Part shown: positions 1 through 64,000 of the stretch, piece by piece | Layout of the letters: each line of letters starts with the position of its first letter | Position numbering within the stretch: position 1 is the stretch's first letter | Assembly: GCF_021391495.1 (NCBI RefSeq) | Contig: NZ_CP090063.1 | Span: 4,960,001-5,024,000 of the forward strand | Direction of reading: 5' to 3' | Length of the DNA stretch: 64,000 nt | Source of the DNA: Amycolatopsis acidiphila | Lineage (GTDB): Bacteria; Actinomycetota; Actinomycetes; Mycobacteriales; Pseudonocardiaceae | Made by a program: the position numbers and the translations under genes | Notes under the pieces: model-generated | The model's database searches: none | What the model saw: the letters and a program-made list of their open reading frames with translations, nothing else | What the model was told of the DNA's origin: nothing

Positions 1-2
1 TG

Positions 3-431
3 GCGCTGCCGCACCTGATCGAGCGCGGCAAGGCCGGCCACCACGGCAACATCATCGCGACCAGCTCGATGGCGGCGCTGCTCGGCATGGGCAACGGCAC
101 CGGCGGCGACGACGCGTACGGGACGGCCAAGCTGGCGGTGATCGGCCTGGTCAAGCAGTACGCCAACTACCTCGCCCAGTACCACGTGCGGGTCAACGGC
201 GTGGCGCCGACCAACTGCGCGACGCCGATGGTGACCGAGAACCCCGAGCTGTTCAACGTGATGGGCGCCTACCCGAACCTCGCGAACGCGATGCAGACGC
301 TGCTGCCGGACGTGCCGATGATCGAGCCGCGCGACGTCAGCGAGGCGATGCTGTTCCTGCTGTCGGACTCCGGCCGCTACTTCACCGGCAGTGTTCTCAA
401 CGTGGACGCCGGGATGGCCGTACGCCGCTGA
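3..431 (+). CDS. SDR family oxidoreductase, mycofactocin-coupled type, C-terminal part
   Basis: The reading frame is open from the left edge of the window, so the start and the Rossmann glycine motif are missing; 142 residues remain. They carry the catalytic Ser region (IIATSSM), the Tyr-x-x-x-Lys pair in AYGTAKLAV, the strand HVRVNGVAPTN, and a C-terminal GRYFTGSVLNVDAG motif. The phrase RVNxVxPTNxxTPM is typical of the mycofactocin-associated SDR subgroup, whose members hold NAD(H) tightly and oxidise alcohols. It converges on the crotonase at 458 with only 26 bases between them. The family is clear; mycofactocin dependence is inference from the motif. Confidence 0.8.
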   Translation, partial: ALPHLIERGKAGHHGNIIATSSMAALLGMGNGTGGDDAYGTAKLAVIGLVKQYANYLAQYHVRVNGVAPTNCATPMVTENPELFNVMGAYPNLANAMQTLLPDVPMIEPRDVSEAMLFLLSDSGRYFTGSVLNVDAGMAVRR

Positions 432-457
432 ACCCGGCCGGGCGCACCGGCGCGCGA

Positions 458-1438
458 TCACCGTTCGATGGCGTCGACCAGACCCCATCGAACGGCGGTG
501 GCGGCGTCGAGTGCCCGTCCGGACAGCGCCAGGTAGAGGGTGCGCCAGCGGCCGATGCGGCGGGGAAGGCTGACGGTGCCGCCCGCCCCCGGGACGAGAC
601 CCATGCCGACTTCCGGCAGCCGGAAGGTCGCGTCCGGGTGGGCGGTCACCGTCCCGGCGAAGGCGGGAAGCTCCACTCCCGCCCCGACGCAGCTGCCCTG
701 CAGCCGGACCTCGACCCGGTCGGCCAGCTGGTGCAGCAGGCGGCCGGCGCCACCGCGGGTGCGGACGAAGTGGGCGGTCGCCAGGTCCGGCGTCGTCCCG
801 AACTCGTCGAGGTCACCGCCTGCCGAGAACACCGGGCCCGCGCCCCGCAGGAGCACTCGGTCGACCGTCTCGTCGAGCACGGCCAGCCGGAGCGCGTCGA
901 CGAGCGCGTCCCGGACCTCGCGGCCGTAGGCGTTGCGCCGTTCAGGCCGGTTGAGGGTGATCTCCAGCAGCCCACCCGCCCGCTCGACGAGCACCGGATC
1001 GCGGGCCGGCGGCGGCAGCGGCCGCGGACCACGCTTGATGAGCCAGCGCTTGAACTCGGGCCCGCCCAGCAGCGTCGAGTACGCGAAGGACTCGACATCG
1101 AGCGCCGCGGGCACCGGGAGCCCGTCCGCGCGCAGTACCTGGGCCAGCACCAGCGCGGCCCGCGGGTTCGCCTCGGCGGCGGCCTGGAGCAGCTCGGCGT
1201 CGGCGACCGGATCGGCGGAACGGACGGAATGGACGTCGTCGGCGGCGTCGAGCGGTACCAGGGTCAGGTCCAGTGCCGCGGCCCGCTCCCGGCTCGTCGC
1301 CGCCGGCTCCCCGGTCCCGACGCCGACGCGGATGCGGTCGCTCGGGGGCATCGCCTCGGCGGGCGCGTCGAGATCGACGAGCAGCAACGGATCGGCGGGC
1401 CGGCCGTCGCCGTCGAGCACCACTTCGTCGAATTCCAT
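458..1438 (-). CDS. enoyl-CoA hydratase/isomerase family protein (crotonase)
   Basis: This 326-residue protein carries a crotonase fold in its C-terminal two thirds. An extra N-terminal part of about 150 residues lacks a recognisable motif and makes it longer than the usual 255-270 residues. Crotonase signatures are ITLNRPERRNAYG, the oxyanion segment FSAGGDLDEF, and GSCVGAGVELPAF followed by RLPEVGMGLVPGAGGT. Both Glu positions used by hydratases appear to be present (GVELP and LPEVG). It is the last gene of a six-gene leftward operon and starts 7 bases after the amidohydrolase stop. It likely hydrates or isomerises the enoyl-CoA made by the dehydrogenase at the operon head; the substrate is unknown. 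Confidence 0.8.
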   Translation of the reverse strand: MEFDEVVLDGDGRPADPLLLVDLDAPAEAMPPSDRIRVGVGTGEPAATSRERAAALDLTLVPLDAADDVHSVRSADPVADAELLQAAAEANPRAALVLAQVLRADGLPVPAALDVESFAYSTLLGGPEFKRWLIKRGPRPLPPPARDPVLVERAGGLLEITLNRPERRNAYGREVRDALVDALRLAVLDETVDRVLLRGAGPVFSAGGDLDEFGTTPDLATAHFVRTRGGAGRLLHQLADRVEVRLQGSCVGAGVELPAFAGTVTAHPDATFRLPEVGMGLVPGAGGTVSLPRRIGRWRTLYLALSGRALDAATAVRWGLVDAIER

Positions 1439-1445
1439 AGCGGCG

Positions 1446-2813
1446 TCAGTCTATCCCGTCACCGCCGGCACCATGATCGGTGTCCCGAGTGGACAGTCCG
1501 GACCGGTACGCGACGACGCCCGCGCAGATGGTGGCCGCGACCTGGCGGGCGTCGGGCGCGGACAGTGCCCGCGCGAGCGGAACGTGCAGCAGGCACAGGT
1601 CGGCGGGCGCACCGGCGACGACGCGGCGGGGTGGTCCGCCCGGATCGGTCAGTGGTGCCAGCAGCCCGTCCAGCACCGTTCGGGCGGGCACCCGCTCCCC
1701 CGGCGTCAGGTCCCGCCGGATGGCGGCGGCGATGACCGACCACGGGTCTGGACTCGCGAAAGGCGCGTCGCTGCTGGGCGCCACCGGCACTCCGGCCTCG
1801 ATCAGGCTCGCGTAGCGGTACAGGTCCGCGTGGTCGGCGGCCGGGACGTCGCGCCGGTACTGGTCCCGCCGTTCGATGACGAACCCGGGCTGGGTCACCA
1901 CCACCAGCCCGAGCCCGGCCAGCAGCGGGATGGTGTCCCGCCCGATCAGCGCGCCGTGCTCGATCCGGTCACCGGGCAGCGTCCCGGTCTCGGCCAGCAC
2001 CGACAGGGTGATGACGAGGGATTCGCGCGTCACGGCGTGGACCGCGACCGGCCGGCCGGACTTGTGGGCCCCGGCGATCTCCCGCCGCAGCGCGTCCCAG
2101 TCCGGCGGCTCGTGGTCGGCGGGAAGGATCTTGTGCGGCCCGATCGTGACCCCGGCGCGCACCGGTGCGTCCCGCGGCGCGCCGAGCAGGTGCAGCCGCT
2201 GCGGCAGATCCGCACGAGTCAGCAGGCCGACGGTGTCCGGGGACAGGTTCGGCGTGGCGTCGGTGACGCCGGTGACCCCGAACGACGCCAGCAACCGCCC
2301 CACCGCGGCAAGGTCAGGCGGGTCACCCGGCCGGTCACGCAGCCGCGCGTCCGCCCGCCACAGCCGGCCGTCCGGGAACTCCGCGAGCAGTCCCAGTTCG
2401 GTCAGCGCGGGGGTGTTGAGCACCCACAGCGCACCGCCCCGATGCTGCAGCCGCACCGGGCGGTCCGCCACCAGGCTGTCGAGCATCCGCCGGTCGGGTA
2501 CTCCGGCCACGCTCTCGTGGTAGCCGATCCCGCGCACCCGGCAGCCCGGCGCTGCCCGCAGCGCCCGCGCCAGCCCGTCGAGGTCGGTGACCTCGGGCGG
2601 CCCGCAGCGCACGGACGCGGCGGCCGCCGCGAGCGACAACAGGTGCAGGTGATGATCGTGCAAACCGGGCAGCAGCGCCCCGCCCCGCGCGTCGAGCTCC
2701 CGCTCGCCGGGCTCCGGGCGCAGGTCGCCGAGTCCGGCGACAACCTCGCCCCGCACCCGGACATCGACGACGCGCCCCTCGACCTCCGCCCCGCGGATGA
2801 GCACACCTGTCAT
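1446..2813 (-). CDS. amidohydrolase family protein (YtcJ-like, Amidohydro_3)
   Basis: This is a 455-residue metal-dependent hydrolase. A short N-terminal beta-sandwich (VLIRGAEVEGRVVDVRVRG) precedes the metal-binding LPGLHDHHLHLL motif at about residue 55. Later come the HAVTRES and RIEHGALI histidine strands, and APSSDAPFASPDPW, which supplies the conserved Asp late in the barrel. This order matches the Amidohydrolase_3 group, which hydrolyses amide or cyclic C-N and C-O bonds. The ATG start overlaps the stop of the upstream CoA transferase in an ATGA tetranucleotide, so translation is probably coupled. In this operon it might open a ring or cleave an amide or lactone; that is inference. Confidence 0.8.
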   Translation of the reverse strand: MTGVLIRGAEVEGRVVDVRVRGEVVAGLGDLRPEPGERELDARGGALLPGLHDHHLHLLSLAAAAASVRCGPPEVTDLDGLARALRAAPGCRVRGIGYHESVAGVPDRRMLDSLVADRPVRLQHRGGALWVLNTPALTELGLLAEFPDGRLWRADARLRDRPGDPPDLAAVGRLLASFGVTGVTDATPNLSPDTVGLLTRADLPQRLHLLGAPRDAPVRAGVTIGPHKILPADHEPPDWDALRREIAGAHKSGRPVAVHAVTRESLVITLSVLAETGTLPGDRIEHGALIGRDTIPLLAGLGLVVVTQPGFVIERRDQYRRDVPAADHADLYRYASLIEAGVPVAPSSDAPFASPDPWSVIAAAIRRDLTPGERVPARTVLDGLLAPLTDPGGPPRRVVAGAPADLCLLHVPLARALSAPDARQVAATICAGVVAYRSGLSTRDTDHGAGGDGID

Positions 2814-4168
2814 GACAACCCCAGTTCGTCCAGCACGCGGACCGTATCGGCGCCCAGCTCCGGCGCGACCCCGGCGGGGCGCCGCGCTGCCGGGGCGGCC
2901 GGGGCGGGGAGCTCGCCGGCCTCGTCCGGACCGACCAGCGTCGCCGCCACCTGCTCCCGCAACGCGAGGTCGGCCAGCCAGGTGCCGCCCGCCCGCACGC
3001 AGGCAAGCGCCACCAGCGCGGCATTGACCCCGGTCACCGGGTCGGCGATGGCGTCCGCGCACGGTGCCGGCGTCCCGGTCGCCGGGTCGAACGTGAGAAG
3101 GCCTGCGGCCAGCGCGGTGTCGTCGCCGAAGCCGACCGCGTTCGACCACGGACCGGTGCGCCCGTAGGCGGTGATGCTGACCCAGACCTTGTCCCGGGCA
3201 CGGGCGAGCACCTCCTCGGCGTCGATGCCGAGTTGCCGCAACGCCCTCGGCCGGGAGCCTTCGATCACCACGTCGGCGGCCTCGATCAGGCCGGCGAGCA
3301 CGGCGCGGCCGTGGGGGGTGGTGAAATCCAGTGCCACCGCTTCCTGACCGGCGTGCAGGAGGTCGTAGAACGCGCGCGGCCCGCGCCGCGCCCCGTCGGG
3401 CCGGCGCACGCTCTCCACCTTCACCACCCGCGCGCCCGACAGGGTCAGCAGATGCCCGCACAACGGCCCCGCCCACAACGACGACAGGTCGACCACCAAC
3501 GGTCGCGGCACTGGTCGCGTCCCGGGGCGGCCACGGCCGGTCAGCACGAACGGGCGCACCTCGCCCGCCTGCCCCCGGGCGGCCAGCTGCTCGTCGTCCC
3601 CTTTGGACAGACCGGCGGCCGGCAGCCCCAGCAACCGGGCGCGCTGCGCCAACTCGGCCACCGTCCGGCCCGCGACGGCCCGCTCGAGCACCGGGTCCGA
3701 CTCCTCGAGCCAGGCCGGCAGCAGCTCCGTGTCCGACTCGCGTGCCAGGTTCACGCCGAACCACCCGTCGGCGGCGGGCAGCACCTGGAACGCACAGCCG
3801 GCCGAGAACGGCGCGTTCCGCCGCAACCCCGCGACGGCGGCCCGCTCCGACAACACCCCCGCGCCGGGCAGGCGCACCGCACGTCCGGCCAACAGCCCGA
3901 TCGCCAGCAGCGCGCCACGCACCGCGCTGGCCGCCTGCCCCGGCGGCAGCAGCGGCGGCCCGTCCCGCCGCCCGGTCAACGCCATCGCGCCCGAGGCCGC
4001 CCAGTCCGCCTCCGACTCCACGTTGGACGCCACCGACTCCACGTCGGCACCCAGCCACCGCAACATCCGTGCGGCATGCCATGCCGCCGCCGCCGAGCCG
4101 GGCACCACCAACCGCGACCCGCACAACGGCAGCCGCCACTCACCATCCACGCCGCCATGATCCGGCAC
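2810..4168 (-). CDS. CaiB/BaiF family (class III) CoA transferase, atypical N-terminal half
   Basis: This 452-residue protein has a well conserved CaiB/BaiF core from about residue 225 on: PLVVDLSSLWAGPLCGHLL, GARVVKVES, VVIEGSRPRALRQLGID and VSITAYGRTGPW. The first 220 residues look like a degenerate second copy (AAWHAARMLRWLGADVESV), so the protein may be a shortened version of the two-domain transferases seen at 13646 and 32638. The core also stops before the usual small domain, which is unusual. Family members move CoA between carboxylic acids. It starts 6 bases after the kinase gene and is coupled to the amidohydrolase. It may activate the acid degraded by this operon. Confidence 0.75.
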   Translation of the reverse strand: MPDHGGVDGEWRLPLCGSRLVVPGSAAAAWHAARMLRWLGADVESVASNVESEADWAASGAMALTGRRDGPPLLPPGQAASAVRGALLAIGLLAGRAVRLPGAGVLSERAAVAGLRRNAPFSAGCAFQVLPAADGWFGVNLARESDTELLPAWLEESDPVLERAVAGRTVAELAQRARLLGLPAAGLSKGDDEQLAARGQAGEVRPFVLTGRGRPGTRPVPRPLVVDLSSLWAGPLCGHLLTLSGARVVKVESVRRPDGARRGPRAFYDLLHAGQEAVALDFTTPHGRAVLAGLIEAADVVIEGSRPRALRQLGIDAEEVLARARDKVWVSITAYGRTGPWSNAVGFGDDTALAAGLLTFDPATGTPAPCADAIADPVTGVNAALVALACVRAGGTWLADLALREQVAATLVGPDEAGELPAPAAPAARRPAGVAPELGADTVRVLDELGLS

Positions 4169-4174
4169 GCGAGG

Positions 4175-5167
4175 TCAGGACACCAGGGACGCGGCTTCTT
4201 CGAGCAGGACGGGAAGAGCGGGGACCATGCGCGCCATGGAGCCGGTCAGGTCGCCGTTCTTGCGGCCCCGTTTGACCAGCAGCGCCGTCGCCCCGGCCTC
4301 CTTGTACCGGGTGAGGGCGTCGAACCAGCGCATGTCCGGCAGTTCTCTGCCGTAGCTGGCGAGCAGTTCGGCCGCGGTCGGCATCCCGCTCGGCTCGGCC
4401 GACGGCGCGCCCGGATGGTGGGCCTCGTCGGTGAAGAAGGTGAACCACGTCAGGTCGATGCGGGGGTCCCCGACCGACCAGATCTCCCAGTCGATCACGG
4501 CCTCCACCCGCCCGTTCGTGCACAGCGTGTTGCCGAGGCGGTAGTCGCCGTGGTTGACCACCGGCGGAAGCGGTTCCGGCATCGTCTCGTGCAGCAGGCG
4601 GCCGTAGCGCTCGTAGTCGTGCTGCAGATCCGCCGGGACGGTGCTGAACGCGCGAGTCCACCGGTCGATCTCCGCGCCCAGTGTCATCACCGGCTCATCA
4701 CCGAGACCGACGGCGGCGGGGTCGAGGGCGTGGATCGCCGCGAGCACCCCGGCCGCGTCCAGACCGCGGGAACGCACCTGGGGAAACCGCGCCGGGTCGC
4801 GTTCCTCGCTCAGCGCCGGTTCGACGCACTCCCCCAGCACCAGGCCCATCGCGGCGAACGGCGGGACCTCGGGCGGCTCACCGTGATCGGAGAACAGCAC
4901 CGGGGGCACCCGCACCCCCGGCCGGCCGTGCAGTGCCGCCATCAACCGCCCCTGGCGCAGCACATCCCGGTTGCGCACCGGCGCGAGCCCGGGCGGCGCG
5001 ACCTTGAGCACCACCCGTTCCGCCGGCGCGCCGGCGAACTCGGCCACGAACGTCAGGCTCGACGTGCCCCCGGTCAGCGGGGACACCGAGGTCACCGTCG
5101 ACCCTGGCGCCCAGTCCTGGGCGGCGGCGGTGGCCCGCTCCCGCAGCGACTCGGTCAGCCCGGCCAT
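4175..5167 (-). CDS. APH-fold phosphotransferase, LvaA / ACAD10-11 kinase type
   Basis: This is a 330-residue aminoglycoside-phosphotransferase-fold kinase. Visible landmarks are the N-lobe glycine loop LTGGTSSLTF, the lysine in VVLKVAPP, the catalytic loop VNHGDYRLGNTL (His-Gly-Asp, then Asn), and the metal-binding IDWEIWSVGDPRIDL. This subgroup is typically found beside, or fused to, acyl-CoA dehydrogenases. In the Pseudomonas levulinate pathway LvaA phosphorylates 4-hydroxyacyl-CoA, and human ACAD10/11 carry the same domain. Here the dehydrogenase lies two genes upstream in the same operon, with only an SDR between. A role in phosphorylating a hydroxyacyl-CoA is the best inference; antibiotic resistance is unlikely in this context. 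The ATG shares one base with the SDR stop. Confidence 0.8.
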   Translation of the reverse strand: MAGLTESLRERATAAAQDWAPGSTVTSVSPLTGGTSSLTFVAEFAGAPAERVVLKVAPPGLAPVRNRDVLRQGRLMAALHGRPGVRVPPVLFSDHGEPPEVPPFAAMGLVLGECVEPALSEERDPARFPQVRSRGLDAAGVLAAIHALDPAAVGLGDEPVMTLGAEIDRWTRAFSTVPADLQHDYERYGRLLHETMPEPLPPVVNHGDYRLGNTLCTNGRVEAVIDWEIWSVGDPRIDLTWFTFFTDEAHHPGAPSAEPSGMPTAAELLASYGRELPDMRWFDALTRYKEAGATALLVKRGRKNGDLTGSMARMVPALPVLLEEAASLVS

Positions 5168-5913
5168 CAGAACAAGCCTCCGTCCACACGCAACAGCGCG
5201 CCGGTGGTGTAGCTCGATGCCGGGCTGGCCAGGTACAGCGCGCTCGTCACGACCTCTTCCGGATTGCCCGGCCGCCCGAGCGCGCTGCGCGTCCTCCTCC
5301 GGTGCTCCTCCGGCCAGGACCGGGAGATGTCGGTCAGGAACGGCCCGGCCGACAACGTGTTGACCCGTACCTTCGGCCCGTACTCCAGCGCCAGCACCTG
5401 GGTGAGCGCGTTGAGCGCGGCCTTCGCCCCGGCATAGGGACCGAACCGCGGCTGCGGCATCAGCGCGCCGGTGGAGGACACGTTGATGATCGACCCGCCG
5501 TCCCCGGCCGCCATCCGCTCCCCGATGACCGCGCCGAGGCGGAACGGTCCCTTGAAGTTGACGCCGACGACCTTGTCGAACAGCTCCTCCGACGTCTGCG
5601 CCGAAGACGGTGCGAGCGGCGACATCCCGGCGTTGTTCACCAGGATGTCCACCTTCCCGAAGGCGGCATACGCGGCGTCGACCAGCGCGTCGAGCTCGTC
5701 CCAGTGCCCGACGTGACAGGCGACCGGAAGCGCTTTCCGGCCCAGCGCCTCGACTTCGCGGGCCACCTCCCGGCACCCCTCGAGCTTGCGGCTGGTGATC
5801 ACGACATCGGCGCCGGCACGGGCGAAGGCGAGCACCATCTCCCGGCCCAGTCCGCGGCTCCCGCCGGTGACGAGGGCGATCTTGCCGGACAGGTCGAACA
5901 AGGCGGCGCTCAT
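5167..5913 (-). CDS. SDR family oxidoreductase (FabG-like)
   Basis: This is a 248-residue classical short-chain dehydrogenase with all key motifs: TGGSRGLG for cofactor binding, NNAG in the central strand, Ser in INVSSTG, the catalytic YAGAK, and the C-terminal LLRVDGG. It sits between the ACAD10/11-like dehydrogenase (ATGA overlap at its start) and the APH-type kinase (one-base overlap at its end). The levulinate (lva) operon also has a reductase that makes the 4-hydroxyacyl-CoA substrate of the kinase, so reducing a keto group to the hydroxyl that is then phosphorylated is a reasonable guess. Cofactor preference cannot be decided with confidence. Confidence 0.85.
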   Translation of the reverse strand: MSAALFDLSGKIALVTGGSRGLGREMVLAFARAGADVVITSRKLEGCREVAREVEALGRKALPVACHVGHWDELDALVDAAYAAFGKVDILVNNAGMSPLAPSSAQTSEELFDKVVGVNFKGPFRLGAVIGERMAAGDGGSIINVSSTGALMPQPRFGPYAGAKAALNALTQVLALEYGPKVRVNTLSAGPFLTDISRSWPEEHRRRTRSALGRPGNPEEVVTSALYLASPASSYTTGALLRVDGGLF

Positions 5914-7208
5914 GCGAACTCCTTCAGGACGTGGGCGTAGCGCTCCTGGGCGGCGGCCAGCTTCGGCGGAATGTGCTCGCTCGGGAACAGGCCCTCGGCC
6001 GGGCTGTACTGCTTGAGCAGCTGCTTGGCGATCGTCGTCCGGTGCACCTCGGTCGGCCCGTCGGCCAGCGCGAGGGCGGGCACGCTCATCCACATCCCGG
6101 CCAGCGGCGTCTCGTGCGTGGTGCCCAGCGACCCGTGCAGGTGCAGGGCGCGCTGCACGATGTCGTGGTAGACCTTCGCCATCGCGACCTTGCACATCGC
6201 GATCTGGGTCCGCGCCGCGCCGTGCGGCTGCGTGTCGATCACCCACGCCGTGTTGAGCACCAGCAGCCGGTACTGCTGCAGCTCGATCCACGAGTCGGCG
6301 ATGAACGTCTGCACGGCCTGCTTGTCGGCCAGCCGCTGCCCCTGGGTGCGCCGGGACAGCGCCCGCTCGCACATCATGTCGAACGCACGGCGGCATTGAC
6401 CGACGGTGCGCATCGCGTGGTGCACCCGGCCACCGCCGAGGCGCGCCTGCGCCACCGCGAAGCCCTGACCGGGGCCGCCGAGGATCGCGTCGGCGGGCAC
6501 CCGCACCTCGCGGTAGCGGATGTAGCCGTGAATACCCTCATCGAGGTCGTCCCGCTCGGCCATGGTGGCGACGTTGCGCTGGATCTCGATGCCGGGCGTG
6601 TCCGCGGGCACGATGAACATCGACATCCGCTGATGCGGTGCGGCGTCGGGGTCGGTGACGGCCATGACGATCAGGAACTCGGCGAAGCGGGCGTTGGACG
6701 TGAACCACTTCTCACCGTCGATGACCCAGCTGTCCCCGTCGTGCCAGGCCCGGCAGACGAACTCCTTCGGATCCGCCCCGGCCTGCGGCTCGGTCATCGA
6801 GAACGCGGAGACGATGTCGCCGTCCAACAACGGCTCGAGGTAGCGCGCCCGCTGCTCCGCGGTGCCGAACATGGCGAGGATCTCGGCGTTGCCGGTGTCC
6901 GGCGCGGCGGTGCCGAACACCGTCGGCGCCCAGTACGACCGGCCGAGGATCTCGTTCATCAGCGCCAGCTTGAGCTGCCCGTAGCCAGGGCCGCCGAGCT
7001 CCGGGCCGAGGTGGCAGGCCCACAGGCCCTGCGCCTTGACCTTGTCCTGCAACGGTTTCAGGATCGCCCGGGACGCCGCGTTGCCCTTGTCGTAGGGATC
7101 ACCGCCCGCCGGGAACAACAGGTCGAGCGGCTCCACCTCCTCGACGACGAAGCGCGTCATCCAATCCAGCTTCGCCTGGAACTCCGGTTCGGTGCTGAAC
7201 TCCCACAT
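5910..7208 (-). CDS. acyl-CoA dehydrogenase, ACAD10/11 (LvaC) type
   Basis: This 432-residue flavoprotein is the head gene of the operon. It has the FAD/substrate segment FSMTEPQAGADP, WVIDGEKWFTSNA, and the C-terminal RALHLHGSLGTTHETPL and LADGPTEVHRTTIAKQLL. The D-G-P-x-E-V-H sequence in place of the usual E-G-T is characteristic of the ACAD10/11 subgroup, whose members in 4-hydroxy acid pathways eliminate phosphate from 4-phosphoacyl-CoA to give an enoyl-CoA. An APH-type kinase encoded in the same operon supports this role. The ATG at 7208 was chosen because the family similarity begins there. It lies 10 bases after the end of the MarR gene, so it may be co-transcribed with that regulator. 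Confidence 0.85.
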   Translation of the reverse strand: MWEFSTEPEFQAKLDWMTRFVVEEVEPLDLLFPAGGDPYDKGNAASRAILKPLQDKVKAQGLWACHLGPELGGPGYGQLKLALMNEILGRSYWAPTVFGTAAPDTGNAEILAMFGTAEQRARYLEPLLDGDIVSAFSMTEPQAGADPKEFVCRAWHDGDSWVIDGEKWFTSNARFAEFLIVMAVTDPDAAPHQRMSMFIVPADTPGIEIQRNVATMAERDDLDEGIHGYIRYREVRVPADAILGGPGQGFAVAQARLGGGRVHHAMRTVGQCRRAFDMMCERALSRRTQGQRLADKQAVQTFIADSWIELQQYRLLVLNTAWVIDTQPHGAARTQIAMCKVAMAKVYHDIVQRALHLHGSLGTTHETPLAGMWMSVPALALADGPTEVHRTTIAKQLLKQYSPAEGLFPSEHIPPKLAAAQERYAHVLKEFA

Positions 7209-7218
7209 CACGGCCTCC

Positions 7219-7683
7219 TCAACTCGAACGTCGTTGTTCCGCCGCGTCGGCCTCCAACCGGGTCCGCAGCAGCCGCAGCGTCTCGGCCGCGCGCGCGAGC
7301 TCAGCCGGGTCGATCCCCGCGGAGACCCGCGCGGCCCACGGCCGGCTGCGCTCGTGCGCGCGCCGGTGCGCGGCGCGCCCGGCCTCGGTGGGCACCAGCA
7401 GCGGCGCCCGCTTGTGGTCCGGATTGTCCTTCGCGGCAAGGAAACCACGGGCCAGCAACGCATCGGCCAGGCGCTGCACGCTCTGCCTGGTGTGGCCGAG
7501 GCTGCGTCCGATCTGGGGCACGGTGGGCGCCCGCTCGGCGTTCACCACGGCGGTGAGCACGAGCAGCTGCGCACCCGTGAGACCTTCCTCCGCACCGAAG
7601 TCGCCGGTCGCGGCGAGCAGGCGCCCCTGGGTACGCAGCACCTCGTCCACCAGCCGCGGCAGTGGATGCCCGGAAGCAATCAT
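7219..7683 (-). CDS. MarR family transcriptional regulator
   Basis: This is a 154-residue winged-helix regulator. The DNA-binding core is seen in VPQIGRSLGHTRQSVQRLADALLARGFL followed by the wing NPDHKRAPLLVPTEAG (about residues 55-105). Flanking helices would form the dimer interface. MarR proteins usually repress adjacent genes and release DNA on binding a small aromatic or CoA-type ligand. The gene is the first of a leftward run, 10 bases before the ACAD10/11-like gene. A perfect inverted repeat, TTGTCAA-A-TTGACAA, lies 10-24 bases upstream of the start codon, consistent with autoregulation and control of the whole operon. Confidence 0.85.
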   Translation of the reverse strand: MIASGHPLPRLVDEVLRTQGRLLAATGDFGAEEGLTGAQLLVLTAVVNAERAPTVPQIGRSLGHTRQSVQRLADALLARGFLAAKDNPDHKRAPLLVPTEAGRAAHRRAHERSRPWAARVSAGIDPAELARAAETLRLLRTRLEADAAEQRRSS

Positions 7684-7692
7684 GACAGGAGC

Positions 7693-7707
7693 TTGTCAAA
7701 TTGACAA
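7693..7707. promoter_or_regulatory. 15-bp perfect inverted repeat, putative MarR operator
   Basis: TTGTCAA and TTGACAA form perfect 7-bp arms around a single A, directly upstream of the MarR start at 7683. MarR dimers commonly bind such palindromes. The right arm is also a consensus -35 hexamer (TTGACA), so binding could block a rightward promoter as well as the regulator gene. The function is inferred. Confidence 0.6.
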
Positions 7708-7709
7708 CA

Positions 7710-8020
7710 TGCTGTCAATCCTGCCCGTCGAACACCTCGCTGCCGACGATCCGATCCGCGGGCACCACTTCTCCGCCCGCTTGGCCGTGAAGTCGGGGTC
7801 GAGCAGGCGGCGGACGGGCAGGTGCTCGTCCGCCGTCCTTGCGGAAGAAGATGTCGCCCTCCAGCTGCGGCTGCGTGGCGCTGGTGTTCGGAAAGCCCCG
7901 CTCGGCGTCGAGCAGGATCACGCCGTCGTCCTCGCGCTGGTCGAACACCTCGGGCGCGGCCTCCGGAAGGCGACGGCACCCACCGCGACACCCTGGACCC
8001 GGGCGGCCCGTCCGGCCCCT
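7710..8020 (-). pseudogene. degraded coding remnant with a ferredoxin-like segment
   Basis: This stretch between the MarR gene and tesB has no intact gene. On the minus strand one frame reads EAAPEVFDQREDDGVILLD (about 7905-7965), which closely resembles the 3Fe-4S ferredoxin stretch APEVFDQxEDDGxVxLLD that follows the cysteine motif. It has no start, no cysteine cluster and no second half. Further on, the coding character appears to change frame near 7830 (HLPVRRLLDPDFTAKRAEKW in another frame). This looks like a decayed fragment or a fusion of fragments. The reading is tentative, and the part after about 7900 is not recognised. Confidence 0.35.
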
Positions 8021-8818
8021 TCAGCGACGGCGGTAGAGCGTCTCCTGCGCGAGACTCGCGCCCAGCACGCCGCCGCGGGCGTGGATGCTGCCGGTGTACC
8101 AGCCCCGCCCGCCCGCGACGTTGTGCGGCACCAGGTCCAGCAGCACCCAGTCGTCCACGCGGACCGGGCGGTGGAACCACACGGCGTGGTCCAGCGTCGC
8201 GCCCGACTGGTGGGTCTCGTCGTGCAGCGGCGCCAGGCCCGTCGAGATGTCGGACAGGTAGGTCAGCGTGGCCGCGTGCAGCAGCGGGTCGTCCGGCAGC
8301 GAGAGCGTGCACCGGGCCCAGAAGCGGGTCGGCCACTCGATGCCTTCGGCAGGCTGGGCGGGCAGCCTGCCCTCCATCGAGGTCAGGCGCGGCAGCAGGA
8401 ACGAAGGCAGTGCGCCCGGGTCGCCGGCCGCGGGCATCGGCTCGACCTGGTGGTCCGGCCCCTCCTCCACGACCTGGAACGACGTGGACATCGAGAAGAT
8501 GACCTCGCCACGCTGGATCGCGACCACCCGGCGGGCCGAGTACGACCGGCCGTCGCGGTCGCGGTCCACGCGGAACACCGTGGGGTGGGACGCGTCCCCG
8601 CCACGCAGGTAGTAGCCGTGCAGCGAATGCGGCAGCCGGCCTTCGGGCGCGGTCGCGCCCGCGGCCAGCAGCGCCTGGGCGGCGACCTGGCCACCGTAGA
8701 GCGGGTACGGGTCGTCGAACACCGCGTTGGCGCGGAACAGGTCTCGCTCGATCACCTCCAGCTCCAGCAGCTCCTGCAGGTCGATCGAGGGCCGGGTGGC
8801 GAAGTCCTGCGCTGTCAT
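8021..8818 (-). CDS. acyl-CoA thioesterase II (TesB-type)
   Basis: This is a 265-residue double-hotdog thioesterase. Typical features are YGGQVAAQALLAA in the first hotdog, LHGYYLRGGDASHPTVFRVDR, and in the second hotdog TLDHAVWFHRPVRVDDWVLLD and YTGSIHARGGVLGASLAQETLYR, with the Asp (LDHAVWFH) and Gln (LAQE) of the TesB catalytic triad in place. It hydrolyses acyl-CoA to free acid and CoA and may prevent CoA trapping during catabolism. It is the last gene of a leftward unit and its ATG overlaps the stop of the acyl-CoA dehydrogenase at 8815 by four bases. Confidence 0.88.
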   Translation of the reverse strand: MTAQDFATRPSIDLQELLELEVIERDLFRANAVFDDPYPLYGGQVAAQALLAAGATAPEGRLPHSLHGYYLRGGDASHPTVFRVDRDRDGRSYSARRVVAIQRGEVIFSMSTSFQVVEEGPDHQVEPMPAAGDPGALPSFLLPRLTSMEGRLPAQPAEGIEWPTRFWARCTLSLPDDPLLHAATLTYLSDISTGLAPLHDETHQSGATLDHAVWFHRPVRVDDWVLLDLVPHNVAGGRGWYTGSIHARGGVLGASLAQETLYRRR

Positions 8819-10008
8819 CGCGGCGGCATCGCCGGGTCGCGGGGCAGGCCGAGCACCTGTTCGGCGATGGTGTTCCGCTGGATCTCGGCGGTGCCCGCGC
8901 CGATCGTCGAAGCCCGGGTGGACAGGAACCCGCCCACCCAGCGGCCGCGTTGCACGGCCCGCGGGTCGTCACGCAGCAACAGCCCGTCCGGGCCCAGGAT
9001 GTCGACGGCGAACTCGTGCAGATCCTGCTCGAACGTCGTGATGAACAGCCGCGAGGTGGACGACGCCGGGCCGGGCTCGCCGCGGGAGAGGATGTCGGAG
9101 ATGGTGCGCATCCCGCTGTAGCGCATGATCCGCACCCGGATCTCGAAGTCCGCCAGCCGATCGCGGACGCCCGGGTCACTCGCGACCCCGCGCTCGCGGG
9201 CGAGCTCGATCAGCTCGTCCACCACCCGGCGGTAGGTCGCGGCCTGGTTCATCGCCCCCGCGGCGCGCTCGTGGCCGAGACTGGTCCGGACCAATGGCCA
9301 GCCCTCGTTCTCATCGCCGATCCGGTTCGCCACCGGCACCCGCACGTCGTTGAAGAAGATCTCGGTGAAGTGCTCGCCCCCGGTGAGGTCCCGCAGCGGG
9401 CGAACCGTGACCCCCGGCGCGTGCGCGTCGATGAGCAGGTAGGTGATGCCCTTCTGCCGCGACTCCTGGGTTCCGGTGCGCACCAGGCAGAACAGGATGT
9501 CGGCGTGGTCGGCGTGGGTGTTCCACACCTTCTGCCCGTTGACGACGTACTCTTCCCCGCCGGCCTCGCGGCGCGCCGTGGTGCGCAACGACGGGAGGTC
9601 CGAACCCGCGCCCGGCTCCGAGTAGCCCTGGGCCCACACCTCGTCGCCGCGCAGCATCGGCCGCAGGAAACGCTCCTTCTGCTCGGGCGTGCCGTACTTG
9701 ATGATCGTGGGCGCGGCGATGCCCAGCCCCGTCCCCTGTGGACCGGGCACCCGCGCTCGCGCGTACTCCTCCTGGTAGATCACCTGCTGTGCGAAGGACA
9801 ACTCCATCCCGCCGTACTCGCGCGGCCAGCTCGGCCCGGCGAAGCCGGCGTCGTAGAGCGTGGCCAGCCACGCCTTCTGCCAGGCGCGCCGGTCCAGGAC
9901 GCCCCGCGGGCGCTTCCCCGGGTGGTTCTCCGTCAGGAAGGCCCGCAGCCGCAGGCGGAACTGCTCGTCGGTCTCGACCCCGGACTCCCGGGTCGGTGCA
10001 TCGGTCAT
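8815..10008 (-). CDS. acyl-CoA dehydrogenase, large subunit type (FadE-like)
   Basis: This 397-residue flavoprotein has GFAGPSWPREYGG, GYSEPGAGSDLPSLRTTA (FAD contacts), YVVNGQKVWNTHADHAD, and a C-terminal STIGAGTAEIQRNTIAEQVLGLPRD. The usual catalytic Glu before the final GT is Ala here (GAGT). This fits the non-canonical partner in two-gene acyl-CoA dehydrogenases such as the FadE26-29 type of steroid catabolism, where two different subunits form a heterotetramer. The next gene upstream (10022) has the complementary short-subunit signature. The ATG at 10008 lies 13 bases after that gene's stop. Confidence 0.85.
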   Translation of the reverse strand: MTDAPTRESGVETDEQFRLRLRAFLTENHPGKRPRGVLDRRAWQKAWLATLYDAGFAGPSWPREYGGMELSFAQQVIYQEEYARARVPGPQGTGLGIAAPTIIKYGTPEQKERFLRPMLRGDEVWAQGYSEPGAGSDLPSLRTTARREAGGEEYVVNGQKVWNTHADHADILFCLVRTGTQESRQKGITYLLIDAHAPGVTVRPLRDLTGGEHFTEIFFNDVRVPVANRIGDENEGWPLVRTSLGHERAAGAMNQAATYRRVVDELIELARERGVASDPGVRDRLADFEIRVRIMRYSGMRTISDILSRGEPGPASSTSRLFITTFEQDLHEFAVDILGPDGLLLRDDPRAVQRGRWVGGFLSTRASTIGAGTAEIQRNTIAEQVLGLPRDPAMPPR

Positions 10009-10021
10009 CGCGTTGGTCTCC

Positions 10022-11110
10022 TCAGATCCCGACCAGGTCGGCCAGCCGTGCGCGGTGCCAGGCGGGAGCACCGAACAGCAGCTCACTCGCCTTGGCCCGC
10101 TTGAGGTACAGCTGCGCGTCGTGCTCCCAGGTGTAGCCGATACCGCCGTGGATCTGGATGTTCTCCTTGGCGATGTGCGTGTAGGCCTCCGCGCAGTAGG
10201 ACCCGGCGACCGCGGCCGCCACCGCCAGCTCGTCCGTCCCGGCGACCGCGGCGGCGTGGTAGACCGCCGAGCGGGCGGCCTCCAGCTCCAGCAGCATGTT
10301 CGCGCACTTGTGCTTGATGGCCTGGAACGAGCCGATGGGCCGGTTGAACTGCACCCGGATCTTGGCGTACTCGACGGCGGCGTCCAGGCACGCCTGCGCC
10401 CCGCCGACCTGCTCGGCCGCGAGCGCCACCACGGCCAGGTCGAGGGCCCGCCGCAGACCATCCATTGTGGACACGATGCGGACCGCCGGGACGTCGTCGA
10501 GCTCCACCCGCGCCAGCCGGCGGGTCGGGTCCAGCGCGGTCAGCCGGATGCGCGTGCCGCCCTCGACCGCGAACAGGCCGAGGCCGTCGTCGGCGCGGGC
10601 GATCACGAGCACCAGCCCGGCCGAGTCGCCGTCGACGACGAACATCTTGGCGCCACTGACACGCCAGGCGTCCGAGTCCGCCACCGCGGTCGTCCGGACG
10701 TCGTCGAGGTTCCAGGAACCGCCGTCTTCGCCGACCGCCAGTGTCGCGGTCAGCGAGCCGTCCGCGATCCGGGGCAGCCAGCGGGCCTTGGCATCCTCGT
10801 CCTCGCTCGCCAGCAGCGCCTGGGTGGCGAGCGCGACGGTCGCGAAGTACGGTCCCGGCAACAGGGTCCGGCCCATCTCCTCCAGGACGATGCCGAGCTC
10901 GACGGCGCTGCCGCCCGCGCCGCCGTAGGACTCGGGGATCGCCAGCCCCGGCAGGCCCAGCTGATCCGCCAGCTGCCGCCACACGGCACGGTCGTAGCCC
11001 TCGTCGGAGTCCATCCAGCGGCGCACGGCCGCACTCGGCGCCTTGTCCGCCAGGAATGCGCGCACGGACGCCCGCAGGTCGTCCTGCTCGGCGGTGAACG
11101 CGGTCGTCAT
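10022..11110 (-). CDS. acyl-CoA dehydrogenase, short subunit type (FadE-like)
   Basis: This 362-residue protein begins with a typical ACAD N-terminal helical domain (AVWRQLADQLGLPGLAIPESYGG). Its middle domain is reduced, and the ACAD consensus FAD-binding TEPGAGSD segment is not recognisable. The C-terminal helices are well conserved: RVQFNRPIGSFQAIKHKCANM and IQIHGGIGYTWEHDAQLYLKRAK. The Glu in TWEH corresponds to the catalytic base of this subfamily. Together with the downstream 397-residue gene it resembles an alpha2-beta2 acyl-CoA dehydrogenase. Its ATG shares one base with the crotonase stop at 11110. Confidence 0.85.
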   Translation of the reverse strand: MTTAFTAEQDDLRASVRAFLADKAPSAAVRRWMDSDEGYDRAVWRQLADQLGLPGLAIPESYGGAGGSAVELGIVLEEMGRTLLPGPYFATVALATQALLASEDEDAKARWLPRIADGSLTATLAVGEDGGSWNLDDVRTTAVADSDAWRVSGAKMFVVDGDSAGLVLVIARADDGLGLFAVEGGTRIRLTALDPTRRLARVELDDVPAVRIVSTMDGLRRALDLAVVALAAEQVGGAQACLDAAVEYAKIRVQFNRPIGSFQAIKHKCANMLLELEAARSAVYHAAAVAGTDELAVAAAVAGSYCAEAYTHIAKENIQIHGGIGYTWEHDAQLYLKRAKASELLFGAPAWHRARLADLVGI

Positions 11111-11874
11111 CAGCGGCCCTTCCAGACGGGCGCCCGCTTCTCGGCGAACGCCGTGGCGCCTTCCCTGGCGTCCTCGGAGGTGAACACCGGGCGCATGATC
11201 TCGGCCTGGCGGTCCCAGCCCTCGGCCAGCGTCCAGTCCCCGCTGCCGCGGGCGATCTGTTTCGTGGCCGCGACCGCGAGCGGCCCGTTGGCCGCGATCG
11301 TGGCGGCCAGCTCGAGTGCGCCCTCCAGCGCGCCGCCTTCGTCGGTGAGGCGGTTCACCAGGCCCACCTGCGCGGCCCGCTCGGCCCCGAACGGCTCGCC
11401 GGTGAGCAGCAGCTCGAGCGCGATCGCCAGCGGCAGCCTGCGGGACAGCAGCAACGCGGCACCGGCACCGGCGACCAGTGCGCGTTTCACCTCCGGCACG
11501 CCGAACCGCGCGGTCCGGGCCGCGACCACCAGATCGCAGGCCAGCAACAGCTCGAACCCACCCGCGAGGGCCCAGCCCTCGACCGCGCCGACCAGCGGCT
11601 TGCGCGGCGGTGTCTGGGTGATGCCGCACAGCCCGCGTCCCTCGATCGCCGGGCTCTCGCCACGCAGGAAGCCCTTCAGGTCCATCCCCGCGGAGAACGA
11701 GCCACCCGCCCCGATCAGCACCCCGGCCCACAGCTCGTCCGAGGAGTCGAGCTCGTCGACCGCCTCGGCCACTCCGTTGGCGACCGCCGCGTTGAGCGCG
11801 TTCTTCACCTCCGGGCGGTTGATCGTGATCACCTGCACGGCGCCGCGGCGCTCCACCAGGACCTCGTCCGACAC
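11110..11874 (-). CDS. enoyl-CoA hydratase/isomerase (crotonase)
   Basis: This is a 254-residue canonical crotonase: VITINRPEVKNALN at the N-terminus, oxyanion loop GGSFSAGMDLKGF, GWALAGGFELLLACDLVVA with the first Glu, and FGVPEVKRALVAGAGA with the second. Both hydratase acids therefore seem present, so 2-enoyl-CoA hydration is likely. It is the first gene of the unit 11874 to 8021 (crotonase, short ACAD, long ACAD, TesB thioesterase). The promoter must lie in the 134-base divergent region shared with the SnoaL-like gene. That region has two CTCTTTATCA direct repeats, near 11931 and 11983. Confidence 0.87.
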   Translation of the reverse strand: MSDEVLVERRGAVQVITINRPEVKNALNAAVANGVAEAVDELDSSDELWAGVLIGAGGSFSAGMDLKGFLRGESPAIEGRGLCGITQTPPRKPLVGAVEGWALAGGFELLLACDLVVAARTARFGVPEVKRALVAGAGAALLLSRRLPLAIALELLLTGEPFGAERAAQVGLVNRLTDEGGALEGALELAATIAANGPLAVAATKQIARGSGDWTLAEGWDRQAEIMRPVFTSEDAREGATAFAEKRAPVWKGR

Positions 11875-12008
11875 TTCTTCCTCCTCGTCACAGGCCGAGA
11901 TCGCGGCCGACGACTCCCGTCGTGAATCTCTTTATCATGCCTACCACCGGACTTCCCACTCCCAAGATCCTATTCCGTGTACTCTTTATCACGGAGGTGC
12001 ACCGGACC

Positions 12009-12449
12009 ATGGAGATGTGGGAACTGAGCGCGCGCGAGCAGATCCGGGACAGCATCGCCGCGTACACCCATGCGGGCGATCGCGGCCGGCTGGCCGACCT
12101 CGCCGCCGTGTTCACCGAAGACGGCGTCCTCCACGTGAAGGGGCGCGAACCGGCCGAAGGCCGCGAGGCGATCGTGCGGATGCTTTCCGGCGCCGTCGCG
12201 CGCGGCGCGCGACCGGACGCCGACGGACGCACGAAACTCGTCCGGCACTTCATCGCCAACGTGGCCTTCGAGGAGGTCTCCCCGGCGGAGATCCGCACGG
12301 CCGCGTACTTCCTCGTGGTCACCGCCGAGGGCCCCGATCACTGGGGCCGCTACCGCGACCGGCACGTGCCGGTCGACGGACGGTGGCGGATAGTCCACCG
12401 CTACGTCCGGGTCGATGCCAGCTCACCCACCTCCACGTTCCCCGGCTGA
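12009..12449 (+). CDS. SnoaL-like / nuclear transport factor 2-fold protein
   Basis: This is a 146-residue protein with an NTF2-like cone fold: an N-terminal helix with AREQIRDSIAAYTHAGDRGRLADLAAVFTEDGVLHV, a central HFIANVAFEEVS strand, and YRDRHVPVDGRWRIVHRYVRVD at the end. This SnoaL_4-like class includes isomerases, cyclases and dehydratases, often in steroid or aromatic catabolism; the reaction cannot be assigned. The ATG at 12009 is preferred because a GGAGGTG ribosome site lies just before it, although the frame is open further upstream. It is divergent from the crotonase at 11110. Confidence 0.7.
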   Translation: MEMWELSAREQIRDSIAAYTHAGDRGRLADLAAVFTEDGVLHVKGREPAEGREAIVRMLSGAVARGARPDADGRTKLVRHFIANVAFEEVSPAEIRTAAYFLVVTAEGPDHWGRYRDRHVPVDGRWRIVHRYVRVDASSPTSTFPG

Positions 12450-12549
12450 GGCCGGCACCTCTTCCATCCTGACCGGACAGGAAGAACAGTATCCTCAACC
12501 TCCACCGGGTGCCAGCGGTGTTTGACAACGCACCCCCCGTGCCATCTAC

Positions 12550-12566
12550 TGAGAATGTCATTTTCA
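12550..12566. promoter_or_regulatory. 17-bp palindrome (motif 2), site 1
   Basis: TGAGAATGTCATTTTCA pairs at 7 of 8 positions around a central T. It lies 40 bases upstream of the DUF2889 gene start. Similar sequences occur at 32605 and 35118, each upstream of a gene of the same catabolic locus, which suggests one repressor. Confidence 0.6.
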
Positions 12567-12605
12567 CCACCGGTGGGAGGCCTGCCGGGGAGGAGGAGGT
12601 GGGCG

Positions 12606-13496
12606 TTGGGGAACCAGGTCTTCCTCGGCCCGCTGCCTCCACGGCACGGCGTCCACGAACCCACCGGCGGCAGCCCGCCACGAGCGCCCGGAAGCGTTCG
12701 CCGCACGGTCACCACGGACATGCTCCGCCCCGACGGCATCCGAGGGCGCCTCGAGCTGGTCGGCCGCGGGCGCGACCTGCGGACCGGCCCCGACGGCAGT
12801 CCCGTCGAACTCGGGCGCGCGTCCTTCGAAGCGGTCGTGGACTTCACGGGCGGCTGGCAGCTACTGGAGCTCTCCACCGACCCAGGACACCCCTCGCTCC
12901 AGCGGCTCGCCGGCACGAGCGTGGGCGCCGGCTTCCGGGCCCGGGTGCTCGACGCCGAACCCGGGCTGGGCAGCCTGCTGCACCAGCTGCTCGACGACGT
13001 ACCCGTGACGACGCTGGTGTCCGGTCACGCCTACGCCGCGGCGGTGGCCGCCGAGCCTAGGCAGCGGCTCGGCCTGGCCGGGCGCCCCACGTTCGGGCGC
13101 GACATGTGCGCCGGGTTCGCCGACGGGGGCACGATCATGGCCGATGTCGACGCCCTCGGCCGGGCACCCGTCGTCACCGGCCCCGCCGCACCATCGCTGC
13201 TCAACGCCGACCCGCACGCCTGGCACGGCGTCCCGCCGCTGCCGCCGCACGCGATGCGCCGGTCCCGGCGGATCGACGTCCGGCCCGGTCCCGTGTCCAC
13301 TGTGGACGTCCTGTACCGCGACTCCTACGTGCGGCCCGACGGCCTGGAGACGGTGATCCACGAGTACACCGTGGCGATGGAGATCGAAAACGGCGCCAGG
13401 GAGACCTTCACCGGCACCTCGACCTGCACCCACCTCAACGACACCCTGCGCGCGCTGGAGGACGTGCCGATACTCCTGGAGTCGGCACGCGGCTGA
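12606..13496 (+). CDS. DUF2889 family protein
   Basis: This is a 296-residue protein of the DUF2889 family, recognisable from FLGPLPPRHGVHEP, GSVRRTVTTDMLRPDG, LVGRGRDLRTGPDG and LLDDVPVTTLVSGHA. The family has no established biochemical activity but often lies beside CoA-dependent degradation genes. A TTG at 12606 was chosen as start because a strong AGGAGGAGG site ends six bases before it. The alternative ATG at 12555 lies inside palindromic motif 2 and has no ribosome site. It is followed by an operator (13535) and a two-domain CoA transferase on the same strand. A role in the same pathway is inferred from position only. Confidence 0.75.
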   Translation: MGNQVFLGPLPPRHGVHEPTGGSPPRAPGSVRRTVTTDMLRPDGIRGRLELVGRGRDLRTGPDGSPVELGRASFEAVVDFTGGWQLLELSTDPGHPSLQRLAGTSVGAGFRARVLDAEPGLGSLLHQLLDDVPVTTLVSGHAYAAAVAAEPRQRLGLAGRPTFGRDMCAGFADGGTIMADVDALGRAPVVTGPAAPSLLNADPHAWHGVPPLPPHAMRRSRRIDVRPGPVSTVDVLYRDSYVRPDGLETVIHEYTVAMEIENGARETFTGTSTCTHLNDTLRALEDVPILLESARG

Positions 13497-13534
13497 GCGA
13501 GCGGCACCCACCGCCACGGGTACCGAACCTCCAA

Positions 13535-13552
13535 CAAGAATATAGATTCTTG
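13535..13552. promoter_or_regulatory. 18-bp operator-like element (motif 1), site A
   Basis: CAAGAATATAGATTCTTG is a near-perfect inverted repeat, with mismatches only at the two central pairs, located 94 bases upstream of the CoA transferase start at 13646. It is the best copy of an element that recurs at 18990, 21581, 22619, 30549 and 32549, with a weaker copy at 23441. Confidence 0.65.
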
Positions 13553-13645
13553 ACCTTCACCCCTCCACTTCCGGCAAAGAGGCGACTATTTTATGTGACG
13601 GCGGCCCCGCCGTTTGCCGGGAAGTTCCTCACCGTGGAGGTACCG

Positions 13646-16075
13646 ATGAGCTCGACCTCACCCGCTCCGCCGCTCGCAGGCCTGCTCGTCGTCGACGTCT
13701 CCACGACGCTTCCCGGAGCTCAGGCCACCCAGTTCCTCGCCGACGCCGGGGCGGACGTGGTGCAGGTCGAGCCCCCGGGCGGCAGTCCGCTGCGCCGCAA
13801 CGCCGGCTGGCCCGTGTTCGCCAGGGGCAAGCGGAGCATCGAGCTCGACCTCCACGAGGCCGCGGACCAGGAGGTCCTCGACGGCCTGCTCGCCCGCGCC
13901 GACGTCCTCGTCGCGGCCGGGCGGCCGCAGGCGCTGCGGCGGCGGGGCCTGACCGCGGAGCGCCTGTCCGCGCTCAACCCGCGCCTGGTCAGCGCGACGA
14001 TCACCGGCTGGGGCAGCTCCGGGCCGTGGGCGGACCTCAAGGGCTACGAAGGCATGGTGCTGGCCAAGCTCGGCATGTTCCACAACAAGCGGCTGATGGT
14101 CTCCCGGCCGGGCCCGGCGTTCATCTCGGTGCCCTTCGCGTCCTGGGGTGCGGCGCACACCGCCCTGCAGGGCGTGCTCTCGGCGCTGCTGGAGCGGGAG
14201 ACCAGCGGCCGTGGCCAGCACATCGAGGCCGACCTGGTGCGGGGGGTGGCCATGATGGACACCTGGCAGTGGAACGCCGAGCTGATCGCGCTGCGCTGGC
14301 CGGGGGCCTACGAGACCGTCGACGCCTACACGCCCGAAGGCGAACCGCGGGGCCACATGCTGTTCCCGCTGCTGGTGGCGCCGACGAAGGACGGCACCTG
14401 GCTGCAGTTCGCCCAGGTCGAGCCGAGGCTGTTCGTGGGCATGCTCGAGGAGTTCGGCCTGGGCTGGATGCTCACCGACCCGCAGTGGAAGGGCATCCCC
14501 CGCTTCGACGACCAGGCCCGCAAGAGCAAGCTGTGGGAGATCATGCTCGCGAAGGTCGGCGAGCGGACGCTCGCCGAGTGGCAGGAGGCCTTCGCGCGCA
14601 ACCCGAACCTCAGCGCCGAGGCGTTCCGCGCGGGGCCGGAGATCCTGGACCATCCGCAGCTGGCCCACGACGGCCGGGTCGTGGTGGTCGACGATCCGGA
14701 CCTGGGGCCCGTCCGCCAGCCCTCGACCCTTGTGCACGCCGGGGAACGACCGCTCTCCCAGCCGCGGCCCGCACCGCGGCTCGGCGCCGACGCGGAGGCG
14801 GTCCGCGCACTGGCGGCGCGGCCGTCCGAGCCGGCCGCACCAGTACCCGCGCCCGCGGGTGCGCTGCCCCTGGCCGGGGTCACCATCCTCGAGCTCGGCC
14901 TGATGTTCGCGGCGCCGTTCGGGTCCACGATGCTCGCCGATCTCGGCGCCCGGGTCATCAAGATCGAGTCCCTGCAGGGCGACACCATCCGCAACGTGCT
15001 GCCCTTCCCCGAGTCGGGTGGCGCCCGCGTCATGCAGGGCAAGGAGAGCATCTGCGTCGATCTGTCCACCGAGGACGGACGCCGGATCGTGCACGAACTC
15101 GCCCGGCGTGCCGACGTGGTGCTGCAGAGCTTCCGGGCCGGGGCGGCGGCCCGTGCCGGCGTCGACGCGGCGACCCTGTGCGAGCTCAACCCGGACCTGG
15201 TCTACGTGAACGCGCCCGGTTACGGCTCCGGCGGGCCCTACGGCGCGAAACCGGCCTACGCGCCGTCGATCGGCGCCGCCACCGGCATCGCGCTGACCGA
15301 GGTGCCCGGCGCGGCTTCGGCCACCGGGACGATGGACCAGATCAAGGAGGGCTCGCGCCTGCTCAACCAGGCCTGTGCCGTGCCGAGCCTGCAGGCCGAC
15401 GGGATCGCCGCACTGGGGGTCGCCTCGACGATGCTGCTGGGGTTGCTGGCGAGGGCGCGCGGGCGGGCGCTCGACGAGCTGACCGCCACCATGATCGGGA
15501 CCGTCGGGCACGCGCTGGCCGAGCGCGCGACCGACTACTTCGGCCGCCCCGACGGCCCGGTTCCCGATGCCGGCGCCACCGGCTTTTCCGCGCTGTACCG
15601 GATGTACCCGGCAAGCGAGGGCTGGGTCTTCCTCGCCGCGCCGGCGCCCGGCGAGTGGGCGCCGCTGGCGGAGGCGCTCCGCCTCGACGACCCACGGTTC
15701 GGCGCCGCCGAAGGCCGGCGCGAGCACGACGGCGCGCTCGCCGAGACGCTCGCCCGGATCTTCGCCACCCGTCCCGCCGGCGAGTGGGAGCAGGAGCTGA
15801 CCGCGGCCGACATCGGGTGTGTGCAGGTGCACGAGGGGTCCGCCGAACTGCAGTTGCAGGCGGACGAAGCGCTCGCGGCCGAGTACGCGGCTTCCGCGGT
15901 GAGCCCGATCTTCGAGGAATCCCTGCGCATGGGCACCCCGGTCCGGTTCTCCCGCTCGCGCACCCGGGCACCGGGCGGCTGCCTCGCCGGCGACCACACC
16001 GACGCGCTGCTCGCCGAGCTGGGTTACGACGAGACGGCGATCGCGGACCTGCGGGACCGCAAGGTGATCGGCTGA
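13646..16075 (+). CDS. two-domain CaiB/BaiF (class III) CoA transferase, paralog 1
   Basis: This is an 809-residue tandem of two CoA-transferase domains. Domain 1 (about 8-395) starts LAGLLVVDVSTTLPGAQATQFLAD and domain 2 (about 408-809) starts LAGVTILELGLMFAAPFGSTMLAD. They are joined by a short Pro/Ala linker. In domain 1 the stretch aligned with the catalytic G-Q-x-x-D motif reads GQHIEAD, with Glu194 at the usual Asp position and Asp196 two residues later. Domain 2 reads RALDELTATM there. Homodimers of this family interlock as rings, so a fused pair may act as a pseudo-heterodimer. The ATG follows a GTGGAGG site. The likely role is CoA transfer to the pathway acid. A close paralog lies at 32638. 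Confidence 0.85.
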   Translation: MSSTSPAPPLAGLLVVDVSTTLPGAQATQFLADAGADVVQVEPPGGSPLRRNAGWPVFARGKRSIELDLHEAADQEVLDGLLARADVLVAAGRPQALRRRGLTAERLSALNPRLVSATITGWGSSGPWADLKGYEGMVLAKLGMFHNKRLMVSRPGPAFISVPFASWGAAHTALQGVLSALLERETSGRGQHIEADLVRGVAMMDTWQWNAELIALRWPGAYETVDAYTPEGEPRGHMLFPLLVAPTKDGTWLQFAQVEPRLFVGMLEEFGLGWMLTDPQWKGIPRFDDQARKSKLWEIMLAKVGERTLAEWQEAFARNPNLSAEAFRAGPEILDHPQLAHDGRVVVVDDPDLGPVRQPSTLVHAGERPLSQPRPAPRLGADAEAVRALAARPSEPAAPVPAPAGALPLAGVTILELGLMFAAPFGSTMLADLGARVIKIESLQGDTIRNVLPFPESGGARVMQGKESICVDLSTEDGRRIVHELARRADVVLQSFRAGAAARAGVDAATLCELNPDLVYVNAPGYGSGGPYGAKPAYAPSIGAATGIALTEVPGAASATGTMDQIKEGSRLLNQACAVPSLQADGIAALGVASTMLLGLLARARGRALDELTATMIGTVGHALAERATDYFGRPDGPVPDAGATGFSALYRMYPASEGWVFLAAPAPGEWAPLAEALRLDDPRFGAAEGRREHDGALAETLARIFATRPAGEWEQELTAADIGCVQVHEGSAELQLQADEALAAEYAASAVSPIFEESLRMGTPVRFSRSRTRAPGGCLAGDHTDALLAELGYDETAIADLRDRKVIG

Positions 16076-16092
16076 CCCTTCCGGTGGTCGCA

Positions 16093-16129
16093 CGAGAAGT
16101 GCCGCCCCCGGCGCGGGGGGCACTTCTCG
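16093..16129. terminator. bidirectional terminator hairpin
   Basis: CGAGAAGTGCC and GGCACTTCTCG form a perfect 11-bp stem around a GC-rich loop, between the convergent CoA transferase (ends 16075) and dehydratase (ends 16220). An outer CCGGTG/CACCGG pair extends it. There is no long T-run, as is common in actinomycetes. Confidence 0.75.
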
Positions 16130-16219
16130 CACACCGGTGGTTACCTGAACACGTCGGCGACGTCGATCGGGCTGTTCCGCCACCCGCCCCGCCGCGTAAA
16201 CCGCTTCTGGGAACTGCCC

Positions 16220-17461
16220 TTACTCGCCGATGCTGAACCGGGCGAGCTCGTGCTCGACCATGCCGTCCAGGGTCGGCGCGGGGGGCTCGGGCAGGCTGAC
16301 CGGCGACTGCCTGGTCGGCAGCAGCACCACGGCGGTACCCGGCGTGCTGGTCTCGCCCCGCTGGTTCTCGCACCACACCCGCAGGTGCACCTCGTTGCGC
16401 CCGTCGGTCTGCTTCTTCTCCACGACCTCGCCGCGCACCCACGTGACGTCGCCGATGTAGTTGAACTTGCGGTGCTCGCAGCGCAGGCGCCACAGCCAGG
16501 CGTCGTCGCCCATCCAGTCGGTCACCAGGTGGGTCAGCCAGGTCTCGCGCATCGCGCCGTAGTCGTAGGAGTTGGGCAGGCCCAGCTCCTGTGCCCGGGC
16601 CGGCTCCCAGTGCAGCCGCTGCACGGTGTCGGGCACGTTGAGCCCGTTGCGCGGATACAGCCCGGGCGCCTTGCGCCGCACCTTCGCCGCGATGCCGAAC
16701 GCGCCGGGCGGGGTGAGCTGCATGCCCCAGCCCAGGTGCCAGACCACGACATCGGTCGTCGTCAGCGGCCCCTTGACCCGCGGCTGCAACTCGTCGCCGA
16801 CCCGGACGTCCTCGAAGTAGCGTGGCTCGGGGCCGCGCCGGGTCTCGGCCGCGTAGGCGGCGTCGATCTCGGCGATCTGCTCGTCGGTGTACGGAGCCGG
16901 CTCGAGCTTCTCCTTGGCCCGCTTCTTGGACGTGTGGCGTTCGGCGTTGATCCACGTGCCACGGCGCACGGCGTGCATCTCGCCCTCGCCGTTGGTGTAG
17001 AGGTAGTCGTGGGTGATGTGCGCGGTGCGGCCGCCGAACCGGCTTTCCTTGGGCTGCACGCCCACCTGCGCCTGCAGCACCCGGCAGCGGTCGCCGAGCC
17101 GCAGCGGCCGCCACCACTCGAACTCCATCACGGCCTGGTACGACCCCAGCCCCGCGAACGGATCGCCCTTGAGCAGCGCCTTGGTCTCGGGATCCGGCTT
17201 GGGGGCCGCGTCCTCGCCCATGGTGTACAGGAAGTTCGGCGGCGCGAGCAGCGATCCCCAGCGGGTCCGGGCGGCGTACTCCGGGTCGCAGTAGAGCGGG
17301 TTGTCGTCGCCGTAGCCGTAGGCGAAGTGGCGCGTCCCGTCGGCGGTGACCTCGTAGTTGTGCGGCGGGTTGTACTGCGGGTTCGGCACCCCGAGGCGAC
17401 GGCGGGAGCGCTCGATCGCCTCGTCGGTCAGCACTCCGAAGCGCTCTTCTGTTCTGGTCAC
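16220..17461 (-). CDS. MaoC-type dehydratase, fused double hotdog (FAS1-like dehydratase domain)
   Basis: This 413-residue protein has an N-terminal hotdog of the FAS1-like dehydratase type (FAYGYGDDNPLYCDPEYAARTRWGSL, GSYQAVMEFEWWRPLRLGDR) and a second hotdog-like half (VVVWHLGWGMQLTPPGAFGIAAK, HRKFNYIGDVTWVRGEVV). The D-D-N-P-L-Y motif with a nearby Gly is typical of R-specific enoyl hydratases. It may hydrate an enoyl-CoA of the pathway. The GTG start overlaps the ligase stop (GTGA), so the two are co-translated. The second half is longer than a simple MaoC domain and lacks the clear catalytic His motif, so it may be structural. Confidence 0.75.
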   Translation of the reverse strand: MTRTEERFGVLTDEAIERSRRRLGVPNPQYNPPHNYEVTADGTRHFAYGYGDDNPLYCDPEYAARTRWGSLLAPPNFLYTMGEDAAPKPDPETKALLKGDPFAGLGSYQAVMEFEWWRPLRLGDRCRVLQAQVGVQPKESRFGGRTAHITHDYLYTNGEGEMHAVRRGTWINAERHTSKKRAKEKLEPAPYTDEQIAEIDAAYAAETRRGPEPRYFEDVRVGDELQPRVKGPLTTTDVVVWHLGWGMQLTPPGAFGIAAKVRRKAPGLYPRNGLNVPDTVQRLHWEPARAQELGLPNSYDYGAMRETWLTHLVTDWMGDDAWLWRLRCEHRKFNYIGDVTWVRGEVVEKKQTDGRNEVHLRVWCENQRGETSTPGTAVVLLPTRQSPVSLPEPPAPTLDGMVEHELARFSIGE

Positions 17462-18951
17462 TGCGATACCTCCTCGTCGAGGGCCTGTGCGGCGCGCACG
17501 AGCTCGAGCAGCTCCACACGGCTCACTTTCGTCGACGGCGTGCGCGGCAGTGCCGCCACGACGACCACGTGCTTGGGGACCTCATAGGGCAGAAGCTGCT
17601 TGCGGCACAACGCCATCAGCTCGTCGGCCGACGGTCGCGCGGATCCGGGCTCGACCTCGACGGCGGCCACCGGGATGGCGCCGAGGCGGGTGTCCGGGAG
17701 TCCGGCCACAGCGGCCTCGCGCACCGCGGGATGGGCTTCCAGCGCGCGTTTCACGGTTTCCGGCTGGATCTTGAAGCCGCCCCGGACGATCGTGTCGTCG
17801 GCCCTGCCGACGATCCAGACGAACTCGTCGCCGTCGATGCGCGCGAGGTCGCTGGTCCGCACCCACTCCCGGCCGCCCTGCGCGGTCTGCGCGGCACGCA
17901 CCTCGAGCAGCCCGGTCTCCCCGGCCGGCAGCTCCGCCCCGTCCGCGCCGGTGACGCGCAGCTGCACACCGGGGAACGCGCGGCCGGCGCTGCCTGCCTT
18001 GTGCTCCCACCACTGCTCGTGCAGCGGCAGTGTCCAGCCGGCGACCGCGCCGGCGAACTCCGTCGCCCCGTAGGTCATCAGCACCCGGATGCCGTAGCGG
18101 CGGAAGAACTCCTGCGCCAGCTCCGCCGGGCACGCGGTGGTGCCCGAGGTCACGACCTGCAGGCTGGCGAGCCTGGCCGGCGCGACGTCCGCGTCGAGCA
18201 CGCTGCGCAGCGCGGCGGGCACCAGCCCGGCCGCGCGCAGCTGGTGCCGCTCCACGGCGCTCACCCACGGGTCCAGCTCGAACCTGGGCATCAGCACCAG
18301 GCGACGGCCGGCGTAGAGGCAGGCGAGCACGCCCCACAGGCCACCGATGTGCACCAGCGGCGTCGCCACGAGCGAGGCCGAGGCGGACAGCAGCCTGCCC
18401 TCCTTCGGGGACTGGCCGCTGGAACCGAGGGACTCGTCGAGCTGGCGGACGGACAGTCGCACGCGCTTGGGCGGGCCGGTGGTGCCGGAGGTCAGCATCT
18501 CGACCGCGATGCCAGGGCTGACCTGGTGCTCCGCACGCGGCACGCCGCCCAGGGCCCGCACGGAGCCGTCTGGGCCGAGCCGCACTGCGAGGCCCGCCAC
18601 GTCCCGCATCCGTTCCCGGGCGAGGATCTCCGGCCCGGCGATCAGCACCGGAAGCGCGCTGCGCTCGATGTCCGCGATCATCCGCGCCGCCGGTTGCAGC
18701 GGGCTCACGGTGACCACGGTCCGGCCCGTCGCGAGTACCGCCAGTAGCGCGGCGACGTGCTCGGGCCGGTTCTCGACGACGATGCCGATCCGGGTGTCCG
18801 CGCCCAGCCCGGCGGCCTCCAGTTCGCGGACGAGTGCCGCCGCGGTCTCGCGCAGCCGTCCCCAGGACCACCACGCCGCGTCGTGCTCGACTGCCTTGGC
18901 TTCCGCAGGGGCCTCGCGCAGCAGGAGCGCGAGCCGTTCCCGGATCCCCAC
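17458..18951 (-). CDS. AMP-dependent acyl-CoA synthetase/ligase
   Basis: This is a 497-residue ANL-superfamily enzyme. Visible motifs are EMLTSGTTGPPKRV (P-loop, with Arg where the second Lys is usual), MTYGATEFAG, RTSDLARIDGDEFVWIVGRADDTIVRGGFKI, and C-terminal LPRTPSTKVSR, where the catalytic Lys is expected. The N-terminal domain is about 50 residues shorter than a typical ligase. It would activate a carboxylic acid to acyl-CoA through the acyl-AMP. The GTG start is preceded by a promoter region holding motif 1 at 18990. It is co-transcribed with the MaoC-type dehydratase. Confidence 0.85.
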   Translation of the reverse strand: MGIRERLALLLREAPAEAKAVEHDAAWWSWGRLRETAAALVRELEAAGLGADTRIGIVVENRPEHVAALLAVLATGRTVVTVSPLQPAARMIADIERSALPVLIAGPEILARERMRDVAGLAVRLGPDGSVRALGGVPRAEHQVSPGIAVEMLTSGTTGPPKRVRLSVRQLDESLGSSGQSPKEGRLLSASASLVATPLVHIGGLWGVLACLYAGRRLVLMPRFELDPWVSAVERHQLRAAGLVPAALRSVLDADVAPARLASLQVVTSGTTACPAELAQEFFRRYGIRVLMTYGATEFAGAVAGWTLPLHEQWWEHKAGSAGRAFPGVQLRVTGADGAELPAGETGLLEVRAAQTAQGGREWVRTSDLARIDGDEFVWIVGRADDTIVRGGFKIQPETVKRALEAHPAVREAAVAGLPDTRLGAIPVAAVEVEPGSARPSADELMALCRKQLLPYEVPKHVVVVAALPRTPSTKVSRVELLELVRAAQALDEEVSQ

Positions 18952-18989
18952 GCCGATCTCCGTTCGTTCCGCCGCGCCGACACGGCAAA

Positions 18990-19007
18990 TAAGAGTATAC
19001 TCAACAA
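18990..19007. promoter_or_regulatory. 18-bp operator-like element (motif 1), site B
   Basis: TAAGAGTATACTCAACAA lies 39 bases upstream of the GTG of the ligase at 18951. Its core GAGTATACTC is a perfect palindrome. It shares AAGARTATA with the other copies. A second weaker TATAGATT sequence is at 19042-19049. Confidence 0.55.
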
Positions 19008-19073
19008 CCCGGTCTCCGGACGAGCCTCGACCGCTGGTTTCTATAGATTAATTAGTTGCACAATTCACGGTCG

Positions 19074-19889
19074 CTACCGGCCCTCGTACCGGGGCGTGGC
19101 ACCTTCCCGGTAGGCCCGCATGGCCTCGGTCTGGTCGTCGGTGAGCAGGGTCAGCACCTGCTGCCGGTTCTCGAGCTCGACAGCCGCGTCGAACGAGGGC
19201 ATCTCCAGCGCCAGCCACATGCCCTGCTTGGTCAACGCCAGCGACAACGGCGGCGCGGCCAGGAGGTCGTCGATCGCCGTCGTGACACGCCGTTCCAGCT
19301 CCTGCGGCGCGACGGCGTCGGCGAGCAGGCCGATCCGCAGCGCCTCGTCGGCGTCGAAGCGGCGGGCGGTCAGCATCAGCTCGTGCGCACGGCCGGCGCC
19401 GACCAGCCGCGGCAGCAGCCAGGACGTCCCGATGTCGCAGCCGGAGAACCCGACCTTCAGGAACGACACCGCGAACACCGCCGACGTCGACGCGAGCCGC
19501 AGGTCCGCGGCCAGCACGAGCGCGAGGCCACCGCCGGCGGCGGGGCCGTTGACCGCGGCGATCACCGGCTGCGGGAGCCGGCGGATCCGCTGCACCAGCG
19601 CGGCGATGTGCCGCTGGGTCGTCAGCCCCTGGTGCACCGGCCCGGTGCCGGGCGAGCCCGCCGACGCGGGGGCGTCGCCGTAGCCGGCGAGATCGAGGCC
19701 CGCGCAGAAACCGCGGCCGGCGCCGGTGAGCACCACGACGCGGCACGACGGGTCGTCGCCTGCCTCGGCGAGCGCCTGGTGCAGCTGCCCGACCATGTCC
19801 GCGGTCATCGCGTTGAGCCGCTCGGGGCGGCGCAGCTCGATGCGCACGACCTCCGGCCTCGGCCTGCTCACGCCTACCTCGTCCGCCAT
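19074..19889 (-). CDS. enoyl-CoA hydratase/isomerase family protein
   Basis: This is a 271-residue crotonase: RIELRRPERLNAMTADM, oxyanion loop GRGFCAGLDLAGY, NGPAAGGGLALVLAADLRLA, and FLKVGFSGCDIGTSWLLPRLVG. The first hydratase Glu is replaced (GLALVLAAD), while an Asp is present in SGCDIG. This pattern is more like an isomerase or hydrolase of the superfamily than a simple hydratase. It belongs to the leftward unit 21537-19074 (F420-type oxidoreductase, broken crotonase, this crotonase), and starts 5 bases after the broken gene's stop. The TAG stop sits close to an AT-rich promoter region. Confidence 0.83.
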   Translation of the reverse strand: MADEVGVSRPRPEVVRIELRRPERLNAMTADMVGQLHQALAEAGDDPSCRVVVLTGAGRGFCAGLDLAGYGDAPASAGSPGTGPVHQGLTTQRHIAALVQRIRRLPQPVIAAVNGPAAGGGLALVLAADLRLASTSAVFAVSFLKVGFSGCDIGTSWLLPRLVGAGRAHELMLTARRFDADEALRIGLLADAVAPQELERRVTTAIDDLLAAPPLSLALTKQGMWLALEMPSFDAAVELENRQQVLTLLTDDQTEAMRAYREGATPRYEGR

Positions 19890-19894
19890 CCCGG

Positions 19895-20524
19895 TCAACC
19901 CTTCAGCTGGTTCCTGTTCCGCGCCGTGACCGCGGCCCGGCGTTCGTCGAGGCCCGTGAAATCCGGGCGATGCGCGCCGGCGAGCTCCTGCTCCACGGTC
20001 AGCGCGGCGCCGAAGATCGCTTCCGCACCCCGGGTGCAGACCTCCTTGAGCGCCACCATGTCGCGCGGGGACACCTCGGCCGCGGCGCTCGCCAGTGCGA
20101 GCGCGTGCGCCCGGAGTCGTTCGTGTGGCACCACTTCGGTCACGAGGCCGATCCGGGCCGCGAGTGCGGCGTCCACGACCTCGCCGGTCATCGACATCCG
20201 CCGCGCCCACGCCGGGCCGACCAGCCGCGCGGTCAGCCCGCCGCCCGGCAGCACGCCCACCCGCACGTGCGTGTCGGCGAACACCGCCTTCTCCGATGCC
20301 ACCAGGAAATCGCAGCCCAGCGCGAGCTAGAGCCCGCCGGTGAAGGCGGCACCGCCGACGGCGCCGACGACCGGCTTGCGGACCCGGGCGACCTGGTTGA
20401 TGCAGTCCTCGTCGTCGTAGCGCCGGAAGTACCGTTCGCCTTCGCGGGCCGCCTGTTTCAGGTCCACGCCCGCGCAGAAGGCCGGGTCCGCGCCCACGTC
20501 CTCGACGAGCAGCACGTCGCTCAT
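19895..20524 (-). pseudogene. enoyl-CoA hydratase, broken by nonsense codon and internal deletion
   Basis: The frame begins at an ATG overlapping the stop of the F420-type oxidoreductase and would encode a crotonase. It is interrupted by an in-frame TAG at 20327-20329. On either side the protein reads GGAAFTGGL and LALGCDFLVASEKAVFADTHVRVGVLPGGG. Family members have GGLELA here, so the missing residue is almost certainly the active-site Glu (GAG to TAG). The N-terminus is also short: it passes from MSDVLLVEDVG straight to ADPAFCAGVDLK, losing the roughly 40 residues with the NRPxxxNA motif. Two independent lesions make a sequencing error unlikely. Translation could restart within the 3' part, but not as an enzyme. 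Confidence 0.85.
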
Positions 20525-21537
20525 CCCGCCGCCCGCACGGCGACAGCCAGCTCGGTGCTCAGCGACGGGTCGATGTCGTAGGGCGTGTAGAGCGAGATCC
20601 GCGTGAGCACGTCGCCGTAGGCCTCGTGCAGGCGGGTGGCGACCTCGTCCGGGCGGCCGACGATCGCGACGGCGTGCAGCAGCTCGTCGTCGATCAGCCT
20701 GCCCATCTCGGCCCACTCCCCGGCCCGCGAGAGCGTGTGCAGCCGGTCGCCGAGCTCGCCCCTGCCGTGCAGCTCGAGCACCGGGCGGTAGGCCGGCGTG
20801 GAACCGTAGAAGGCGATCTGCCGCCGAGCACCGTCGCTCGCCCTGGCCAGCTCCTCGTCGGTCCGGCCGACGACCAGCATGGTGGAACCGGTGATCTCGA
20901 AGCCCTCGGCCGTGCGGCCCGCCTTCTCCCGACCGCGCAGCAACGCCGGCAGGGTGACTTCGCGCAGGTACCGCTCCGTGGTGAACCCGTGGCAGAGGAA
21001 GCCGTCGGCGACCTCGCCCGCGATCTCGGTCATCGCGACGCCGACCCCGGCGAGCAGCACCCGCGGCGGCCCGAAGGAATGCCGGCCGGGCACGAACATC
21101 GGGGTCATCAGCGTGTGCGTGTAGAACTCGCCGCGGAACTCCAGCGGGGTGCCCTGCGCCCAGCAGTCCCAGATCGCCCGCAACGCGAGCACGTACTCCC
21201 GCATCCGCCGGGCCGGCTGCGACCACGGCATGCCGAACCGCCGGGTGATGTGCGCCTTGACCTGGGTGCCCAGCCCGAGCATCACCCTGCCGCCGGAGAG
21301 CTCCTGCAGGTCGTTGCCCAGTACGGCGACCGACATCGGGTTCCGCGCGAAAGCCAGCGCGATCGCGGTACCGAGCTCGATCCGGTCGGTCGCGGTGGCC
21401 GCCAGGGCCAGCGACACGAACGGGTCGTGCTTGATCTCGCTGGTCCACGCCCCGTCGTAACCGTCGCGTTCGGCCTGGCGCACCGCTTCGCGGCAGTCCA
21501 CCTGGCCGTGGATCGGGATGGTCAGGTCGACCTTCAC
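20521..21537 (-). CDS. LLM-class F420-dependent oxidoreductase (TIGR03617-like)
   Basis: This is a 338-residue luciferase-like TIM barrel. Motifs include YDGAWTSEIKHDPFVSLALAA, IELGTAIALAFARNPMSVAVLGNDLQELSGGRVMLGLGTQVKAHI, and VADGFLCHGFTTERYL. The combination, including the 'GLGTQVKAHITRRF' stretch, matches the MSMEG_2256-type subfamily thought to use coenzyme F420. It probably oxidises an alcohol or reduces a double bond in the pathway. It starts with GTG behind a GGAAGG ribosome site. The divergent region to 21683 contains motif 1 (21581). The downstream gene overlaps by ATGA and is broken. Confidence 0.83.
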   Translation of the reverse strand: MKVDLTIPIHGQVDCREAVRQAERDGYDGAWTSEIKHDPFVSLALAATATDRIELGTAIALAFARNPMSVAVLGNDLQELSGGRVMLGLGTQVKAHITRRFGMPWSQPARRMREYVLALRAIWDCWAQGTPLEFRGEFYTHTLMTPMFVPGRHSFGPPRVLLAGVGVAMTEIAGEVADGFLCHGFTTERYLREVTLPALLRGREKAGRTAEGFEITGSTMLVVGRTDEELARASDGARRQIAFYGSTPAYRPVLELHGRGELGDRLHTLSRAGEWAEMGRLIDDELLHAVAIVGRPDEVATRLHEAYGDVLTRISLYTPYDIDPSLSTELAVAVRAAG

Positions 21538-21580
21538 CGCAGCACCACCTTCCGCCTCTCCACTGCCGGAAAGATTTGCC

Positions 21581-21598
21581 TATGAATCTATACTCTTG
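21581..21598. promoter_or_regulatory. 18-bp operator-like element (motif 1), site C
   Basis: Read on the minus strand this is CAAGAGTATAGATTCATA. It is centred in the 145-base divergent region between the F420-type oxidoreductase (minus) and the crotonase at 21683 (plus), so it could control both. Confidence 0.6.
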
Positions 21599-21682
21599 CT
21601 CCGGTGAAGACAACGCCGGGCACGTCCGCTGTACAGCGCGGATCAGGATGAAATACATTGGCCGGCACGAGAAGGGATCATC

Positions 21683-22462
21683 GTGGACCTGGAAACCCTG
21701 GAGTTCTCCCTCGGCGAGCACGTCGCGACCGTGACGCTCAACCGGCCGGACAAGCTCAACGCGTTCAACCAGACCATGTGCGACGAGTTCAGCCGGGTCT
21801 GGGAGCGCGTCCGGGACGACGACGGGATCCACGTCGTCGTGCTGCGCGCCGCCGGCGACCGGGCGTTCTGCACCGGCGTCGACGTGACGGAGGGCCTTGC
21901 CCGTGCCGGTCACTCGAACGTGTGGACCCGGGAGGATCCCGGGGCCCAGCTCTCCCCCAAGCAGAACCAGGTCTGGAAGCCGGTGGTCTGCGCGGTGCAC
22001 GGGATGGCCGCGGGCGGCGCGTTCTACTGGATCAACGAGTCCGATCTCGTCATCTGCGCCGAGGACGCCCAGTTCTTCGACCCCCATGTCACCTACGGCA
22101 TGACCTCGGCGCTGGAACCGATCGGGCTCGCCCGGCGGGTGCCGCTCGGCGAGGCGCTGCGGATCGCGCTGCTCGGTCTCGACGAGCGGATGTCCGCGCA
22201 GCGGGCCCTGCAGATCGGGCTGGTGAGCGAGGTCGTGGCGCGGGACACGCTGTGGCAGCGGGCCGACGAGCTGGCGCGGATCATCGCGGCGAAGCCGCCG
22301 GCCGCGATCCAGGGCACGGTGCGGGCGATCTGGGAGTCGCTGGACTCGACGCGCACCCAGGCCCTGCGGACCGGCCTGATGTACACCCAGCTCGGCAACC
22401 CGATCGGCACCGCGCAGGTCGACCGCGCCGCCGTCCAGCGCCCCGAGCCCACGATCCGCTGA
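21683..22462 (+). CDS. enoyl-CoA hydratase/isomerase family protein
   Basis: This is a 259-residue crotonase-fold protein: TVTLNRPDKLNAFNQTM, oxyanion loop DRAFCTGVDVTEG, then HGMAAGGAFYWINESDLVICAEDAQFFDPHVTYGMTSALEPIG. Neither of the two hydratase Glu residues is at its usual place: the helix reads AFYWINESD and the strand VTYGMTSALEPI. It may therefore be an isomerase, hydrolase or C-C lyase of the superfamily. A GTG start follows a GAAGGGATC site. It stands alone on the plus strand, divergent from the F420-type oxidoreductase, and is followed by a small GC-rich hairpin at 22485. Confidence 0.82.
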   Translation: MDLETLEFSLGEHVATVTLNRPDKLNAFNQTMCDEFSRVWERVRDDDGIHVVVLRAAGDRAFCTGVDVTEGLARAGHSNVWTREDPGAQLSPKQNQVWKPVVCAVHGMAAGGAFYWINESDLVICAEDAQFFDPHVTYGMTSALEPIGLARRVPLGEALRIALLGLDERMSAQRALQIGLVSEVVARDTLWQRADELARIIAAKPPAAIQGTVRAIWESLDSTRTQALRTGLMYTQLGNPIGTAQVDRAAVQRPEPTIR

Positions 22463-22484
22463 CCCGGCAGGGCGGCGGGTGCTT

Positions 22485-22500
22485 CACCGGCTTGCCGGTG
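22485..22500. terminator. small GC hairpin after crotonase gene
   Basis: CACCGG-CTTG-CCGGTG forms a perfect 6-bp stem 23 bases after the crotonase stop. There is no T-run, so activity as a terminator is uncertain. Confidence 0.35.
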
Positions 22501-22618
22501 GGTGTCCGCGGCTCGGTCGCGCCCACCGCGATCGCGCCACCCGGACCACCCGCACCGCTCGTCACCACACCCGCCGCGAGAGCACCGGCATCGGCCCTCC
22601 GTGTTCCCATTCGGCGCT

Positions 22619-22636
22619 GAAGAATATAGATTCTAT
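22619..22636. promoter_or_regulatory. 18-bp operator-like element (motif 1), site D, overlapping GntR start
   Basis: GAAGAATATAGATTCTAT ends 3 bases before the first ATG of the GntR gene. Fifteen bases (AAGAATATAGATTCT) are identical to site A at 13535. TAGATT inside it is positioned like a -10 box for a leaderless transcript starting at the ATG. Autoregulation is likely. Confidence 0.65.
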
Positions 22637-22638
22637 CT

Positions 22639-23430
22639 ATGGATGGCGACGAGTCCCGGGAAGGCGGCGTGGGCACCGGAACGCCGGCCGTCCGGCGGCC
22701 GAAGGCCGCCGAGCTCATCGCCACCCGGATCCGGCACATGATCGCCTCGGGCGAGCTCGCCGCGGGCGACTGGCTGCCCACCGAGCCCCAGCTGATGACG
22801 AGGTTCGAGGTCTCCAGGCCCACCCTGCGCGAGGCCTTCCGGCTCCTGGAGGGGGATTCGCTCATCCGCGTGCGGCGCGGCCCGCCGGGTGGCGCTCAGG
22901 TGCAGGTGCCGGGACCGGAGGCGGCGGCACCCGTGTTCGGCCTCCTGCTCACCCTGTCGGGCACCACGCTGCGCGACGTGTACGAAGCCCGGCTCGTCCT
23001 GGAGCCCCCCGCCGCGCGACGGCTGGCCGAACACGGGACCGAACGCGATCACCTCGCGTTGCACGAGGAGCTGGGGCTGGCCGCGGCCGCGTCGACCGGG
23101 CGCGAGGCGTTCGGGCTCGGCACCGTGCGGTTCCACCGCCGGGTGGTCGAGCTGTCCGGGAACCGCACGCTGGCGGCGGTCGTGGCCATGCTCGGCGAGG
23201 TCATGGCCCGGCACGTCGCCCACGCCTACCGCGAGTCGCGATCTCCCCAGGACAAGATGACCGAGCGGCACCACCGCGTGCTGCAGACCTATGCGCGCCT
23301 CGTCGCGCTGGTCACCGAGCGGCGGGGCGACGAGGCGGAACTGCTGTGGCTGCGGCACATGCGCGCCGCCGAGCCGTACATGCTCGGCGGCGCGGCCGGG
23401 CAGACCCAGGTCGTCGACCTGCTGCACTGA
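22639..23430 (+). CDS. FCD-type GntR family transcriptional regulator 1
   Basis: This is a 263-residue FadR-subfamily regulator. An N-terminal winged helix (RPKAAELIATRIRHMI, FEVSRPTLREAFRLLEGDSLIRVRRGPPGG, about residues 22-90) is followed by an all-helical FCD ligand domain with the metal-binding residues expected in LRDVYEARLVLEPP and VRFHRRVVELSGNRTL. No ribosome site precedes the ATG at 22639. Either the mRNA is leaderless, with TAGATT as -10, or translation starts at the in-frame GTG 22669, which has GGGAAGG before it. The recognition helix is nearly identical to that of the paralog at 25235, so both may read the same operator. Confidence 0.88.
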   Translation: MDGDESREGGVGTGTPAVRRPKAAELIATRIRHMIASGELAAGDWLPTEPQLMTRFEVSRPTLREAFRLLEGDSLIRVRRGPPGGAQVQVPGPEAAAPVFGLLLTLSGTTLRDVYEARLVLEPPAARRLAEHGTERDHLALHEELGLAAAASTGREAFGLGTVRFHRRVVELSGNRTLAAVVAMLGEVMARHVAHAYRESRSPQDKMTERHHRVLQTYARLVALVTERRGDEAELLWLRHMRAAEPYMLGGAAGQTQVVDLLH

Positions 23431-23440
23431 TTCGATGGTT

Positions 23441-23458
23441 GAATAATCCATATTCGTA
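23441..23458. promoter_or_regulatory. motif 1-like element, weak site E
   Basis: On the minus strand the sequence TACGAATATGGATTATTC matches the best copy (13535) at 13 of 18 positions. It lies 147 bases upstream of the SDR start at 23606 and just after the GntR gene. Confidence 0.4.
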
Positions 23459-23605
23459 AGATCCGTGGAAGATGGCCGACCTCGTGGCCGGGTGCGTTCG
23501 CCGGACGATCGCGGCCGGGCGCACCCAAGGAAGACAACGGCAGGACCAGCACCCAGGTCGTCGGTCTCCGGTACTGATCGGCGACGATCCCCTCGAGGAG
23601 GACAT

Positions 23606-24367
23606 GTGGACGTAGCAGCAGGAGTGGCACTGGTGACCGGCGGCGCTTCCGGGCTGGGACTGGCGACGGCCCGCGCGCTGCACGGCGCCGGCGCGAAGGT
23701 GGTCGTGCTCGACCTCCCGTCGTCCGACGGTGAGGCCGTGGCGAAGGAACTGGGCGAGGGTGCCGTGTTCGCGGCCGCGGACGTCACCAGCGAGTCCGGG
23801 GTGGCCGGTGCACTGGACGCTGCGGGGGAACTGGGATCGTTGCGCACCGTGGTCAACTGTGCCGGCATCGGCAACGCGATCAAGACGATCGGCAAGAAGG
23901 GCGCCTTCCCGCTGGCGGACTTCACCAAGGTCCTCAACGTCAACCTCGTCGGCACCTTCAACGTGATCCGGCTCGCCGCGGAGCGCATCGCGCGGACCGA
24001 GCCGGTCGGCGAGGAACGCGGTGTCGTGGTCAACACCGCCTCGGTCGCCGCCTTCGACGGGCAGATCGGCCAGGCCGCGTACTCGGCGTCCAAGGGCGGC
24101 ATCGTCGGCATGACGCTGCCGATCGCCCGCGACCTGGCGAACCTGAAGATCCGCGTCGTCACCATCGCGCCCGGGCTGTTCCACACCCCGTTGTTCGCGA
24201 CGCTTCCCGAGGAGGCCGTCAGCTCCCTCGGCGCGCAGGTCCCGCACCCCTCGCGGCTGGGAGACCCGGCGGAGTACGCCGCACTCGCCAAGCACATCGT
24301 CGAGAACCCGATGCTCAACGGCGAGACCATCCGGCTCGACGGCGCGATCCGGATGGCCCCCCGGTGA
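23606..24367 (+). CDS. SDR family oxidoreductase, 3-hydroxyacyl-CoA dehydrogenase (HSD10) type
   Basis: This is a 253-residue SDR with [15 protein letters not shown] for NAD binding, the acidic VVVLDLPSS after strand 2 (Asp suggests NAD+), [32 protein letters not shown] with the catalytic Ser, Tyr and Lys, and [15 protein letters not shown]. The pattern [34 protein letters not shown] is typical of type II 17beta-HSD/2-methyl-3-hydroxyacyl-CoA dehydrogenases, so it probably oxidises a 3-hydroxyacyl-CoA. The GTG at 23606 follows GAGGAGG; the ATG two bases earlier hits a stop at once. It is coupled by GTGA overlap to the next crotonase. Confidence 0.85.
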
Positions 24368-25179
24368 CCGCCTTCGACACGCTGCTCGAAGAGCACGGCG
24401 AGCACGTCGAGCTGCGGGGCCGGGTGCTGCGCTGCCCGGTCGCGACCAGCGCCGCCGGGAACTCGATGGACGGCCCGCGCACGGCGAGCGCGACGGCCCT
24501 GCTGCAGGCGATCGCCGACGGCGGGACCAGCGCGGTGGGCGCGGTGGTGCTGTTCGGTGCGGGCACCAGCTTCTGCACCGGCGGCAACGTGAAGGGCTTC
24601 GGCGCCGCGGACGACCCCGGCCCCTACGTCAGCGGGGTGGCCCGGACCTTCCACGACTTCATCCTCGCCGTCACCCGCGTGCCGGTGCCGGTGGTGGCCG
24701 CCGTGCACGGGTGGGCCGCGGGCGCCGGGATGAGCATCGCGCTCGCCTGCGACCTGGTGGTCGGCGGCCCGGCCACGAAGTTCCGGCCCGCCTACCCCGC
24801 CATCGGGTTCACCCCCGACGGCGGCATGTCGTGGCTGCTGCCCAAGATCGTCGGCCCCATCCGGGCGCGGGACATGCTGCTCACCGACGCCGTCGTGGGC
24901 GGCGAGGAGGCCGAGCGACTCGGGCTGCTCAGCCGGCTGGTACCCGACGACCGCGTGCAGGCCGAGGCGCAGCTCGTCGCGGAGCAGCTCGCACAGGGCC
25001 CGACCGGGGCGTTGGGCCGGATCAAACGGCTCGCGTGGGAGTCCGCCGACCGGGGGCTCGCCGAGCACCTCCCGCACGAGGCGCGATCGATCGGCGAGTC
25101 GGCGGCGAGCCCGGGCGGCCGCGAAGGAGTACGCGCGTTCGCCGAGCGAAGGCCCGCGGACTTCTCCACCACCTGGTGA
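24364..25179 (+). CDS. enoyl-CoA hydratase/isomerase family protein (PaaG-like)
   Basis: This is a 271-residue crotonase: oxyanion loop [36 protein letters not shown], and [21 protein letters not shown]. The TPDGG motif with Asp, and the loss of the first Glu (GMSIALACD), are shared with PaaG-type isomerases rather than simple hydratases. The N-terminus is unusual: the NRPxxxNA motif is replaced by [14 protein letters not shown]. The GTG start overlaps the SDR stop by four bases. The two genes form a short plus-strand unit that may catalyse consecutive steps, isomerisation and 3-hydroxy oxidation. Confidence 0.82.
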
Positions 25180-25234
25180 ACACGCTGCGCTACCCTCGGA
25201 CGGATCATCCCCACCGGAATGGAGAGGACCTGGC

Positions 25235-25999
25235 GTGACCCGAGCTGCCTCGGACCGCAACTTCGTGCGGCCCAAGAAGATGGCCGACATGGTCGCCGAC
25301 CGGATCCGGCGGATGATCGCGCGCGGCGAGATCGGCGACGGCCAGTGGCTGCCCACCGAGCCGGAGCTGATGGAGGAGTTCGGCGTCTCCCGGCCCACCC
25401 TGCGGGAGGCCTTCCGCCTGCTCGAAGCGGACTCGCTCGTCACGATCCGGCGCGGGCCGCCGGGCGGCGCGCGGGTGACCATTCCCGGGGCGGAGGCGGC
25501 GGCGGCCCAGTTCGGCCTGCTGCTCACGCTGTCCGGTACGACGATCCGCGACGTGTACGAAGCGCGCATGGTGGTCGAGCCGGCCGCCGCACGGGAGCTG
25601 GCGCAACGCGGTACCGCGGCGAGCAGGAAGGCGCTGGCCGAGGAGCTGGCCGAAGCCCGCGCCGCGGTCGAGACCGCGGCGTTCGGCCAGCGCTCGGTCC
25701 GGTTCCACCGGCGCGTCGTCGAGCTGGCGGGCAACCAGACCCTGGCGACGGTCATCGGGATGCTGTCGGAGATCGTCAGCAGGCACCTCGCCCGTGCCTA
25801 CGACGAGACCCCCGACACCTCCGCGGAGACCATCGCCCGCAACCGCAAGGCGCTGCGTGCCTACGAGAAGCTGGTCGAGCTCGTGGAGTCCCGCAACGGC
25901 GAGGAAGCCGAGAAGTTCTGGCTCAAGCACATGCGCGCCGCCCGCCCGCACCTGTTCCGCGGCGGTGACGAGACCCAGGTCGTGGACCTTCTTTACTGA
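25235..25999 (+). CDS. FCD-type GntR family transcriptional regulator 2
   Basis: This 254-residue protein is a close paralog of the regulator at 22639. The winged helix reads FGVSRPTLREAFRLLEADSLVTIRRGPPGG, and the FCD domain has IRDVYEARMVVEPAAARELA and VRFHRRVVELAGNQTLATV. Both proteins end with a similar tail (E-T-Q-V-V-D-L-L-Y/H). A GTG start follows ATGGAGAGG. It is 55 bases after the crotonase and may be expressed with that unit. Ligands of FCD regulators are usually small carboxylates or acyl-CoAs. The pair probably arose by duplication within the locus. Confidence 0.87.
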   Translation: MTRAASDRNFVRPKKMADMVADRIRRMIARGEIGDGQWLPTEPELMEEFGVSRPTLREAFRLLEADSLVTIRRGPPGGARVTIPGAEAAAAQFGLLLTLSGTTIRDVYEARMVVEPAAARELAQRGTAASRKALAEELAEARAAVETAAFGQRSVRFHRRVVELAGNQTLATVIGMLSEIVSRHLARAYDETPDTSAETIARNRKALRAYEKLVELVESRNGEEAEKFWLKHMRAARPHLFRGGDETQVVDLLY

Positions 26000-26005
26000 T
26001 CCGCG

Positions 26006-26030
26006 CCGGCGCGGCACACGGCCGCGCCGG
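26006..26030. terminator. bidirectional terminator hairpin
   Basis: CCGGCGCGGC and GCCGCGCCGG form a perfect 10-bp stem with an ACACG loop in the 37 bases between the convergent GntR gene (ends 25999) and ACAD gene (ends 26037). Confidence 0.75.
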
Positions 26031-26036
26031 ACGTGG

Positions 26037-27074
26037 TCAGCGGTTCGCTCCGGTCAGTTCCAGCAGCCGGGCGCGATGCCAGCGAGGCGTGCCGCCGAGC
26101 AGCTCGTCGGTCTTGATCCGCCGCAGGAACACGTGCACCGGCTGCTCCCAGGTGAAGCCCATGCCGCCGTGCAGCTGCAGGGCCAGGCCGGCGAGCCGGC
26201 TGCACGCCTCCCCGGCGAAGGAGCCCGCGGAGGACACCGCGAACGCGCGCGCGACCGGGTCCTCGTCGTCGAGCGCCCGCATGGCGGCCAGCACCGCCCC
26301 CCTGGACAGTTCCAGATCCACGGCCATGTTCGCGCAGTGGTGCTTGACCGCCTGGAAGGAGCCGACCGCGCGGCCGAACTGCTCGCGCGTGCGGACGTGC
26401 TCGAGGGTCAGCTCCAGCAGCCGGGAGGCGGCGCCGACCGCGTCGGCCATCAGGTGCACAGCGGCCGCTTCCCGGGTGGTCGTCGTGTCCGCCTCGGCCC
26501 ATCCGACCGCCACGGCCGATTCCAACGCCACCGCGGCGAAACGGCGCGAGATGTCGAGGATGCTGCGAGGAGTGACGGTCACGCCGTCGGCCTTCGTGTC
26601 GACCACGGCCACCACCGATGACTCCGCCGTGTGCGCGAGCACCAGCACCTGGTCCGCCTCCGCTCCGGCGAGGACGAACTCCGCCCGCCCGCTCAGCCGC
26701 AGCGAGTCCCCGGCGGGTTCCGCCGTGATGTCGGGGGCGCCGCGTTCGGCGACAGCGGGCACGCACAGCCCGGCAGGCCGGAGCCCCGCGGACTCGGCCA
26801 GTCCCGCGGCGAGCGCCACCGGCGCGATCGGCAGCGCGCAGCCGGTGCGGCCGAGCTGTTCGACCACGACGGCGAGATCGGTGTGCGTCCCACCGCCGTC
26901 CTCGGTCAGCAGGCCGGTCAGCCCGAGATCTCCCGCGGCGGCGAGCTGTTTGTCCGTCCACAACGGATCGGCGCCGGCGAGCACCGCGGCCGGGTCGGTG
27001 TGCTCGTCGGCGAACGCCAGTGCCATCGCCGCGAGGTCCCGCTGGTCCTCGCCGAGTGCCAGGTCGCCGCTCAT
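26037..27074 (-). CDS. acyl-CoA dehydrogenase, short subunit type (FadE-like)
   Basis: This 345-residue protein has a shortened ACAD fold: an N-terminal LGEDQRDLAAMALAFADEH, a poorly conserved middle domain without the FAD-contact TEPGAGSD stretch, and conserved C-terminal helices TREQFGRAVGSFQAVKHHCANMAVDLE and LALQLHGGMGFTWEQPVHVFLRRIK. The Glu in FTWE is the presumed base. It parallels the 362-residue gene at 10022, and like it is paired with a longer ACAD gene next door (27071). The ATG overlaps that gene's stop by four bases, which supports an obligate complex. It is the last gene of the unit 30512-26037. Confidence 0.83.
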   Translation of the reverse strand: MSGDLALGEDQRDLAAMALAFADEHTDPAAVLAGADPLWTDKQLAAAGDLGLTGLLTEDGGGTHTDLAVVVEQLGRTGCALPIAPVALAAGLAESAGLRPAGLCVPAVAERGAPDITAEPAGDSLRLSGRAEFVLAGAEADQVLVLAHTAESSVVAVVDTKADGVTVTPRSILDISRRFAAVALESAVAVGWAEADTTTTREAAAVHLMADAVGAASRLLELTLEHVRTREQFGRAVGSFQAVKHHCANMAVDLELSRGAVLAAMRALDDEDPVARAFAVSSAGSFAGEACSRLAGLALQLHGGMGFTWEQPVHVFLRRIKTDELLGGTPRWHRARLLELTGANR

Positions 27075-28228
27075 CGGCCCACCTGCTCCCGGGGCAGGCC
27101 GAGCCCGCGCTCGGCGATGAGGTTGCGCATGATCTCCGAACTCCCGCCCGCGATCGTGTAAGCGCGCGCGTACAGGTAGGCGTCCTGCCAGCTTCCGTCG
27201 TCGACCACGCCCGGATCGCCTTCGGTCAGCACGCCTTCGGCTCCTTGCAGGGAAAGCGCGTACTCGGCCAGCCGCAGGTTCAGCTCGCTGAAGGCCAGCT
27301 TGGCGACCGGGGCGTCGAGCGCCCGCTCGGCGCCCTCGCGCCAGCGGGCGAGGCTGAGCCGGGTGTGCACCGACAGCGCCTGGATCTCCGCGAGGAAGGC
27401 GGCGAGCCGGTCCCGGGTCTCAGTGTCGTCGAGCCGGCCGGTGGCGGCGGCGAGCTCCCGCAGGCGGCTCCAGTTCCGTTCCAGCGTCACCACCGAGGCG
27501 CCGACGCCGCTGCGTTCGTGCGCGAGCGAGGTGTTCGCGATCTGCCAGCCCTGGCCCGGCTTGCCGATCACCGCTTCCACGGGCACCCGGACGTCGTCGA
27601 AGAACACCTCGTTGAAGTCGGAGGTGCCGGTGATCTCCCGCAGCGGCCGCACGGTGACCCCGGGCAGCCGCATGTCCAGTGCGAACGCCGTGATGCCCTT
27701 GTGCTTGGGCGCCGCCGGGTCCGTGCGCGCGAGCAGGTAGCCCAGATCGGCCCACTGGCCGTTCGTTGTCCAGACCTTCTGCCCGTTGACCACGTAGTGG
27801 TCGCCCTCGAGCACCGCCTTCGTGCGCAGGGAGGCGAGGTCGCTGCCCGCGCCGGGCTCGCTGAACAGCTGGCACCACAGGTCCTCGCCGGAACGGATGC
27901 GCGGCAGGTACCGCCGCCGTTGCTCCTCGGTGCCGAACCCGAGCAGCGCCTGCGCGGCCAGCATCGACCCGCCAGGCGCCTGCAACGCGCCGGCGCGCGC
28001 GACCTCCTCGGCCACCACGACGTCCCGGAGCACGTCGTGCCCGGGGGTACCGCCGTATTCCACGGGCCAGTCGGCGCCGGCGTAGCCCGCGTCGAACAGC
28101 TTCGCCGTCCATGCCCGCAGCACGGCCAGCTCCGCCTCGGTCTCGGGGCTCCGCACACCCGCCCGCGGTTTCACGTCTGGCGCGTGCTCCGTCAGGAACT
28201 CGCGCACTTCGTCGCGGAAGCCGTTCAC
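27071..28228 (-). CDS. acyl-CoA dehydrogenase, large subunit type (FadE-like)
   Basis: This 385-residue flavoprotein carries WCQLFSEPGAGSDLASLRTKAV, YVVNGQKVWTTNGQWADLG and the C-terminal YTIAGGSSEIMRNLIAERGLGLPRE. The position of the usual C-terminal Glu is Gly (AGGS), as in the long partner of heteromeric dehydrogenases. It starts with GTG in a GTGA overlap with the ACAD at 28225, and its own stop overlaps the short-subunit gene. The operon thus has three ACAD genes in a row: one homomeric-looking and one pair. Confidence 0.85.
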   Translation of the reverse strand: MNGFRDEVREFLTEHAPDVKPRAGVRSPETEAELAVLRAWTAKLFDAGYAGADWPVEYGGTPGHDVLRDVVVAEEVARAGALQAPGGSMLAAQALLGFGTEEQRRRYLPRIRSGEDLWCQLFSEPGAGSDLASLRTKAVLEGDHYVVNGQKVWTTNGQWADLGYLLARTDPAAPKHKGITAFALDMRLPGVTVRPLREITGTSDFNEVFFDDVRVPVEAVIGKPGQGWQIANTSLAHERSGVGASVVTLERNWSRLRELAAATGRLDDTETRDRLAAFLAEIQALSVHTRLSLARWREGAERALDAPVAKLAFSELNLRLAEYALSLQGAEGVLTEGDPGVVDDGSWQDAYLYARAYTIAGGSSEIMRNLIAERGLGLPREQVGR

Positions 28229-29367
28229 AGTCCGAGGCTCTTTCCGATGATGTCCTTCATGATCTCGGTGGTGCCGCCGTAGATCGTCTGGATCCGGGTG
28301 TCGGTATACGCGCGGGACACCGAGTACTCGCTCATGTAACCGTAGCCGCCGTGCAGCTGCACGCAGGTGTCCACCACCCGCTTCTGCAACTCGGTGGTCC
28401 ACCACTTCGCCTTCGACGCCTCGACGGCGGTGAGCTCGCCGTCCACCACCGCGCGCAGGCAGCGGTCCACGTAGACCTCGGCGATCTCGAGCTCGGTCTC
28501 CATCTCGGCCAGCTGGAACTTGTTGTACTGGAACGAGCCGACCGGTTGCCCGAACGCCTTGCGGTCCTTGACGTAGCCGAGGGTCTCGTCGAACACCTCC
28601 CTGGCGCCCGCGACGGCGGAGATCGCGATGGACAGCCGCTCCGAGGGCAGGTTGTGCATCAGGTGGTAGAAGCCGCGCCCCACCTGGCCCAGCACGTTGG
28701 CCGCGGGCACCCGCACCTGGTCGAAGAACAGCTCGGCGGTGTCCTGCGCCTTCTGCCCCATCTTGTCCAGGTTGCGCCCGCGCGTGAAGCCGGGCATGTC
28801 CCGCTCCACCACGAGCAGGGTGAACCCCTTGTGCCCGGCTTCGGGATCGGTCCGGGTCACCACCACCACGAGGTCGGCGTTGATGCCCGAGGAGATGAAC
28901 GTCTTGGCGCCCGAGAGCACCCAGTCTTCGCCGTCGCGCACGGCGGAGGACCGGATGCCGGCGAGGTCGCTGCCCGCGCCGGGCTCGGTCATCGCGACCG
29001 CGGCGATCAGCTCGCCCCGGGCGAAGCCGGGGAGCCACCGCTGCTTCTGTTCGGGGGTGGCCAGCGAAAGCAGGTACGGCGCGAGGATGTCGTTGTGCAG
29101 GGTGAACGCGGGCACGCCGGAGCCGAACCGCGCGAACTCCTCGCTCACGACCGCGTTGAACCGGAAGTCGTCGACTCCCCCGCCGCCGAACTCCTCGGGC
29201 ACGTTGAAGCCCAGCAGCCCGTACTTGCCGCCCGCGAGGTAGACCTCGCGGTCGACGATGCCGGCCGCCTCCCAGCGCGCGACATGCGGTTCGACCTCGC
29301 GCACGAGGAACTGCCGCACGGTTTCCCGGAACTGCTCGTGTTCCGGCTCGAAGATCGTCCGCCGCAT
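28225..29367 (-). CDS. acyl-CoA dehydrogenase (FadE-like)
   Basis: This is a 380-residue standard acyl-CoA dehydrogenase: VAMTEPGAGSDLAGIRSSAV, WVLSGAKTFISSGINADLVVV, GFTRGRNLDKMGQKAQDTAELFFDQVRVP, SERLSIAISAVAGA, and IYGGTTEIMKDIIGKSLGL. The C-terminal base position is Gly, while Glu in SERLS lies where isovaleryl- and long-chain-type enzymes carry theirs. It is probably a self-sufficient homotetramer oxidising an acyl-CoA, with electrons passed to ETF. Translation could also begin at GTG 29373, overlapping the thiolase stop (GTGA), two codons upstream. Confidence 0.86.
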   Translation of the reverse strand: MRRTIFEPEHEQFRETVRQFLVREVEPHVARWEAAGIVDREVYLAGGKYGLLGFNVPEEFGGGGVDDFRFNAVVSEEFARFGSGVPAFTLHNDILAPYLLSLATPEQKQRWLPGFARGELIAAVAMTEPGAGSDLAGIRSSAVRDGEDWVLSGAKTFISSGINADLVVVVTRTDPEAGHKGFTLLVVERDMPGFTRGRNLDKMGQKAQDTAELFFDQVRVPAANVLGQVGRGFYHLMHNLPSERLSIAISAVAGAREVFDETLGYVKDRKAFGQPVGSFQYNKFQLAEMETELEIAEVYVDRCLRAVVDGELTAVEASKAKWWTTELQKRVVDTCVQLHGGYGYMSEYSVSRAYTDTRIQTIYGGTTEIMKDIIGKSLGL

Positions 29368-29369
29368 CG

Positions 29370-30512
29370 TCACACCAGCTCCAGAATGGTGGCGTTGGCC
29401 TGCCCGCCGCCCTCGCACATGGTCTGCAGGCCGTAGCGGATGCCGTTGTCCTTCATGTGGTGCACCAGGGTGGTCATCAGCCGGGCGCCGCTGCCGCCGA
29501 GCGGGTGCCCGAGCGCGATCGCCCCGCCGTTCGGGTTGAGCGCCGCCGGGTCCGCGCCGAGCTCGGCCAGCCACGCGAGCGGCACCGGGGCGAAGGCCTC
29601 GTTCACCTCGAACGCACCGATGTCGCCGATCTTCAGGCCGCTCTTGGCGAGCGCCTTCCGGGTCGCGGGAATGGGCGCGGTCAGCATGATGACCGGGTCG
29701 TCGGCGGCCAGCACGGCGGTGTGCACCCGGGCGATCGGGGTGAGACCCAGCTCGGCCGCCTTCGCACTGGTCGTGATGAGCAGCGCGGACGCGCCGTCGC
29801 TGATCTGCGAGCTGTTGCCCGCGGTGATGACGCCGTCCTCCTTGAAGACCGCCTTCAGCCCGCCCAGGGTCTCCACGGTGCTGCCCCGGCGGATGCCCTC
29901 GTCGGCGGAGATCTTCGTGCCGTCCACGTCGACCGGCGCGATCTGGGCGTCGAACCGGCCTTCGTCCTGTGCGCGGGCGGCCTTCTCGTGCGAGCTGACG
30001 CTGAACTCGTCGACCTGCCGGCGCGAGAGGCCCCAGCGCTCGGCGATCATCTCCGCGCCCTGCCCCTGGTTCGGCGCGATGCCGTGGTAGCGCTCCCGGA
30101 AGCCTTCGCCGAACGGCCACGCGCCGTTGGCCGAGGAGCCCATCGGCACCCGGCTCATGGACTCGACGCCGCCCGCGACCGCCAGGTCGTACTGCCCGCT
30201 CACGACGCCCGCGGCCACGAAGTGCACCGCCTGCTGGGACGAGCCGCACTGGCGGTCGACGGTCGTGCCCGGCACGCTCTCCGGCCAGCCCGCGCCCAGC
30301 ACCGCGTTACGCGCGATGTCGAAGGCCTGCTCGCCGGACTGCGTCACGCAGCCCAGCACGACGTCGTCCACGAGCGCGGGGTCGATGCCCGACCGGTCGG
30401 CCAGTGCCTTGAGCACGTGTGCCGCGAGGTCGGCAGGCGCCACGGGCGAAAGGCCGCCGTTGCGCTTGCCGACCGGAGTGCGTACCGCTTCGACGATCAC
30501 CGCATCGCGCAC
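29370..30512 (-). CDS. acetyl-CoA acetyltransferase / 3-ketoacyl-CoA thiolase
   Basis: This is a 380-residue thiolase II family enzyme with all catalytic parts: nucleophile Cys89 in TTVDRQCGSSQQAV, NEAFAPV, GGAIALGHPLGGSGAR (His) and TMCEGGGQANA (second Cys). It splits a 3-ketoacyl-CoA into acetyl-CoA and a shortened acyl-CoA. It is the first gene of the leftward operon 30512-26037 (thiolase and three ACADs). Its promoter lies in the 268-base divergent region with the CoA transferase at 30781, which contains motif 1 at 30549, 37 bases upstream of its start. Confidence 0.9.
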   Translation of the reverse strand: MRDAVIVEAVRTPVGKRNGGLSPVAPADLAAHVLKALADRSGIDPALVDDVVLGCVTQSGEQAFDIARNAVLGAGWPESVPGTTVDRQCGSSQQAVHFVAAGVVSGQYDLAVAGGVESMSRVPMGSSANGAWPFGEGFRERYHGIAPNQGQGAEMIAERWGLSRRQVDEFSVSSHEKAARAQDEGRFDAQIAPVDVDGTKISADEGIRRGSTVETLGGLKAVFKEDGVITAGNSSQISDGASALLITTSAKAAELGLTPIARVHTAVLAADDPVIMLTAPIPATRKALAKSGLKIGDIGAFEVNEAFAPVPLAWLAELGADPAALNPNGGAIALGHPLGGSGARLMTTLVHHMKDNGIRYGLQTMCEGGGQANATILELV

Positions 30513-30548
30513 CGGAACCTCCTTGTTCGAACTGGGTGAAGTTCAGTG

Positions 30549-30566
30549 AGTTTATCTGGACTCTTG
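30549..30566. promoter_or_regulatory. 18-bp operator-like element (motif 1), site F
   Basis: On the minus strand this is CAAGAGTCCAGATAAACT. It lies 37 bases upstream of the thiolase start, in the divergent region with the CoA transferase at 30781. The AGATAAACT half is identical to site G at 32549. Apart from this element and a TTTATATT stretch at 30734, nothing more is recognisable in 30513-30780. Confidence 0.55.
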
Positions 30567-30780
30567 TCAATGTGTCAGCATCGGACGTTACTGTGTTTGT
30601 CTAGATTCATCAACTCAATCCGGCGGCAGCGGAGACGAGCTGGAGCGGGTTGTTCCCCGGCGGCCGGGAGGCTGGGACGACGGGGCGAGAGCACTGGCGG
30701 CGGGCTACCTCGCGGGCCATCCGGCGAGCGTTTGTTTATATTCCAAGGCTGAACCACACCACCGAACAAAGGGGAAGCAC

Positions 30781-31875
30781 GTGCCGGGTCCGTTGCAAGG
30801 CCTGCGGGTGGTGGAGTTGGCGGGGATCGGGCCGGTCCCGCACGCGGCGATGATCCTCGCCGATCTGGGTGCCGACGTGGTCCGGGTCGAACGCCCCACC
30901 ACAGGATTCGACCCCACCGGCGAACACCCCGACCACCTCCTGCGCAACCGCCGCTCCCTCACCGCCGACCTCAAAACCGACCAAGGCCGCACCCTCGTAC
31001 TACGCCTCGCCACGAAAGCCGACATCCTGCTCGAAGGATTCCGCCCCGGCGTCGCCGAACGCCTCGGCATCGGCCCCCAACCCTGCCAACACCACAACCC
31101 CCGCCTCATCTACGCCCGCATGACCGGCTGGGGCCAAACCGGCCCCCTGGCCCCCCGCGCCGGACACGACATCAACTACATCTCCCTCACCGGCACCCTG
31201 CACGCCATCGGCCGACCCGGCCACCGCCCCGTCCCACCCCTCAACCTCATCGGCGACTTCGGCGGCGGCTCCATGTTCCTCCTCACCGGCATCCTCGCCG
31301 CCCTCCACGAACGCCACACCTCCGGCCACGGCCAGACCATCGACGCCGCCATGATCGACGGCACCAGCGTCCTCACCCAAATGATGTGGGCCCTCCGCGG
31401 CGCCGGCACCTGGAACGACGACCGCGGCACCAACCTCCTCGACGGCGGCGCCCCCTACTACGACACCTACACCTGCGCCGACGGCAAACACATCGCCGTC
31501 GGCTGCCTCGAACCCCAGTTCTACACCGCCTTCCTCCACGGCCTCGGCCTCCACAACGAGAACCTCCCCGCCCAACACGACCGCAACAGCTGGCCCACCC
31601 TGCGCACCCGCTTCACCACCGTCATCGCCACCAAAACCCGCGACCAATGGACCCACATCTTCGACAACACCGACGCCTGCGTCACCCCCATCCTCACCTT
31701 CACCGAAGCACAACAACACCCCCACCTCACCGCCCGCCACACCCTCATCGACATCGACGGCATCACCCAAGCCGCCCCCGCACCCCGCTTCTCCCGCACC
31801 CCCACCACCACCCCCACACCACCCCCAACCCCCGGCACCGACACCCAAGCCGTCCTCGCCGACTGGCAACCCTGA
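30781..31875 (+). CDS. CaiB/BaiF family protein, alpha-methylacyl-CoA racemase type
   Basis: This is a 364-residue single-domain class III CoA-transferase-fold enzyme. [66 protein letters not shown] and [17 protein letters not shown] match alpha-methylacyl-CoA racemases, with the Asp in TIDAAM and the His in AGHD as the racemase acid/base pair. It would invert (R)- to (S)-2-methylacyl-CoA, which acyl-CoA dehydrogenases require for branched or steroid-type side chains. Base use is odd: the coding strand is very rich in C and poor in G, with many AAA, CAA, CCA and ACC codons, unlike its neighbours. That may indicate a separate origin. Confidence 0.85.
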
Positions 31876-31935
31876 CCGGGAACCGGCACCTCTAGGCTGA
31901 ATCCGGAAACCCAGGTCGAACGAGGAGGCGGGCCC

Positions 31936-32544
31936 GTGCCGGCGGAGGTCTCGGAACGGTCGCGGATCATGGACGCCGCGTACCGGTGCCTGGCCACGAG
32001 CAACGGTGACGGCGTCTCGGTGACGGACATCCTGCGCGAGGCGGGCCTGTCGACGCGCGCCTTCTACCGGCACTTCGACTCCAAGGACAACCTCCTGCTG
32101 GCGATGTTCCGGCGGGACAGCGACCGGGTGCACGCCGAGCTCGAGTCCGCCGCCCTCGCGGCGGGCTCGCCCACCGAGGCGCTGCGGGCCTGGATCGAGG
32201 GGTACCTGCGGCTGACCTCGCAGCCGCGGCGAAGGCAACGGGTCCTCGTGCTCTCCTCCGCCGAACTGATGCGCGCCGCCGGGTACGCGGACGAAAGGAC
32301 GCGGTCGATGATCCGGCTCCAGGACGGCATCGCGGAGATTCTCCGCCGCGGGCTCGACGACGGCTCGTTCCCCTGGGCCGCCCCGGAGCCCGACGCCCGC
32401 GCCATTCGGGCCGCGCTGACAGAGGCCTTCGCCGAACAGATGAGCAGGTCGACGACGGTGCCCGCGGCCGTCGCGGCCGATCAGGTGATCAACTTCGCGT
32501 TCCGGGCCCTGGGCGCGCGCAGACCCGGCGAGACTGGTCAATGA
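31936..32544 (+). CDS. TetR family transcriptional regulator
   Basis: This is a 202-residue TetR-type repressor. The N-terminal helix-turn-helix reads IMDAAYRCLATSNGDGVSVTDILREAGLSTRAFYRHFDSKDNLLLAMF (residues 10-57), followed by a helical ligand domain. The GTG at 31936 has CGAGGAGG 8 bases before it. It lies 60 bases after the racemase-like gene and immediately before the region containing both motif 1 (32549) and motif 2 (32605), so it is a good candidate to bind one of them. The ligand is unknown, probably an acyl-CoA or the parent acid. Confidence 0.87.
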   Translation: MPAEVSERSRIMDAAYRCLATSNGDGVSVTDILREAGLSTRAFYRHFDSKDNLLLAMFRRDSDRVHAELESAALAAGSPTEALRAWIEGYLRLTSQPRRRQRVLVLSSAELMRAAGYADERTRSMIRLQDGIAEILRRGLDDGSFPWAAPEPDARAIRAALTEAFAEQMSRSTTVPAAVAADQVINFAFRALGARRPGETGQ

Positions 32545-32548
32545 AGAT

Positions 32549-32566
32549 AGTTTATCTATACCCTTG
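32549..32566. promoter_or_regulatory. 18-bp operator-like element (motif 1), site G
   Basis: On the minus strand this is CAAGGGTATAGATAAACT, immediately after the TetR stop and 72 bases upstream of the CoA transferase at 32638. As at site A, TTGACC follows on the plus strand. Confidence 0.6.
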
Positions 32567-32604
32567 ACCCTTCCTGAGGCGTGCGTCAGACTCGACTTCC
32601 ACGT

Positions 32605-32621
32605 GGAGAATCACGTTTTCA
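32605..32621. promoter_or_regulatory. 17-bp element (motif 2), site 2
   Basis: GGAGAATCACGTTTTCA is a less symmetric copy of the palindrome at 12550 and 35118. It lies 16 bases upstream of the ATG of the two-domain CoA transferase, where a bound repressor would block initiation. Confidence 0.5.
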
Positions 32622-32637
32622 CCCACTGTGGAGGTGA

Positions 32638-35070
32638 ATGGTGGGCAACGAAGCCACCGACCCGACCCCGCTGGGCGGTCTGCTGGTGCTGGACCTGTCG
32701 ACGACGCTCGCGGGTGCGCAGGCGACCCAGTTCCTGGCCGACGCCGGAGCCGAGGTGGTCCACATCGAGCCGCCCGGCGGCAGTCCGCTGCGCGCCCAGC
32801 CGTCGTGGCCGAGCCTCGCCCGTGGCACCCGCAGCCTGGTGCTCGACCTGCGCGCCGACGGTGACCGCGCGCGGCTGAACGCGCTGGTCGCGCAGGCCGA
32901 CGTGCTCGTGACGACGTTCCGGCCGAAGACGAACGGCCGGCTCGGCCTCACCCCGGAAGCGCTGGCGAGGGTCAACCCGCGGCTGGTCAGCGCGGCCATC
33001 ACCGGCTGGGGCTCGACCGGCCCGTGGGCGGACCTCAAGGGCTACGAAGGCATGGTGATGGCCAAGCTCGGCACGTTCCAGGCCAAGAAGCGGATCAACC
33101 CCCGGCCGGGCCCGGCCTTCGTGTCCGTGCCGTACGGGAGCTGGGGTGCCGCGCAGACCGCTCTGCAGGGCATCCTCTCCGCGCTGCTGGAGCGGGAGTC
33201 CAGCGGGCGCGGCCAGCACATCGAGGCCGACCTCGTGCGCGGCCTGTGCATGCTCGACACCTGGACGTGGTTCACCGAGATGGTCGGGCTGCGCTGGCCC
33301 GACGCCTACCAGACGGTCGACGGGTTCACCGAGGACGGCGAGCCGCAGGCACACCTGGTCTACCCGCTGCTGACCGCGCCGACCAAGGACGGTTACTGGC
33401 TGCAGTTCGCGCAGGTCGAGCCACGCCTGTTCGGCGCGATGCTGGCCGAGCTGGGGCTGACCCCGCTGCTGTCGGACCCGAAGTGGAAGGGCCTGCCGAT
33501 GCTCGAGTCGCAGGCGCTGCGCACCGAGCTGTGGGAGATCATGATCGCCAAGGTCGGCGAGCGGACGCTGGCCGAATGGCAGCGGGTGTTCGAGACCAAC
33601 CCCAACATCAACGCCGAGGTCTTCCGCGCCGGGCCCGGCGTGCTCGACCATCAGCAGCTGGCGCACGACGGCCGCGTCGTCGTCGCCGAGGACCCCGAGT
33701 TCGGTCCCGTCCGGCAGCCTTCGACGCTGGTGCACGCCGACGACCGCCCGCTGTCGGCGCCCCGGCCCGCGCCGCGGCTCGGCGAGTACGAGCCGCCGGA
33801 AGACAGCCGGGCCACGGCCCCCGACGGAGACGCACCCGCCGGGCTGCCGCTGGCGGGGATCACCATCCTCGACATCGGCCTGATGTTCGCCGCCCCGTTC
33901 GGCGCCACGATGCTCGCCGATCTGGGCGCCCGCGTCGTCAAGGTCGAAAGCCTCGACGGCGACACGATCCGGCGCGCCTTCCCGTTCCCGGAAGCCGCCG
34001 CCGCGAAAGTGATGCAGGGCAAGGAAAGCATCGCACTCGACCTGACCACCGACGAGGGGCGGGACATCGTGCGCGAGCTCGCGTGGCGCAGCGACATCGT
34101 GCTGTGCGCGTTCCGCGCGGGAGCGGCGAAGCGTGCGGGCATCGACGCGGAGGCACTCAAGAGCGTCAACCCCGGCCTCATCTACGTCTACGCGCCCGGG
34201 TACGGCACCGGCGGCCCGTTCGGCGTCCGGCCCGCCTACGCGCCCTCGATCGGCGCCGCCGCCGGACTGGCGCTGACCGACGCCCCGGACGCCGGGGCGG
34301 CCACGGGCTCGCTGGCCGAGATCAAGCCCGCCGCGATCCGGCTCTTCCAGGCGTCCGCCGTGCCGTCGCTGCAGGCCGACGGCGTCGCCGCGCTCGGCGT
34401 CGCGTCGGCGATGCTGCTGGGGCTGCTGGCCCGCGCCCGCGAGCGGCCGCTGGGCACGCTGACCGCGACGATGATCGGCACCGCGAGCCACGCCCTGCTC
34501 GACCGCACCGTCGACTATCCCGGGCGGCCGGCTTCACCGGAGGTGGACCCGGGCGGTCACGGCTACGGCGCGCTGTACCGGATGTACGAGACGGCCGAGG
34601 GCTGGGCGTTCCTGGCCGCGCCTGCCAACAAGGAGTGGGCGGCACTGGTGGCGGCGCTGGCGCCGGAGGTGGACTTGGCCGGAGATGCCCGGTTCGCCAG
34701 CGCCGCCGAGCGCCGGGTGCACGACGCGGAGCTGTCCCGGGCGCTGGCCGCCGTGTTCCCCAAGCTGCCCGCGGCCGAGTGGGAGAAGCGGCTCACCGAG
34801 GCGGGCGTGGGCTGCGTGGCGGTGTCGGAGACGCCACCGGAACTGCTGCTGCAGACCACCGAGGCACTGGCGGCAGAGTACGCCACCGAGGCCGTCAGCC
34901 CGATCTTCGAGGAGCATCTCCGGCCGGGGCCGCCCGTGCGGTTCTCGCGGTCGGCGACGCAGGCCGGGGGCGGGTGCCTGGCGGGCGACCACACCGACAC
35001 CTTGCTGGCCGAACTGGGCTACGACGACCAGGCGATCGCGGACCTTCGCGAGCGCAAGATCGTCGGCTGA
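32638..35070 (+). CDS. two-domain CaiB/BaiF (class III) CoA transferase, paralog 2
   Basis: This is an 810-residue tandem CoA transferase, collinear with and highly similar to the protein at 13646. Domain 1 begins LGGLLVLDLSTTLAGAQATQFLAD and domain 2 (about residue 403) LAGITILDIGLMFAAPFGATMLAD. The active-site loop of domain 1 again reads GRGQHIEAD, with Glu196 at the classical Asp position and Asp198 nearby; domain 2 has LGTLTATM and no acid. The ATG follows GTGGAGG. It precedes an amidohydrolase on the same strand. Two such paralogs in one regulon may serve different acids or different steps (activation and CoA recycling). Confidence 0.85.
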   Translation: MVGNEATDPTPLGGLLVLDLSTTLAGAQATQFLADAGAEVVHIEPPGGSPLRAQPSWPSLARGTRSLVLDLRADGDRARLNALVAQADVLVTTFRPKTNGRLGLTPEALARVNPRLVSAAITGWGSTGPWADLKGYEGMVMAKLGTFQAKKRINPRPGPAFVSVPYGSWGAAQTALQGILSALLERESSGRGQHIEADLVRGLCMLDTWTWFTEMVGLRWPDAYQTVDGFTEDGEPQAHLVYPLLTAPTKDGYWLQFAQVEPRLFGAMLAELGLTPLLSDPKWKGLPMLESQALRTELWEIMIAKVGERTLAEWQRVFETNPNINAEVFRAGPGVLDHQQLAHDGRVVVAEDPEFGPVRQPSTLVHADDRPLSAPRPAPRLGEYEPPEDSRATAPDGDAPAGLPLAGITILDIGLMFAAPFGATMLADLGARVVKVESLDGDTIRRAFPFPEAAAAKVMQGKESIALDLTTDEGRDIVRELAWRSDIVLCAFRAGAAKRAGIDAEALKSVNPGLIYVYAPGYGTGGPFGVRPAYAPSIGAAAGLALTDAPDAGAATGSLAEIKPAAIRLFQASAVPSLQADGVAALGVASAMLLGLLARARERPLGTLTATMIGTASHALLDRTVDYPGRPASPEVDPGGHGYGALYRMYETAEGWAFLAAPANKEWAALVAALAPEVDLAGDARFASAAERRVHDAELSRALAAVFPKLPAAEWEKRLTEAGVGCVAVSETPPELLLQTTEALAAEYATEAVSPIFEEHLRPGPPVRFSRSATQAGGGCLAGDHTDTLLAELGYDDQAIADLRERKIVG

Positions 35071-35117
35071 ACCCCCTGTTGCCGCGGTTGACAGACCGCT
35101 GCAGCGGGGTGACCATG

Positions 35118-35134
35118 TGAAAATGACGTTTTCA
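35118..35134. promoter_or_regulatory. 17-bp palindrome (motif 2), site 3
   Basis: TGAAAATGACGTTTTCA has perfect 6-bp outer arms (7 of 8 pairs overall). It lies 40 bases upstream of the amidohydrolase ATG, the same distance as site 1 from its gene. Confidence 0.6.
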
Positions 35135-35174
35135 GTCGTGGGTCAACGGTAACCGCGAAGAAGGAGGCAGCGTG

Positions 35175-36302
35175 ATGGTGGAGAAGATCTGGGCGAATTC
35201 GGGTGACTCGCATTTCCTGGAGCCGGATGATCTGTGGCGGGAGAGTTTGCCGCCGCGGTTGGCGGAGTTGGTGCCGCGGTCGGAGAAGGATCCCGATGGG
35301 GAGTGGGAGACGGTGCACATCGATGGCATGTCCTTCCGCCGTAAGCTGCCCACCTCGGCGCAGCAGGAGTTCTTCGACGCCTCCAGCCGGGCTCCCGGTG
35401 CGGCGAACGTGGACCTGCGGATGAAGGACCTGGACCAGGAGGGCATCTGGTCGGAGCTGGTGTTCCCGTCACTGGGCATGTGGAGCTCCTCCTTCCGCAC
35501 CCCGGAGGTGCTGCGCGAGGCGCTGCGGGTCAGCAACGACTGGGCGTGGGCGACCATCGACCAGGCACAACCCCGGCTGATCTCCACCGCCCAGGTCTCC
35601 ACCCTGGACATCGACGACGCCGTGCACGAGCTCGAACGGGTCGCGGAACTGGGCTTCAAAGCGGTGTTCCTGCCGGTCACACCACACCCGCTGCAGGTGG
35701 ACTACAACCGCAAGGAATGGGAACCGTTCTGGACCGTCGCCGAACAGGCCGGCATCGTGCTGGCCTTCCACATCGGCACCGACCCCATCGACCTGAGTGC
35801 CGGCGCCTCCGCCGGTGTCGTCTTCCGCGGCCCCGGCGGCGCGGTCCTCAACTACACCGAAACCACCTTCGGCGGCCAGCGCGCGGTCACCAAAATGGTC
35901 GCCTCCGGCGCCCTGGACCGCCACCCCGACCTCAAGGTCCTGGTCTCCGAGGGCGGCGCCACCTGGGTCCCGTTCATCGCCGACCGCATCGAGGAAGGCT
36001 ACCGCCAGCACCACATGGCCGTCCGCCCCAAACTCGACCGCACCCCCCGCGAGATCATCTACTCCCAGGTCTACGCCTCGTTCCAGCACGACCAGTCCGC
36101 CATCGCCGCCGCCACCTCCATGGGCTATCACAACGTCCTGTGGGGCAGCGACTACCCCCACATGGAAGGCACCTACGGACACACCCAGAAAACACTCCAC
36201 GACCTGTTCGACCACGTCGACCCCACGATCAAACACCGCATCACCATCGGCGCCTACCGCGAACTGTTCCCCCACGTGCCCGCCACCCCCACCACCGCCT
36301 GA
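35175..36302 (+). CDS. amidohydrolase family protein (Amidohydro_2 type)
   Basis: This is a 375-residue TIM-barrel hydrolase/decarboxylase-type protein. It starts with the family's IWANSGDSHFLEPDDLW, where the usual D-x-H metal pair is seen as DSH. It continues with GFKAVFLPVTPHP, AFHIGTDP (His), LVSEGGATWVPFIADRIEEGY and NVLWGSDYPHMEGTYGHT with the conserved late Asp. Related proteins are common in actinobacterial steroid and terpenoid catabolic loci; known members cleave C-C or hydrolyse ring bonds. ATG 35175 is 7 bases after AAGGAGG; a GTG just before is too close to it. A small gene follows after 15 bases. Confidence 0.82.
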   Translation: MVEKIWANSGDSHFLEPDDLWRESLPPRLAELVPRSEKDPDGEWETVHIDGMSFRRKLPTSAQQEFFDASSRAPGAANVDLRMKDLDQEGIWSELVFPSLGMWSSSFRTPEVLREALRVSNDWAWATIDQAQPRLISTAQVSTLDIDDAVHELERVAELGFKAVFLPVTPHPLQVDYNRKEWEPFWTVAEQAGIVLAFHIGTDPIDLSAGASAGVVFRGPGGAVLNYTETTFGGQRAVTKMVASGALDRHPDLKVLVSEGGATWVPFIADRIEEGYRQHHMAVRPKLDRTPREIIYSQVYASFQHDQSAIAAATSMGYHNVLWGSDYPHMEGTYGHTQKTLHDLFDHVDPTIKHRITIGAYRELFPHVPATPTTA

Positions 36303-36317
36303 GATCAGGACACGACC

Positions 36318-36524
36318 ATGAGTGACAACCTGATGCACGACTCGCCCACCGAGTTCCTGCACAACGTCGCGAACACCAACGGCGAATGCATCGCCCAGTC
36401 CGTCATCCCCAACAACAAAGACACCTACCTCGTCGCCTGCTCCTGCGAAAAATGGGAAACCACCGCACCCACCCGCGAAGAAGGCCTCAACATGGCCCGC
36501 AGACACACGGGCCATCTGGTCTGA
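36318..36524 (+). CDS. small Cys-containing hypothetical protein
   Basis: This 68-residue protein has no recognised family. It contains Cys24, and CSCEKWETTAPTREEGLNMARRHTGH in the C-terminal half. The C-x-C plus the later His-x-x-x-His pattern could hold a metal ion or Fe-S centre. It follows the amidohydrolase by 15 bases in the same C-rich base composition and is closed off by a terminator at 36536, so the two probably form one transcript. It may be a metal-carrying or regulatory partner of the hydrolase; this is speculative. Confidence 0.6.
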   Translation: MSDNLMHDSPTEFLHNVANTNGECIAQSVIPNNKDTYLVACSCEKWETTAPTREEGLNMARRHTGHLV

Positions 36525-36535
36525 GGACACGCCAA

Positions 36536-36560
36536 GGCCGCCTGCGCGGAGCAGGCGGCC
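36536..36560. terminator. bidirectional terminator hairpin
   Basis: GGCCGCCTGC and GCAGGCGGCC form a perfect 10-bp stem with a 5-base GCGGA loop, between the convergent small gene (ends 36524) and ligase (ends 36573). Confidence 0.8.
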
Positions 36561-36572
36561 ATGCGGTTCCGC

Positions 36573-38069
36573 TCAGTTCGCCGCCTGCCGGCCAATCAGC
36601 CCGGCGACCACGTCGCGCCGGACGATCTTGCCGGTGAGCGTGCGGGGCAGCTCGGTCCACACCGCGATCTGGTCCGGGGTCTTCGAACCGCGCAGCAGGC
36701 CGCGGACGTACTCGCGAAGCGCCTGCGGGTCCACCTCCGCGCCCGGCCGCGGCACGACGACCGCCTCGATCCGCTGTCCCCACTCGTCGTCGGGCACACC
36801 GACCACGACCGCGTCGTCGACGTCGGGATGGCGCAGCAGCACGTCCTCGATCTCGGCCGGCGCGATGTTCTCCGCACCGCGGATGATCGTGTCGTCGATA
36901 CGGCCCTCGATGAACACGTAGCCTTCCTCGTCCACGCGACCACGGTCCCGGGTGTCGAAGAAGCCGTGCTCGTCCACCGACGAGCCGAGTCCGGCGTACT
37001 CGCTGGAGACCTGCGGGCCGCGCACCCAGATGCGGCCGGTCTCCCCCGGGCCCAGCACCCGCCCGTCCTCGTCGCGGATCTCCAGCTCGATCGACGGCAA
37101 CGGTTTGCCCGCCGAGCCGAGCCTGGCCCGCACCAGCGGATCCTCGCTGCCGATCGCCGCACGATGCTCGTCCGGGCCGAGGATCGCGATGGTGGAGCTG
37201 GTCTCGGTCAGCCCGTAGGCGTTGACGAAGCCGACCTGCGGCCACTCCCGCAACGCCCGCTCGATGACCTTCACCGGCATCTTCGCGCCCCCGTAGGACA
37301 GCGTCCGCAACGAGTGCGCGGAGCGGTCCCCCGGGACGGCCATGATGCGCGCGAGCATCGTCGGGACCACCATGGCGTTCGTGACCGCCTCTTCGCGGAC
37401 GGTCTCCAGCCACTGCCGCGGGTCGAACGCCTCCAGCGTCAGGAAGCGCCGCCCGGCGTAGAAGTTGGTGAGCACATTGGACACCGCGGCGATGTGGTAC
37501 GGCGGCACGCTCATCAGGGCCGCCTCGTCCTCGCCCGCGCTCGCGAACTCCACGGTGTCGAGCACGTAGGACACCAGGTTCTCGTGCCGCAGCACGACAC
37601 CCTTGGGTTTCGACGTGGTACCGCTCGTGTAGATGATCGCCGCCGGCGCCTCGCCCGGCACCGGCTCGACCACCTCCGGCACCGCCGCGGCCGCTTCGGC
37701 CAGCCAGCGCTCGGGCGGCACGGAGGTGAGCCCGGCACGCCGCAAGGCCGGCGCCTGCGCCGGATCGGCGATCACCAGGGCCAGCGGGTGGTTGGCCAGC
37801 AGCTGGTCGAGCTGCTCGGCGCCGAGCCGGTAGTTGACCGGCACCAGCGGGGTCCCGGCCAGCGCCGCCGCGAACAGCGCGACGGGGAAGGCCTGGCCGT
37901 TCACGGCCAGGTAGACGACGGAGTCGGCGCCGGCCGCCCGGATGATCTCGGCCCCGCCGGCCGCGAGCCCGCGCAGCCGGGCGGCGGTGAAGGCCTCGCT
38001 CCGGCGGCCGACCACGGGCCGTTCGCCGAAGCCTTCGGCAGCCATGTCGAGCAACAGGGACAGGTGCAT
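36573..38069 (-). CDS. AMP-dependent acyl-CoA synthetase/ligase
   Basis: This is a 498-residue ANL enzyme with a complete motif set: IIYTSGTTSKPKGVVLRHENL, NAYGLTETSSTI, FFDTRDRGRVDEEGYVFIEGRIDDTIIRGAENIAPAEIE, and C-terminal LPRTLTGKIVRRDV with the catalytic Lys. It activates a carboxylate to acyl-CoA via acyl-AMP. The specificity is unknown. It starts 12 bases after the small gene at 38082 ends, so the two may be co-expressed. Confidence 0.88.
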   Translation of the reverse strand: MHLSLLLDMAAEGFGERPVVGRRSEAFTAARLRGLAAGGAEIIRAAGADSVVYLAVNGQAFPVALFAAALAGTPLVPVNYRLGAEQLDQLLANHPLALVIADPAQAPALRRAGLTSVPPERWLAEAAAAVPEVVEPVPGEAPAAIIYTSGTTSKPKGVVLRHENLVSYVLDTVEFASAGEDEAALMSVPPYHIAAVSNVLTNFYAGRRFLTLEAFDPRQWLETVREEAVTNAMVVPTMLARIMAVPGDRSAHSLRTLSYGGAKMPVKVIERALREWPQVGFVNAYGLTETSSTIAILGPDEHRAAIGSEDPLVRARLGSAGKPLPSIELEIRDEDGRVLGPGETGRIWVRGPQVSSEYAGLGSSVDEHGFFDTRDRGRVDEEGYVFIEGRIDDTIIRGAENIAPAEIEDVLLRHPDVDDAVVVGVPDDEWGQRIEAVVVPRPGAEVDPQALREYVRGLLRGSKTPDQIAVWTELPRTLTGKIVRRDVVAGLIGRQAAN

Positions 38070-38081
38070 CGGGTCGCCCTC

Positions 38082-38393
38082 TCAGTCCGAAGCCGGCAGC
38101 GGCTTGGCGTTCTTGAGCGGCAGCGGGCTGCCGTTCACCGCGATCGCGCTCGCACCCGGTTTGGTCACGAGCAGCTCGATACCGAGGGCGTCATCGGCGT
38201 AGCGCTTGCCCAGCTGCGACCCGCCCAGCTGGTCCGGGTCGGCGGTGCCCGCGGGCGCGGACGCCTTCGCCTTCGGGTCCACCATCGCCGCTCCCGCGCA
38301 GGTCACGGTGATGTCCTCGTCCGGAGCCCGCACGACGATGGCGGTCGTGCCGTCCACCGTGCCGGCCAGGAACTGTCCGGCTCGCGGCTTCAT
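38082..38393 (-). CDS. hypothetical protein
   Basis: This is a 103-residue protein of no recognised family. It starts MKPRAGQFLAGTVDGTTAIVVRAP and has a single Cys in VTCAGAAMV, followed by a low-complexity stretch and LGIELLVTKPGASAIAVNG. The alternation of beta-prone segments suggests a small beta-rich fold, and the C-A-G-A-A-M stretch recalls short actinobacterial proteins encoded beside ligases. The ATG at 38393 is preferred because GGGCG precedes it; an in-frame ATG at 38414 is possible. It is upstream of the ligase in the same direction. Confidence 0.55.
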   Translation of the reverse strand: MKPRAGQFLAGTVDGTTAIVVRAPDEDITVTCAGAAMVDPKAKASAPAGTADPDQLGGSQLGKRYADDALGIELLVTKPGASAIAVNGSPLPLKNAKPLPASD

Positions 38394-38534
38394 CGCTGCG
38401 CCCTTCGTGTCCATCCGGATCTAGTTCATCTTAACTTACTCGGCCACCCGCGCCAGCCCCTCCGGCCGGCGCGGACGGCTCGAACTCGCTGTGGGTGAGC
38501 CACAATGGACGAGTACCGACCCCGAGGAGGACAC

Positions 38535-39143
38535 GTGAGCGGACCCGACGGCCTGGACGAGACCACGAGCCGGCCGCAGCACCCCGACGGCGGCCCGGAC
38601 TTCGAGCGGATGATCGAGGCACTGCGCTCGCTCCAGGCACGCGTCACCGGCGCCGCTCCCCCGCCCGAGACGGTCACGGACGTCGCCGAGGCCCTCGAGA
38701 AGCTGGCCGCGACCCTCGAACCGTTCACCGTCGGCGAGCGCGACCAGATCGCCGGGCACCGCGGCGACCTGCCGGGGCGGGGACAGGCGATGTCCCCCGT
38801 CCTGCACGTCGACGAGTGGGACGGTGCGCACGTGCTGGGCCGCATCACCTTCAGCCGGTTCTACCTCGGCGGCAACTGGGCGGTGCACGGCGGGGCGATC
38901 CCGCTCGCGTTCGACGAGGTGCTCGGGCGGCTGGCGAGCACGGGCCGGACGGCGGCACGAACCGCTTACCTGCACGTGAACTACCGCAAGATCACCCCGA
39001 TCGAGGTGGAACTGCGCGTCGAGGCGAAGGTGGACCGGGTCGAGGGCCGCAAGCGGTTCCTCACCGGTGCCCTCTACGACGGGGAGCACCTCACCGCCGA
39101 TGCCGAAGGCCTGTTCGTGGAGCTGCGCCCGGGACAGCCCTGA
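38535..39143 (+). CDS. PaaI/YigI-like hotdog thioesterase
   Basis: This is a 202-residue protein. After an N-terminal helical part rich in Glu and Ala comes a single hotdog domain: GRITFSRFYLGGNWAVHGGAIPLAFDEVLGRLA, where the HGGAIPLAFDE helix is the PaaI-type active-site motif, and TAYLHVNYRKITPIEVELRVEAKV. It hydrolyses acyl-CoA thioesters. The GTG at 38535 lies 4 bases after GAGGAGGAC, better than an upstream ATG. It is divergent from the hypothetical gene at 38082, across an AT-rich promoter region (38415-38450). Confidence 0.8.
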   Translation: MSGPDGLDETTSRPQHPDGGPDFERMIEALRSLQARVTGAAPPPETVTDVAEALEKLAATLEPFTVGERDQIAGHRGDLPGRGQAMSPVLHVDEWDGAHVLGRITFSRFYLGGNWAVHGGAIPLAFDEVLGRLASTGRTAARTAYLHVNYRKITPIEVELRVEAKVDRVEGRKRFLTGALYDGEHLTADAEGLFVELRPGQP

Positions 39144-39203
39144 GCACGGCAGCGCGCCGACGGCGTGCTCACCCGGGTCAAGCGGCGCCGGCAGCCCGCC
39201 GGG

Positions 39204-39219
39204 CCCCCTTGGGGGTTTT
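39204..39219 (+). terminator. possible rho-independent terminator
   Basis: CCCCCTTGGGGG followed by TTTT lies 61 bases after the thioesterase stop. The usable stem is 4 bp with a CTTG loop, so it is weak, but the T-run is rare in this GC-rich window. Confidence 0.4.
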
Positions 39220-39260
39220 CCCTGATGTGCCCGGCGTCCGGTCCGGTGCACACTCAGGAC

Positions 39261-39845
39261 GTGAGCGTGACGACGAGGTCGACCGACCGGCTGCGGCGGG
39301 TGTTCGCACTGGCCGAGCGGGAGGCCGTGACGATGGGCCACGAGAAGCTGGGCACCGAGCACCTGCTGCTCGGGCTGGTGCGTGAAGAGCACGACAGCGA
39401 AGGGACCGCGGGCCTGCTCGCCGGCGAAGGCGTGGACGCGGACCTGGTGCGCCGCGAGATCGCCGGGGACGCGGAGCAGCCGGTCGCCGACGCCCGCCGG
39501 GACTCTCCGGCCTTCACCGCTGCCGCCAAGGCCGCGGTCGATCAGGCGGCCGCTGTCTCCGACGAGCTCGTCGACCACACCGTCGGGGTTCGCCACCTCC
39601 TGCTCGGGGTGCTCGACACCGGGGAGTGCCAGGCCGTGCGGATACTGCACGGGCTGGGGGCCGACGTCGACGGGCTTCGGGCCCGCGCCTACGCGGGCAT
39701 CGCCGAGGACACCAGCGCGCGGGCTTCCGCGGGCCTGGAGCCGGTGCTGTCCCAGCAGATGATCATCATGCGGATGCTGGGCCGGGTATCGGCCCGTCTC
39801 GATGCGATCGAGGCGCGCCTGCCCGGCGACGGCGGCACGTCCTGA
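39261..39845 (+). CDS. stand-alone Clp N-terminal domain protein
   Basis: This 194-residue protein has two Clp-N repeats, as found at the N-terminus of ClpA/ClpC: RRVFALAEREAVTMGHEKLGTEHLLLGLVREEHD and FTAAAKAAVDQAAAVSDELVDHTVGVRHLLLGVLD. It lacks the AAA+ modules that follow in the chaperone. Such proteins may act as adaptors or decoys for ClpCP proteolysis or bind small ligands. The start is uncertain; GTG 39261 or 39267 give the family N-terminus. It is convergent with the crotonase at 39858, 12 bases away, and seems unrelated to the catabolic genes. Confidence 0.78.
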   Translation: MSVTTRSTDRLRRVFALAEREAVTMGHEKLGTEHLLLGLVREEHDSEGTAGLLAGEGVDADLVRREIAGDAEQPVADARRDSPAFTAAAKAAVDQAAAVSDELVDHTVGVRHLLLGVLDTGECQAVRILHGLGADVDGLRARAYAGIAEDTSARASAGLEPVLSQQMIIMRMLGRVSARLDAIEARLPGDGGTS

Positions 39846-39857
39846 CCGGCCGCCCGT

Positions 39858-40628
39858 TCAGCCGTGCTCGCTCCAGATCGGGCTTCGCTTTGCCACGAAC
39901 GCCTTGACCGCGTTCTGGAAGTCGGCGGAGCCGTACACGCGGGCGACGATGTCGGTGACGTCGGCCGCCCGCCCGTCGCGGTTGTGCCGGCGCAGGGCTT
40001 CCTTGGACGCCCACATGCTCAAGGGCGCGTGGCCGAGCAGCCGTTCGACGAGCGTTCCGACCTCCTTGTCCAGGTCGTCCGTCAGCGTCGCGAGAAAGCC
40101 TGCCGCGAGGGCTTCGTCGGCACTCATCAGCCGGGCCGTCAGCAACAGCGCGGTGGTCCGGGACTCGCCGAAGTGCCGCACGAGGAGGTCGAGGGTGGCC
40201 GCGGACAGGCAGTTTCCCAGCGTGCGTGCGATCGGGACGCCGAACCTGGACCGCGGCGTCGCGACCCGGAGGTCGACGGCGCAGGCGATGCCCAGGCCGC
40301 CACCGACGCAGTAGCCGTCGATCACCGCGACGGTGGGGACGCGCACGGCCTGCAGCCGGTCGAGCACCTGCGTCACCCGGCGTTCGTAGTCCACGCCGTG
40401 CTGCCCGGTGGAGAACTCGGCGAACTGGCTGATGTCGGTCCCGGCGACGAACGCCTTGCCACCGGCCCCGCGCAGCAGCATGACTCGCACGGCGGCATCG
40501 GAATCGGCGCGGTCGCAGACCTGCTCGAGCGCCTCGTACATCGCCCAGGTCATCGCGTTGCGCTGGTCCGGCCGGTTGAACGTCACCGTCAGCACCGGGC
40601 CGTCGGCCGTGATCTCGACTTCACTCAT
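39858..40628 (-). CDS. enoyl-CoA hydratase/isomerase family protein
   Basis: This is a 256-residue crotonase: VTFNRPDQRNAMTW, oxyanion loop GKAFVAGTDISQF, GYCVGGGLGIACAVDLRVATPRSRFGVPIARTLGN. Both hydratase Glu residues are absent (GLGIACAVD; VPIARTLGN), so simple hydration is unlikely. It is the last gene of the IclR-linked operon and its ATG overlaps the CoA transferase stop by four bases. In related operons such proteins act as C-C lyases or racemases of CoA esters; no firm assignment is possible. Confidence 0.82.
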   Translation of the reverse strand: MSEVEITADGPVLTVTFNRPDQRNAMTWAMYEALEQVCDRADSDAAVRVMLLRGAGGKAFVAGTDISQFAEFSTGQHGVDYERRVTQVLDRLQAVRVPTVAVIDGYCVGGGLGIACAVDLRVATPRSRFGVPIARTLGNCLSAATLDLLVRHFGESRTTALLLTARLMSADEALAAGFLATLTDDLDKEVGTLVERLLGHAPLSMWASKEALRRHNRDGRAADVTDIVARVYGSADFQNAVKAFVAKRSPIWSEHG

Positions 40629-41803
40629 CGCTGGTCCTCATCGGCTCGCCGGGCGTGGTCGATCTCCTCGAGGACCTTCGCGGTCGAGTCCCCCAACAGC
40701 GGGCCGGCATGCGCGCGGCGCACGGGCGTCCGGGAGAACCGCATCGGGGAGCCCAGTTGCTCCACCGAGCCCAGGGTGGGGTGTGGTGCCTCCCAGTAGA
40801 AGTCCCGTTGCCGCAACGTCTCGTCGGTGAAGACCTGTGCGTAGTCGGCGATCGGCGCGCAGGGGACGCCTGCCAGCTCCAGGTCATCCACAATGGACTG
40901 GGTAGTCCGGGTCACGGTGGCCTTTTCGATGCTTTCGATGAGCTCTTCGCGATGCTGTCGCCTCGAGTAGGCACTGTCGTAGCGAGGATCGGCGAGCAGC
41001 TCCTCGATGCCGAGTGTGGTGCAGAACGCCGTCCAGTTCTTCGGCGTGGTCGCACCGACGGTGACGTGCCCGTCCGCGGTCCGCACCGCCTGGTACGGCG
41101 CGTTGTTCTGATGGGCCGAGCCGTGTGGGCGCGGCACGGTCCCGTTCCCGAAGTACATGCCGGCTTCCCACACCGCGAAGGAGACCCCGGACTCCAGCAG
41201 GGACACGTCGATGTACTGCCCCTCCCCCGACCGGTCGCGCTCGCGCAGCGCCGCGGTCACCGCCAAGGCGATGTACAGCCCGCACACCAGGTCACAGATC
41301 GGGACCCCGACCTTGGCCGGCTCGTGGCCGGGAAAACCCGTCACGCTCATCAGCCCGCTGCGGGCCTGCGCCATGATGTCCAGCCCGGGCAGGTGTGCGA
41401 GCGGGCCGTCCTGGCCCCAGCCGGACGCGGACGCGTAGATCAGCCGCGGGTTCTCCTGGCGCAGGCTCGCGTAGTCGAGCCCCAGCCTGGTCATCGCGCC
41501 CGGCCGCAGGTTCTCCACCAGCACGTCCGCCCCGCGCACCAGCTCCCGCAGGGCCGCCTTGTCCGGTGCCGACTTCAGGTCCAGCGCGACCGATTCCTTG
41601 TTGCGGTTCAGCCGTACGAACGGGGAGCTCTCCCCCTGGATGAAGGGCCCGGTGGCGCGGACGGGATCCCCGCCGTCGGGGTTCTCCACCTTGAGCACGC
41701 GGGCGCCGAGGTCGGCCAGTTGCATCGTGGCGTACGGGGCGGCCATGAACGCGCCGACCTCCAGTACGGTCACGCCGGTCAGAGGTGGGTTCGCTGTGGT
41801 CAC
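40625..41803 (-). CDS. CaiB/BaiF family (class III) CoA transferase
   Basis: This 392-residue single-domain enzyme has the full classical signature: LTGVTVLEVGAFMAAPYATMQLADLGARVLKVENP, VALDLKS, VLVENLRPGAMTRLGLDY, YASASGWGQDGP and GQYIDVSLLESGV, where the Asp in YIDVSLLE is the expected nucleophile. It resembles succinyl-CoA-dependent transferases for dicarboxylates or hydroxy acids. The GTG start overlaps the hydrolase stop (GTGA). It probably activates the acid imported by the MFS transporter of the same operon. Confidence 0.87.
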   Translation of the reverse strand: MTTANPPLTGVTVLEVGAFMAAPYATMQLADLGARVLKVENPDGGDPVRATGPFIQGESSPFVRLNRNKESVALDLKSAPDKAALRELVRGADVLVENLRPGAMTRLGLDYASLRQENPRLIYASASGWGQDGPLAHLPGLDIMAQARSGLMSVTGFPGHEPAKVGVPICDLVCGLYIALAVTAALRERDRSGEGQYIDVSLLESGVSFAVWEAGMYFGNGTVPRPHGSAHQNNAPYQAVRTADGHVTVGATTPKNWTAFCTTLGIEELLADPRYDSAYSRRQHREELIESIEKATVTRTTQSIVDDLELAGVPCAPIADYAQVFTDETLRQRDFYWEAPHPTLGSVEQLGSPMRFSRTPVRRAHAGPLLGDSTAKVLEEIDHARRADEDQR

Positions 41804-42555
41804 TGTGCCCTCCGTGTGACTGTGTTGCGGAGCGTGCCGATACCGGAGATCTCGACCTCGACGACGTCCCCCGGCACCAGCTCGCCCACCCCGGCGGGGC
41901 TGCCGGTGAGCAGCACGTCGCCGGGGGCGAGAGTGATCCAGCGGGTCACGAAGGCGAGCAGCTCGCCGATACCGAACACCATCTCCGAGGTCGATCCTTT
42001 CTGCACGACCCGGCTGCCGAGCCGGGTGGTGACGCGCAGCGCCGACGGATCTCCCACGTCGGTCTCGATCCACGGGCCCAGCGGGCAGAAGGTGTCCGCG
42101 CTCTTCGCGCGGATCCACTGGCCGTCGGCGCGCCAGTCGTGCGCGGTGACGTCGTTCGCGCAGGTGTAGCCCAGCACGAAGTCCGCGGCCCGCTCGGCGG
42201 GCACCTGCCGCGCGGTGCGGCCGATGACGACGGCGAGCTCGCCCTCGTACTCCAGACGCCGCACCTCGGCCGGGCGCACCACCTCCGCCTCCGGGCCGAC
42301 GACCGCGTTGGGCGCCTTGAGGAACAAGGCGGGTTGCTCCGGCCAGGGCCTGCCCTTCTCGGCGATCTGGCCGGCGTAGTTGCTGCCGGCGCAGACGATC
42401 ACCCGGGGATCGCAGGGGGAAAGCAGCGTGACGTCCGCCAGCCTCCCGGCCACCGGGCCGGGTCCGGTGGCGTCCTCCGGCAGTTCGTGCACGACGTCCC
42501 CGACGAGGACACCCCGGCCCGTCCGCCCGTCGAGGGAGTAGCGAATGATCCGCAT
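41800..42555 (-). CDS. fumarylacetoacetate hydrolase family protein
   Basis: This is a 251-residue FAH-fold enzyme: CAGSNYAGQIAEKGRPWPEQPALFLKAPNAVVGP, RRLEYEGELAVVIGRTA with the metal-binding Glu pair (E-x-E), YTCANDVTAHDW with the metal Asp, and LLTGSPAGVGELVPGDVVEVEI. Members hydrolyse C-C bonds of beta-diketones (fumarylpyruvate) or decarboxylate oxaloacetate-type acids, using Mg. It lies between the CoA transferase (overlap) and the large FAD/Fe-S protein (4 bases upstream) in the operon. Confidence 0.87.
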   Translation of the reverse strand: MRIIRYSLDGRTGRGVLVGDVVHELPEDATGPGPVAGRLADVTLLSPCDPRVIVCAGSNYAGQIAEKGRPWPEQPALFLKAPNAVVGPEAEVVRPAEVRRLEYEGELAVVIGRTARQVPAERAADFVLGYTCANDVTAHDWRADGQWIRAKSADTFCPLGPWIETDVGDPSALRVTTRLGSRVVQKGSTSEMVFGIGELLAFVTRWITLAPGDVLLTGSPAGVGELVPGDVVEVEISGIGTLRNTVTRRAQ

Positions 42556-42559
42556 CGCG

Positions 42560-45475
42560 TCACCTGTCCCCGGTGGGCGCGGCGAGCGCGGCGCGCACCA
42601 GCTCGACGGGATGCCAGGCGCTGCGCCCCGCGCCGTGGAAGATCTGCTGCCGGCACGACACGCCCGTCGCGGCCACGATGGTGTCCTCCGGTTCCACCGC
42701 CAGCGCGGGGAAGAGCCGGTCGCCGCCGACCGCCATGGACGTCTCGTAGTGCTCGGACTCGAAACCGAACGAGCCCGCCATCCCGCAGCAGCCGGCCTCG
42801 ATCTCCACCACCTCCGCGCCCGGGATCCGGCGCAACAGTGCCATCGTGGCCGCCGTGCCGACTTCCGCCTTCTGGTGGCAGTGCCCGTGGAACACCACCC
42901 GCCGCCCGGCGAGCCACGAGTCGCCGCGCAGCGTCAGCCTGCCCGCGTCGATCGCCTCGGCCAGGAGCTCCTCGACCTGCCTGACCCGGTCGGCGACCTG
43001 CGGCGCCGAACCGGGCAGCAGCGCGGCGTACTCGTCGCGGAGCATGAACAGGCACGACGGCTCGCAGCCGACGATCGGCGCGTCCGCCTCGCCGTGCTCC
43101 GCCAGCGATGAGACCAGCGCCGATGCCTTTTTCTTCGCGTCGTCCACCAGCCCCTTGGACAGGCTCGACCGCCCGCAGCAGCCGCCACCGGCGAGTTCGA
43201 CACGCCAGCCCGCGCGCTCGAGCAACTCGATCGCCGCCTGGCCGATGTGCGGCTCCGTGAAGGTGGTGAACGAGTCGGCGAGCCAGGTGAGCGTGCCCAG
43301 CGGGGCCGGCCCGGCCGCCCGCGGGCGCCCGCGGAACCACCGCAGCAGGCTGGCCCGCCGGAACTGCGGCAGCGGGCGGGCCGTCGTGATGCCCACGGCG
43401 CGTTCGGCCAGCCGGCGCAGGAAACCGATCCGGCCCGGCAGGTTCGACAGCGGGGCGACCGCCGAACCGAGCCGGTTGAGCGTCCGGATCGAGCCGAAAA
43501 GACGCGACCGCAGCGGGGTCCCGTGGATCTCGTGATGATGCGCCAGCGTCTCGGCCTTCAGCGTGGCCATGTCCACGCTCATCGGGCATTCGCTCTTGCA
43601 GGCCTTGCACATCAGGCACAGGTCGAGGATCTCGTGCAGCCGCTCACCGCCGAGCGCGGCGTGCGGGTCCGCTTCGGACAGTGCCTTCACCAGCGCGTTG
43701 GCGCGGCCGCGGGTGGAATGCTCCTCGTTCCTGGTCGCGATGTAGGACGGGCACATGACGCCGGGGCCGGACTTCCGGCACGCGCCGATGTTCATGCAAC
43801 GATCCGCGGCGCCGCGCATGCCGCCGAGGACCTCGAACTCGAGCGTCGTCGTGACCGGCCGGGCCGGTGGCAGCGCGTCGCGGTCACGCAGGTTCTCGGT
43901 CATCGAGGGCGCGTCGACGATCTTGCCGGGGTTCATCACGTTGCCCGGGTCGAACAGACGCTTGACCTCGCGCATCACCTCGTACAGCGGATCGCCGAAG
44001 ACCTGCCGGTTGAACTCGCTGCGGGCCAGGCCGTCGCCGTGCTCGCTGGAGTTCACCCCGCCGTATTCGGCGACCAGGTCCCTGACCGCCTCGGCGACCG
44101 CCCGCATCGTGGCGACCTCGCCGGGGTCGGTCAGATCGACGAACGGGCGGATGTGCAGGCAGCCCACCGAACAGTGCCCGTAGAACCCCGCCTCCAGCTG
44201 GTGCTCGTCGAGAATCTCCTTGAACCGCTTGGTGTAGTCCGCCAGCTGGGTCGGGTCCACCGCGGTGTCCTCGACGAACGCGAGCGGGCGGCGGGTGCCC
44301 TCACCGGCGGCCATCAGCAGGCCGAGGCTGGACTTGCGGACCTTGAGCAGCGCCGCCTGGTCGGCGGGCGTGACCGCGCGAAGGGTGTGGTAGCCGTGCC
44401 CGCCGCGCCGCCACAGCGCGTCGAGCCGGTCCAGCCCGGCGATCAGCTCCGCCTCGTCGTCGCCGGTGAACGAGACGAACAACAGCGCACCCGGGTCCCC
44501 GACGAGGATGTTCCCCAGCTCGGCGTACTCGATCTTCTGCCGGGACAGCTCCAGGATCGTGCGGTCCATCAGCTCCACCTGATGGGGCCCGCAGCTCAGC
44601 GCGTCGGTGGTGGCCGAGATCGCGCTCGCGGTGTCGGTGAAGTGGCCGACCGCGTAGACCGTGCGCGCGGGCTTGGGCACCAGGTCCACCAGGGCGCGGG
44701 TGACCACCACCAGGGTGCCCTCCGCCCCCACCACGAACTTGGCGAGGTCGAACGGCGAACCCAGCAGCCGGTCGAGCCGGTAGCCGCACGCGCGGCGCCA
44801 GAACAGCGGCATCCCGGCCCTGATGACGTCCTCGTTGGCGGTGACCAGTTCCGGCAGCGACCGGTGGATCCGGCCCTCCAGGGTGTCCGTCGCCGCCCGG
44901 CGCTCGCGCTCCGCCTCGTCGACGGGTTCGAACCTGGCGCGCGAGCCGTCGGCGAGCACCACGTCGAGCGCGCGCACGTGGTCGATCGTCATGCCGTAGG
45001 TCAGCGAGCCGCTGCCGGCGGAGTTGTTGCCGATCATCCCGCCGATCGTCGCGCGGTTGCTGGTCGAGGTGTCCGGGCCGAACATCAGCCCGTGCGGGGC
45101 GGCCGCCTGGTTCAGCTGGTCCTGCACCACGCCCGCCTCCACCCAGGCCGTCCGTGCCACCGGGTCGATCTCGAGGATCCGGTTCAGGTGCCGGGACAGG
45201 TCGAGCACCAGGCCGGGACCCACGGTCTGGCCCGCCAGGCTCGTCCCCGCACCGCGGGGCACGATCGGCACCCCGAGCTCGCCGGCGGCTTTCACCGCGG
45301 CGGCGACGTCCTCGGCGTGCCGCGGGAAGACGACGCCGAGCGGGGCGATCGAGTACATGCTGGCGTCGCGGGAGAAGAGGTGCCGGCTGTAGTCGTCGAA
45401 GGCGACCTCGCCTTCCAGCGTCGCACGGAGCGCGCCTTCCAGACCGGCGCCCTGGTCAGTCATCCCGACAGTCAT
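42560..45475 (-). CDS. FAD-binding and Fe-S-binding D-2-hydroxyacid dehydrogenase (GlcD-GlpC fusion, YdiJ-like)
   Basis: This is a 971-residue fusion. Residues about 35-215 are an FAD_binding_4 domain (PIVPRGAGTSLAGQTVGPGLVLDLS, GGMIGNNSAGSGSLTYG). About 215-545 is the FAD-oxidase C domain (GAEGTLVVVTRALVDLVP, GFYGHCSVGCLHIRPFVDL, VKRLFDPGNVMNPGKI). Two Fe-S motifs follow (CMNIGACRK...CPSY and CLMCKACKSECPMS), then two CCG domains (GGGCCGRSSLSKG, HGHCHQKA, AGCCGMAGSFGFE). Such enzymes oxidise D-2-hydroxyacids (D-lactate, glycolate, D-2-hydroxyglutarate) and pass electrons to the respiratory chain. The ATG overlaps the MFS stop. Confidence 0.9.
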   Translation of the reverse strand: MTVGMTDQGAGLEGALRATLEGEVAFDDYSRHLFSRDASMYSIAPLGVVFPRHAEDVAAAVKAAGELGVPIVPRGAGTSLAGQTVGPGLVLDLSRHLNRILEIDPVARTAWVEAGVVQDQLNQAAAPHGLMFGPDTSTSNRATIGGMIGNNSAGSGSLTYGMTIDHVRALDVVLADGSRARFEPVDEAERERRAATDTLEGRIHRSLPELVTANEDVIRAGMPLFWRRACGYRLDRLLGSPFDLAKFVVGAEGTLVVVTRALVDLVPKPARTVYAVGHFTDTASAISATTDALSCGPHQVELMDRTILELSRQKIEYAELGNILVGDPGALLFVSFTGDDEAELIAGLDRLDALWRRGGHGYHTLRAVTPADQAALLKVRKSSLGLLMAAGEGTRRPLAFVEDTAVDPTQLADYTKRFKEILDEHQLEAGFYGHCSVGCLHIRPFVDLTDPGEVATMRAVAEAVRDLVAEYGGVNSSEHGDGLARSEFNRQVFGDPLYEVMREVKRLFDPGNVMNPGKIVDAPSMTENLRDRDALPPARPVTTTLEFEVLGGMRGAADRCMNIGACRKSGPGVMCPSYIATRNEEHSTRGRANALVKALSEADPHAALGGERLHEILDLCLMCKACKSECPMSVDMATLKAETLAHHHEIHGTPLRSRLFGSIRTLNRLGSAVAPLSNLPGRIGFLRRLAERAVGITTARPLPQFRRASLLRWFRGRPRAAGPAPLGTLTWLADSFTTFTEPHIGQAAIELLERAGWRVELAGGGCCGRSSLSKGLVDDAKKKASALVSSLAEHGEADAPIVGCEPSCLFMLRDEYAALLPGSAPQVADRVRQVEELLAEAIDAGRLTLRGDSWLAGRRVVFHGHCHQKAEVGTAATMALLRRIPGAEVVEIEAGCCGMAGSFGFESEHYETSMAVGGDRLFPALAVEPEDTIVAATGVSCRQQIFHGAGRSAWHPVELVRAALAAPTGDR

Positions 45476-46797
45476 GTAAGGCCTTCCGACGCGGCTGCTG
45501 CTTCCTTCTCGGCCTGCGCCACCTTCGCGGCCTCGCGCAGCTTCTTGCGCAGTGGCAGCACCAGCAACGCCGCGATCGCGAAGACCACCCCGAAGAACAC
45601 CTGGGTGAGCGCATACCCCCCGCCGCTGAGGTCGGTGAGCCAGCCGCCGACGTAGGGCCCGACGAAGCTGCCCAGGTTGCCGACCCCGTTGATGAGGCCC
45701 ATCCCGGCCCCCGCCGCCGCCACCGGCGTGAGCTTGGTGACCGAGGCCCAGAACGGCCCGTACCAGGCGATGGACGCGGCGGTGCCCAGGATCATCGCCA
45801 CGAGCACGAGCCACTTCTGTTCCGCCGAGATCAGGCTCGCCCCGGCGAGGATCACCGCGCCTGCCCCGAGGACGATCGACATGTGCGCGACGTGCCCGCC
45901 CCGCCGGTCGGCGGACCGGCCGACCATGATGATCGCGATACCCGCGGCGACCTGCGGCAGCATCGCGACCAGCCCGACCTGCATATCGGTGTGGAACGCC
46001 TTCTTCAGCACGCTCGGCAGCCACAGGGTGAGGCCGAGCAGCCCCATCTGCGTCAACGTGTAGATGAGGGCGAACTGCCACACGACGCGGCTGGTGAACG
46101 CGGCCTTGAACGTGCCGCGGTGCTTGAGCGGCTCGCCCTCTTCGATCCGGGAGCGCTCGATGTAGTCCCGTTCGCCCGCCGTGAGCCAGCCCGCCTTCGC
46201 CGGGGTGTCCCGCACGACGGCCAGCCATGCGGCGAGCCCGACGATCAGCGGCGCACCACCCTGGATGACGAACATCCACCGCCAGTCCGCGTAGGTCAGG
46301 ATGATGCCGGAGAACGGCGCGGCGACGATCGCCGCGATCGGCGTGTACAGCTTGAAGATCGCGTACGCCCTGCTGCGCTCGGAGAACGGGAACCACGACC
46401 GGATGGTGGCCATCAGCGCGGGCTGCACCCCGCCCTCGGCCACGCCGAGCAGGAAACGGGCGAGCACGAGCTCGCCGAACGTGTGGGTGAGCCCGGAGGC
46501 CATCGCGGCGATGCTCCACAGCACCAGCAGGATCGCGATCCACTTCTTCGCGCTCCACCGTTCGGCCATGTATCCGCCGGGAACCTGCAGCAGCAGGTAC
46601 CCCCAGAAGAAGATCCCGCTCGCGAGGCCCTGCTCGGCCCCGCTCAGGTGCATGTCCTCCTTGAGGTGCGGGAGCGCGAAGCTGATGTTCGTCCGGTCGA
46701 TGTAGCAGATGACGTAGATGAACACGATGACCGGCAGGATGTAGATCCACCGCTTCTTTTCGGATCCACGCCGGAAAAGGGATGTCCGCTCGTTCAA
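45472..46797 (-). CDS. MFS transporter, anion:cation symporter (phthalate/tartrate permease) type
   Basis: This is a 441-residue inner-membrane carrier with 12 predicted helices. YIDRTNISFALPHLKEDMHLSGAEQGLASGIFFWGYLLLQVPGGYMAERWSAKKWI and FLLGVAEGGVQPALMATIRSWFP are characteristic of the ACS family, which imports organic anions (phthalate, tartrate, glucarate and others) with protons. It should bring in the substrate of this operon. The start codon is TTG, with AAGGAGG 7 bases before it. That site lies in the loop of a short hairpin (46801-46816), which may tune translation. Confidence 0.88.
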   Translation of the reverse strand: MNERTSLFRRGSEKKRWIYILPVIVFIYVICYIDRTNISFALPHLKEDMHLSGAEQGLASGIFFWGYLLLQVPGGYMAERWSAKKWIAILLVLWSIAAMASGLTHTFGELVLARFLLGVAEGGVQPALMATIRSWFPFSERSRAYAIFKLYTPIAAIVAAPFSGIILTYADWRWMFVIQGGAPLIVGLAAWLAVVRDTPAKAGWLTAGERDYIERSRIEEGEPLKHRGTFKAAFTSRVVWQFALIYTLTQMGLLGLTLWLPSVLKKAFHTDMQVGLVAMLPQVAAGIAIIMVGRSADRRGGHVAHMSIVLGAGAVILAGASLISAEQKWLVLVAMILGTAASIAWYGPFWASVTKLTPVAAAGAGMGLINGVGNLGSFVGPYVGGWLTDLSGGGYALTQVFFGVVFAIAALLVLPLRKKLREAAKVAQAEKEAAAASEGLT

Positions 46798-46800
46798 CGA

Positions 46801-46816
46801 CCTACCTCCTTGTAGG
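46801..46816 (-). promoter_or_regulatory. hairpin enclosing the ribosome-binding site of the MFS gene
   Basis: On the minus strand CCTAC-AAGGAG-GTAGG places the AAGGAG core in the loop of a 5-bp stem just before the TTG start at 46797. Remaining positions of the 109-base gap to the aminotransferase gene show nothing recognisable. Confidence 0.4.
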
Positions 46817-46906
46817 TGGCCGGCGCGGTCGCGCCGGTTTTGCGCGTCGTGCGTTGAGCGTCGAGAACAGCGGCCCGGTGCCCGGGTGCGGCGCCGGACC
46901 GGGGGG

Positions 46907-48082
46907 TCACGCGGTGCGCAACACCTCCAGTGCGGCCTGGAGACCGGCGGGATCCACCGGCACGCCCGCCAGTTCGAGTCCCATCTGGACGCCGGACAGC
47001 GTGCCGGCCAGCGTCAGGTCGTTGAGGTCACCGAGGTGGCCGATCCGGAACACCCGCCCGGCGAGCCTGCCGAGGCCGGTGCCCAGCGACATGTCGAAGC
47101 GGTCCAGGATGATCCGCCGGACCTTGTCCGCGTCGTGCTCCTCGCCCAGCAGTACCGCAGTCAGTGCGCTGGAGTACTCGCGTTCGTCCGCGCACAGGAC
47201 GTCCAGCCCCCAGCCACGGACGGCGGCCCTGGTCGCCTCGGCGTGCCGGTCGTGCCGTGCGAACACGGCGGCCAGGCCTTCCTTCTCCAGCAGGAGCAGG
47301 GCTTCCCGCAGGCCGTAGAGCAGGTTGGTCGGTGGGGTGTAGGGGTAGTAGCCGCGCTCGTTGGCCTCGAGGACCGGCGCCCAGTCCCAGTACGCCTTCG
47401 GCAACCGGGCGCTCGAATGTGCTGAAAGCGCTTTCTCGCTGACCGCGTTGAAACCGAGGCCGGGCGGCAGCATCAAGCCCTTCTGCGAGCAAGCGATGGT
47501 GACGTCGACGCCCCACTCGTCGTGGCGGTAGTCGATCGAGCCCAGCGAGGAGATCGTGTCGACCAGCAGCAGCGCCGGATGCCCCGCGTCGTCGATGGCC
47601 GCCCGGATCTCCGGTATCCGGCTGGTCACCCCCGTCGAGGTCTCGTTGTGCACCACCATCACCGCGGCGATGGCGTGTGCCGTGTCCGCCGCCAGCCGTT
47701 CTGCGACGACGAGCGGGTCCACGCCACGGCGCCAGTCGCCTGGCACGAACTCGACCACCAGTCCGAGCCGTTCCGCCATGTCGCGCCAGAGCGTGGCGAA
47801 GTGACCGGTTTCGAAGGCCAGCACCCGGTCACCGGGTGAGAGCGTGTTGACCAGCGCCGCTTCCCAGGCTCCGGTGCCCGAAGACGGGTAGATGACGACC
47901 GGGCCGGTGGTGCCGAACACCGGCCGGATCCGTTGCAGCAGGTCGAGCGCGAGGTCGGCGAAGTCCGGCCCGCGATGGTCGATGGTCGGTTGTGCGATGG
48001 CCAGGAGCACCGGGTCCGGGACGTTGGTCGGGCCGGGGATCTGCAGGAAATGACGTCCGCTGGGAGCGACCACTGCACCCAT
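46907..48082 (-). CDS. class V aminotransferase (serine/alanine--glyoxylate aminotransferase type)
   Basis: This is a 391-residue PLP enzyme: LQIPGPTNVPDPVLLAIAQPTIDHRGPDF at the N-terminus, YPSSGTGAWEAALVN for the phosphate, LLVDTISSLGSIDYRHDEWGVDVTIACSQKGLMLPPGLGF with the PLP Asp and Lys. This matches serine--glyoxylate or alanine--glyoxylate aminotransferases (also pyrimidine-catabolic PucG). It transfers an amino group to glyoxylate. It is the first gene of the operon 48082-39858 and is divergent from the IclR regulator, sharing a 49-base promoter region with direct repeats. Glyoxylate could arise from glycolate oxidised by the FAD/Fe-S enzyme downstream. Confidence 0.88.
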   Translation of the reverse strand: MGAVVAPSGRHFLQIPGPTNVPDPVLLAIAQPTIDHRGPDFADLALDLLQRIRPVFGTTGPVVIYPSSGTGAWEAALVNTLSPGDRVLAFETGHFATLWRDMAERLGLVVEFVPGDWRRGVDPLVVAERLAADTAHAIAAVMVVHNETSTGVTSRIPEIRAAIDDAGHPALLLVDTISSLGSIDYRHDEWGVDVTIACSQKGLMLPPGLGFNAVSEKALSAHSSARLPKAYWDWAPVLEANERGYYPYTPPTNLLYGLREALLLLEKEGLAAVFARHDRHAEATRAAVRGWGLDVLCADEREYSSALTAVLLGEEHDADKVRRIILDRFDMSLGTGLGRLAGRVFRIGHLGDLNDLTLAGTLSGVQMGLELAGVPVDPAGLQAALEVLRTA

Positions 48083-48088
48083 TCCATT

Positions 48089-48119
48089 CTGTGCCGTGAC
48101 GTGGCACGCTGTGCCGTGA
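48089..48119. promoter_or_regulatory. 11-bp direct repeats, putative IclR operator
   Basis: CTGTGCCGTGA occurs at 48089-48099 and again at 48109-48119, exactly 20 bp (two helix turns) apart, with a GTGGCAC inverted partner between. They fill the 49-base divergent gap between the aminotransferase and iclR-type genes. IclR tetramers often bind such spaced repeats. Confidence 0.55.
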
Positions 48120-48131
48120 AAAGGTTCAGCG

Positions 48132-48926
48132 ATGGTAGGTACACGTGATCGAGGAGTCAAGACTGTGCGAAACGTCCTGAACACACTCCGCGTGCTCGAG
48201 GAGGTCGCGGCGCGACAACCGGTCGGCGTGGGCGAGCTGGCCCGGGTGCTGGACATGCCCAAGAGCTCGGTGCAGCGCGCGCTGGTCACCCTGGACACGG
48301 CGGGGTGGATACGGGCCGGTTCCGGCGAGGTCACCCGCTGGGTGCTGACCACCAGGGCGCTCGTGGTCGGCGGGCGCGCCAGCGACGACCTCGGGCTGCG
48401 CGACGCGGCCGTGCCGATCATGGAGAACCTGCGCCGGCGCACCGAGGAGACCATCCACCTCACGGTTCCCGAGGAGGGCAAGGTCGTCCTGATCGAGCGG
48501 CTGGAGACGGCCAAGCCCGTCCGGATCAGCATGGCCCTGGGACACGCGCTGCCCCTGCACGCGTCCGCCAACGGCAAGGCGGTGCTCGCCAACAGCCGCA
48601 CCGACGTCGTCCGGCGCCTGCTCACCGACGAGCTCCCGCGCTACACCGACACCACCATCACCGACCCGGACCGGTTGCGCGCCGAGCTGACCACGATCCG
48701 CGAACAGGGCTTCGCCCTCAACCACGGCGAGTGGCGATCCGACGTCGGCTCCGTCGCCGCGGCCGTGATGGGCGGCCACGAGACCCCGATCGCGAGCCTG
48801 AGCGTGAACATCCCGATGAGCCGCCTGACCCCCGAATCCGAGGCGGGCTACGGCAAAGCGGTCAGCGAGGCGGCACGCGACCTCAGCGCCCGGATCGGCT
48901 ACCTGACGCCGCCCGGGCAGGCCTGA
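48132..48926 (+). CDS. IclR family transcriptional regulator
   Basis: This is a 264-residue IclR-type regulator. The winged helix spans about residues 10-70 (VLNTLRVLEEVAARQPVGVGELARVLDMPKSSVQRALVTLDTAGWI), and the effector domain has TEETIHLTVPEEGKVVLIERLE, ALPLHASANGKAVLA and IREQGFALNHGEWRSDVGSVAAAV. Ligands in this family are usually small acids such as glyoxylate or aromatic acids. It is divergent from the six-gene catabolic operon and probably controls it, and itself, through the direct repeats at 48089. Confidence 0.9.
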   Translation: MVGTRDRGVKTVRNVLNTLRVLEEVAARQPVGVGELARVLDMPKSSVQRALVTLDTAGWIRAGSGEVTRWVLTTRALVVGGRASDDLGLRDAAVPIMENLRRRTEETIHLTVPEEGKVVLIERLETAKPVRISMALGHALPLHASANGKAVLANSRTDVVRRLLTDELPRYTDTTITDPDRLRAELTTIREQGFALNHGEWRSDVGSVAAAVMGGHETPIASLSVNIPMSRLTPESEAGYGKAVSEAARDLSARIGYLTPPGQA

Positions 48927-48931
48927 TCAGG

Positions 48932-49663
48932 TCAGCCCCGCCGGTGGCGGAGCCACTCGTCGAACTCGGTGGCGACGATGCGTTCGTCGTGCACCTGGTC
49001 GGCCGCGGCCGAGCACAGCCAGCGGACCGGGGCGGCCAGCACGTCCGCCGGGAGGAGCTTCGAGGTGTCGACCGCGCCGTCGGGGATCATCCCGGTGACC
49101 GTGGCGCCGCCGGGGAGCAGGAGGTTCACCCGGACGGAGGTGTCCGCGAGGTCGGCGGCCATGATCCGGGAGAGGGACTCGGCACCGGCACGGGACGGGC
49201 CGTAGGGGACGAAACCGGTGCGGCGCATGGTCTCGTGGTTCATCGTGATGTTGATGATGCGGCCGCTCGGCGAAGCGAGCAGATCGGGCACGAAGGCCTT
49301 CGCGACGAGGAAGTAGCCGGTCAGGTTGGTCTCGACCACGTCGCGAAACCCGGCCTCGGGCACCTCCCAGAACGGCTGCGGCTCGGTCAGGAAGCGCGGG
49401 TTGACCGTCCGCATCCCGATTCCGGCGTTGTTGATCAGCACATCCAGCCCGCCGAACAGGTCGAGCACCCGGTCGCGCCCGGCCCGCACCGAGTCCGGGT
49501 CGCGCACATCCATCGCGATACCGTTCGCACCGATCTCCGCCGCGGCCGCCGCCGCGCGGTCCGCATCGCGACCGGTGAGCACGACGTGATGCCCGTCGGC
49601 GCGCAGCGCCTCCGCCATCGCCGACCCGAGACCGCTGGTTCCCCCGGTGATCAAGACCCGCAT
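48932..49663 (-). CDS. SDR family oxidoreductase with Y-x-x-x-R active site
   Basis: This is a 243-residue short-chain dehydrogenase: VLITGGTSGLGSAMAEALRADGHHVVLTGRD for NADP-type binding, NNAGIGMRT, IINITMNHET, and VPYGPSRAGAESLS. The catalytic Tyr is present, but the Lys four residues on is Arg, which is unusual and may alter or weaken activity. The C-terminal half is divergent too (LLPGGATVTGMIPDG). It is convergent with iclR, five bases away, and divergent from the NCS1 permease. The substrate is unknown. Confidence 0.8.
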   Translation of the reverse strand: MRVLITGGTSGLGSAMAEALRADGHHVVLTGRDADRAAAAAAEIGANGIAMDVRDPDSVRAGRDRVLDLFGGLDVLINNAGIGMRTVNPRFLTEPQPFWEVPEAGFRDVVETNLTGYFLVAKAFVPDLLASPSGRIINITMNHETMRRTGFVPYGPSRAGAESLSRIMAADLADTSVRVNLLLPGGATVTGMIPDGAVDTSKLLPADVLAAPVRWLCSAAADQVHDERIVATEFDEWLRHRRG

Positions 49664-49707
49664 CTCGTCAGTATGACTTCTCGCGGCCAAGGCCACCGGC
49701 CGACCCG

Positions 49708-49733
49708 TTGTCAACCATTGTCTTGTTGACAAT
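49708..49733. promoter_or_regulatory. nested inverted repeats upstream of permease gene
   Basis: TTGTCAAC (49708-49715) and GTTGACAA (49725-49732) are perfect arms 9 bases apart; inside, ATTGTC-TTGTT-GACAAT (49717-49733) is a second perfect inverted repeat. They lie 20-45 bases before the permease ATG. The half-sites are the same as in the MarR palindrome at 7693. Confidence 0.5.
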
Positions 49734-49752
49734 CCTCGTCTAGGTTTCCCGC

Positions 49753-51177
49753 ATGGGTGATCTTGGGGGACCGGTTCTCGTCGAGCGGCACAGCACCGAC
49801 TTCATCCCGCACGAGGACCGGCACGGAAAGCCTTCGGACCTGCTGTTCGTGTGGTTCGGCGCCAATATGGAGCTGCCGGTGGTCGCTGCCGGCGCGACCA
49901 CCGTCATCTCCGGGCTGGGACTGGCCTGGGCCGTTCTCGCCATCGTCGTCGGCGTCGCGGTCGGCACCCTGTTCATGGCACTGCACTCCGCACAGGGGCC
50001 TCATCTGGGGCTGCCACAGATGATCCAGAGCCGGGCCCAGTTCGGGTACTACGGCGCGGCGCTGCCGCTGGTGTTCGTCGTGGTGATGTACCTGGGTTTC
50101 TACGCGGCCGGAGCGGTGCTCGGGGCACAGGCGCTGGTGGCGATGCTCCACATCCCGCTGCCCGCGGGCATCGTCATACTGTCCGTGCTGAGCATGGCGG
50201 TCGCGATCTTCGGCTACGACCTGATCCACCGGTTCGAGCGGTATCTGTCCTATCTGGTCGCCGTGGTCTTCGCCGTCCTGACCGTCACGCTGCTGGCCGG
50301 CGGGCACGCCACGGGCCCGGAACCGGTCACAGGCCACGGTTTCCTGCTCGGCCCCTTCCTGCTCGCCGTATCGGTGTCGGCGACCTCGCAACTCGGCTTC
50401 GCGCCGTACGTCGCCGACTACTCCCGTTATCTGCCCGCGCGCACGTCGATCGCCAGTGTGTTCTGGTACACCTACGCCGGCGTAGGGATCAGCGGCGTGT
50501 GGCTGATGAGCTTCGGCGCGGTGCTGGCACGGGATGGCTTCAGCGATCTGGTCGGCGGCATCTCGAGCGTCGCGGGCGGCATCGGCGGCTGGTTCGTCAC
50601 ACTGGTGCTGGCCGCGCTCGTCCTGGGCGTGCTCAGTATCAACGCGCTCAACATCTACGGTGGCTACATGTCGTCGCTGACCTTCGTCAGCACGTTCCGG
50701 CGGCGCTGGCGGCGCCACGGCGTCGCGCCACGGCTGTGGTTCATCGTGCCGGTGGCAGTCCTGGCCACGGTCATGTCCTTCTTGTACAAGGACAATCTGC
50801 TGTCATCGTTCGAACAGTTCCTGGTCATGGTGCTGGCGCTGATGATCCCGTGGACGTCGATCAACCTCGTCGACTACTACTTCGTACGGCGCGGGCGATA
50901 CCAGGTGCAGGACATGGATCAGCCGCGCGGCTACTACGGGCGCATCAACGTGCCCGGCGTCGTGGCCTACGTCGTGGGCTTCCTGGTGCAGATTCCCTTC
51001 ATGCACAACAGTGTCTACACCGGACCGGTCGCGACCGCACTGCACGACGGCGACATCTCGTGGGTCGTCGGCGCCGTGCTGTCGGGGCTGACCTACCTGA
51101 TCGCCATGCGGATCCGGCCGGCAGACCCGGTGCCGACCACGGAACCGTTGCCGGCGACCGGACAACGAGGACGATGA
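49753..51177 (+). CDS. NCS1 family permease (cytosine/purine permease-like)
   Basis: This is a 474-residue membrane protein of about 12 helices. HSTDFIPHEDRHGKPSDLLFVWFGANMELPVVAAGA and IFGYDLIHRFERYLSYLVAVVFAVL are hallmarks of the purine-cytosine permease family (NCS1), which co-transports nucleobases, hydantoins or vitamins with protons or sodium. The hydrophilic N-terminus contains no signal. It stands alone on the plus strand, preceded by nested inverted repeats and followed 7 bases after its stop by a convergent SDR gene. The substrate cannot be told from the sequence. Confidence 0.87.
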   Translation: MGDLGGPVLVERHSTDFIPHEDRHGKPSDLLFVWFGANMELPVVAAGATTVISGLGLAWAVLAIVVGVAVGTLFMALHSAQGPHLGLPQMIQSRAQFGYYGAALPLVFVVVMYLGFYAAGAVLGAQALVAMLHIPLPAGIVILSVLSMAVAIFGYDLIHRFERYLSYLVAVVFAVLTVTLLAGGHATGPEPVTGHGFLLGPFLLAVSVSATSQLGFAPYVADYSRYLPARTSIASVFWYTYAGVGISGVWLMSFGAVLARDGFSDLVGGISSVAGGIGGWFVTLVLAALVLGVLSINALNIYGGYMSSLTFVSTFRRRWRRHGVAPRLWFIVPVAVLATVMSFLYKDNLLSSFEQFLVMVLALMIPWTSINLVDYYFVRRGRYQVQDMDQPRGYYGRINVPGVVAYVVGFLVQIPFMHNSVYTGPVATALHDGDISWVVGAVLSGLTYLIAMRIRPADPVPTTEPLPATGQRGR

Positions 51178-51184
51178 GCGCCCG

Positions 51185-51949
51185 TCAGTTCATCACGAGG
51201 CCACCGTCGACCACGAGGTTCTGGCCGGTCACCGAGCGCGCCCACGGCGAGGCGAAGAACAGCACGGCATCCGCGAACTCTTCGGGCGTGGTCACCCGGC
51301 GCAGGGGCGTGGCGGCGGCGATCTGGTCGAACACCGCCTCCGGCGTCGCCGCGCTCGCATCGGTGGTCCGCAGCAACCCGCCGGAGACCATGTTCACGGT
51401 GATCCCCTCCCGCCCGAGGTCCGCGGCGTAGGTCCGGGTCAGCGACAGCAACGCCGCCTTCGCCGCGGTGTAGTCGTGGTAGGGCACAACGGGGTTCTGG
51501 AAGAGGTTCGTCCCGATGTTGACGATCCGCCCGCCGCCGAGCGCGTGCATTCCGGCGAGGGCCGCCTGCATGGTGTTGACCGCCCCGCGGACGCTGCCGT
51601 CGAACTGGTCGCGGAAGCGCTCCCAGCGGATCGCCGCCGCCGCCGGTCGCGCGTCCCCGTCGAAGGAGAAGTCGGCGAGGGCGTTGTTCACCACCGTGCC
51701 GATCTCGCCACCGAAACGCTCGCGCCCGGCGGCGAACATCGCGGCGACCTGCTCGGGGTCGACGACGTCCGCTGCCAGTGCGACGGCCTTGTCCGGCCCC
51801 AGTTCGCGCACGAGCTCCTCGGCGGCTTCCTTGCTGTGCAAGTAGTTCACGACGACCCGGGCCCCTTGCCGGGCGAACGCCCGTGCGATGGCGCGGCCGA
51901 CGCCGCGTCCGGCACCGGTCACCAACACGATCTGCTCCGAAAGTTCCAC
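51185..51949 (-). CDS. SDR family oxidoreductase (FabG-like)
   Basis: This is a 254-residue SDR with VLVTGAGRGVGRAIARAFARQGARVVVNYLHS, VNNALADFSFDG (in place of NNAG, as in a known FabG-like subgroup), IVNIGTNLFQNPVVPYHDYTAAKAALLSLT with catalytic Tyr-x-x-x-Lys, and ITVNMVSGGLLRTTD. It probably reduces a 3-keto or related carbonyl. It starts with GTG. It is divergent from the FUSC-type gene, across a region with a strong inverted repeat at 52002. Confidence 0.85.
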   Translation of the reverse strand: MELSEQIVLVTGAGRGVGRAIARAFARQGARVVVNYLHSKEAAEELVRELGPDKAVALAADVVDPEQVAAMFAAGRERFGGEIGTVVNNALADFSFDGDARPAAAAIRWERFRDQFDGSVRGAVNTMQAALAGMHALGGGRIVNIGTNLFQNPVVPYHDYTAAKAALLSLTRTYAADLGREGITVNMVSGGLLRTTDASAATPEAVFDQIAAATPLRRVTTPEEFADAVLFFASPWARSVTGQNLVVDGGLVMN

Positions 51950-52001
51950 GACCGGACCATCTCACGAGCCGAAGCCGCCCTGCGACGGGGGCGCGGTCAC
52001 C

Positions 52002-52022
52002 GTCCGTGACAATTTCACGGAC
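52002..52022. promoter_or_regulatory. 8-bp-arm inverted repeat, putative operator
   Basis: GTCCGTGA-CAATT-TCACGGAC is a perfect inverted repeat in the divergent region between the SDR (start 51949) and the FUSC-type gene (start 52092). A possible -10 (TTACAAT) follows at 52026. The regulator is unknown. Confidence 0.55.
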
Positions 52023-52091
52023 AGGTTACAATTTCCACAAGATGATCACCACCAGGGTTACCTGGCTGTCACACCAGCGGGAGGAGCACCT

Positions 52092-54719
52092 TTGGCCGGG
52101 CCGGGTTTGGCCGAGAGCTGCCGGAACCTGTGGGGGCGTTTCTGCTCGTCGGACCCGGGCCTGACACAGCTGCGGCTGGCCGGCCGTTCGGCGGTCGGCG
52201 TCGCCGTCGGCGTCGCCGTCGGATATCTCGGCGCACAGCTGACGGGACAGCCGGTGCTGATCCCGATCCTGCTGTGCGCGGTGCTGTCGATGAACATCAC
52301 GTTCTCGGTGGCGGAACCGGCTCGGAGCAGCCGCCTCGTCACGGTCGCGCTGATGCCGCTCCCGGTCGCGCTGGCCATGCTGCTGGCGACCTCCCTGACG
52401 GCCCACCGGCCCGCGGCGCTGGCGGGCTTCGTCGGGGTGATGTTCGTGGCGGTGTACATCCGCCGCTTCGGCCCCCGGTTCTTCGCCTACGGCCTGGTCG
52501 GCTGGATGTCGTACTTCATGACCATGTTCACCGGGCTGAGGATCGGCCAGCTGCCGGCGATGCTGCTCGTGGTGGGCCTGGAGACCGTCGCCATGGCGGT
52601 GCTCCAGGTGCTGGTCTTCCGGCACCGGCCCAACCGCGTGCTCCTGCGCATGACGCGGGCGTTCCAGGCGCGGGTGAGCGCGCTCGCGGAGACGAGCCTC
52701 GCGCAGGTGGCGGGCACCCGCCCGGGCGGACGCGTGGACCGCGCGCAGCGGATCGGCCTGATCCGGCTGAACGAGTCGGCGCTGCTGATCGACGGCCAGC
52801 TGGGCATGGCGGGCTCGCTGCCCGAGGGCCACAGCGAGGAGGCGGTCCGGCACGAGCTGCTCGCCGCCGAGTTCGCGATCGGCACGATCTCGGCCGCCGC
52901 CACGCAACTGCGGGCCCAGCGCGGCACCACGGGGGCACGAGAGCCGGCCGACGTACGGGCGGCGCTGACCGCCCTCAGCCGGGGCGACCTGGACGCGGCC
53001 GCGGCCGCGGGCGAACGCCTGAGCGCCCTTGGCGTGAACTCCGGCAGTGCCTACGCGGCCACCGCGGCCGCCTACCGGCTCGGCACCAGCATCCTGGACC
53101 TGGTCCGGGCGCTGCGGAACCTGACCGCCGCCCCGGCCGGGCCGGGCAGCACCCGGCAGGTTCCGTTCACGCCGTCGGTGGTGCTCTTCAACGGGCGGCT
53201 GCCCGGCGCGGGCCCGCTCGCGGGCGAGCTCGGCGGCGAACCCGGCACCGGCCTGCGCGCGCTGCCGGCCCGGATGCGCCTGACCACGCGGCAGGCGTTC
53301 CAGGTCGCGCTCGCCGGCGGCCTCGCGATCGGCGTCGGGTCGCTCATCAACGAGCAGCGCTACTACTGGGCGGTGCTCGCCTGTTTCATGGCCTTCACCG
53401 GGACGGCGACCGCCGCGGAGACCATCAGCAAGGCGGCGGACCGCGCACTCGGCACCCTGGTCGGCGTCGGCGTCGCGACCCTGTTCGCGAGCCTGACCCA
53501 CGGCAACCTCGTCGGCGTCATGATCGTCGTACTGGGCTCGATCCTGGTCGGCTTCTTCCTGATGCGCTTCACCTACGCGCTCGCCGTGGTGTTCATGACG
53601 ACGATGGTCGCCCAGCTCTACGAGGTGCTGCACGAGTTCTCCGCGGGCCTGCTGCTCCTGCGGCTGGAGGAGACCGCCGCGGGCGCGGTCGTCGGCTGCG
53701 TGGTCGCGGTCTGCTTCCTGCCGACCAGTACCCGGCGCGTGGCCCGGATGGCCCGGCGCAGGTTCCTCGTCGCCACGGCGGAGCTGCTGGCCGGCACCGG
53801 CGCCCGGCTGCGCGGCGGCCGCGGTCTCGGCGCGGACCTGCGGGCATCCGCCCGGGCCGCCGACGCGGCCCTGCAGCAGCTGCTCACCGTTACCAGGCCG
53901 TGGACGCTGCCGGCGCTGTTCGGCTCGGAGAGCCCCTTCCCCGGCGCCCGCGACCTGCGGCAGCGGATGGCGATGTACTCGTTGCTCGCCGACCAGGCAC
54001 GCAGCCTCGCCGTGCTGGTGCACCTCGCGCCACGCCCGGACGTGCACCTGGCGGGGACGCTGGCCCGGATCTGCGACCTGCTGGGCGAGCGTGTCCGCGC
54101 ACTGAGTGCGGGCACCGCCCTCCCGCCCGGCACCGCCGAGGTGTCCCGCCGGCTCGACACCGTGGGGCTGACCCTGGTCAGCTGGTACGGCGTGACCGAC
54201 GAAGGGCCGCGGCGGATCCTCGCGCAGCTGCGTCATCTCGACGAGACCACCGGCCGGATCGCGGCCGGCGGGCCCGGCTCGGGCACGCCGCCGCCACCCC
54301 CGGAACCGCCCGCCGTGAGGTCGCCGACGGAGCCGGTGCCCGACACGCCGCGCGCCCGGCCCGCCACGAACCGGTGCACCGCCAACTCGATCCGCGGCCT
54401 GGTGTCGCGGCCTGATCACCGGCCCACCCGTGCCGTCGTCACCCTGATCGACCGCTACGGCAGGCAGGCCGCCAGGGCCGAGACCGACCACCACGGCCGG
54501 TACGCCCTGACCCCGCGGCGCGCCGGGGTCTACCTGCTGGTCTGCACGCCGAGCGAACCAGTGGCGACGCCCGGCGCCAGGACCGCGCCGCACGCCACCG
54601 CCGTCGTCGCGATGGACGAGCCGGTCACCTGCGACATCGTGCTGCCCGGTGAGCACCCGGCCACGCTGGGATGCGAAGACGGCACAGAAGCCGCTTTCCG
54701 GCACACGTCCGAGACCTAG
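52092..54719 (+). CDS. FUSC family (aromatic acid exporter-like) membrane protein with C-terminal beta-sandwich-like domain
   Basis: This is an 875-residue integral membrane protein. Residues about 20-175 form the first membrane block (GVAVGVAVGYLGAQLTGQPVLIPILL, LVTVALMPLPVALAMLLATSL), followed by a soluble Ala-rich helical part. A second block at about 395-545 has the FUSC motif QAFQVALAGGLAIGVG and YYWAVLACFMAFTGTATAAET. A soluble region and a Pro-rich linker (PPPPPEPP) lead to a terminal domain (about 765-860, IRGLVSRPDHRPTRAVVTLIDRYGRQ, TDHHGRYALTPRRAGVYLLV) that looks like a carboxypeptidase-regulatory/transthyretin-like fold. TTG 52092 was chosen because GGGAGGAG lies 5 bases before it. 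FUSC proteins export aromatic acids or act in envelope assembly. Confidence 0.82.
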   Translation: MAGPGLAESCRNLWGRFCSSDPGLTQLRLAGRSAVGVAVGVAVGYLGAQLTGQPVLIPILLCAVLSMNITFSVAEPARSSRLVTVALMPLPVALAMLLATSLTAHRPAALAGFVGVMFVAVYIRRFGPRFFAYGLVGWMSYFMTMFTGLRIGQLPAMLLVVGLETVAMAVLQVLVFRHRPNRVLLRMTRAFQARVSALAETSLAQVAGTRPGGRVDRAQRIGLIRLNESALLIDGQLGMAGSLPEGHSEEAVRHELLAAEFAIGTISAAATQLRAQRGTTGAREPADVRAALTALSRGDLDAAAAAGERLSALGVNSGSAYAATAAAYRLGTSILDLVRALRNLTAAPAGPGSTRQVPFTPSVVLFNGRLPGAGPLAGELGGEPGTGLRALPARMRLTTRQAFQVALAGGLAIGVGSLINEQRYYWAVLACFMAFTGTATAAETISKAADRALGTLVGVGVATLFASLTHGNLVGVMIVVLGSILVGFFLMRFTYALAVVFMTTMVAQLYEVLHEFSAGLLLLRLEETAAGAVVGCVVAVCFLPTSTRRVARMARRRFLVATAELLAGTGARLRGGRGLGADLRASARAADAALQQLLTVTRPWTLPALFGSESPFPGARDLRQRMAMYSLLADQARSLAVLVHLAPRPDVHLAGTLARICDLLGERVRALSAGTALPPGTAEVSRRLDTVGLTLVSWYGVTDEGPRRILAQLRHLDETTGRIAAGGPGSGTPPPPPEPPAVRSPTEPVPDTPRARPATNRCTANSIRGLVSRPDHRPTRAVVTLIDRYGRQAARAETDHHGRYALTPRRAGVYLLVCTPSEPVATPGARTAPHATAVVAMDEPVTCDIVLPGEHPATLGCEDGTEAAFRHTSET

Positions 54720-54888
54720 CGGCAATATCAATTCCACTCACCGGAAAGCCGGTCCAACTCCCGGCCCGGTGCCACTACCGTCGCGCTACCCGTCGGCCCG
54801 CCGGCCCCGTCCTCATCAGATGCGCCGCCGCCCGGCCCGGCGGGCACAGCACACATGGGGATTCGGACGTCCACCCTGGAGGTGGGTA

Positions 54889-55113
54889 TTGCGGCAGCAC
54901 GACTTCGAGTTCGAAACATGGCTGGACCAGGCCGTGGCCGAGGCCCACCAAGCGATCGCGCGCATCCACGAAGAAGGCAACGCCCTGCTGGATGCCTCAT
55001 GGGAGGCCTTGCGCCAGGACTACCGGGGGTATGTCGAAGGCAGCCAAGGGGATCCCACCGGGGGCGGACCCGGTAGTGCGGGCCTCCATCGGCGGAGCTG
55101 GTTCGACCGCTGA
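54889..55113 (+). CDS. small hypothetical protein
   Basis: This possible 74-residue protein starts at TTG 54889, behind a good GGAGGTG site. It begins LRQHDFEFETWLDQAVAEAHQAIARIHEEGNALLDASWEALRQDY, a long amphipathic helix, and ends in a Gly-rich polar tail. It has no recognisable family, and no homology could be checked. The 169 bases between the FUSC gene and this start hold only a CGGCAATATCAATTCC stretch that may be a promoter. Confidence 0.45.
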   Translation: MRQHDFEFETWLDQAVAEAHQAIARIHEEGNALLDASWEALRQDYRGYVEGSQGDPTGGGPGSAGLHRRSWFDR

Positions 55114-55125
55114 ATCCGCGCCGGT

Positions 55126-56772
55126 TCACACCCGTTCCAGCAGCCCCGCCCCGGCGTCCGCGGCCGCCTGTTCGCGTACCTGGTAGTGGATCTTCTTGCC
55201 GGTCGCGGTGAGCGGCAGCGCATCGACGAAGCGGTACGCGCGCGGCCGCTTGTACCCGGCCAGCATCGGATGGTCGCGGCAGTGCTTGTCACACTCTTCG
55301 GCCGTCAAACCGCTGTCGCGGGCGATCACGTAGGCGACCACCAGCTGGCCCCACTGCGCGTCGGGAACACCGACGACCGCCGCGTCGGTGACCGCGGGAT
55401 GCTGGTTGAGGATCTCCTCGACCTGGGCCGGGTGCACGTTCTCCCCGCCGGAGATGATCATGTCGTCCTTGCGGCCGACGATGGTCACGTACTCGCGCTC
55501 GTCCCAGGTGGCCAGATCGCCGATGTAGAGCCAGCCGTCGTGGAACCGTGCCTCCTGCTCCCCGGGCTGGTTGAAGTAGGTGTTCCCGGACTTCGGCGAA
55601 CGGACGATCACCTCCCCCACCTCGCTGCCGTCCTTCGCGGCCTGCTCGTCGGGCCGCGCGAGCCGGTCCTGGAAGACCTTGACCACGGCCACGTCGTCGT
55701 CCGTGCACGCCCGGCCGGCGGAACCCGCGTGCCCGGGAAGGTCCGCGGGACGCAGGAACGTGTTCCAGAACGCTTCGGTGGTGCCGTACCCGTTGAAGAT
55801 CCGCGGGGTGAGCACCTCCTGGTACCGCAGGCACGCCTCCCGCTCCAGAGGCGCACCCATGGTCACGATGCCGCGGAGGGTGGACAGGTCGCGGGACCGG
55901 CGGAGCTGGGCGTCCGCGAGGCGGCCGAGGGTGACCGGCGCGCCGATGAGGAACGTGAGGCCGAACCGCTCGACGTGGTCCAGGCACAGGTCCGCGTCGA
56001 ACTGGCGCATCGGCACGGCTTCCGCGCCGACGTAGAAGACCGGGTTCGGACCCCCGGAGTAGAGGCCGCCGCGGTGGAACCACGGCGTCATGTTCAGGGT
56101 CCGGTCCTCCGGCGTCAGCGGGAAGTGCATGATCACGTCGTGCGCGCTGAGCACCTCGGCCATGCTGTTGAGGGGTACCCCCTTCGGCATCCCCGTGGTA
56201 CCCGAGGTGTACATCCGCGTGGTCTCGGCGTAGATCCACTCCTCCGGCCGCGGCGGCACGCCGCCCCGGCCGGCCTCCAGCAGGTCCTCGAAGGACAGTG
56301 CGCCCGGTACGCCGTGCCCGCCCACGGTGGCGACCACGTCCGGGCGGTGCCGCGCGAGCTCGAGGGCCTGACGCGCGACGGGAGTCAGGGCGGTGTCGTG
56401 GATGTACACCTTGGGACGGCTGTCGTCGAGCACGTACGCGGTCTCGCCGCCGGCCAGCCGGAAGTTGATCGGCGAGCCGACCGCCCCGCACGCCTGGGTC
56501 GCGAGGTACAGGAACGCGAACTCAGGCCCGTTGTACAACTGGTACACGACCAGGTCGCCGGGCCGGACGCCGACCGCGGCGAGCCCCGCCGCGAGAGTGT
56601 CCACAGTGGAACCGAGTTCGGCGTAGGTCCAGCTGCGACCCGTTTCGGGACAGCGCAGCGCCACGCGGTCGGCGTAGCGGTGGGTGTTGCGGCGGAAGCC
56701 CGCCAGGTAGGTGAAGGTGTGCTCGAAGACCCGGCGGTAGGCGTCGGGGTCGTAGCCGGCAGGGTGCGACAT
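55126..56772 (-). CDS. AMP-dependent acyl-CoA synthetase/ligase
   Basis: This is a 548-residue ANL enzyme, full length for the family. Motifs are RMYTSGTTGMPKGVPLNS, FNGYGTTEAFW, LYIGDLATWDEREYVTIVGRKDDMIISGGENVHPAQVEEIL, and C-terminal LPLTATGKKIHYQVRE with the catalytic Lys. It activates a carboxylate to the CoA thioester, or possibly loads a carrier protein. It is the last of three genes transcribed leftward with a FabF-like ketosynthase (32 bases upstream) and a luciferase-like oxidoreductase. Confidence 0.88.
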   Translation of the reverse strand: MSHPAGYDPDAYRRVFEHTFTYLAGFRRNTHRYADRVALRCPETGRSWTYAELGSTVDTLAAGLAAVGVRPGDLVVYQLYNGPEFAFLYLATQACGAVGSPINFRLAGGETAYVLDDSRPKVYIHDTALTPVARQALELARHRPDVVATVGGHGVPGALSFEDLLEAGRGGVPPRPEEWIYAETTRMYTSGTTGMPKGVPLNSMAEVLSAHDVIMHFPLTPEDRTLNMTPWFHRGGLYSGGPNPVFYVGAEAVPMRQFDADLCLDHVERFGLTFLIGAPVTLGRLADAQLRRSRDLSTLRGIVTMGAPLEREACLRYQEVLTPRIFNGYGTTEAFWNTFLRPADLPGHAGSAGRACTDDDVAVVKVFQDRLARPDEQAAKDGSEVGEVIVRSPKSGNTYFNQPGEQEARFHDGWLYIGDLATWDEREYVTIVGRKDDMIISGGENVHPAQVEEILNQHPAVTDAAVVGVPDAQWGQLVVAYVIARDSGLTAEECDKHCRDHPMLAGYKRPRAYRFVDALPLTATGKKIHYQVREQAAADAGAGLLERV

Positions 56773-56804
56773 ATCCGCTTCTCTCTCCGATCGGATCCGG
56801 CGCC

Positions 56805-58040
56805 TCATGCGGCCCGGAGCACGACCACGCAGTTCTGGCCGCCGAACCCGAACGCGTTCGCCATCGCGGCCCGCACCCGCGCGGGGCGGGCCACGTTCGG
56901 CACGTAGTCCAGGTCGCACTCGGGATCGGGGTTGTGCAGGTTGATCGTCGGGGGCAGGACCCCGTCCCGGATCGCCAGCGCACAGGTCAGCACCGAAAGG
57001 GCGCCGGCGGCGCCTATCAGGTGGCCGACCATGGACTTGGGCGAGCTCACCGGGACGTGGTCGGCGTGCGAGCCCAGCGCGCCGCGGATCGCCCGGGTTT
57101 CGGTGCGGTCGTTGGCGCGGGTGGAGGTGCCGTGCGCGCACACGTAGTCGAGCTCACCCGGGTCGAGGTCGGCCGAGCGCAGCGCCTGCCGGATCGCGGC
57201 CTGTGCGTACGTCCCGGAGGGCTCCGGAGCGCTGACGTGGAAGGCGTCGGAGGTAAGCGCACCGCCGGCGACCGTCGCGTAAGGACGTGCACCGCGCGCC
57301 TTCGCGTGCTCCGCCGACTCGAGCACGTGGACGACCGCGCCCTCGCCGAACACGAACCCGTCCCGGTCCGCGTCGAAGGGGCGGCTGGCGCCGGCCGGAT
57401 CGTCGTTCCGGCCGCTCAGCGCACGCATGTTCGTCAGGCCGGCGAACATCAGGGGAGTGATCGCCGAGTCCGTGCCCCCGGCGATCACGACGTCCGCCTC
57501 GCCGGCGAGGATCAGCCGCCGCGCCTCCAGCAGCGCGTAGTTCCCGGACGCGCACGCCAGGGCGCCCGCGGTGACCGGGCCGTGCGCCCCGAGGTCCATC
57601 GCGACCTCGCACGCGGCCATGTTGGGAATGACCGAAGACACGAAGTAGGGACTCACCTTGCGTGCGCCGGACTCGGCCAGGAGACCGGCGCTCTCGGCGA
57701 TCTCGCCCATGCCGGCCACCGCGGTGTTCACCACGACCCCGACGCGGGTCGCGTTGTCCCCGTCGATCGTCAGCCCGGCATCGGCGAGCGCTTCCCGCGC
57801 GGCCGCGACGGCGAACTGCGACAGCCGCGCGGACCTGCGCGCCCGCTTGCGGTCCAAAAAGGACTCAGGGTCGAAGTCGCGCACCTCGGCGGCGATTCGC
57901 ACCGGTTGCCCGCTCGCGTCGAACCGGGAGATCGTGCGCACCCCGCTCTGCCCCGCGCACAGCGCCTTCCAGGTTCCCTCACGATCGTTGGCGACGGGCG
58001 TGATCGCGCCCATGCCGGTGATGACCGTCTCGCGCGTCAT
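56805..58040 (-). CDS. beta-ketoacyl synthase (FabF / KAS II-like)
   Basis: This is a 411-residue ketosynthase with the full KAS II layout: VITGMGAITPVANDREGTW, nucleophile Cys163 in TAGALACASGNYALLEA, VIAGGTDSAITPL, FDADRDGFVFGEGAVVHVLE, first His in CAHGTSTRAND, second His in SPKSMVGHLIGAAGAL, and FGFGGQNCVVVL. Cys-His-His makes it competent for decarboxylative condensation of an acyl chain with malonyl-ACP. No ACP or malonyltransferase gene is nearby, so it must borrow these from primary metabolism or act on CoA esters. The ATG overlaps the upstream stop by four bases. Confidence 0.87.
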   Translation of the reverse strand: MTRETVITGMGAITPVANDREGTWKALCAGQSGVRTISRFDASGQPVRIAAEVRDFDPESFLDRKRARRSARLSQFAVAAAREALADAGLTIDGDNATRVGVVVNTAVAGMGEIAESAGLLAESGARKVSPYFVSSVIPNMAACEVAMDLGAHGPVTAGALACASGNYALLEARRLILAGEADVVIAGGTDSAITPLMFAGLTNMRALSGRNDDPAGASRPFDADRDGFVFGEGAVVHVLESAEHAKARGARPYATVAGGALTSDAFHVSAPEPSGTYAQAAIRQALRSADLDPGELDYVCAHGTSTRANDRTETRAIRGALGSHADHVPVSSPKSMVGHLIGAAGALSVLTCALAIRDGVLPPTINLHNPDPECDLDYVPNVARPARVRAAMANAFGFGGQNCVVVLRAA

Positions 58041-58963
58041 CCGTCCACCCTTTCCCTCACTTCCGCCCACCTCGCGAACTGGGTGAGCGGATCCTCCGCG
58101 GCCGGAAGCAGGGCGAACTCCGTCACCCCGGCCGCCCGGTACTCCGCCAGCTGCGCGGCGACCTTCTCCGCCGGCCCGTACACGCTCCACCGGTCGACCA
58201 CGCGCAGCGGCAGCCGGTACTGGGCCCGCAGCAGCCGCTCGGTCTGTTCCCTCGCCCGATTCTCGTCGTCGTCGATGTGCCCGATCACCAGCAGCTTCAC
58301 CTCGGGCGCCGGCCGGGCGTGCTCCGCGGCCAGCGCGCGCAGCCGCTCACCGGCCGCGGCGACGCGGTCGGCGCCGAGCCACATCGCGAGCCACGCGTCC
58401 CCGTGCCGCGCCGCCCGGCGCAGCGCCACGTCGGAACGACCGCCCACCACGATCGGCGGCAACGCGGGCAGGCTCGGCGCCAGGCCGGGCGAGGTGATGC
58501 GCAGGTGCTCGCCGTGGTGGTCCACGGGCTTGCCGAGCAGGAGGTCCGGCAGCACCCGCAGGGCCTCGTCCAGCCGACGGCCCCGCTCGGCGTGCGGCAC
58601 TCCGGCGGCGGCGAACTCCGCGGGGTTCTCGCCGCCCACCCCCAGTCCCAGCACGAGCCGTCCCGGGGCGAGGGCGCCGATCGTGGTCAGCTGCTTCGCC
58701 GCCCAGACCAGCTGCCGCAGCGGTAGCAACAGCACCCCGAACCCCAGCCGGATCTCCGACGTCACGGCGGCCGCGGCCGACAGCGCGCAGGCGGCTTCGA
58801 GCAGCGGCGGGTGGAACGTGAGATGGTCGCCCACCCACGCGGTGTCGAACCGCAGCTCCTCGGCGAGCCGAGCGCCTTCCAGCACGGGAAACGCGCCGAC
58901 GCCGAACGGGTCGAAGGTCGGCAACACCACCCCCCAGCGGGTGCCGGCAGCCCGGGTGCCCAC
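58037..58963 (-). CDS. LLM-class flavin/F420-dependent oxidoreductase
   Basis: This is a 308-residue luciferase-like TIM barrel: FDTAWVGDHLTFHPPLLEAACALSAAAAVTSEIRLGFGVLLLPLRQLVWAAKQLTTIGALAPGRLVLGLGVGGENPAEF and PPIVVGGRSDVALRRAARHGDAWLAMW. It may hydroxylate or reduce an acyl intermediate using FMNH2 or F420H2. It is the first gene of the three-gene unit with the ketosynthase and ligase, and starts with GTG. The upstream region has an AT-rich stretch at 58990-59020. Confidence 0.84.
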   Translation of the reverse strand: MGTRAAGTRWGVVLPTFDPFGVGAFPVLEGARLAEELRFDTAWVGDHLTFHPPLLEAACALSAAAAVTSEIRLGFGVLLLPLRQLVWAAKQLTTIGALAPGRLVLGLGVGGENPAEFAAAGVPHAERGRRLDEALRVLPDLLLGKPVDHHGEHLRITSPGLAPSLPALPPIVVGGRSDVALRRAARHGDAWLAMWLGADRVAAAGERLRALAAEHARPAPEVKLLVIGHIDDDENRAREQTERLLRAQYRLPLRVVDRWSVYGPAEKVAAQLAEYRAAGVTEFALLPAAEDPLTQFARWAEVRERVDG

Positions 58964-59132
58964 AACTCCCCCTCACACGACAGGCATGATACTTAGCTGA
59001 CCTAAACTAAATATCTTTACCGGTCATGTCCAGCCTCTGCGCTGTCGCCTCCCTCACTCCCGCCCCACCGGGCCTGGCCCGCCAGCCGGCAGCTACGCCG
59101 ACACCTGGCCGCGCTTCCCCACCCCGCCGGTC

Positions 59133-60674
59133 TCAGCTCACCACACCGCGGATCCCGTCCCGCAGCAGGTACTTCTGGATCTTCCCGGTCGAGGTCTTCG
59201 GCAACCGTCCGAACACGACCGACTTGGGGGCCTTGAAGTGCGCGAGCCGCTCGCGGACGAACTCGATCAGCTCCTGCTCGCCCACCGCGGCCCCGTCGTG
59301 GAGCGTCACGTAGGCGACGGGCACCTCCCCCCACTTCTCGTGCGGCGCGGCCACGACCGCGGCCTCCAGCACCGCGGGGTGTTCCGCCAGCACCTGCTCG
59401 ACCTCGACCGAGGCGATGTTCTCGCCGCCGGAGATGATCACGTCCTTGCTGCGGTCGCGCAGCTCGACGTACCCGTCGGGATGCACGACCCCCAGGTCGC
59501 CGGTGCGGAACCAGCCGTCCGGCGCGGCCTGCGCGGTCGCCTCGGGGTCCTTGAGGTAGCCGAGCATGACGTTGTTGCCCCGCAACGAGATCTCCCCGAT
59601 CGAGGAGCCGTCGGCAGGCACGTCCCGTCCGTCATCGCCGATCACCCGCGCCTGGCAGGCGATCATGTTCCCCACCCCCTGCCGGGCCTTCAGCCGCGCC
59701 TGGGCGGCCGCGTCGAGGTCGTTCCACTCCGGGCGCCAGTCGCAGATCATCGCCGGCCCGAACGTCTCGGTCAGCCCGTACAGGTGGGTGACCTCGAACC
59801 CCAGCTCCCCCATCCGCCGCAGGATCGCCGGGGACGGCGGCGCCCCACCGGTGGCGACCCGCACGGTCGGCGACACCGGGCCCGCCTCCGGCGCGTAGGC
59901 GAGCATCGACAGCACGGTCGGCGCCCCGTTGAGGTGGGTGACGCCCTCCTCGCGGATGAGCTGCCACACCCGTGCGGGCTCGACCTTCGCCAGGCACACG
60001 TGTGTCGCCGCCGCCGCGGTCACCGCCCACGGAAAGCACCAGCCGTTGCAATGGAACATCGGCAACGTCCACAGATGCACCGACGACGGCGACAGCCCGG
60101 TGTGCCCCACCATCGCCAGCGCCTGCAGGTAGGCCCCGCGATGGTGGTACATCACGCCCTTCGGCTTCCCCGTGGTGCCCGACGTGTAGTTGATCGACAG
60201 CAGCGCACGCTCGTCCTGCGGCGCCGACCCGCGCGGCTCGGCTGCGGCGAGCAGCTCCTCGTACTGCTCCCCCGCGCGGATCAGCTTCGGCGGTGCGGGC
60301 AGCCGCGACACCAACTCCTCGAACACCGGGTCGTACACCAGCACCGACGCCTCGGAATGCTCGAGGATGTAGGCGATTTCGCCCGCGGACAGCCGGGTGT
60401 TGACCGCCACCAGCGGCACCCCGGCCCACGGCACGCCGAAGTTCGCCTCCAGCAGCACGTGCGTGTTCGGGGCGAGCACCGCCACCGGCCGCCCCTGCGC
60501 CAGCGGGGCCAGCGCGCCCGCCAGCCGGCGGCACCGGTCCCGCAGCTCGGCGTAGGTCCAGCGCCGGTCCCCGTCCACCACGCCGATCCGGTCACCGTGC
60601 GCCGACGCCGCCCGGTCCAGGTACGACACCGGCGTCAGGGGCTCGAACGACAGCGAACCGGGTGCGCCGGTCAC
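59133..60674 (-). CDS. fatty-acid-type AMP-dependent CoA ligase
   Basis: This is a 513-residue ANL ligase close to medium/long-chain acyl-CoA synthetases: SINYTSGTTGKPKGVMYHHRGAYLQAL, LPMFHCNGWCFPWAV, THLYGLTETFGPAMICDW, GWFRTGDLGVVHPDGYVELRDRSKDVIISGGENIASVEVEQ, and LPKTSTGKIQKYLLR with the catalytic Lys. It makes acyl-CoA from a fatty or aryl acid. The GTG start overlaps the stop of the nitroreductase (GTGA). Between its end and the gene at 58963 (169 bases) there is only the AT-rich upstream region of the neighbouring unit. Confidence 0.88.
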   Translation of the reverse strand: MTGAPGSLSFEPLTPVSYLDRAASAHGDRIGVVDGDRRWTYAELRDRCRRLAGALAPLAQGRPVAVLAPNTHVLLEANFGVPWAGVPLVAVNTRLSAGEIAYILEHSEASVLVYDPVFEELVSRLPAPPKLIRAGEQYEELLAAAEPRGSAPQDERALLSINYTSGTTGKPKGVMYHHRGAYLQALAMVGHTGLSPSSVHLWTLPMFHCNGWCFPWAVTAAAATHVCLAKVEPARVWQLIREEGVTHLNGAPTVLSMLAYAPEAGPVSPTVRVATGGAPPSPAILRRMGELGFEVTHLYGLTETFGPAMICDWRPEWNDLDAAAQARLKARQGVGNMIACQARVIGDDGRDVPADGSSIGEISLRGNNVMLGYLKDPEATAQAAPDGWFRTGDLGVVHPDGYVELRDRSKDVIISGGENIASVEVEQVLAEHPAVLEAAVVAAPHEKWGEVPVAYVTLHDGAAVGEQELIEFVRERLAHFKAPKSVVFGRLPKTSTGKIQKYLLRDGIRGVVS

Positions 60675-61321
60675 CGGCCGCCCTCGCGCGCCCGGACCGC
60701 GCCCCAGCGGTTCCAGTGCACGACCTCCTCGACCGGCCGGCGCTTCGGCTGCGCCCAGCGACCCCGCTCGGGATAGCCCATCGGGATCAGCGCCATGGTG
60801 AGCGCGTCCTCCGGCAGGCCCAGCAGAGCGCGGAGCTCGTCCTCATGTCCCTGGTACAGCGTGGTCAGCGACGTGCCGATCCCGTGCACCCGGGCGGCCA
60901 GGCAGAGCTGCTGAACGGCGCCGTAGATCGAGGCGCCCACGCGAGGGTCGGTCGCGTTCGCCGCGTGCCGCAACACCGGGAGCACCCACACCGGGGCCTT
61001 CTCGAGGTTGTGGGCGAGGTGCTCGGCCCCCAGGAACCCCCGTGGGCTCAGTCCCTTGGAGCCCGGCGGGGCCGCGAGGATGTCCGCGCGGCGCCGCCCG
61101 TAGGCGGCCTCCCAGTTCTCGCGGTACCACCCGGCGACCTGGTCCTTGATCTGCTGGTCGGTCACCACCACCCAGCCCCAGCGCTGGGCGTTACCGCCGG
61201 ACGGGCCCCGGATCGCCGTGTCGAGGATCGCCCACAACACCTCGTCGGGTATCGGGTCCGGGGCGAGATAACGCCGTGCGGGGGTGGAATGCAGTGCCTC
61301 CGAAGCGCTCAGGTCCGACAC
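60671..61321 (-). CDS. nitroreductase family protein
   Basis: This is a 216-residue FMN-dependent nitroreductase-fold protein: EALHSTPARRYLAPDPIPDEVLWAILDTAIRGPSGGNAQRWGWVVVTD binds FMN. Later come GASIYGAVQQLCLAARVHGIGTSLTTL and the usual C-terminal LALIPMGYPE-like stretch (MALIPMGYPERGRW). The GTG at 61321 was chosen because GGAGG lies four bases before it; longer versions lack similarity. It could supply reduced flavin to the monooxygenase SsuD encoded next to it, or reduce enones or nitro groups. Confidence 0.82.
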   Translation of the reverse strand: MSDLSASEALHSTPARRYLAPDPIPDEVLWAILDTAIRGPSGGNAQRWGWVVVTDQQIKDQVAGWYRENWEAAYGRRRADILAAPPGSKGLSPRGFLGAEHLAHNLEKAPVWVLPVLRHAANATDPRVGASIYGAVQQLCLAARVHGIGTSLTTLYQGHEDELRALLGLPEDALTMALIPMGYPERGRWAQPKRRPVEEVVHWNRWGAVRAREGGR

Positions 61322-61434
61322 ACGTCCTCCAGCCAAGTCGTCACCCGGTACCCGATCATCATGGGCCGGGCCACGCCGGCCGGGCAACGGGGGCCGGGCC
61401 CATCCCGTTCCGCCGCCCGTCGCCCGCCGCCGGC

Positions 61435-62592
61435 TCACTGTGCGGCGGCGGCCCGTTCGGGCTGCACGGCCGCGCGCACCTGGCGGGACCTGGTGAGCAG
61501 CCCGCGGCGCGCCAGTTCCGGCCGGACGCCCTCACCGAACCAGTACGCCTCCTCCAGGTGCGGATAGCCGGAGAGGACGAACTCCTCGATGCCGAGCGCG
61601 TGGTATTCCTCGATCAGGTCGGCGACCTCGGCGTGGCTGCCGACGAGCGCGGTGCCCGCGCCCCCGCGCACCAGGCCGACGCCCGCCCACAGGTTCGGGT
61701 GGATCTCCAGCGAGCGCACGTCCCCAGCCAGCGCGCCGCCGTGCAGCGACACCATGCGCCGCTGCCCGACCGACTCGCTCGCGGCGAGCTGCCGCTGCGC
61801 GTGCTCGACCTGCTCCGGGCTGAGCGCGTCGAGCAGCTTGCCCGCTTCCGCCCACGCCTCGGCCGAGGTGTCCCGGGAGATGGTGTGCAGCCGGATGCCG
61901 AAGCGCACCCGGCGCCCGGCCACCTCGGCCAGCTCGCGGACCCGGCCGGTCTTCTCGGCCACCTGGGCCGGTGGTTCGCCCCAGGTCAGATAGACGTCGG
62001 CGTGCCGCGCGGCCACGGGCAGCGCCGCCGGGGACGACCCGCCGAAGTACACCGGCGGCACCGGATCCGGGGCCGCCGGCAGGGTCGCCCCCTCGACGCG
62101 CAGGTGGTCGCCGTCGAAGTCGAACGGCCGTCCGCTCCAGACGCCCCGCATGACGGTGAGGAACTCCCCGGTCCGGGCGTAGCGCTGGTCGTGGTCGTGC
62201 CAGTCCCCGAAACGCCGCTGCTCGACCGAGTCGCCGCCCGTGACGATGTTCAGCAGCAGCCGGCCGTCGGAGATCCGCTGGTAGGTCGCGGCCATCTGCG
62301 CCGCCAGCGTCGGGGACAGCACGCCCGGCCGGAAGGCCACCAGGTACTTCAGCCGCCGCGTCTCCCGGATGAGGGCCGCCGTGACGAGCCACGCGTCCTC
62401 GCACCACGTGCCGGTCGGGGTCAGCACCCCTTCGAAACCCAGCGCCTCGGCGGCACGGGCGACCTGCGCGAGGTAGCCGATGTCCGGCTCGCGCCGGGCG
62501 GCGGGACCCCGCGAAGCGTTGGCGTGGAAGCGTTCCACGATGGTGCGGCTGTCGCCCGAGGTGGGCAGGAACCAGTGCAGCGTGATACTCAT
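61435..62592 (-). CDS. ssuD: FMNH2-dependent alkanesulfonate monooxygenase
   Basis: This is a 385-residue luciferase-like monooxygenase close to SsuD: LHWFLPTSGDSR at the N-terminus, GFEGVLTPTGTWCEDAWLVTAALIRETRRLKYLVAFRPGVLSPTLAAQMAATYQRISDGRLLLNIVTGGD, and SDPVYFGG-type PVPPVYFGGSSPAALPVAARHADVYLTWGEP. It cleaves alkanesulfonates with O2 and FMNH2, releasing sulfite for sulfur supply. It begins 4 bases after the stop of the solute-binding protein gene, in one operon with the ABC transporter. Confidence 0.9.
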   Translation of the reverse strand: MSITLHWFLPTSGDSRTIVERFHANASRGPAARREPDIGYLAQVARAAEALGFEGVLTPTGTWCEDAWLVTAALIRETRRLKYLVAFRPGVLSPTLAAQMAATYQRISDGRLLLNIVTGGDSVEQRRFGDWHDHDQRYARTGEFLTVMRGVWSGRPFDFDGDHLRVEGATLPAAPDPVPPVYFGGSSPAALPVAARHADVYLTWGEPPAQVAEKTGRVRELAEVAGRRVRFGIRLHTISRDTSAEAWAEAGKLLDALSPEQVEHAQRQLAASESVGQRRMVSLHGGALAGDVRSLEIHPNLWAGVGLVRGGAGTALVGSHAEVADLIEEYHALGIEEFVLSGYPHLEEAYWFGEGVRPELARRGLLTRSRQVRAAVQPERAAAAQ

Positions 62593-62596
62593 GCGG

Positions 62597-63607
62597 TCAT
62601 CCCCTTGCGGCGGCGAGGTCGGTGGCGTACCGGCGGTCGACGAAGCGAGCGAAGTCGACCTTCCCCGGCAACACCTTGGCTGAGCTGAACGCGTCCGCGA
62701 GCTCCTGCTCGGATGCCACGACCGCGTCGTCGAGCGCGACCGGCAGGTCCGGGCCCTTCTGCGCCGCGGCGAGCGTGACCTGCGGGGCGAGGCCGGTGTC
62801 GGCCGTCCAGGCCTGGGCCCACTGCTCCCGGTGCGTGTCCGACCAGCGCTCCGCCTTCGCGATCCGCACCACGTAGTCGCGGATCGCGGCGTTCTTCCCG
62901 GCGTCGGACAGGGCAGCGCGCCCGGCGACCTGGAAGCTGTAGCCGTTCGCGGTGCCCGTGCCGTCGGCCAGCACGCGCGCACCGGTTTCGAGCTGGGCCT
63001 GGGAGGTGTAGGGGTCCCACACCGCCCACGCGTCGATCCGGTGCTGGGTGAACGCGCTGTAGGCGTCGGCCGGCTGCAGGAACGACAGCTTAACGTCCGA
63101 TGTGGACAGTCCGGCTTTGCGCAGGGTCAGCAGGATCTGCCCGTGCGCCGAGCTGCCTTTCGCCACGCCGATGGTCTTGCCGCGCAGGTCGCCTGCGGTG
63201 TGCAGGGGCGAGTCCGCCGGCACCAGCACGGCGTCGCTCGCGACGTTGCCCTTCGCGGCGCTCACGACGGAGATCTTGCCGTTGGCGGCGGCGGAGAAGA
63301 TCGGCGGCGTGTTGCCGACGCCGCCGATGTCGACCGCCCCGGCCGAGGCGGCCTCCAGCAGCGGCGGACCGGAGGTGAACGTGGACCACTCGATCTTGTA
63401 CGGCAGGTTGTCGAGCAGCCCCGCGGCTTTCAGCAGCGCCTGCGAGTTGCCCTTCTGGTCGCCCACCTTGAGGGTGACCTTCGCCAGCTCGGCCGCGCTC
63501 ACCGAGGGCGGCACGGCGGCCGGCCCCTGCGCTTCGGGAGAGCTGCCGCAGGCGGTCAGGCCGAGCGCGAGCAGGGCCACGACGGCGAAAAGGTTACGCG
63601 AGCGCAT
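62597..63607 (-). CDS. ssuA: aliphatic sulfonate ABC transporter substrate-binding lipoprotein
   Basis: This is a 336-residue periplasmic-type binding protein. A lipoprotein signal (VVALLALGLTAC, lipobox Cys20) anchors it outside the membrane. The NMT1/SsuA-like fold is seen in LKVGDQKGNSQALLKAAGLL, FTSGPPLLEAASAGAVDIGGVGNTPPIFSAAANGKI, LRGKTIGVAKGSSAHGQILLTLRKAGL and AWAVWDPYTSQAQL. It delivers sulfonates to the SsuBC transporter. It overlaps the end of the ATPase gene by 14 bases. Confidence 0.9.
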   Translation of the reverse strand: MRSRNLFAVVALLALGLTACGSSPEAQGPAAVPPSVSAAELAKVTLKVGDQKGNSQALLKAAGLLDNLPYKIEWSTFTSGPPLLEAASAGAVDIGGVGNTPPIFSAAANGKISVVSAAKGNVASDAVLVPADSPLHTAGDLRGKTIGVAKGSSAHGQILLTLRKAGLSTSDVKLSFLQPADAYSAFTQHRIDAWAVWDPYTSQAQLETGARVLADGTGTANGYSFQVAGRAALSDAGKNAAIRDYVVRIAKAERWSDTHREQWAQAWTADTGLAPQVTLAAAQKGPDLPVALDDAVVASEQELADAFSSAKVLPGKVDFARFVDRRYATDLAAARG

Positions 63608-64000
63608 GATCGGTCACTCCCAGATCGGTCAGTACCGCGGCGCGGACATCGAGCAGGTCGCCGAGTCTCCTGGGGCGGGACGGGGCGAGCACGTGCTCGG
63701 CGAGGATGTGCCCGTCGCCGAGCACGAGCACCCGGTCGGCCAGCACCAGCGCCTCGTCCACGTCGTGGGTCACCAGCAGGACACCGGGCCGGTGCTCCTG
63801 CCACAGGTCCTCGACCAAGCCCTGCATCGCGAGTCTCGTCAGCGCGTCCAGCGCGCCGAACGGCTCGTCGAGCAGCAGCAGGTCCGGCTCGCGCACCAGT
63901 GCCCTGGCCAGCGACACCCGTTGCGCCTCACCACCGGACAGCGTCCGCGGCCAGGCGTCGGCGTGGGTGGCGAGCCGCACCTCCGACAGTGCGCGCCCGG
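63594..64000 (-). CDS. ssuB: sulfonate ABC transporter ATP-binding protein, C-terminal part
   Basis: The frame runs off the right edge of the window; about 134 residues are present. They contain the ABC signature LSGGEAQRVSLARAL, Walker B with DLLLLDEPFGALDALTR, and the switch His in LLVTHDVDEALVLADRVLVLGDG. The Walker A loop lies beyond the edge. This is the nucleotide-binding subunit of a nitrate/sulfonate/taurine-type importer. Its position before ssuA and ssuD supports SsuB. The permease ssuC is expected outside the window, upstream. Confidence 0.85.
   Translation of the reverse strand, partial: GRALSEVRLATHADAWPRTLSGGEAQRVSLARALVREPDLLLLDEPFGALDALTRLAMQGLVEDLWQEHRPGVLLVTHDVDEALVLADRVLVLGDGHILAEHVLAPSRPRRLGDLLDVRAAVLTDLGVTDHALA

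Follow-up and report, generated by a model that had tools for sequence, protein, structure and literature searches.

An AT-rich palindromic element at acyl-CoA catabolic promoters of Amycolatopsis acidiphila is most likely a regulator landing site, probably for adjacent GntR-type proteins

Results

An AT-rich element recurs upstream of acyl-CoA breakdown genes in a 64,000-nucleotide stretch of the Amycolatopsis acidiphila chromosome (the window). It precedes such genes in two separate parts of the chromosome and, in other genera, genes for related regulators, so most likely it serves as a regulator's landing site; the adjacent GntR-type proteins are the probable binders. Sites were located at defined positions in the window and in a second locus, with conservation across genera and linkage to genes, and judged from sequence the element most likely serves a catabolic regulon as its local operator. 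We assign a probability of roughly 60% to the reading that it is the operator of a dimeric GntR-family regulator of the FCD (FadR-like) type, probably a repressor; the most likely candidates are the twin proteins encoded at 22639-23430 and 25235-25999 and their paralogues at 3378714-3380311.

Sites and genes in the window

A sequence-only reading of the window had listed six 18-mers and a weaker seventh copy at 23441, and all seven were recovered at their coordinates and in their orientations. By a codon-usage gene map, in which intergenic DNA makes up 6.6% of the window, every copy is intergenic, and the proposed nearness to gene starts holds as well: site centres lie 12-184 bp 5' of the nearest called start codon, five of the seven at 46-80 bp (start codons are predicted). 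Of the six, the copy at 18990..19007 is a shorter palindrome, GAGTATACTC, with half-sites two bases closer together.

The operator-like palindrome CAAGAATATAGATTCTTG (13535..13552, plus strand) lies 5' of a gene for a two-domain CoA-transferase of family III (13595..16075, plus; PF02515 in two stretches, possible later start at ATG 13646), near a gene for a protein with a short DUF2889 match and a 60% paralogue in the second locus (12720..13496, plus). The centre of the short-type site is 48 bp, and that of a weaker extra site (19036..19053, score 18.2) 94 bp, 5' of the start of an AMP-forming acyl-CoA ligase gene (17458..18951, minus), beside which lies a gene for a MaoC/FAS1-type dehydratase (16220..17461, minus). 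A putative operator (21581..21598, minus) separates divergent genes for an F420-dependent LLM oxidoreductase (20521..21537, minus; TIGR03617, 479.8 bits at a cut-off of 278.15) and a crotonase (21683..22462, plus). Another (22619..22636, plus) is directly 5' of the first GntR-FCD gene (22639..23430, plus; 263 aa), and the weaker copy (23441..23458, minus; score 19.4) is 3' of this gene and 5' of a short-chain dehydrogenase gene (23633..24367, plus). A second crotonase gene (24364..25179, plus) and the second GntR-FCD gene (25235..25999, plus; 254 aa, 79% identical to the second-locus copy) follow. Both candidate binders of the window and both second-locus proteins contain GntR and FCD domains (PF00392, PF07729). 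An asymmetric putative operator (30549..30566, minus) and an extra one with a GAATCTAGACAA core (30594..30611, minus), the latter a core and matrix match absent from the sequence-only list, precede the thiolase gene (29370..30512, minus), 3' of which are three acyl-CoA dehydrogenase genes (26037..29373, minus). A weak extra site (30729..30746, score 12.2) lies 5' of a single-domain CoA-transferase family III gene (30808..31875, plus). The last putative operator (32549-32566) and an abutting third half-site (32540-32548; together 32540..32566, minus) are found 5' of a second two-domain CoA-transferase family III gene (32638..35070, plus), next to the gene for TetR-A, a TetR-family rival candidate binder (31936..32544, plus; 72% identical to 3425628-3426224).

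With leave-one-out matrices the six sites ranked 3-11 among 63,983 window positions. For an external matrix, 12 sites from beyond the window were used; this test is partly dependent, since these sites were first located by window-derived patterns. Its nine top window hits (13535, 22619, 21581, 30594, 23441, 19036, 32540, 32549 and 30549, with 32540 overlapping 32549) are all intergenic and include six of the seven listed sites. The site at 18990 was the poorest fit (score 10.4, rank 11), and the weaker matches at 19036, 32540 and 30729 were, again, not on the original list. The window held 4 hits scoring at least 20, 9 at least 15 and 10 at least 12. Permuted matrices (n=60) gave means of 0.08, 0.48 and 1.37 and a maximum of 2 hits at the threshold of 15, and at no threshold did any of the 60 permutations give as many hits as the unpermuted matrix. 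In the external-matrix analysis, 26 of 36 half-sites of the main type carry A instead of G, and the asymmetric sites 30549 and 32549 contain a second half-site type, AGTTTATCT. A third half-site was present at offset 0 in 11 of 28 strong sites; each of the other 30 offsets in the same orientation gave 0-3 of 28.

A second locus and conservation in other genomes

The same element is carried by a second, unlinked, paralogous locus at 3.38-3.42 Mb of the 8.18 Mb genome, which has a GntR-FCD pair of its own (3378714-3380311). The thiolase site pair is retained at the paralogous promoter (3376955 and 3377000, with the 45 bp spacing seen in the window), and the short-type palindrome is found again at 3402719 and in another locus, L191 (8569, and one arm of 13876). 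The exact core GARTMTAKATTC occurs at six places genome-wide, all in the window or the second locus. By sequence, one putative operator is present at unlinked loci of a single genome, as in a multi-locus regulon.

The site at 13535 is identical at 17 of 18 positions at the orthologous promoter of Actinomadura physcomitrii, versus 29 of 80 in the flanks. In the remaining ortholog and paralog promoter pairs fewer positions of the site agree, 10-14 of 18 in general and 8 of 18 in the ligase pair, and crotonase orthologues in four further loci (L044-L047) also have sites upstream. The exact core was missing from 137 of the 150 family genomes sampled, including all six others of the genus. Recurrence in the second locus, conservation at the promoter and absence of the core from the six same-genus genomes together support the proposed regulon. 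The sequence-only reading had set this regulon against an element equally frequent at unrelated promoters and, as far as genomes were scanned, the outcome favours the regulon.

That the element is no more than AT-rich -10 promoter sequence, or a set of chance AT-rich words, is very improbable. Intergenic DNA is AT-rich and the central TATAGAT resembles a -10 hexamer, but the element is palindromic, the sites cluster in two loci, and it was the rarity of the core and the permuted-matrix result that led us to reject this explanation.

Nine genomes with a close GntR relative (>400 bits) were selected by GntR and not by sites. In six of them the close GntR gene, or the operon it presumably belongs to, has a copy scoring at least 20 on its upstream side (G000, which is the present genome, G541, G542, G545, G547 and G073), and the maximum in shuffled controls (three per locus, nine loci) was 17.2. 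G073 has two sites (24.7 and 22.9) near its sole GntR hit. G546 has four cores 14-44 kb from the GntR gene at C9:196768, among them a variant, TTATATAGATAA, 5' of its second GntR gene. In G543 a weak site (14.0) is upstream of a TetR-GntR pair and a strong one (23.5) directly after the GntR gene, and G544 has nothing scoring at least 11 within 10.7 kb. Around 29 distant GntR relatives (L085-L113, ~1.5 kb per side) no hit reached 15 and the best was 14.4. Counts of the wider core KWRTMTAKAYWM rose above those of its reversed control in three genomes (G000, G073 and G546), equalled them in G542 and fell below them in the remaining five; the looser RTMTAKAYNA, too loose a pattern, was below control in all nine. 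This branch of FCD-GntR proteins was found in Nocardia, Actinomadura, uncultured actinobacteria and probably Haloechinothrix.

Candidate regulators

The sequence-only reading had left the choice between the twin GntR proteins and a TetR protein; the evidence leans to the twins without settling it. TetR-A is a real rival: of the nine GntR genomes, just those three that have its close orthologue (G000, G541 and G542) contain exact GARTMTAKATTC cores, and TetR genes elsewhere lie beside similar palindromes. TetR-A (31936-32544) and its paralogue (3425628-3426224), alone or with GntR, would then bind the symmetric GAATATAGATTC sites and repress the CoA-transferase and other operons, which we consider unlikely. 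Site 32549 is directly 3' of the TetR-A gene, G541 has an exact site just past the 3' end of its TetR-A, and the order TetR, site, two-domain CoA-transferase is seen again in L045-L047. The two families travel together: in a class sample of 394, 18 of 19 TetR-A genomes (E <= 1e-35) had a GntR hit (E <= 1e-70). The palindrome GAATCTATATTC adjoins TetR genes of two other genera (L063 and L074), a TetR-like stretch lies ~1 kb from the core in L064, and unrelated WYL regulator genes of other genomes likewise have similar palindromes beside them. The L063 and L074 proteins, however, match TetR-A over just 54-62 residues at 34-43%. A close TetR-A accompanies the sites in only three of the nine genomes: G073, G543, G545, G546 and G547 have sites and best TetR-A matches of E 2.6e-15 to 4.1e-12 (3.3e-13 in G073). 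No hit above 12.0 was found in 21 TetR-A-related loci (L170-L190) and none above 8.6 in L193. Upstream of TetR-A itself the element is absent by inspection in the window, the second locus and L045/L046, and G541 has a weak hit (8.3) there.

Several observations favour the GntR twins: the second locus has its own GntR-FCD pair with the same kind of sites; six of the nine genomes show strong sites at the GntR gene, whereas loci of distant GntR relatives do not; the two G073 sites occur in a genome in which close TetR-A and TetR-B were not found; the 13535 site is conserved more than its flanks; third half-sites abut many strong sites; and TetR-A relatives without a nearby close GntR lack the site (G390, 283 bits, best score 5.1; G542:C2, 265 bits, best 8.6). 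Against them stand the four-base core spacing, the restriction of exact cores, among the nine genomes, to those with a close TetR-A, the weaker G543 and G544 loci, the poor showing of the wider core against its control, the GAATCTATATTC palindromes beside TetR genes of two other genera, and the lower agreement of the other promoter pairs at the site.

Binding by another regulator, the twins being targets only, is quite improbable; candidates are TetR-B (3421093-3421698), a fused double GntR (3399683) or a HutC-type GntR encoded elsewhere. Sites at 3421023 and 3421710 lie on either side of TetR-B, TetR-B relatives adjoin GntR genes in G543 and G546, and the core spacing is that of HutC sites (PMC4494728). 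Close TetR-B relatives (>330 bits) are, however, confined to three of the nine genomes, with none in G073 at 1e-20. A HutC regulator linked to the loci was ruled out, as all seven UTRA matches of G000 fall outside both. The fused double GntR was rejected as a novelty, with 2727 proteins at E <= 1e-30 among 8000 candidates scored; among the 120 matches listed, lengths are 401-515 aa.

Three further ideas were discarded. TetR-A reached 25.7 bits against NF033703, which has a cut-off of 280, and the KstR cholesterol regulon was rejected. A heterodimer is not required for asymmetric sites, since G543 and G073, with a single close GntR, also carry them. Loss of Arg at HTH position 28 (on what we take to be the numbering of the Pfam consensus) is a weak explanation of the relaxed half-site: Arg is absent in 13 of 13 aligned close proteins (12 Pro, 1 Ala), but it is equally absent in those distant site-less loci to which the search pattern could be matched (15 of 33, the other 18 giving no match).

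Comparison with known operators

The statement that operators of this form are undescribed is only partly correct: among the papers listed by literature searches, no title or abstract opening named such an operator, but the spacing is HutC-like, there is a likeness to the BioR box, and similar palindromes lie beside TetR and WYL genes. In the HutC subfamily the operator is NyGTMTAKACNy (PMC4494728), and GTMTAKAC agrees in centre and spacing with the RTMTAKAY seen here. The candidate binders of the present element differ in being FCD and not UTRA proteins. BioR acts in biotin control, a pathway unlike the one here. The BioR box, TTATMKATAA, belongs to a regulator placed in the FadR subfamily (PMC4494728), and its TTATM is similar to TTATCT, the half-site found in Nocardia harenae and at 30549 and 32549; it has 5+5 bases versus 6+6 for the present core.

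FadR-subfamily sites normally read GT-N2/3-AC, and weaker adjacent half-sites are reported near many GntR-family sites (PMC4494728). The present system shares with FadR the GntR and FCD domains of the linked regulators, the AT-rich palindrome and the adjacent half-sites. The short type GAGTATACTC (18990 and 3402719) fits GT-N2-AC; the main type does not, having four bases between (G/A)T and A(C/T) where FadR has two or three, and A in place of G in most half-sites. As with GntR1 and GntR2 of Corynebacterium glutamicum, two similar GntR regulators would serve one catabolic regulon; there, according to PMC2230225, sites fit TNGTNNNACNA and the genes cg2783 and cg1935 are apart, whereas here the genes are close together and the site differs. 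The GAATCTAGATTC/GAATATAGATTC string in PMC4176589 belongs to a primer.

Discussion

We favour the GntR/FCD twins as binders of the element. A dimer would bind two inverted 9-bp half-sites with the core (G/T)(A/T)(A/G)T(A/C)T, and the phased third half-site, often abutting, may take a further subunit. Binding slightly 5' of start codons would repress the ligase, crotonase, thiolase, dehydrogenase and CoA-transferase operons and the regulator's own gene at two unlinked loci, and a pathway intermediate, an acyl-CoA or acid, may act as inducer and release the regulator.

More tentatively, the palindrome recognised by a branch of FCD-type GntR proteins may have become relaxed and HutC-like, with four-base spacing (core KWRTMTAKAYWM), in many cases with three phased half-sites, and read with either GAATCT or TTATCT half-sites. 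It would coordinate the two paralogous loci of catabolic genes, and a heterodimer of the neighbouring twins might occupy the asymmetric sites. If the operator reading is right, it would provide an operator for an FCD-GntR branch and a case of half-site spacing change between closely related GntR proteins, and would allow the regulon of a large catabolic cluster dependent on F420 and CoA, and through it the substrate, to be mapped.

Sites, genes and genome-wide occurrence of the element

The sequence-only reading had placed seven copies of the AT-rich 18-bp palindrome (13535, 18990, 21581, 22619, 23441, 30549 and 32549) between genes and close to starts. All seven 18-mers were found at their coordinates and in their orientations when the window sequence was read directly, and a gene map from a simple codon-usage gene caller, labeled with Pfam and NCBIfam, bore out the rest: all seven are intergenic on a map with an intergenic share of 6.6%, and their centers precede the nearest called start by 12-184 bp (46-80 bp for five of the seven). 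The plus-strand genes encode a two-domain CoA transferase (13595-16075), a crotonase (21683-22462), GntR 1 (22639-23430), an SDR and a crotonase (23633-25179), GntR 2 (25235-25999), a CoA transferase (30808-31875), TetR-A (31936-32544) and a second two-domain CoA transferase (32638-35070). On the minus strand are a MaoC-type dehydratase and ligase (16220-18951), a crotonase (19074-19889), an F420-type oxidoreductase (20521-21537), and acyl-CoA dehydrogenases with a thiolase (26037-30512). Two short frames at 19895-20515 resemble different parts of one crotonase and are probably a degraded crotonase gene.

The window was scanned with a symmetric position matrix trained on 12 sites, all outside the window; these were first located by window-derived patterns, so the test is strong and not fully independent. 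Its nine best window matches were all intergenic and included six of the seven sites, while 18990 ranked 11th (as 18988, score 10.4). Nine matches scored at least 15, whereas 60 symmetric column permutations of the matrix averaged 0.48 such matches and never gave more than 2.

The host genome (G000; 8,183,622 bases in one contig, with the window at C1:4960001-5024000) holds a second locus at 3.365-3.445 Mb (L013-L016) with the same kinds of genes and many sites. Allowing one mismatch at most, AAGARTATAGAT had 12 genome matches versus one for the reversed control; eight fell either in the window or between 3.380 and 3.422 Mb, and four elsewhere (3507902, 5616236, 5634008 and 6828962). With up to two mismatches, AAGARTMTANATTC gave 23 strand matches versus 6 in the whole genome, several palindromes being counted on both strands; the nine outside the two loci each carried two mismatches. 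The exact core GARTMTAKATTC occurs at six places, every one inside the two loci, and the wider core KWRTMTAKAYWM at 12 (control, 2), of which eight are in the two loci, the other four being overlapping words of the TATATATA type near 7.79 and 7.81 Mb. Among 149 other sampled family genomes, 12 contained the exact core in one or two copies each; it was absent from all six same-genus genomes searched. The site at G000:C1:3507901-3507918 (L017:9901-9918; score 20.2) has its center about 37 bp ahead of a gene whose product is 38% like the DUF2889-like protein of the second locus, a possible third regulon member.

The second locus

The GntR pair of the second locus comprises 3378714-3379478 (79% identical to GntR 2) and 3379520-3380311 (68% to GntR 2, 58% to GntR 1), with a site at 3380360 (score 17.2) 58 bp upstream. 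Paralogues of the two loci share 72% (TetR-A), 53% (ligase), 65% (acyl-CoA dehydrogenase) and 60% (DUF2889-like protein) identity. Both thiolase promoters carry two sites spaced 45 bp, which agree, counted by hand, at 33 of 36 bases, the intervening stretch agreeing at 14 of 27. The amidohydrolases (window 35172-36524 and G000:C1:3386843-3388195) are 100% identical and a small neighboring protein 96%, although most other paralogues are only about 50-80% identical, which suggests a recent duplication or gene conversion. A 118-aa frame at G000:C1:3377053-3377409 (L013:12053-12409), in which a thiolase start runs into a segment resembling the end of an acyl-CoA dehydrogenase, is apparently a deletion remnant, and its promoter retains both operator copies. 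The locus also encodes a single 492-aa protein (G000:C1:3399683-3401161; L014:14683-16161) in which GntR and FCD stretches each occur twice; actinobacteria commonly have proteins of such size and domain content.

Conservation in other genera

Scanning genome contigs with the four GntR proteins of the two loci yielded nine loci, from Nocardia (three), Actinomadura physcomitrii (three copies), and Pseudonocardia, Streptosporangiaceae and Actinomycetota MAGs; G073 was added to the GntR genome set from the family sample. Six of the nine genomes have a site scoring at least 20 ahead of the GntR gene or of the operon presumed to contain it, and the best score in shuffled controls (three per locus, nine loci) was 17.2. 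G546 has a variant core upstream at its GntR, G543 a weak upstream match (14.0) and a strong site after the GntR gene instead, and G544 no site reaching 11 within its 10.7-kb contig.

In the two-domain CoA-transferase promoter, window and Actinomadura agree at 17 of 18 site positions versus 29 of 80 in the flanks, but other pairs compared reached only 10-14 of 18, and the two ligase promoters 8 of 18 at the site, the window copy being of the short type. Nocardia harenae (G546, L051) has four TTATCTAGATAA-like cores 14-44 kb from a close GntR gene; therefore a second half-site type exists, and it forms one arm of both 30549 and 32549 in the window.

Candidate regulators

GntR 1 and GntR 2 are the favored candidate binders. 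GntR presence in all nine genomes was the selection criterion, so presence alone is no test; the evidence counted was the upstream position of sites, site cases without a close TetR, and distant GntR loci without sites. None of the 29 distant GntR loci fetched has a site reaching 15 (best 14.4). G000 has two other, more distant GntR relatives, which precede the window by about 34 kb and 0.6 kb (C1:4924812-4925546 and 4958639-4959370); neither has a strong site within 1.5 kb (best 1.8 and 8.6).

Were TetR-A the binder, sites should follow it, and exact GARTMTAKATTC cores among the nine genomes do occur only in G000, G541 and G542, the only ones with close TetR-A orthologues. However, G073, G543, G545, G546 and G547 have sites without a close TetR-A, and TetR-A relatives occur without sites (best score in 21 loci 12.0; G390, 5.1; G542:C2, 8.6). 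The third regulator compared, TetR-B of the second locus (3421093-3421698), has close relatives in just three of the nine genomes. Core counts weigh against exclusive binding by GntR: among the nine genomes, the wider core outnumbered its reversed control in three (G000, G073 and G546) and a looser core in none.

Other family genomes with the exact core also speak against exclusivity; they provided 13 single-hit loci from 12 genomes, 11 of the loci being intergenic by the gene caller. In two other genera (L063 and L074), GAATCTATATTC separates a TetR gene from a divergently oriented gene for an FAD-binding monooxygenase-like protein, and the core sites of L070 and L076 adjoin WYL regulator genes; thus the core string alone names no binder. 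In the class sample (e.g. G198, G337, G406 and G422), 18 of 19 TetR-A genomes had a GntR hit, and in 14 of these 18 (counted by hand) the two relatives share a contig within about 60 kb; they are a conserved regulator pair.

Operator architecture

The fine structure was analyzed on 28 strong sites drawn from ten sources, of which two copies from Actinomadura are near duplicates. A third half-site abuts directly in the required orientation at 11 of the 28; with the orientation unchanged, 30 other offsets gave 0-3 each, and the opposite orientation gave four at offset 0 and five at offset 27. Across 18 sites (18990 left out), half-site position 7 is T in 36 of 36, and position 6 is A in 26 and G in 10. 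According to PMC4494728, GT and AC are 2-3 nt apart in the FadR-subfamily consensus, and the HutC consensus is GTMTAKAC; the element has HutC spacing, yet the linked proteins are of the FCD type. Among relatives of solved structure, NanR (6on4, 88.5 bits) scored highest by sequence. A HutC-type regulator linked to the sites was rejected, its matches in G000 all lying outside both loci.

The words AGTATACT (window 18990, G000:C1:3402719, and L191 8569 and 13876; all intergenic by the gene caller) occur four times in the 518,899 bases scanned, which comprise the clusters and related DNA with some stretches counted twice, and may represent a second type of operator for these clusters. Upstream of distant GntR genes in genus g47, all 11 loci (L088, L090, L096, L100, L104-L106, L108, L110, L111 and L113) share an element containing GGTTTACTGAGT, unlike the window's site.

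Proposed mode of regulation

From site positions and regulator family only, we infer repression rather than activation. The candidate repressor would sit slightly upstream of start codons and would be released from DNA by a pathway intermediate. The enzymes encoded point to an alicyclic or branched acid as the likely substrate of the pathway, and such a repressor would co-ordinate ligation, beta-oxidation-like steps and CoA transfer.
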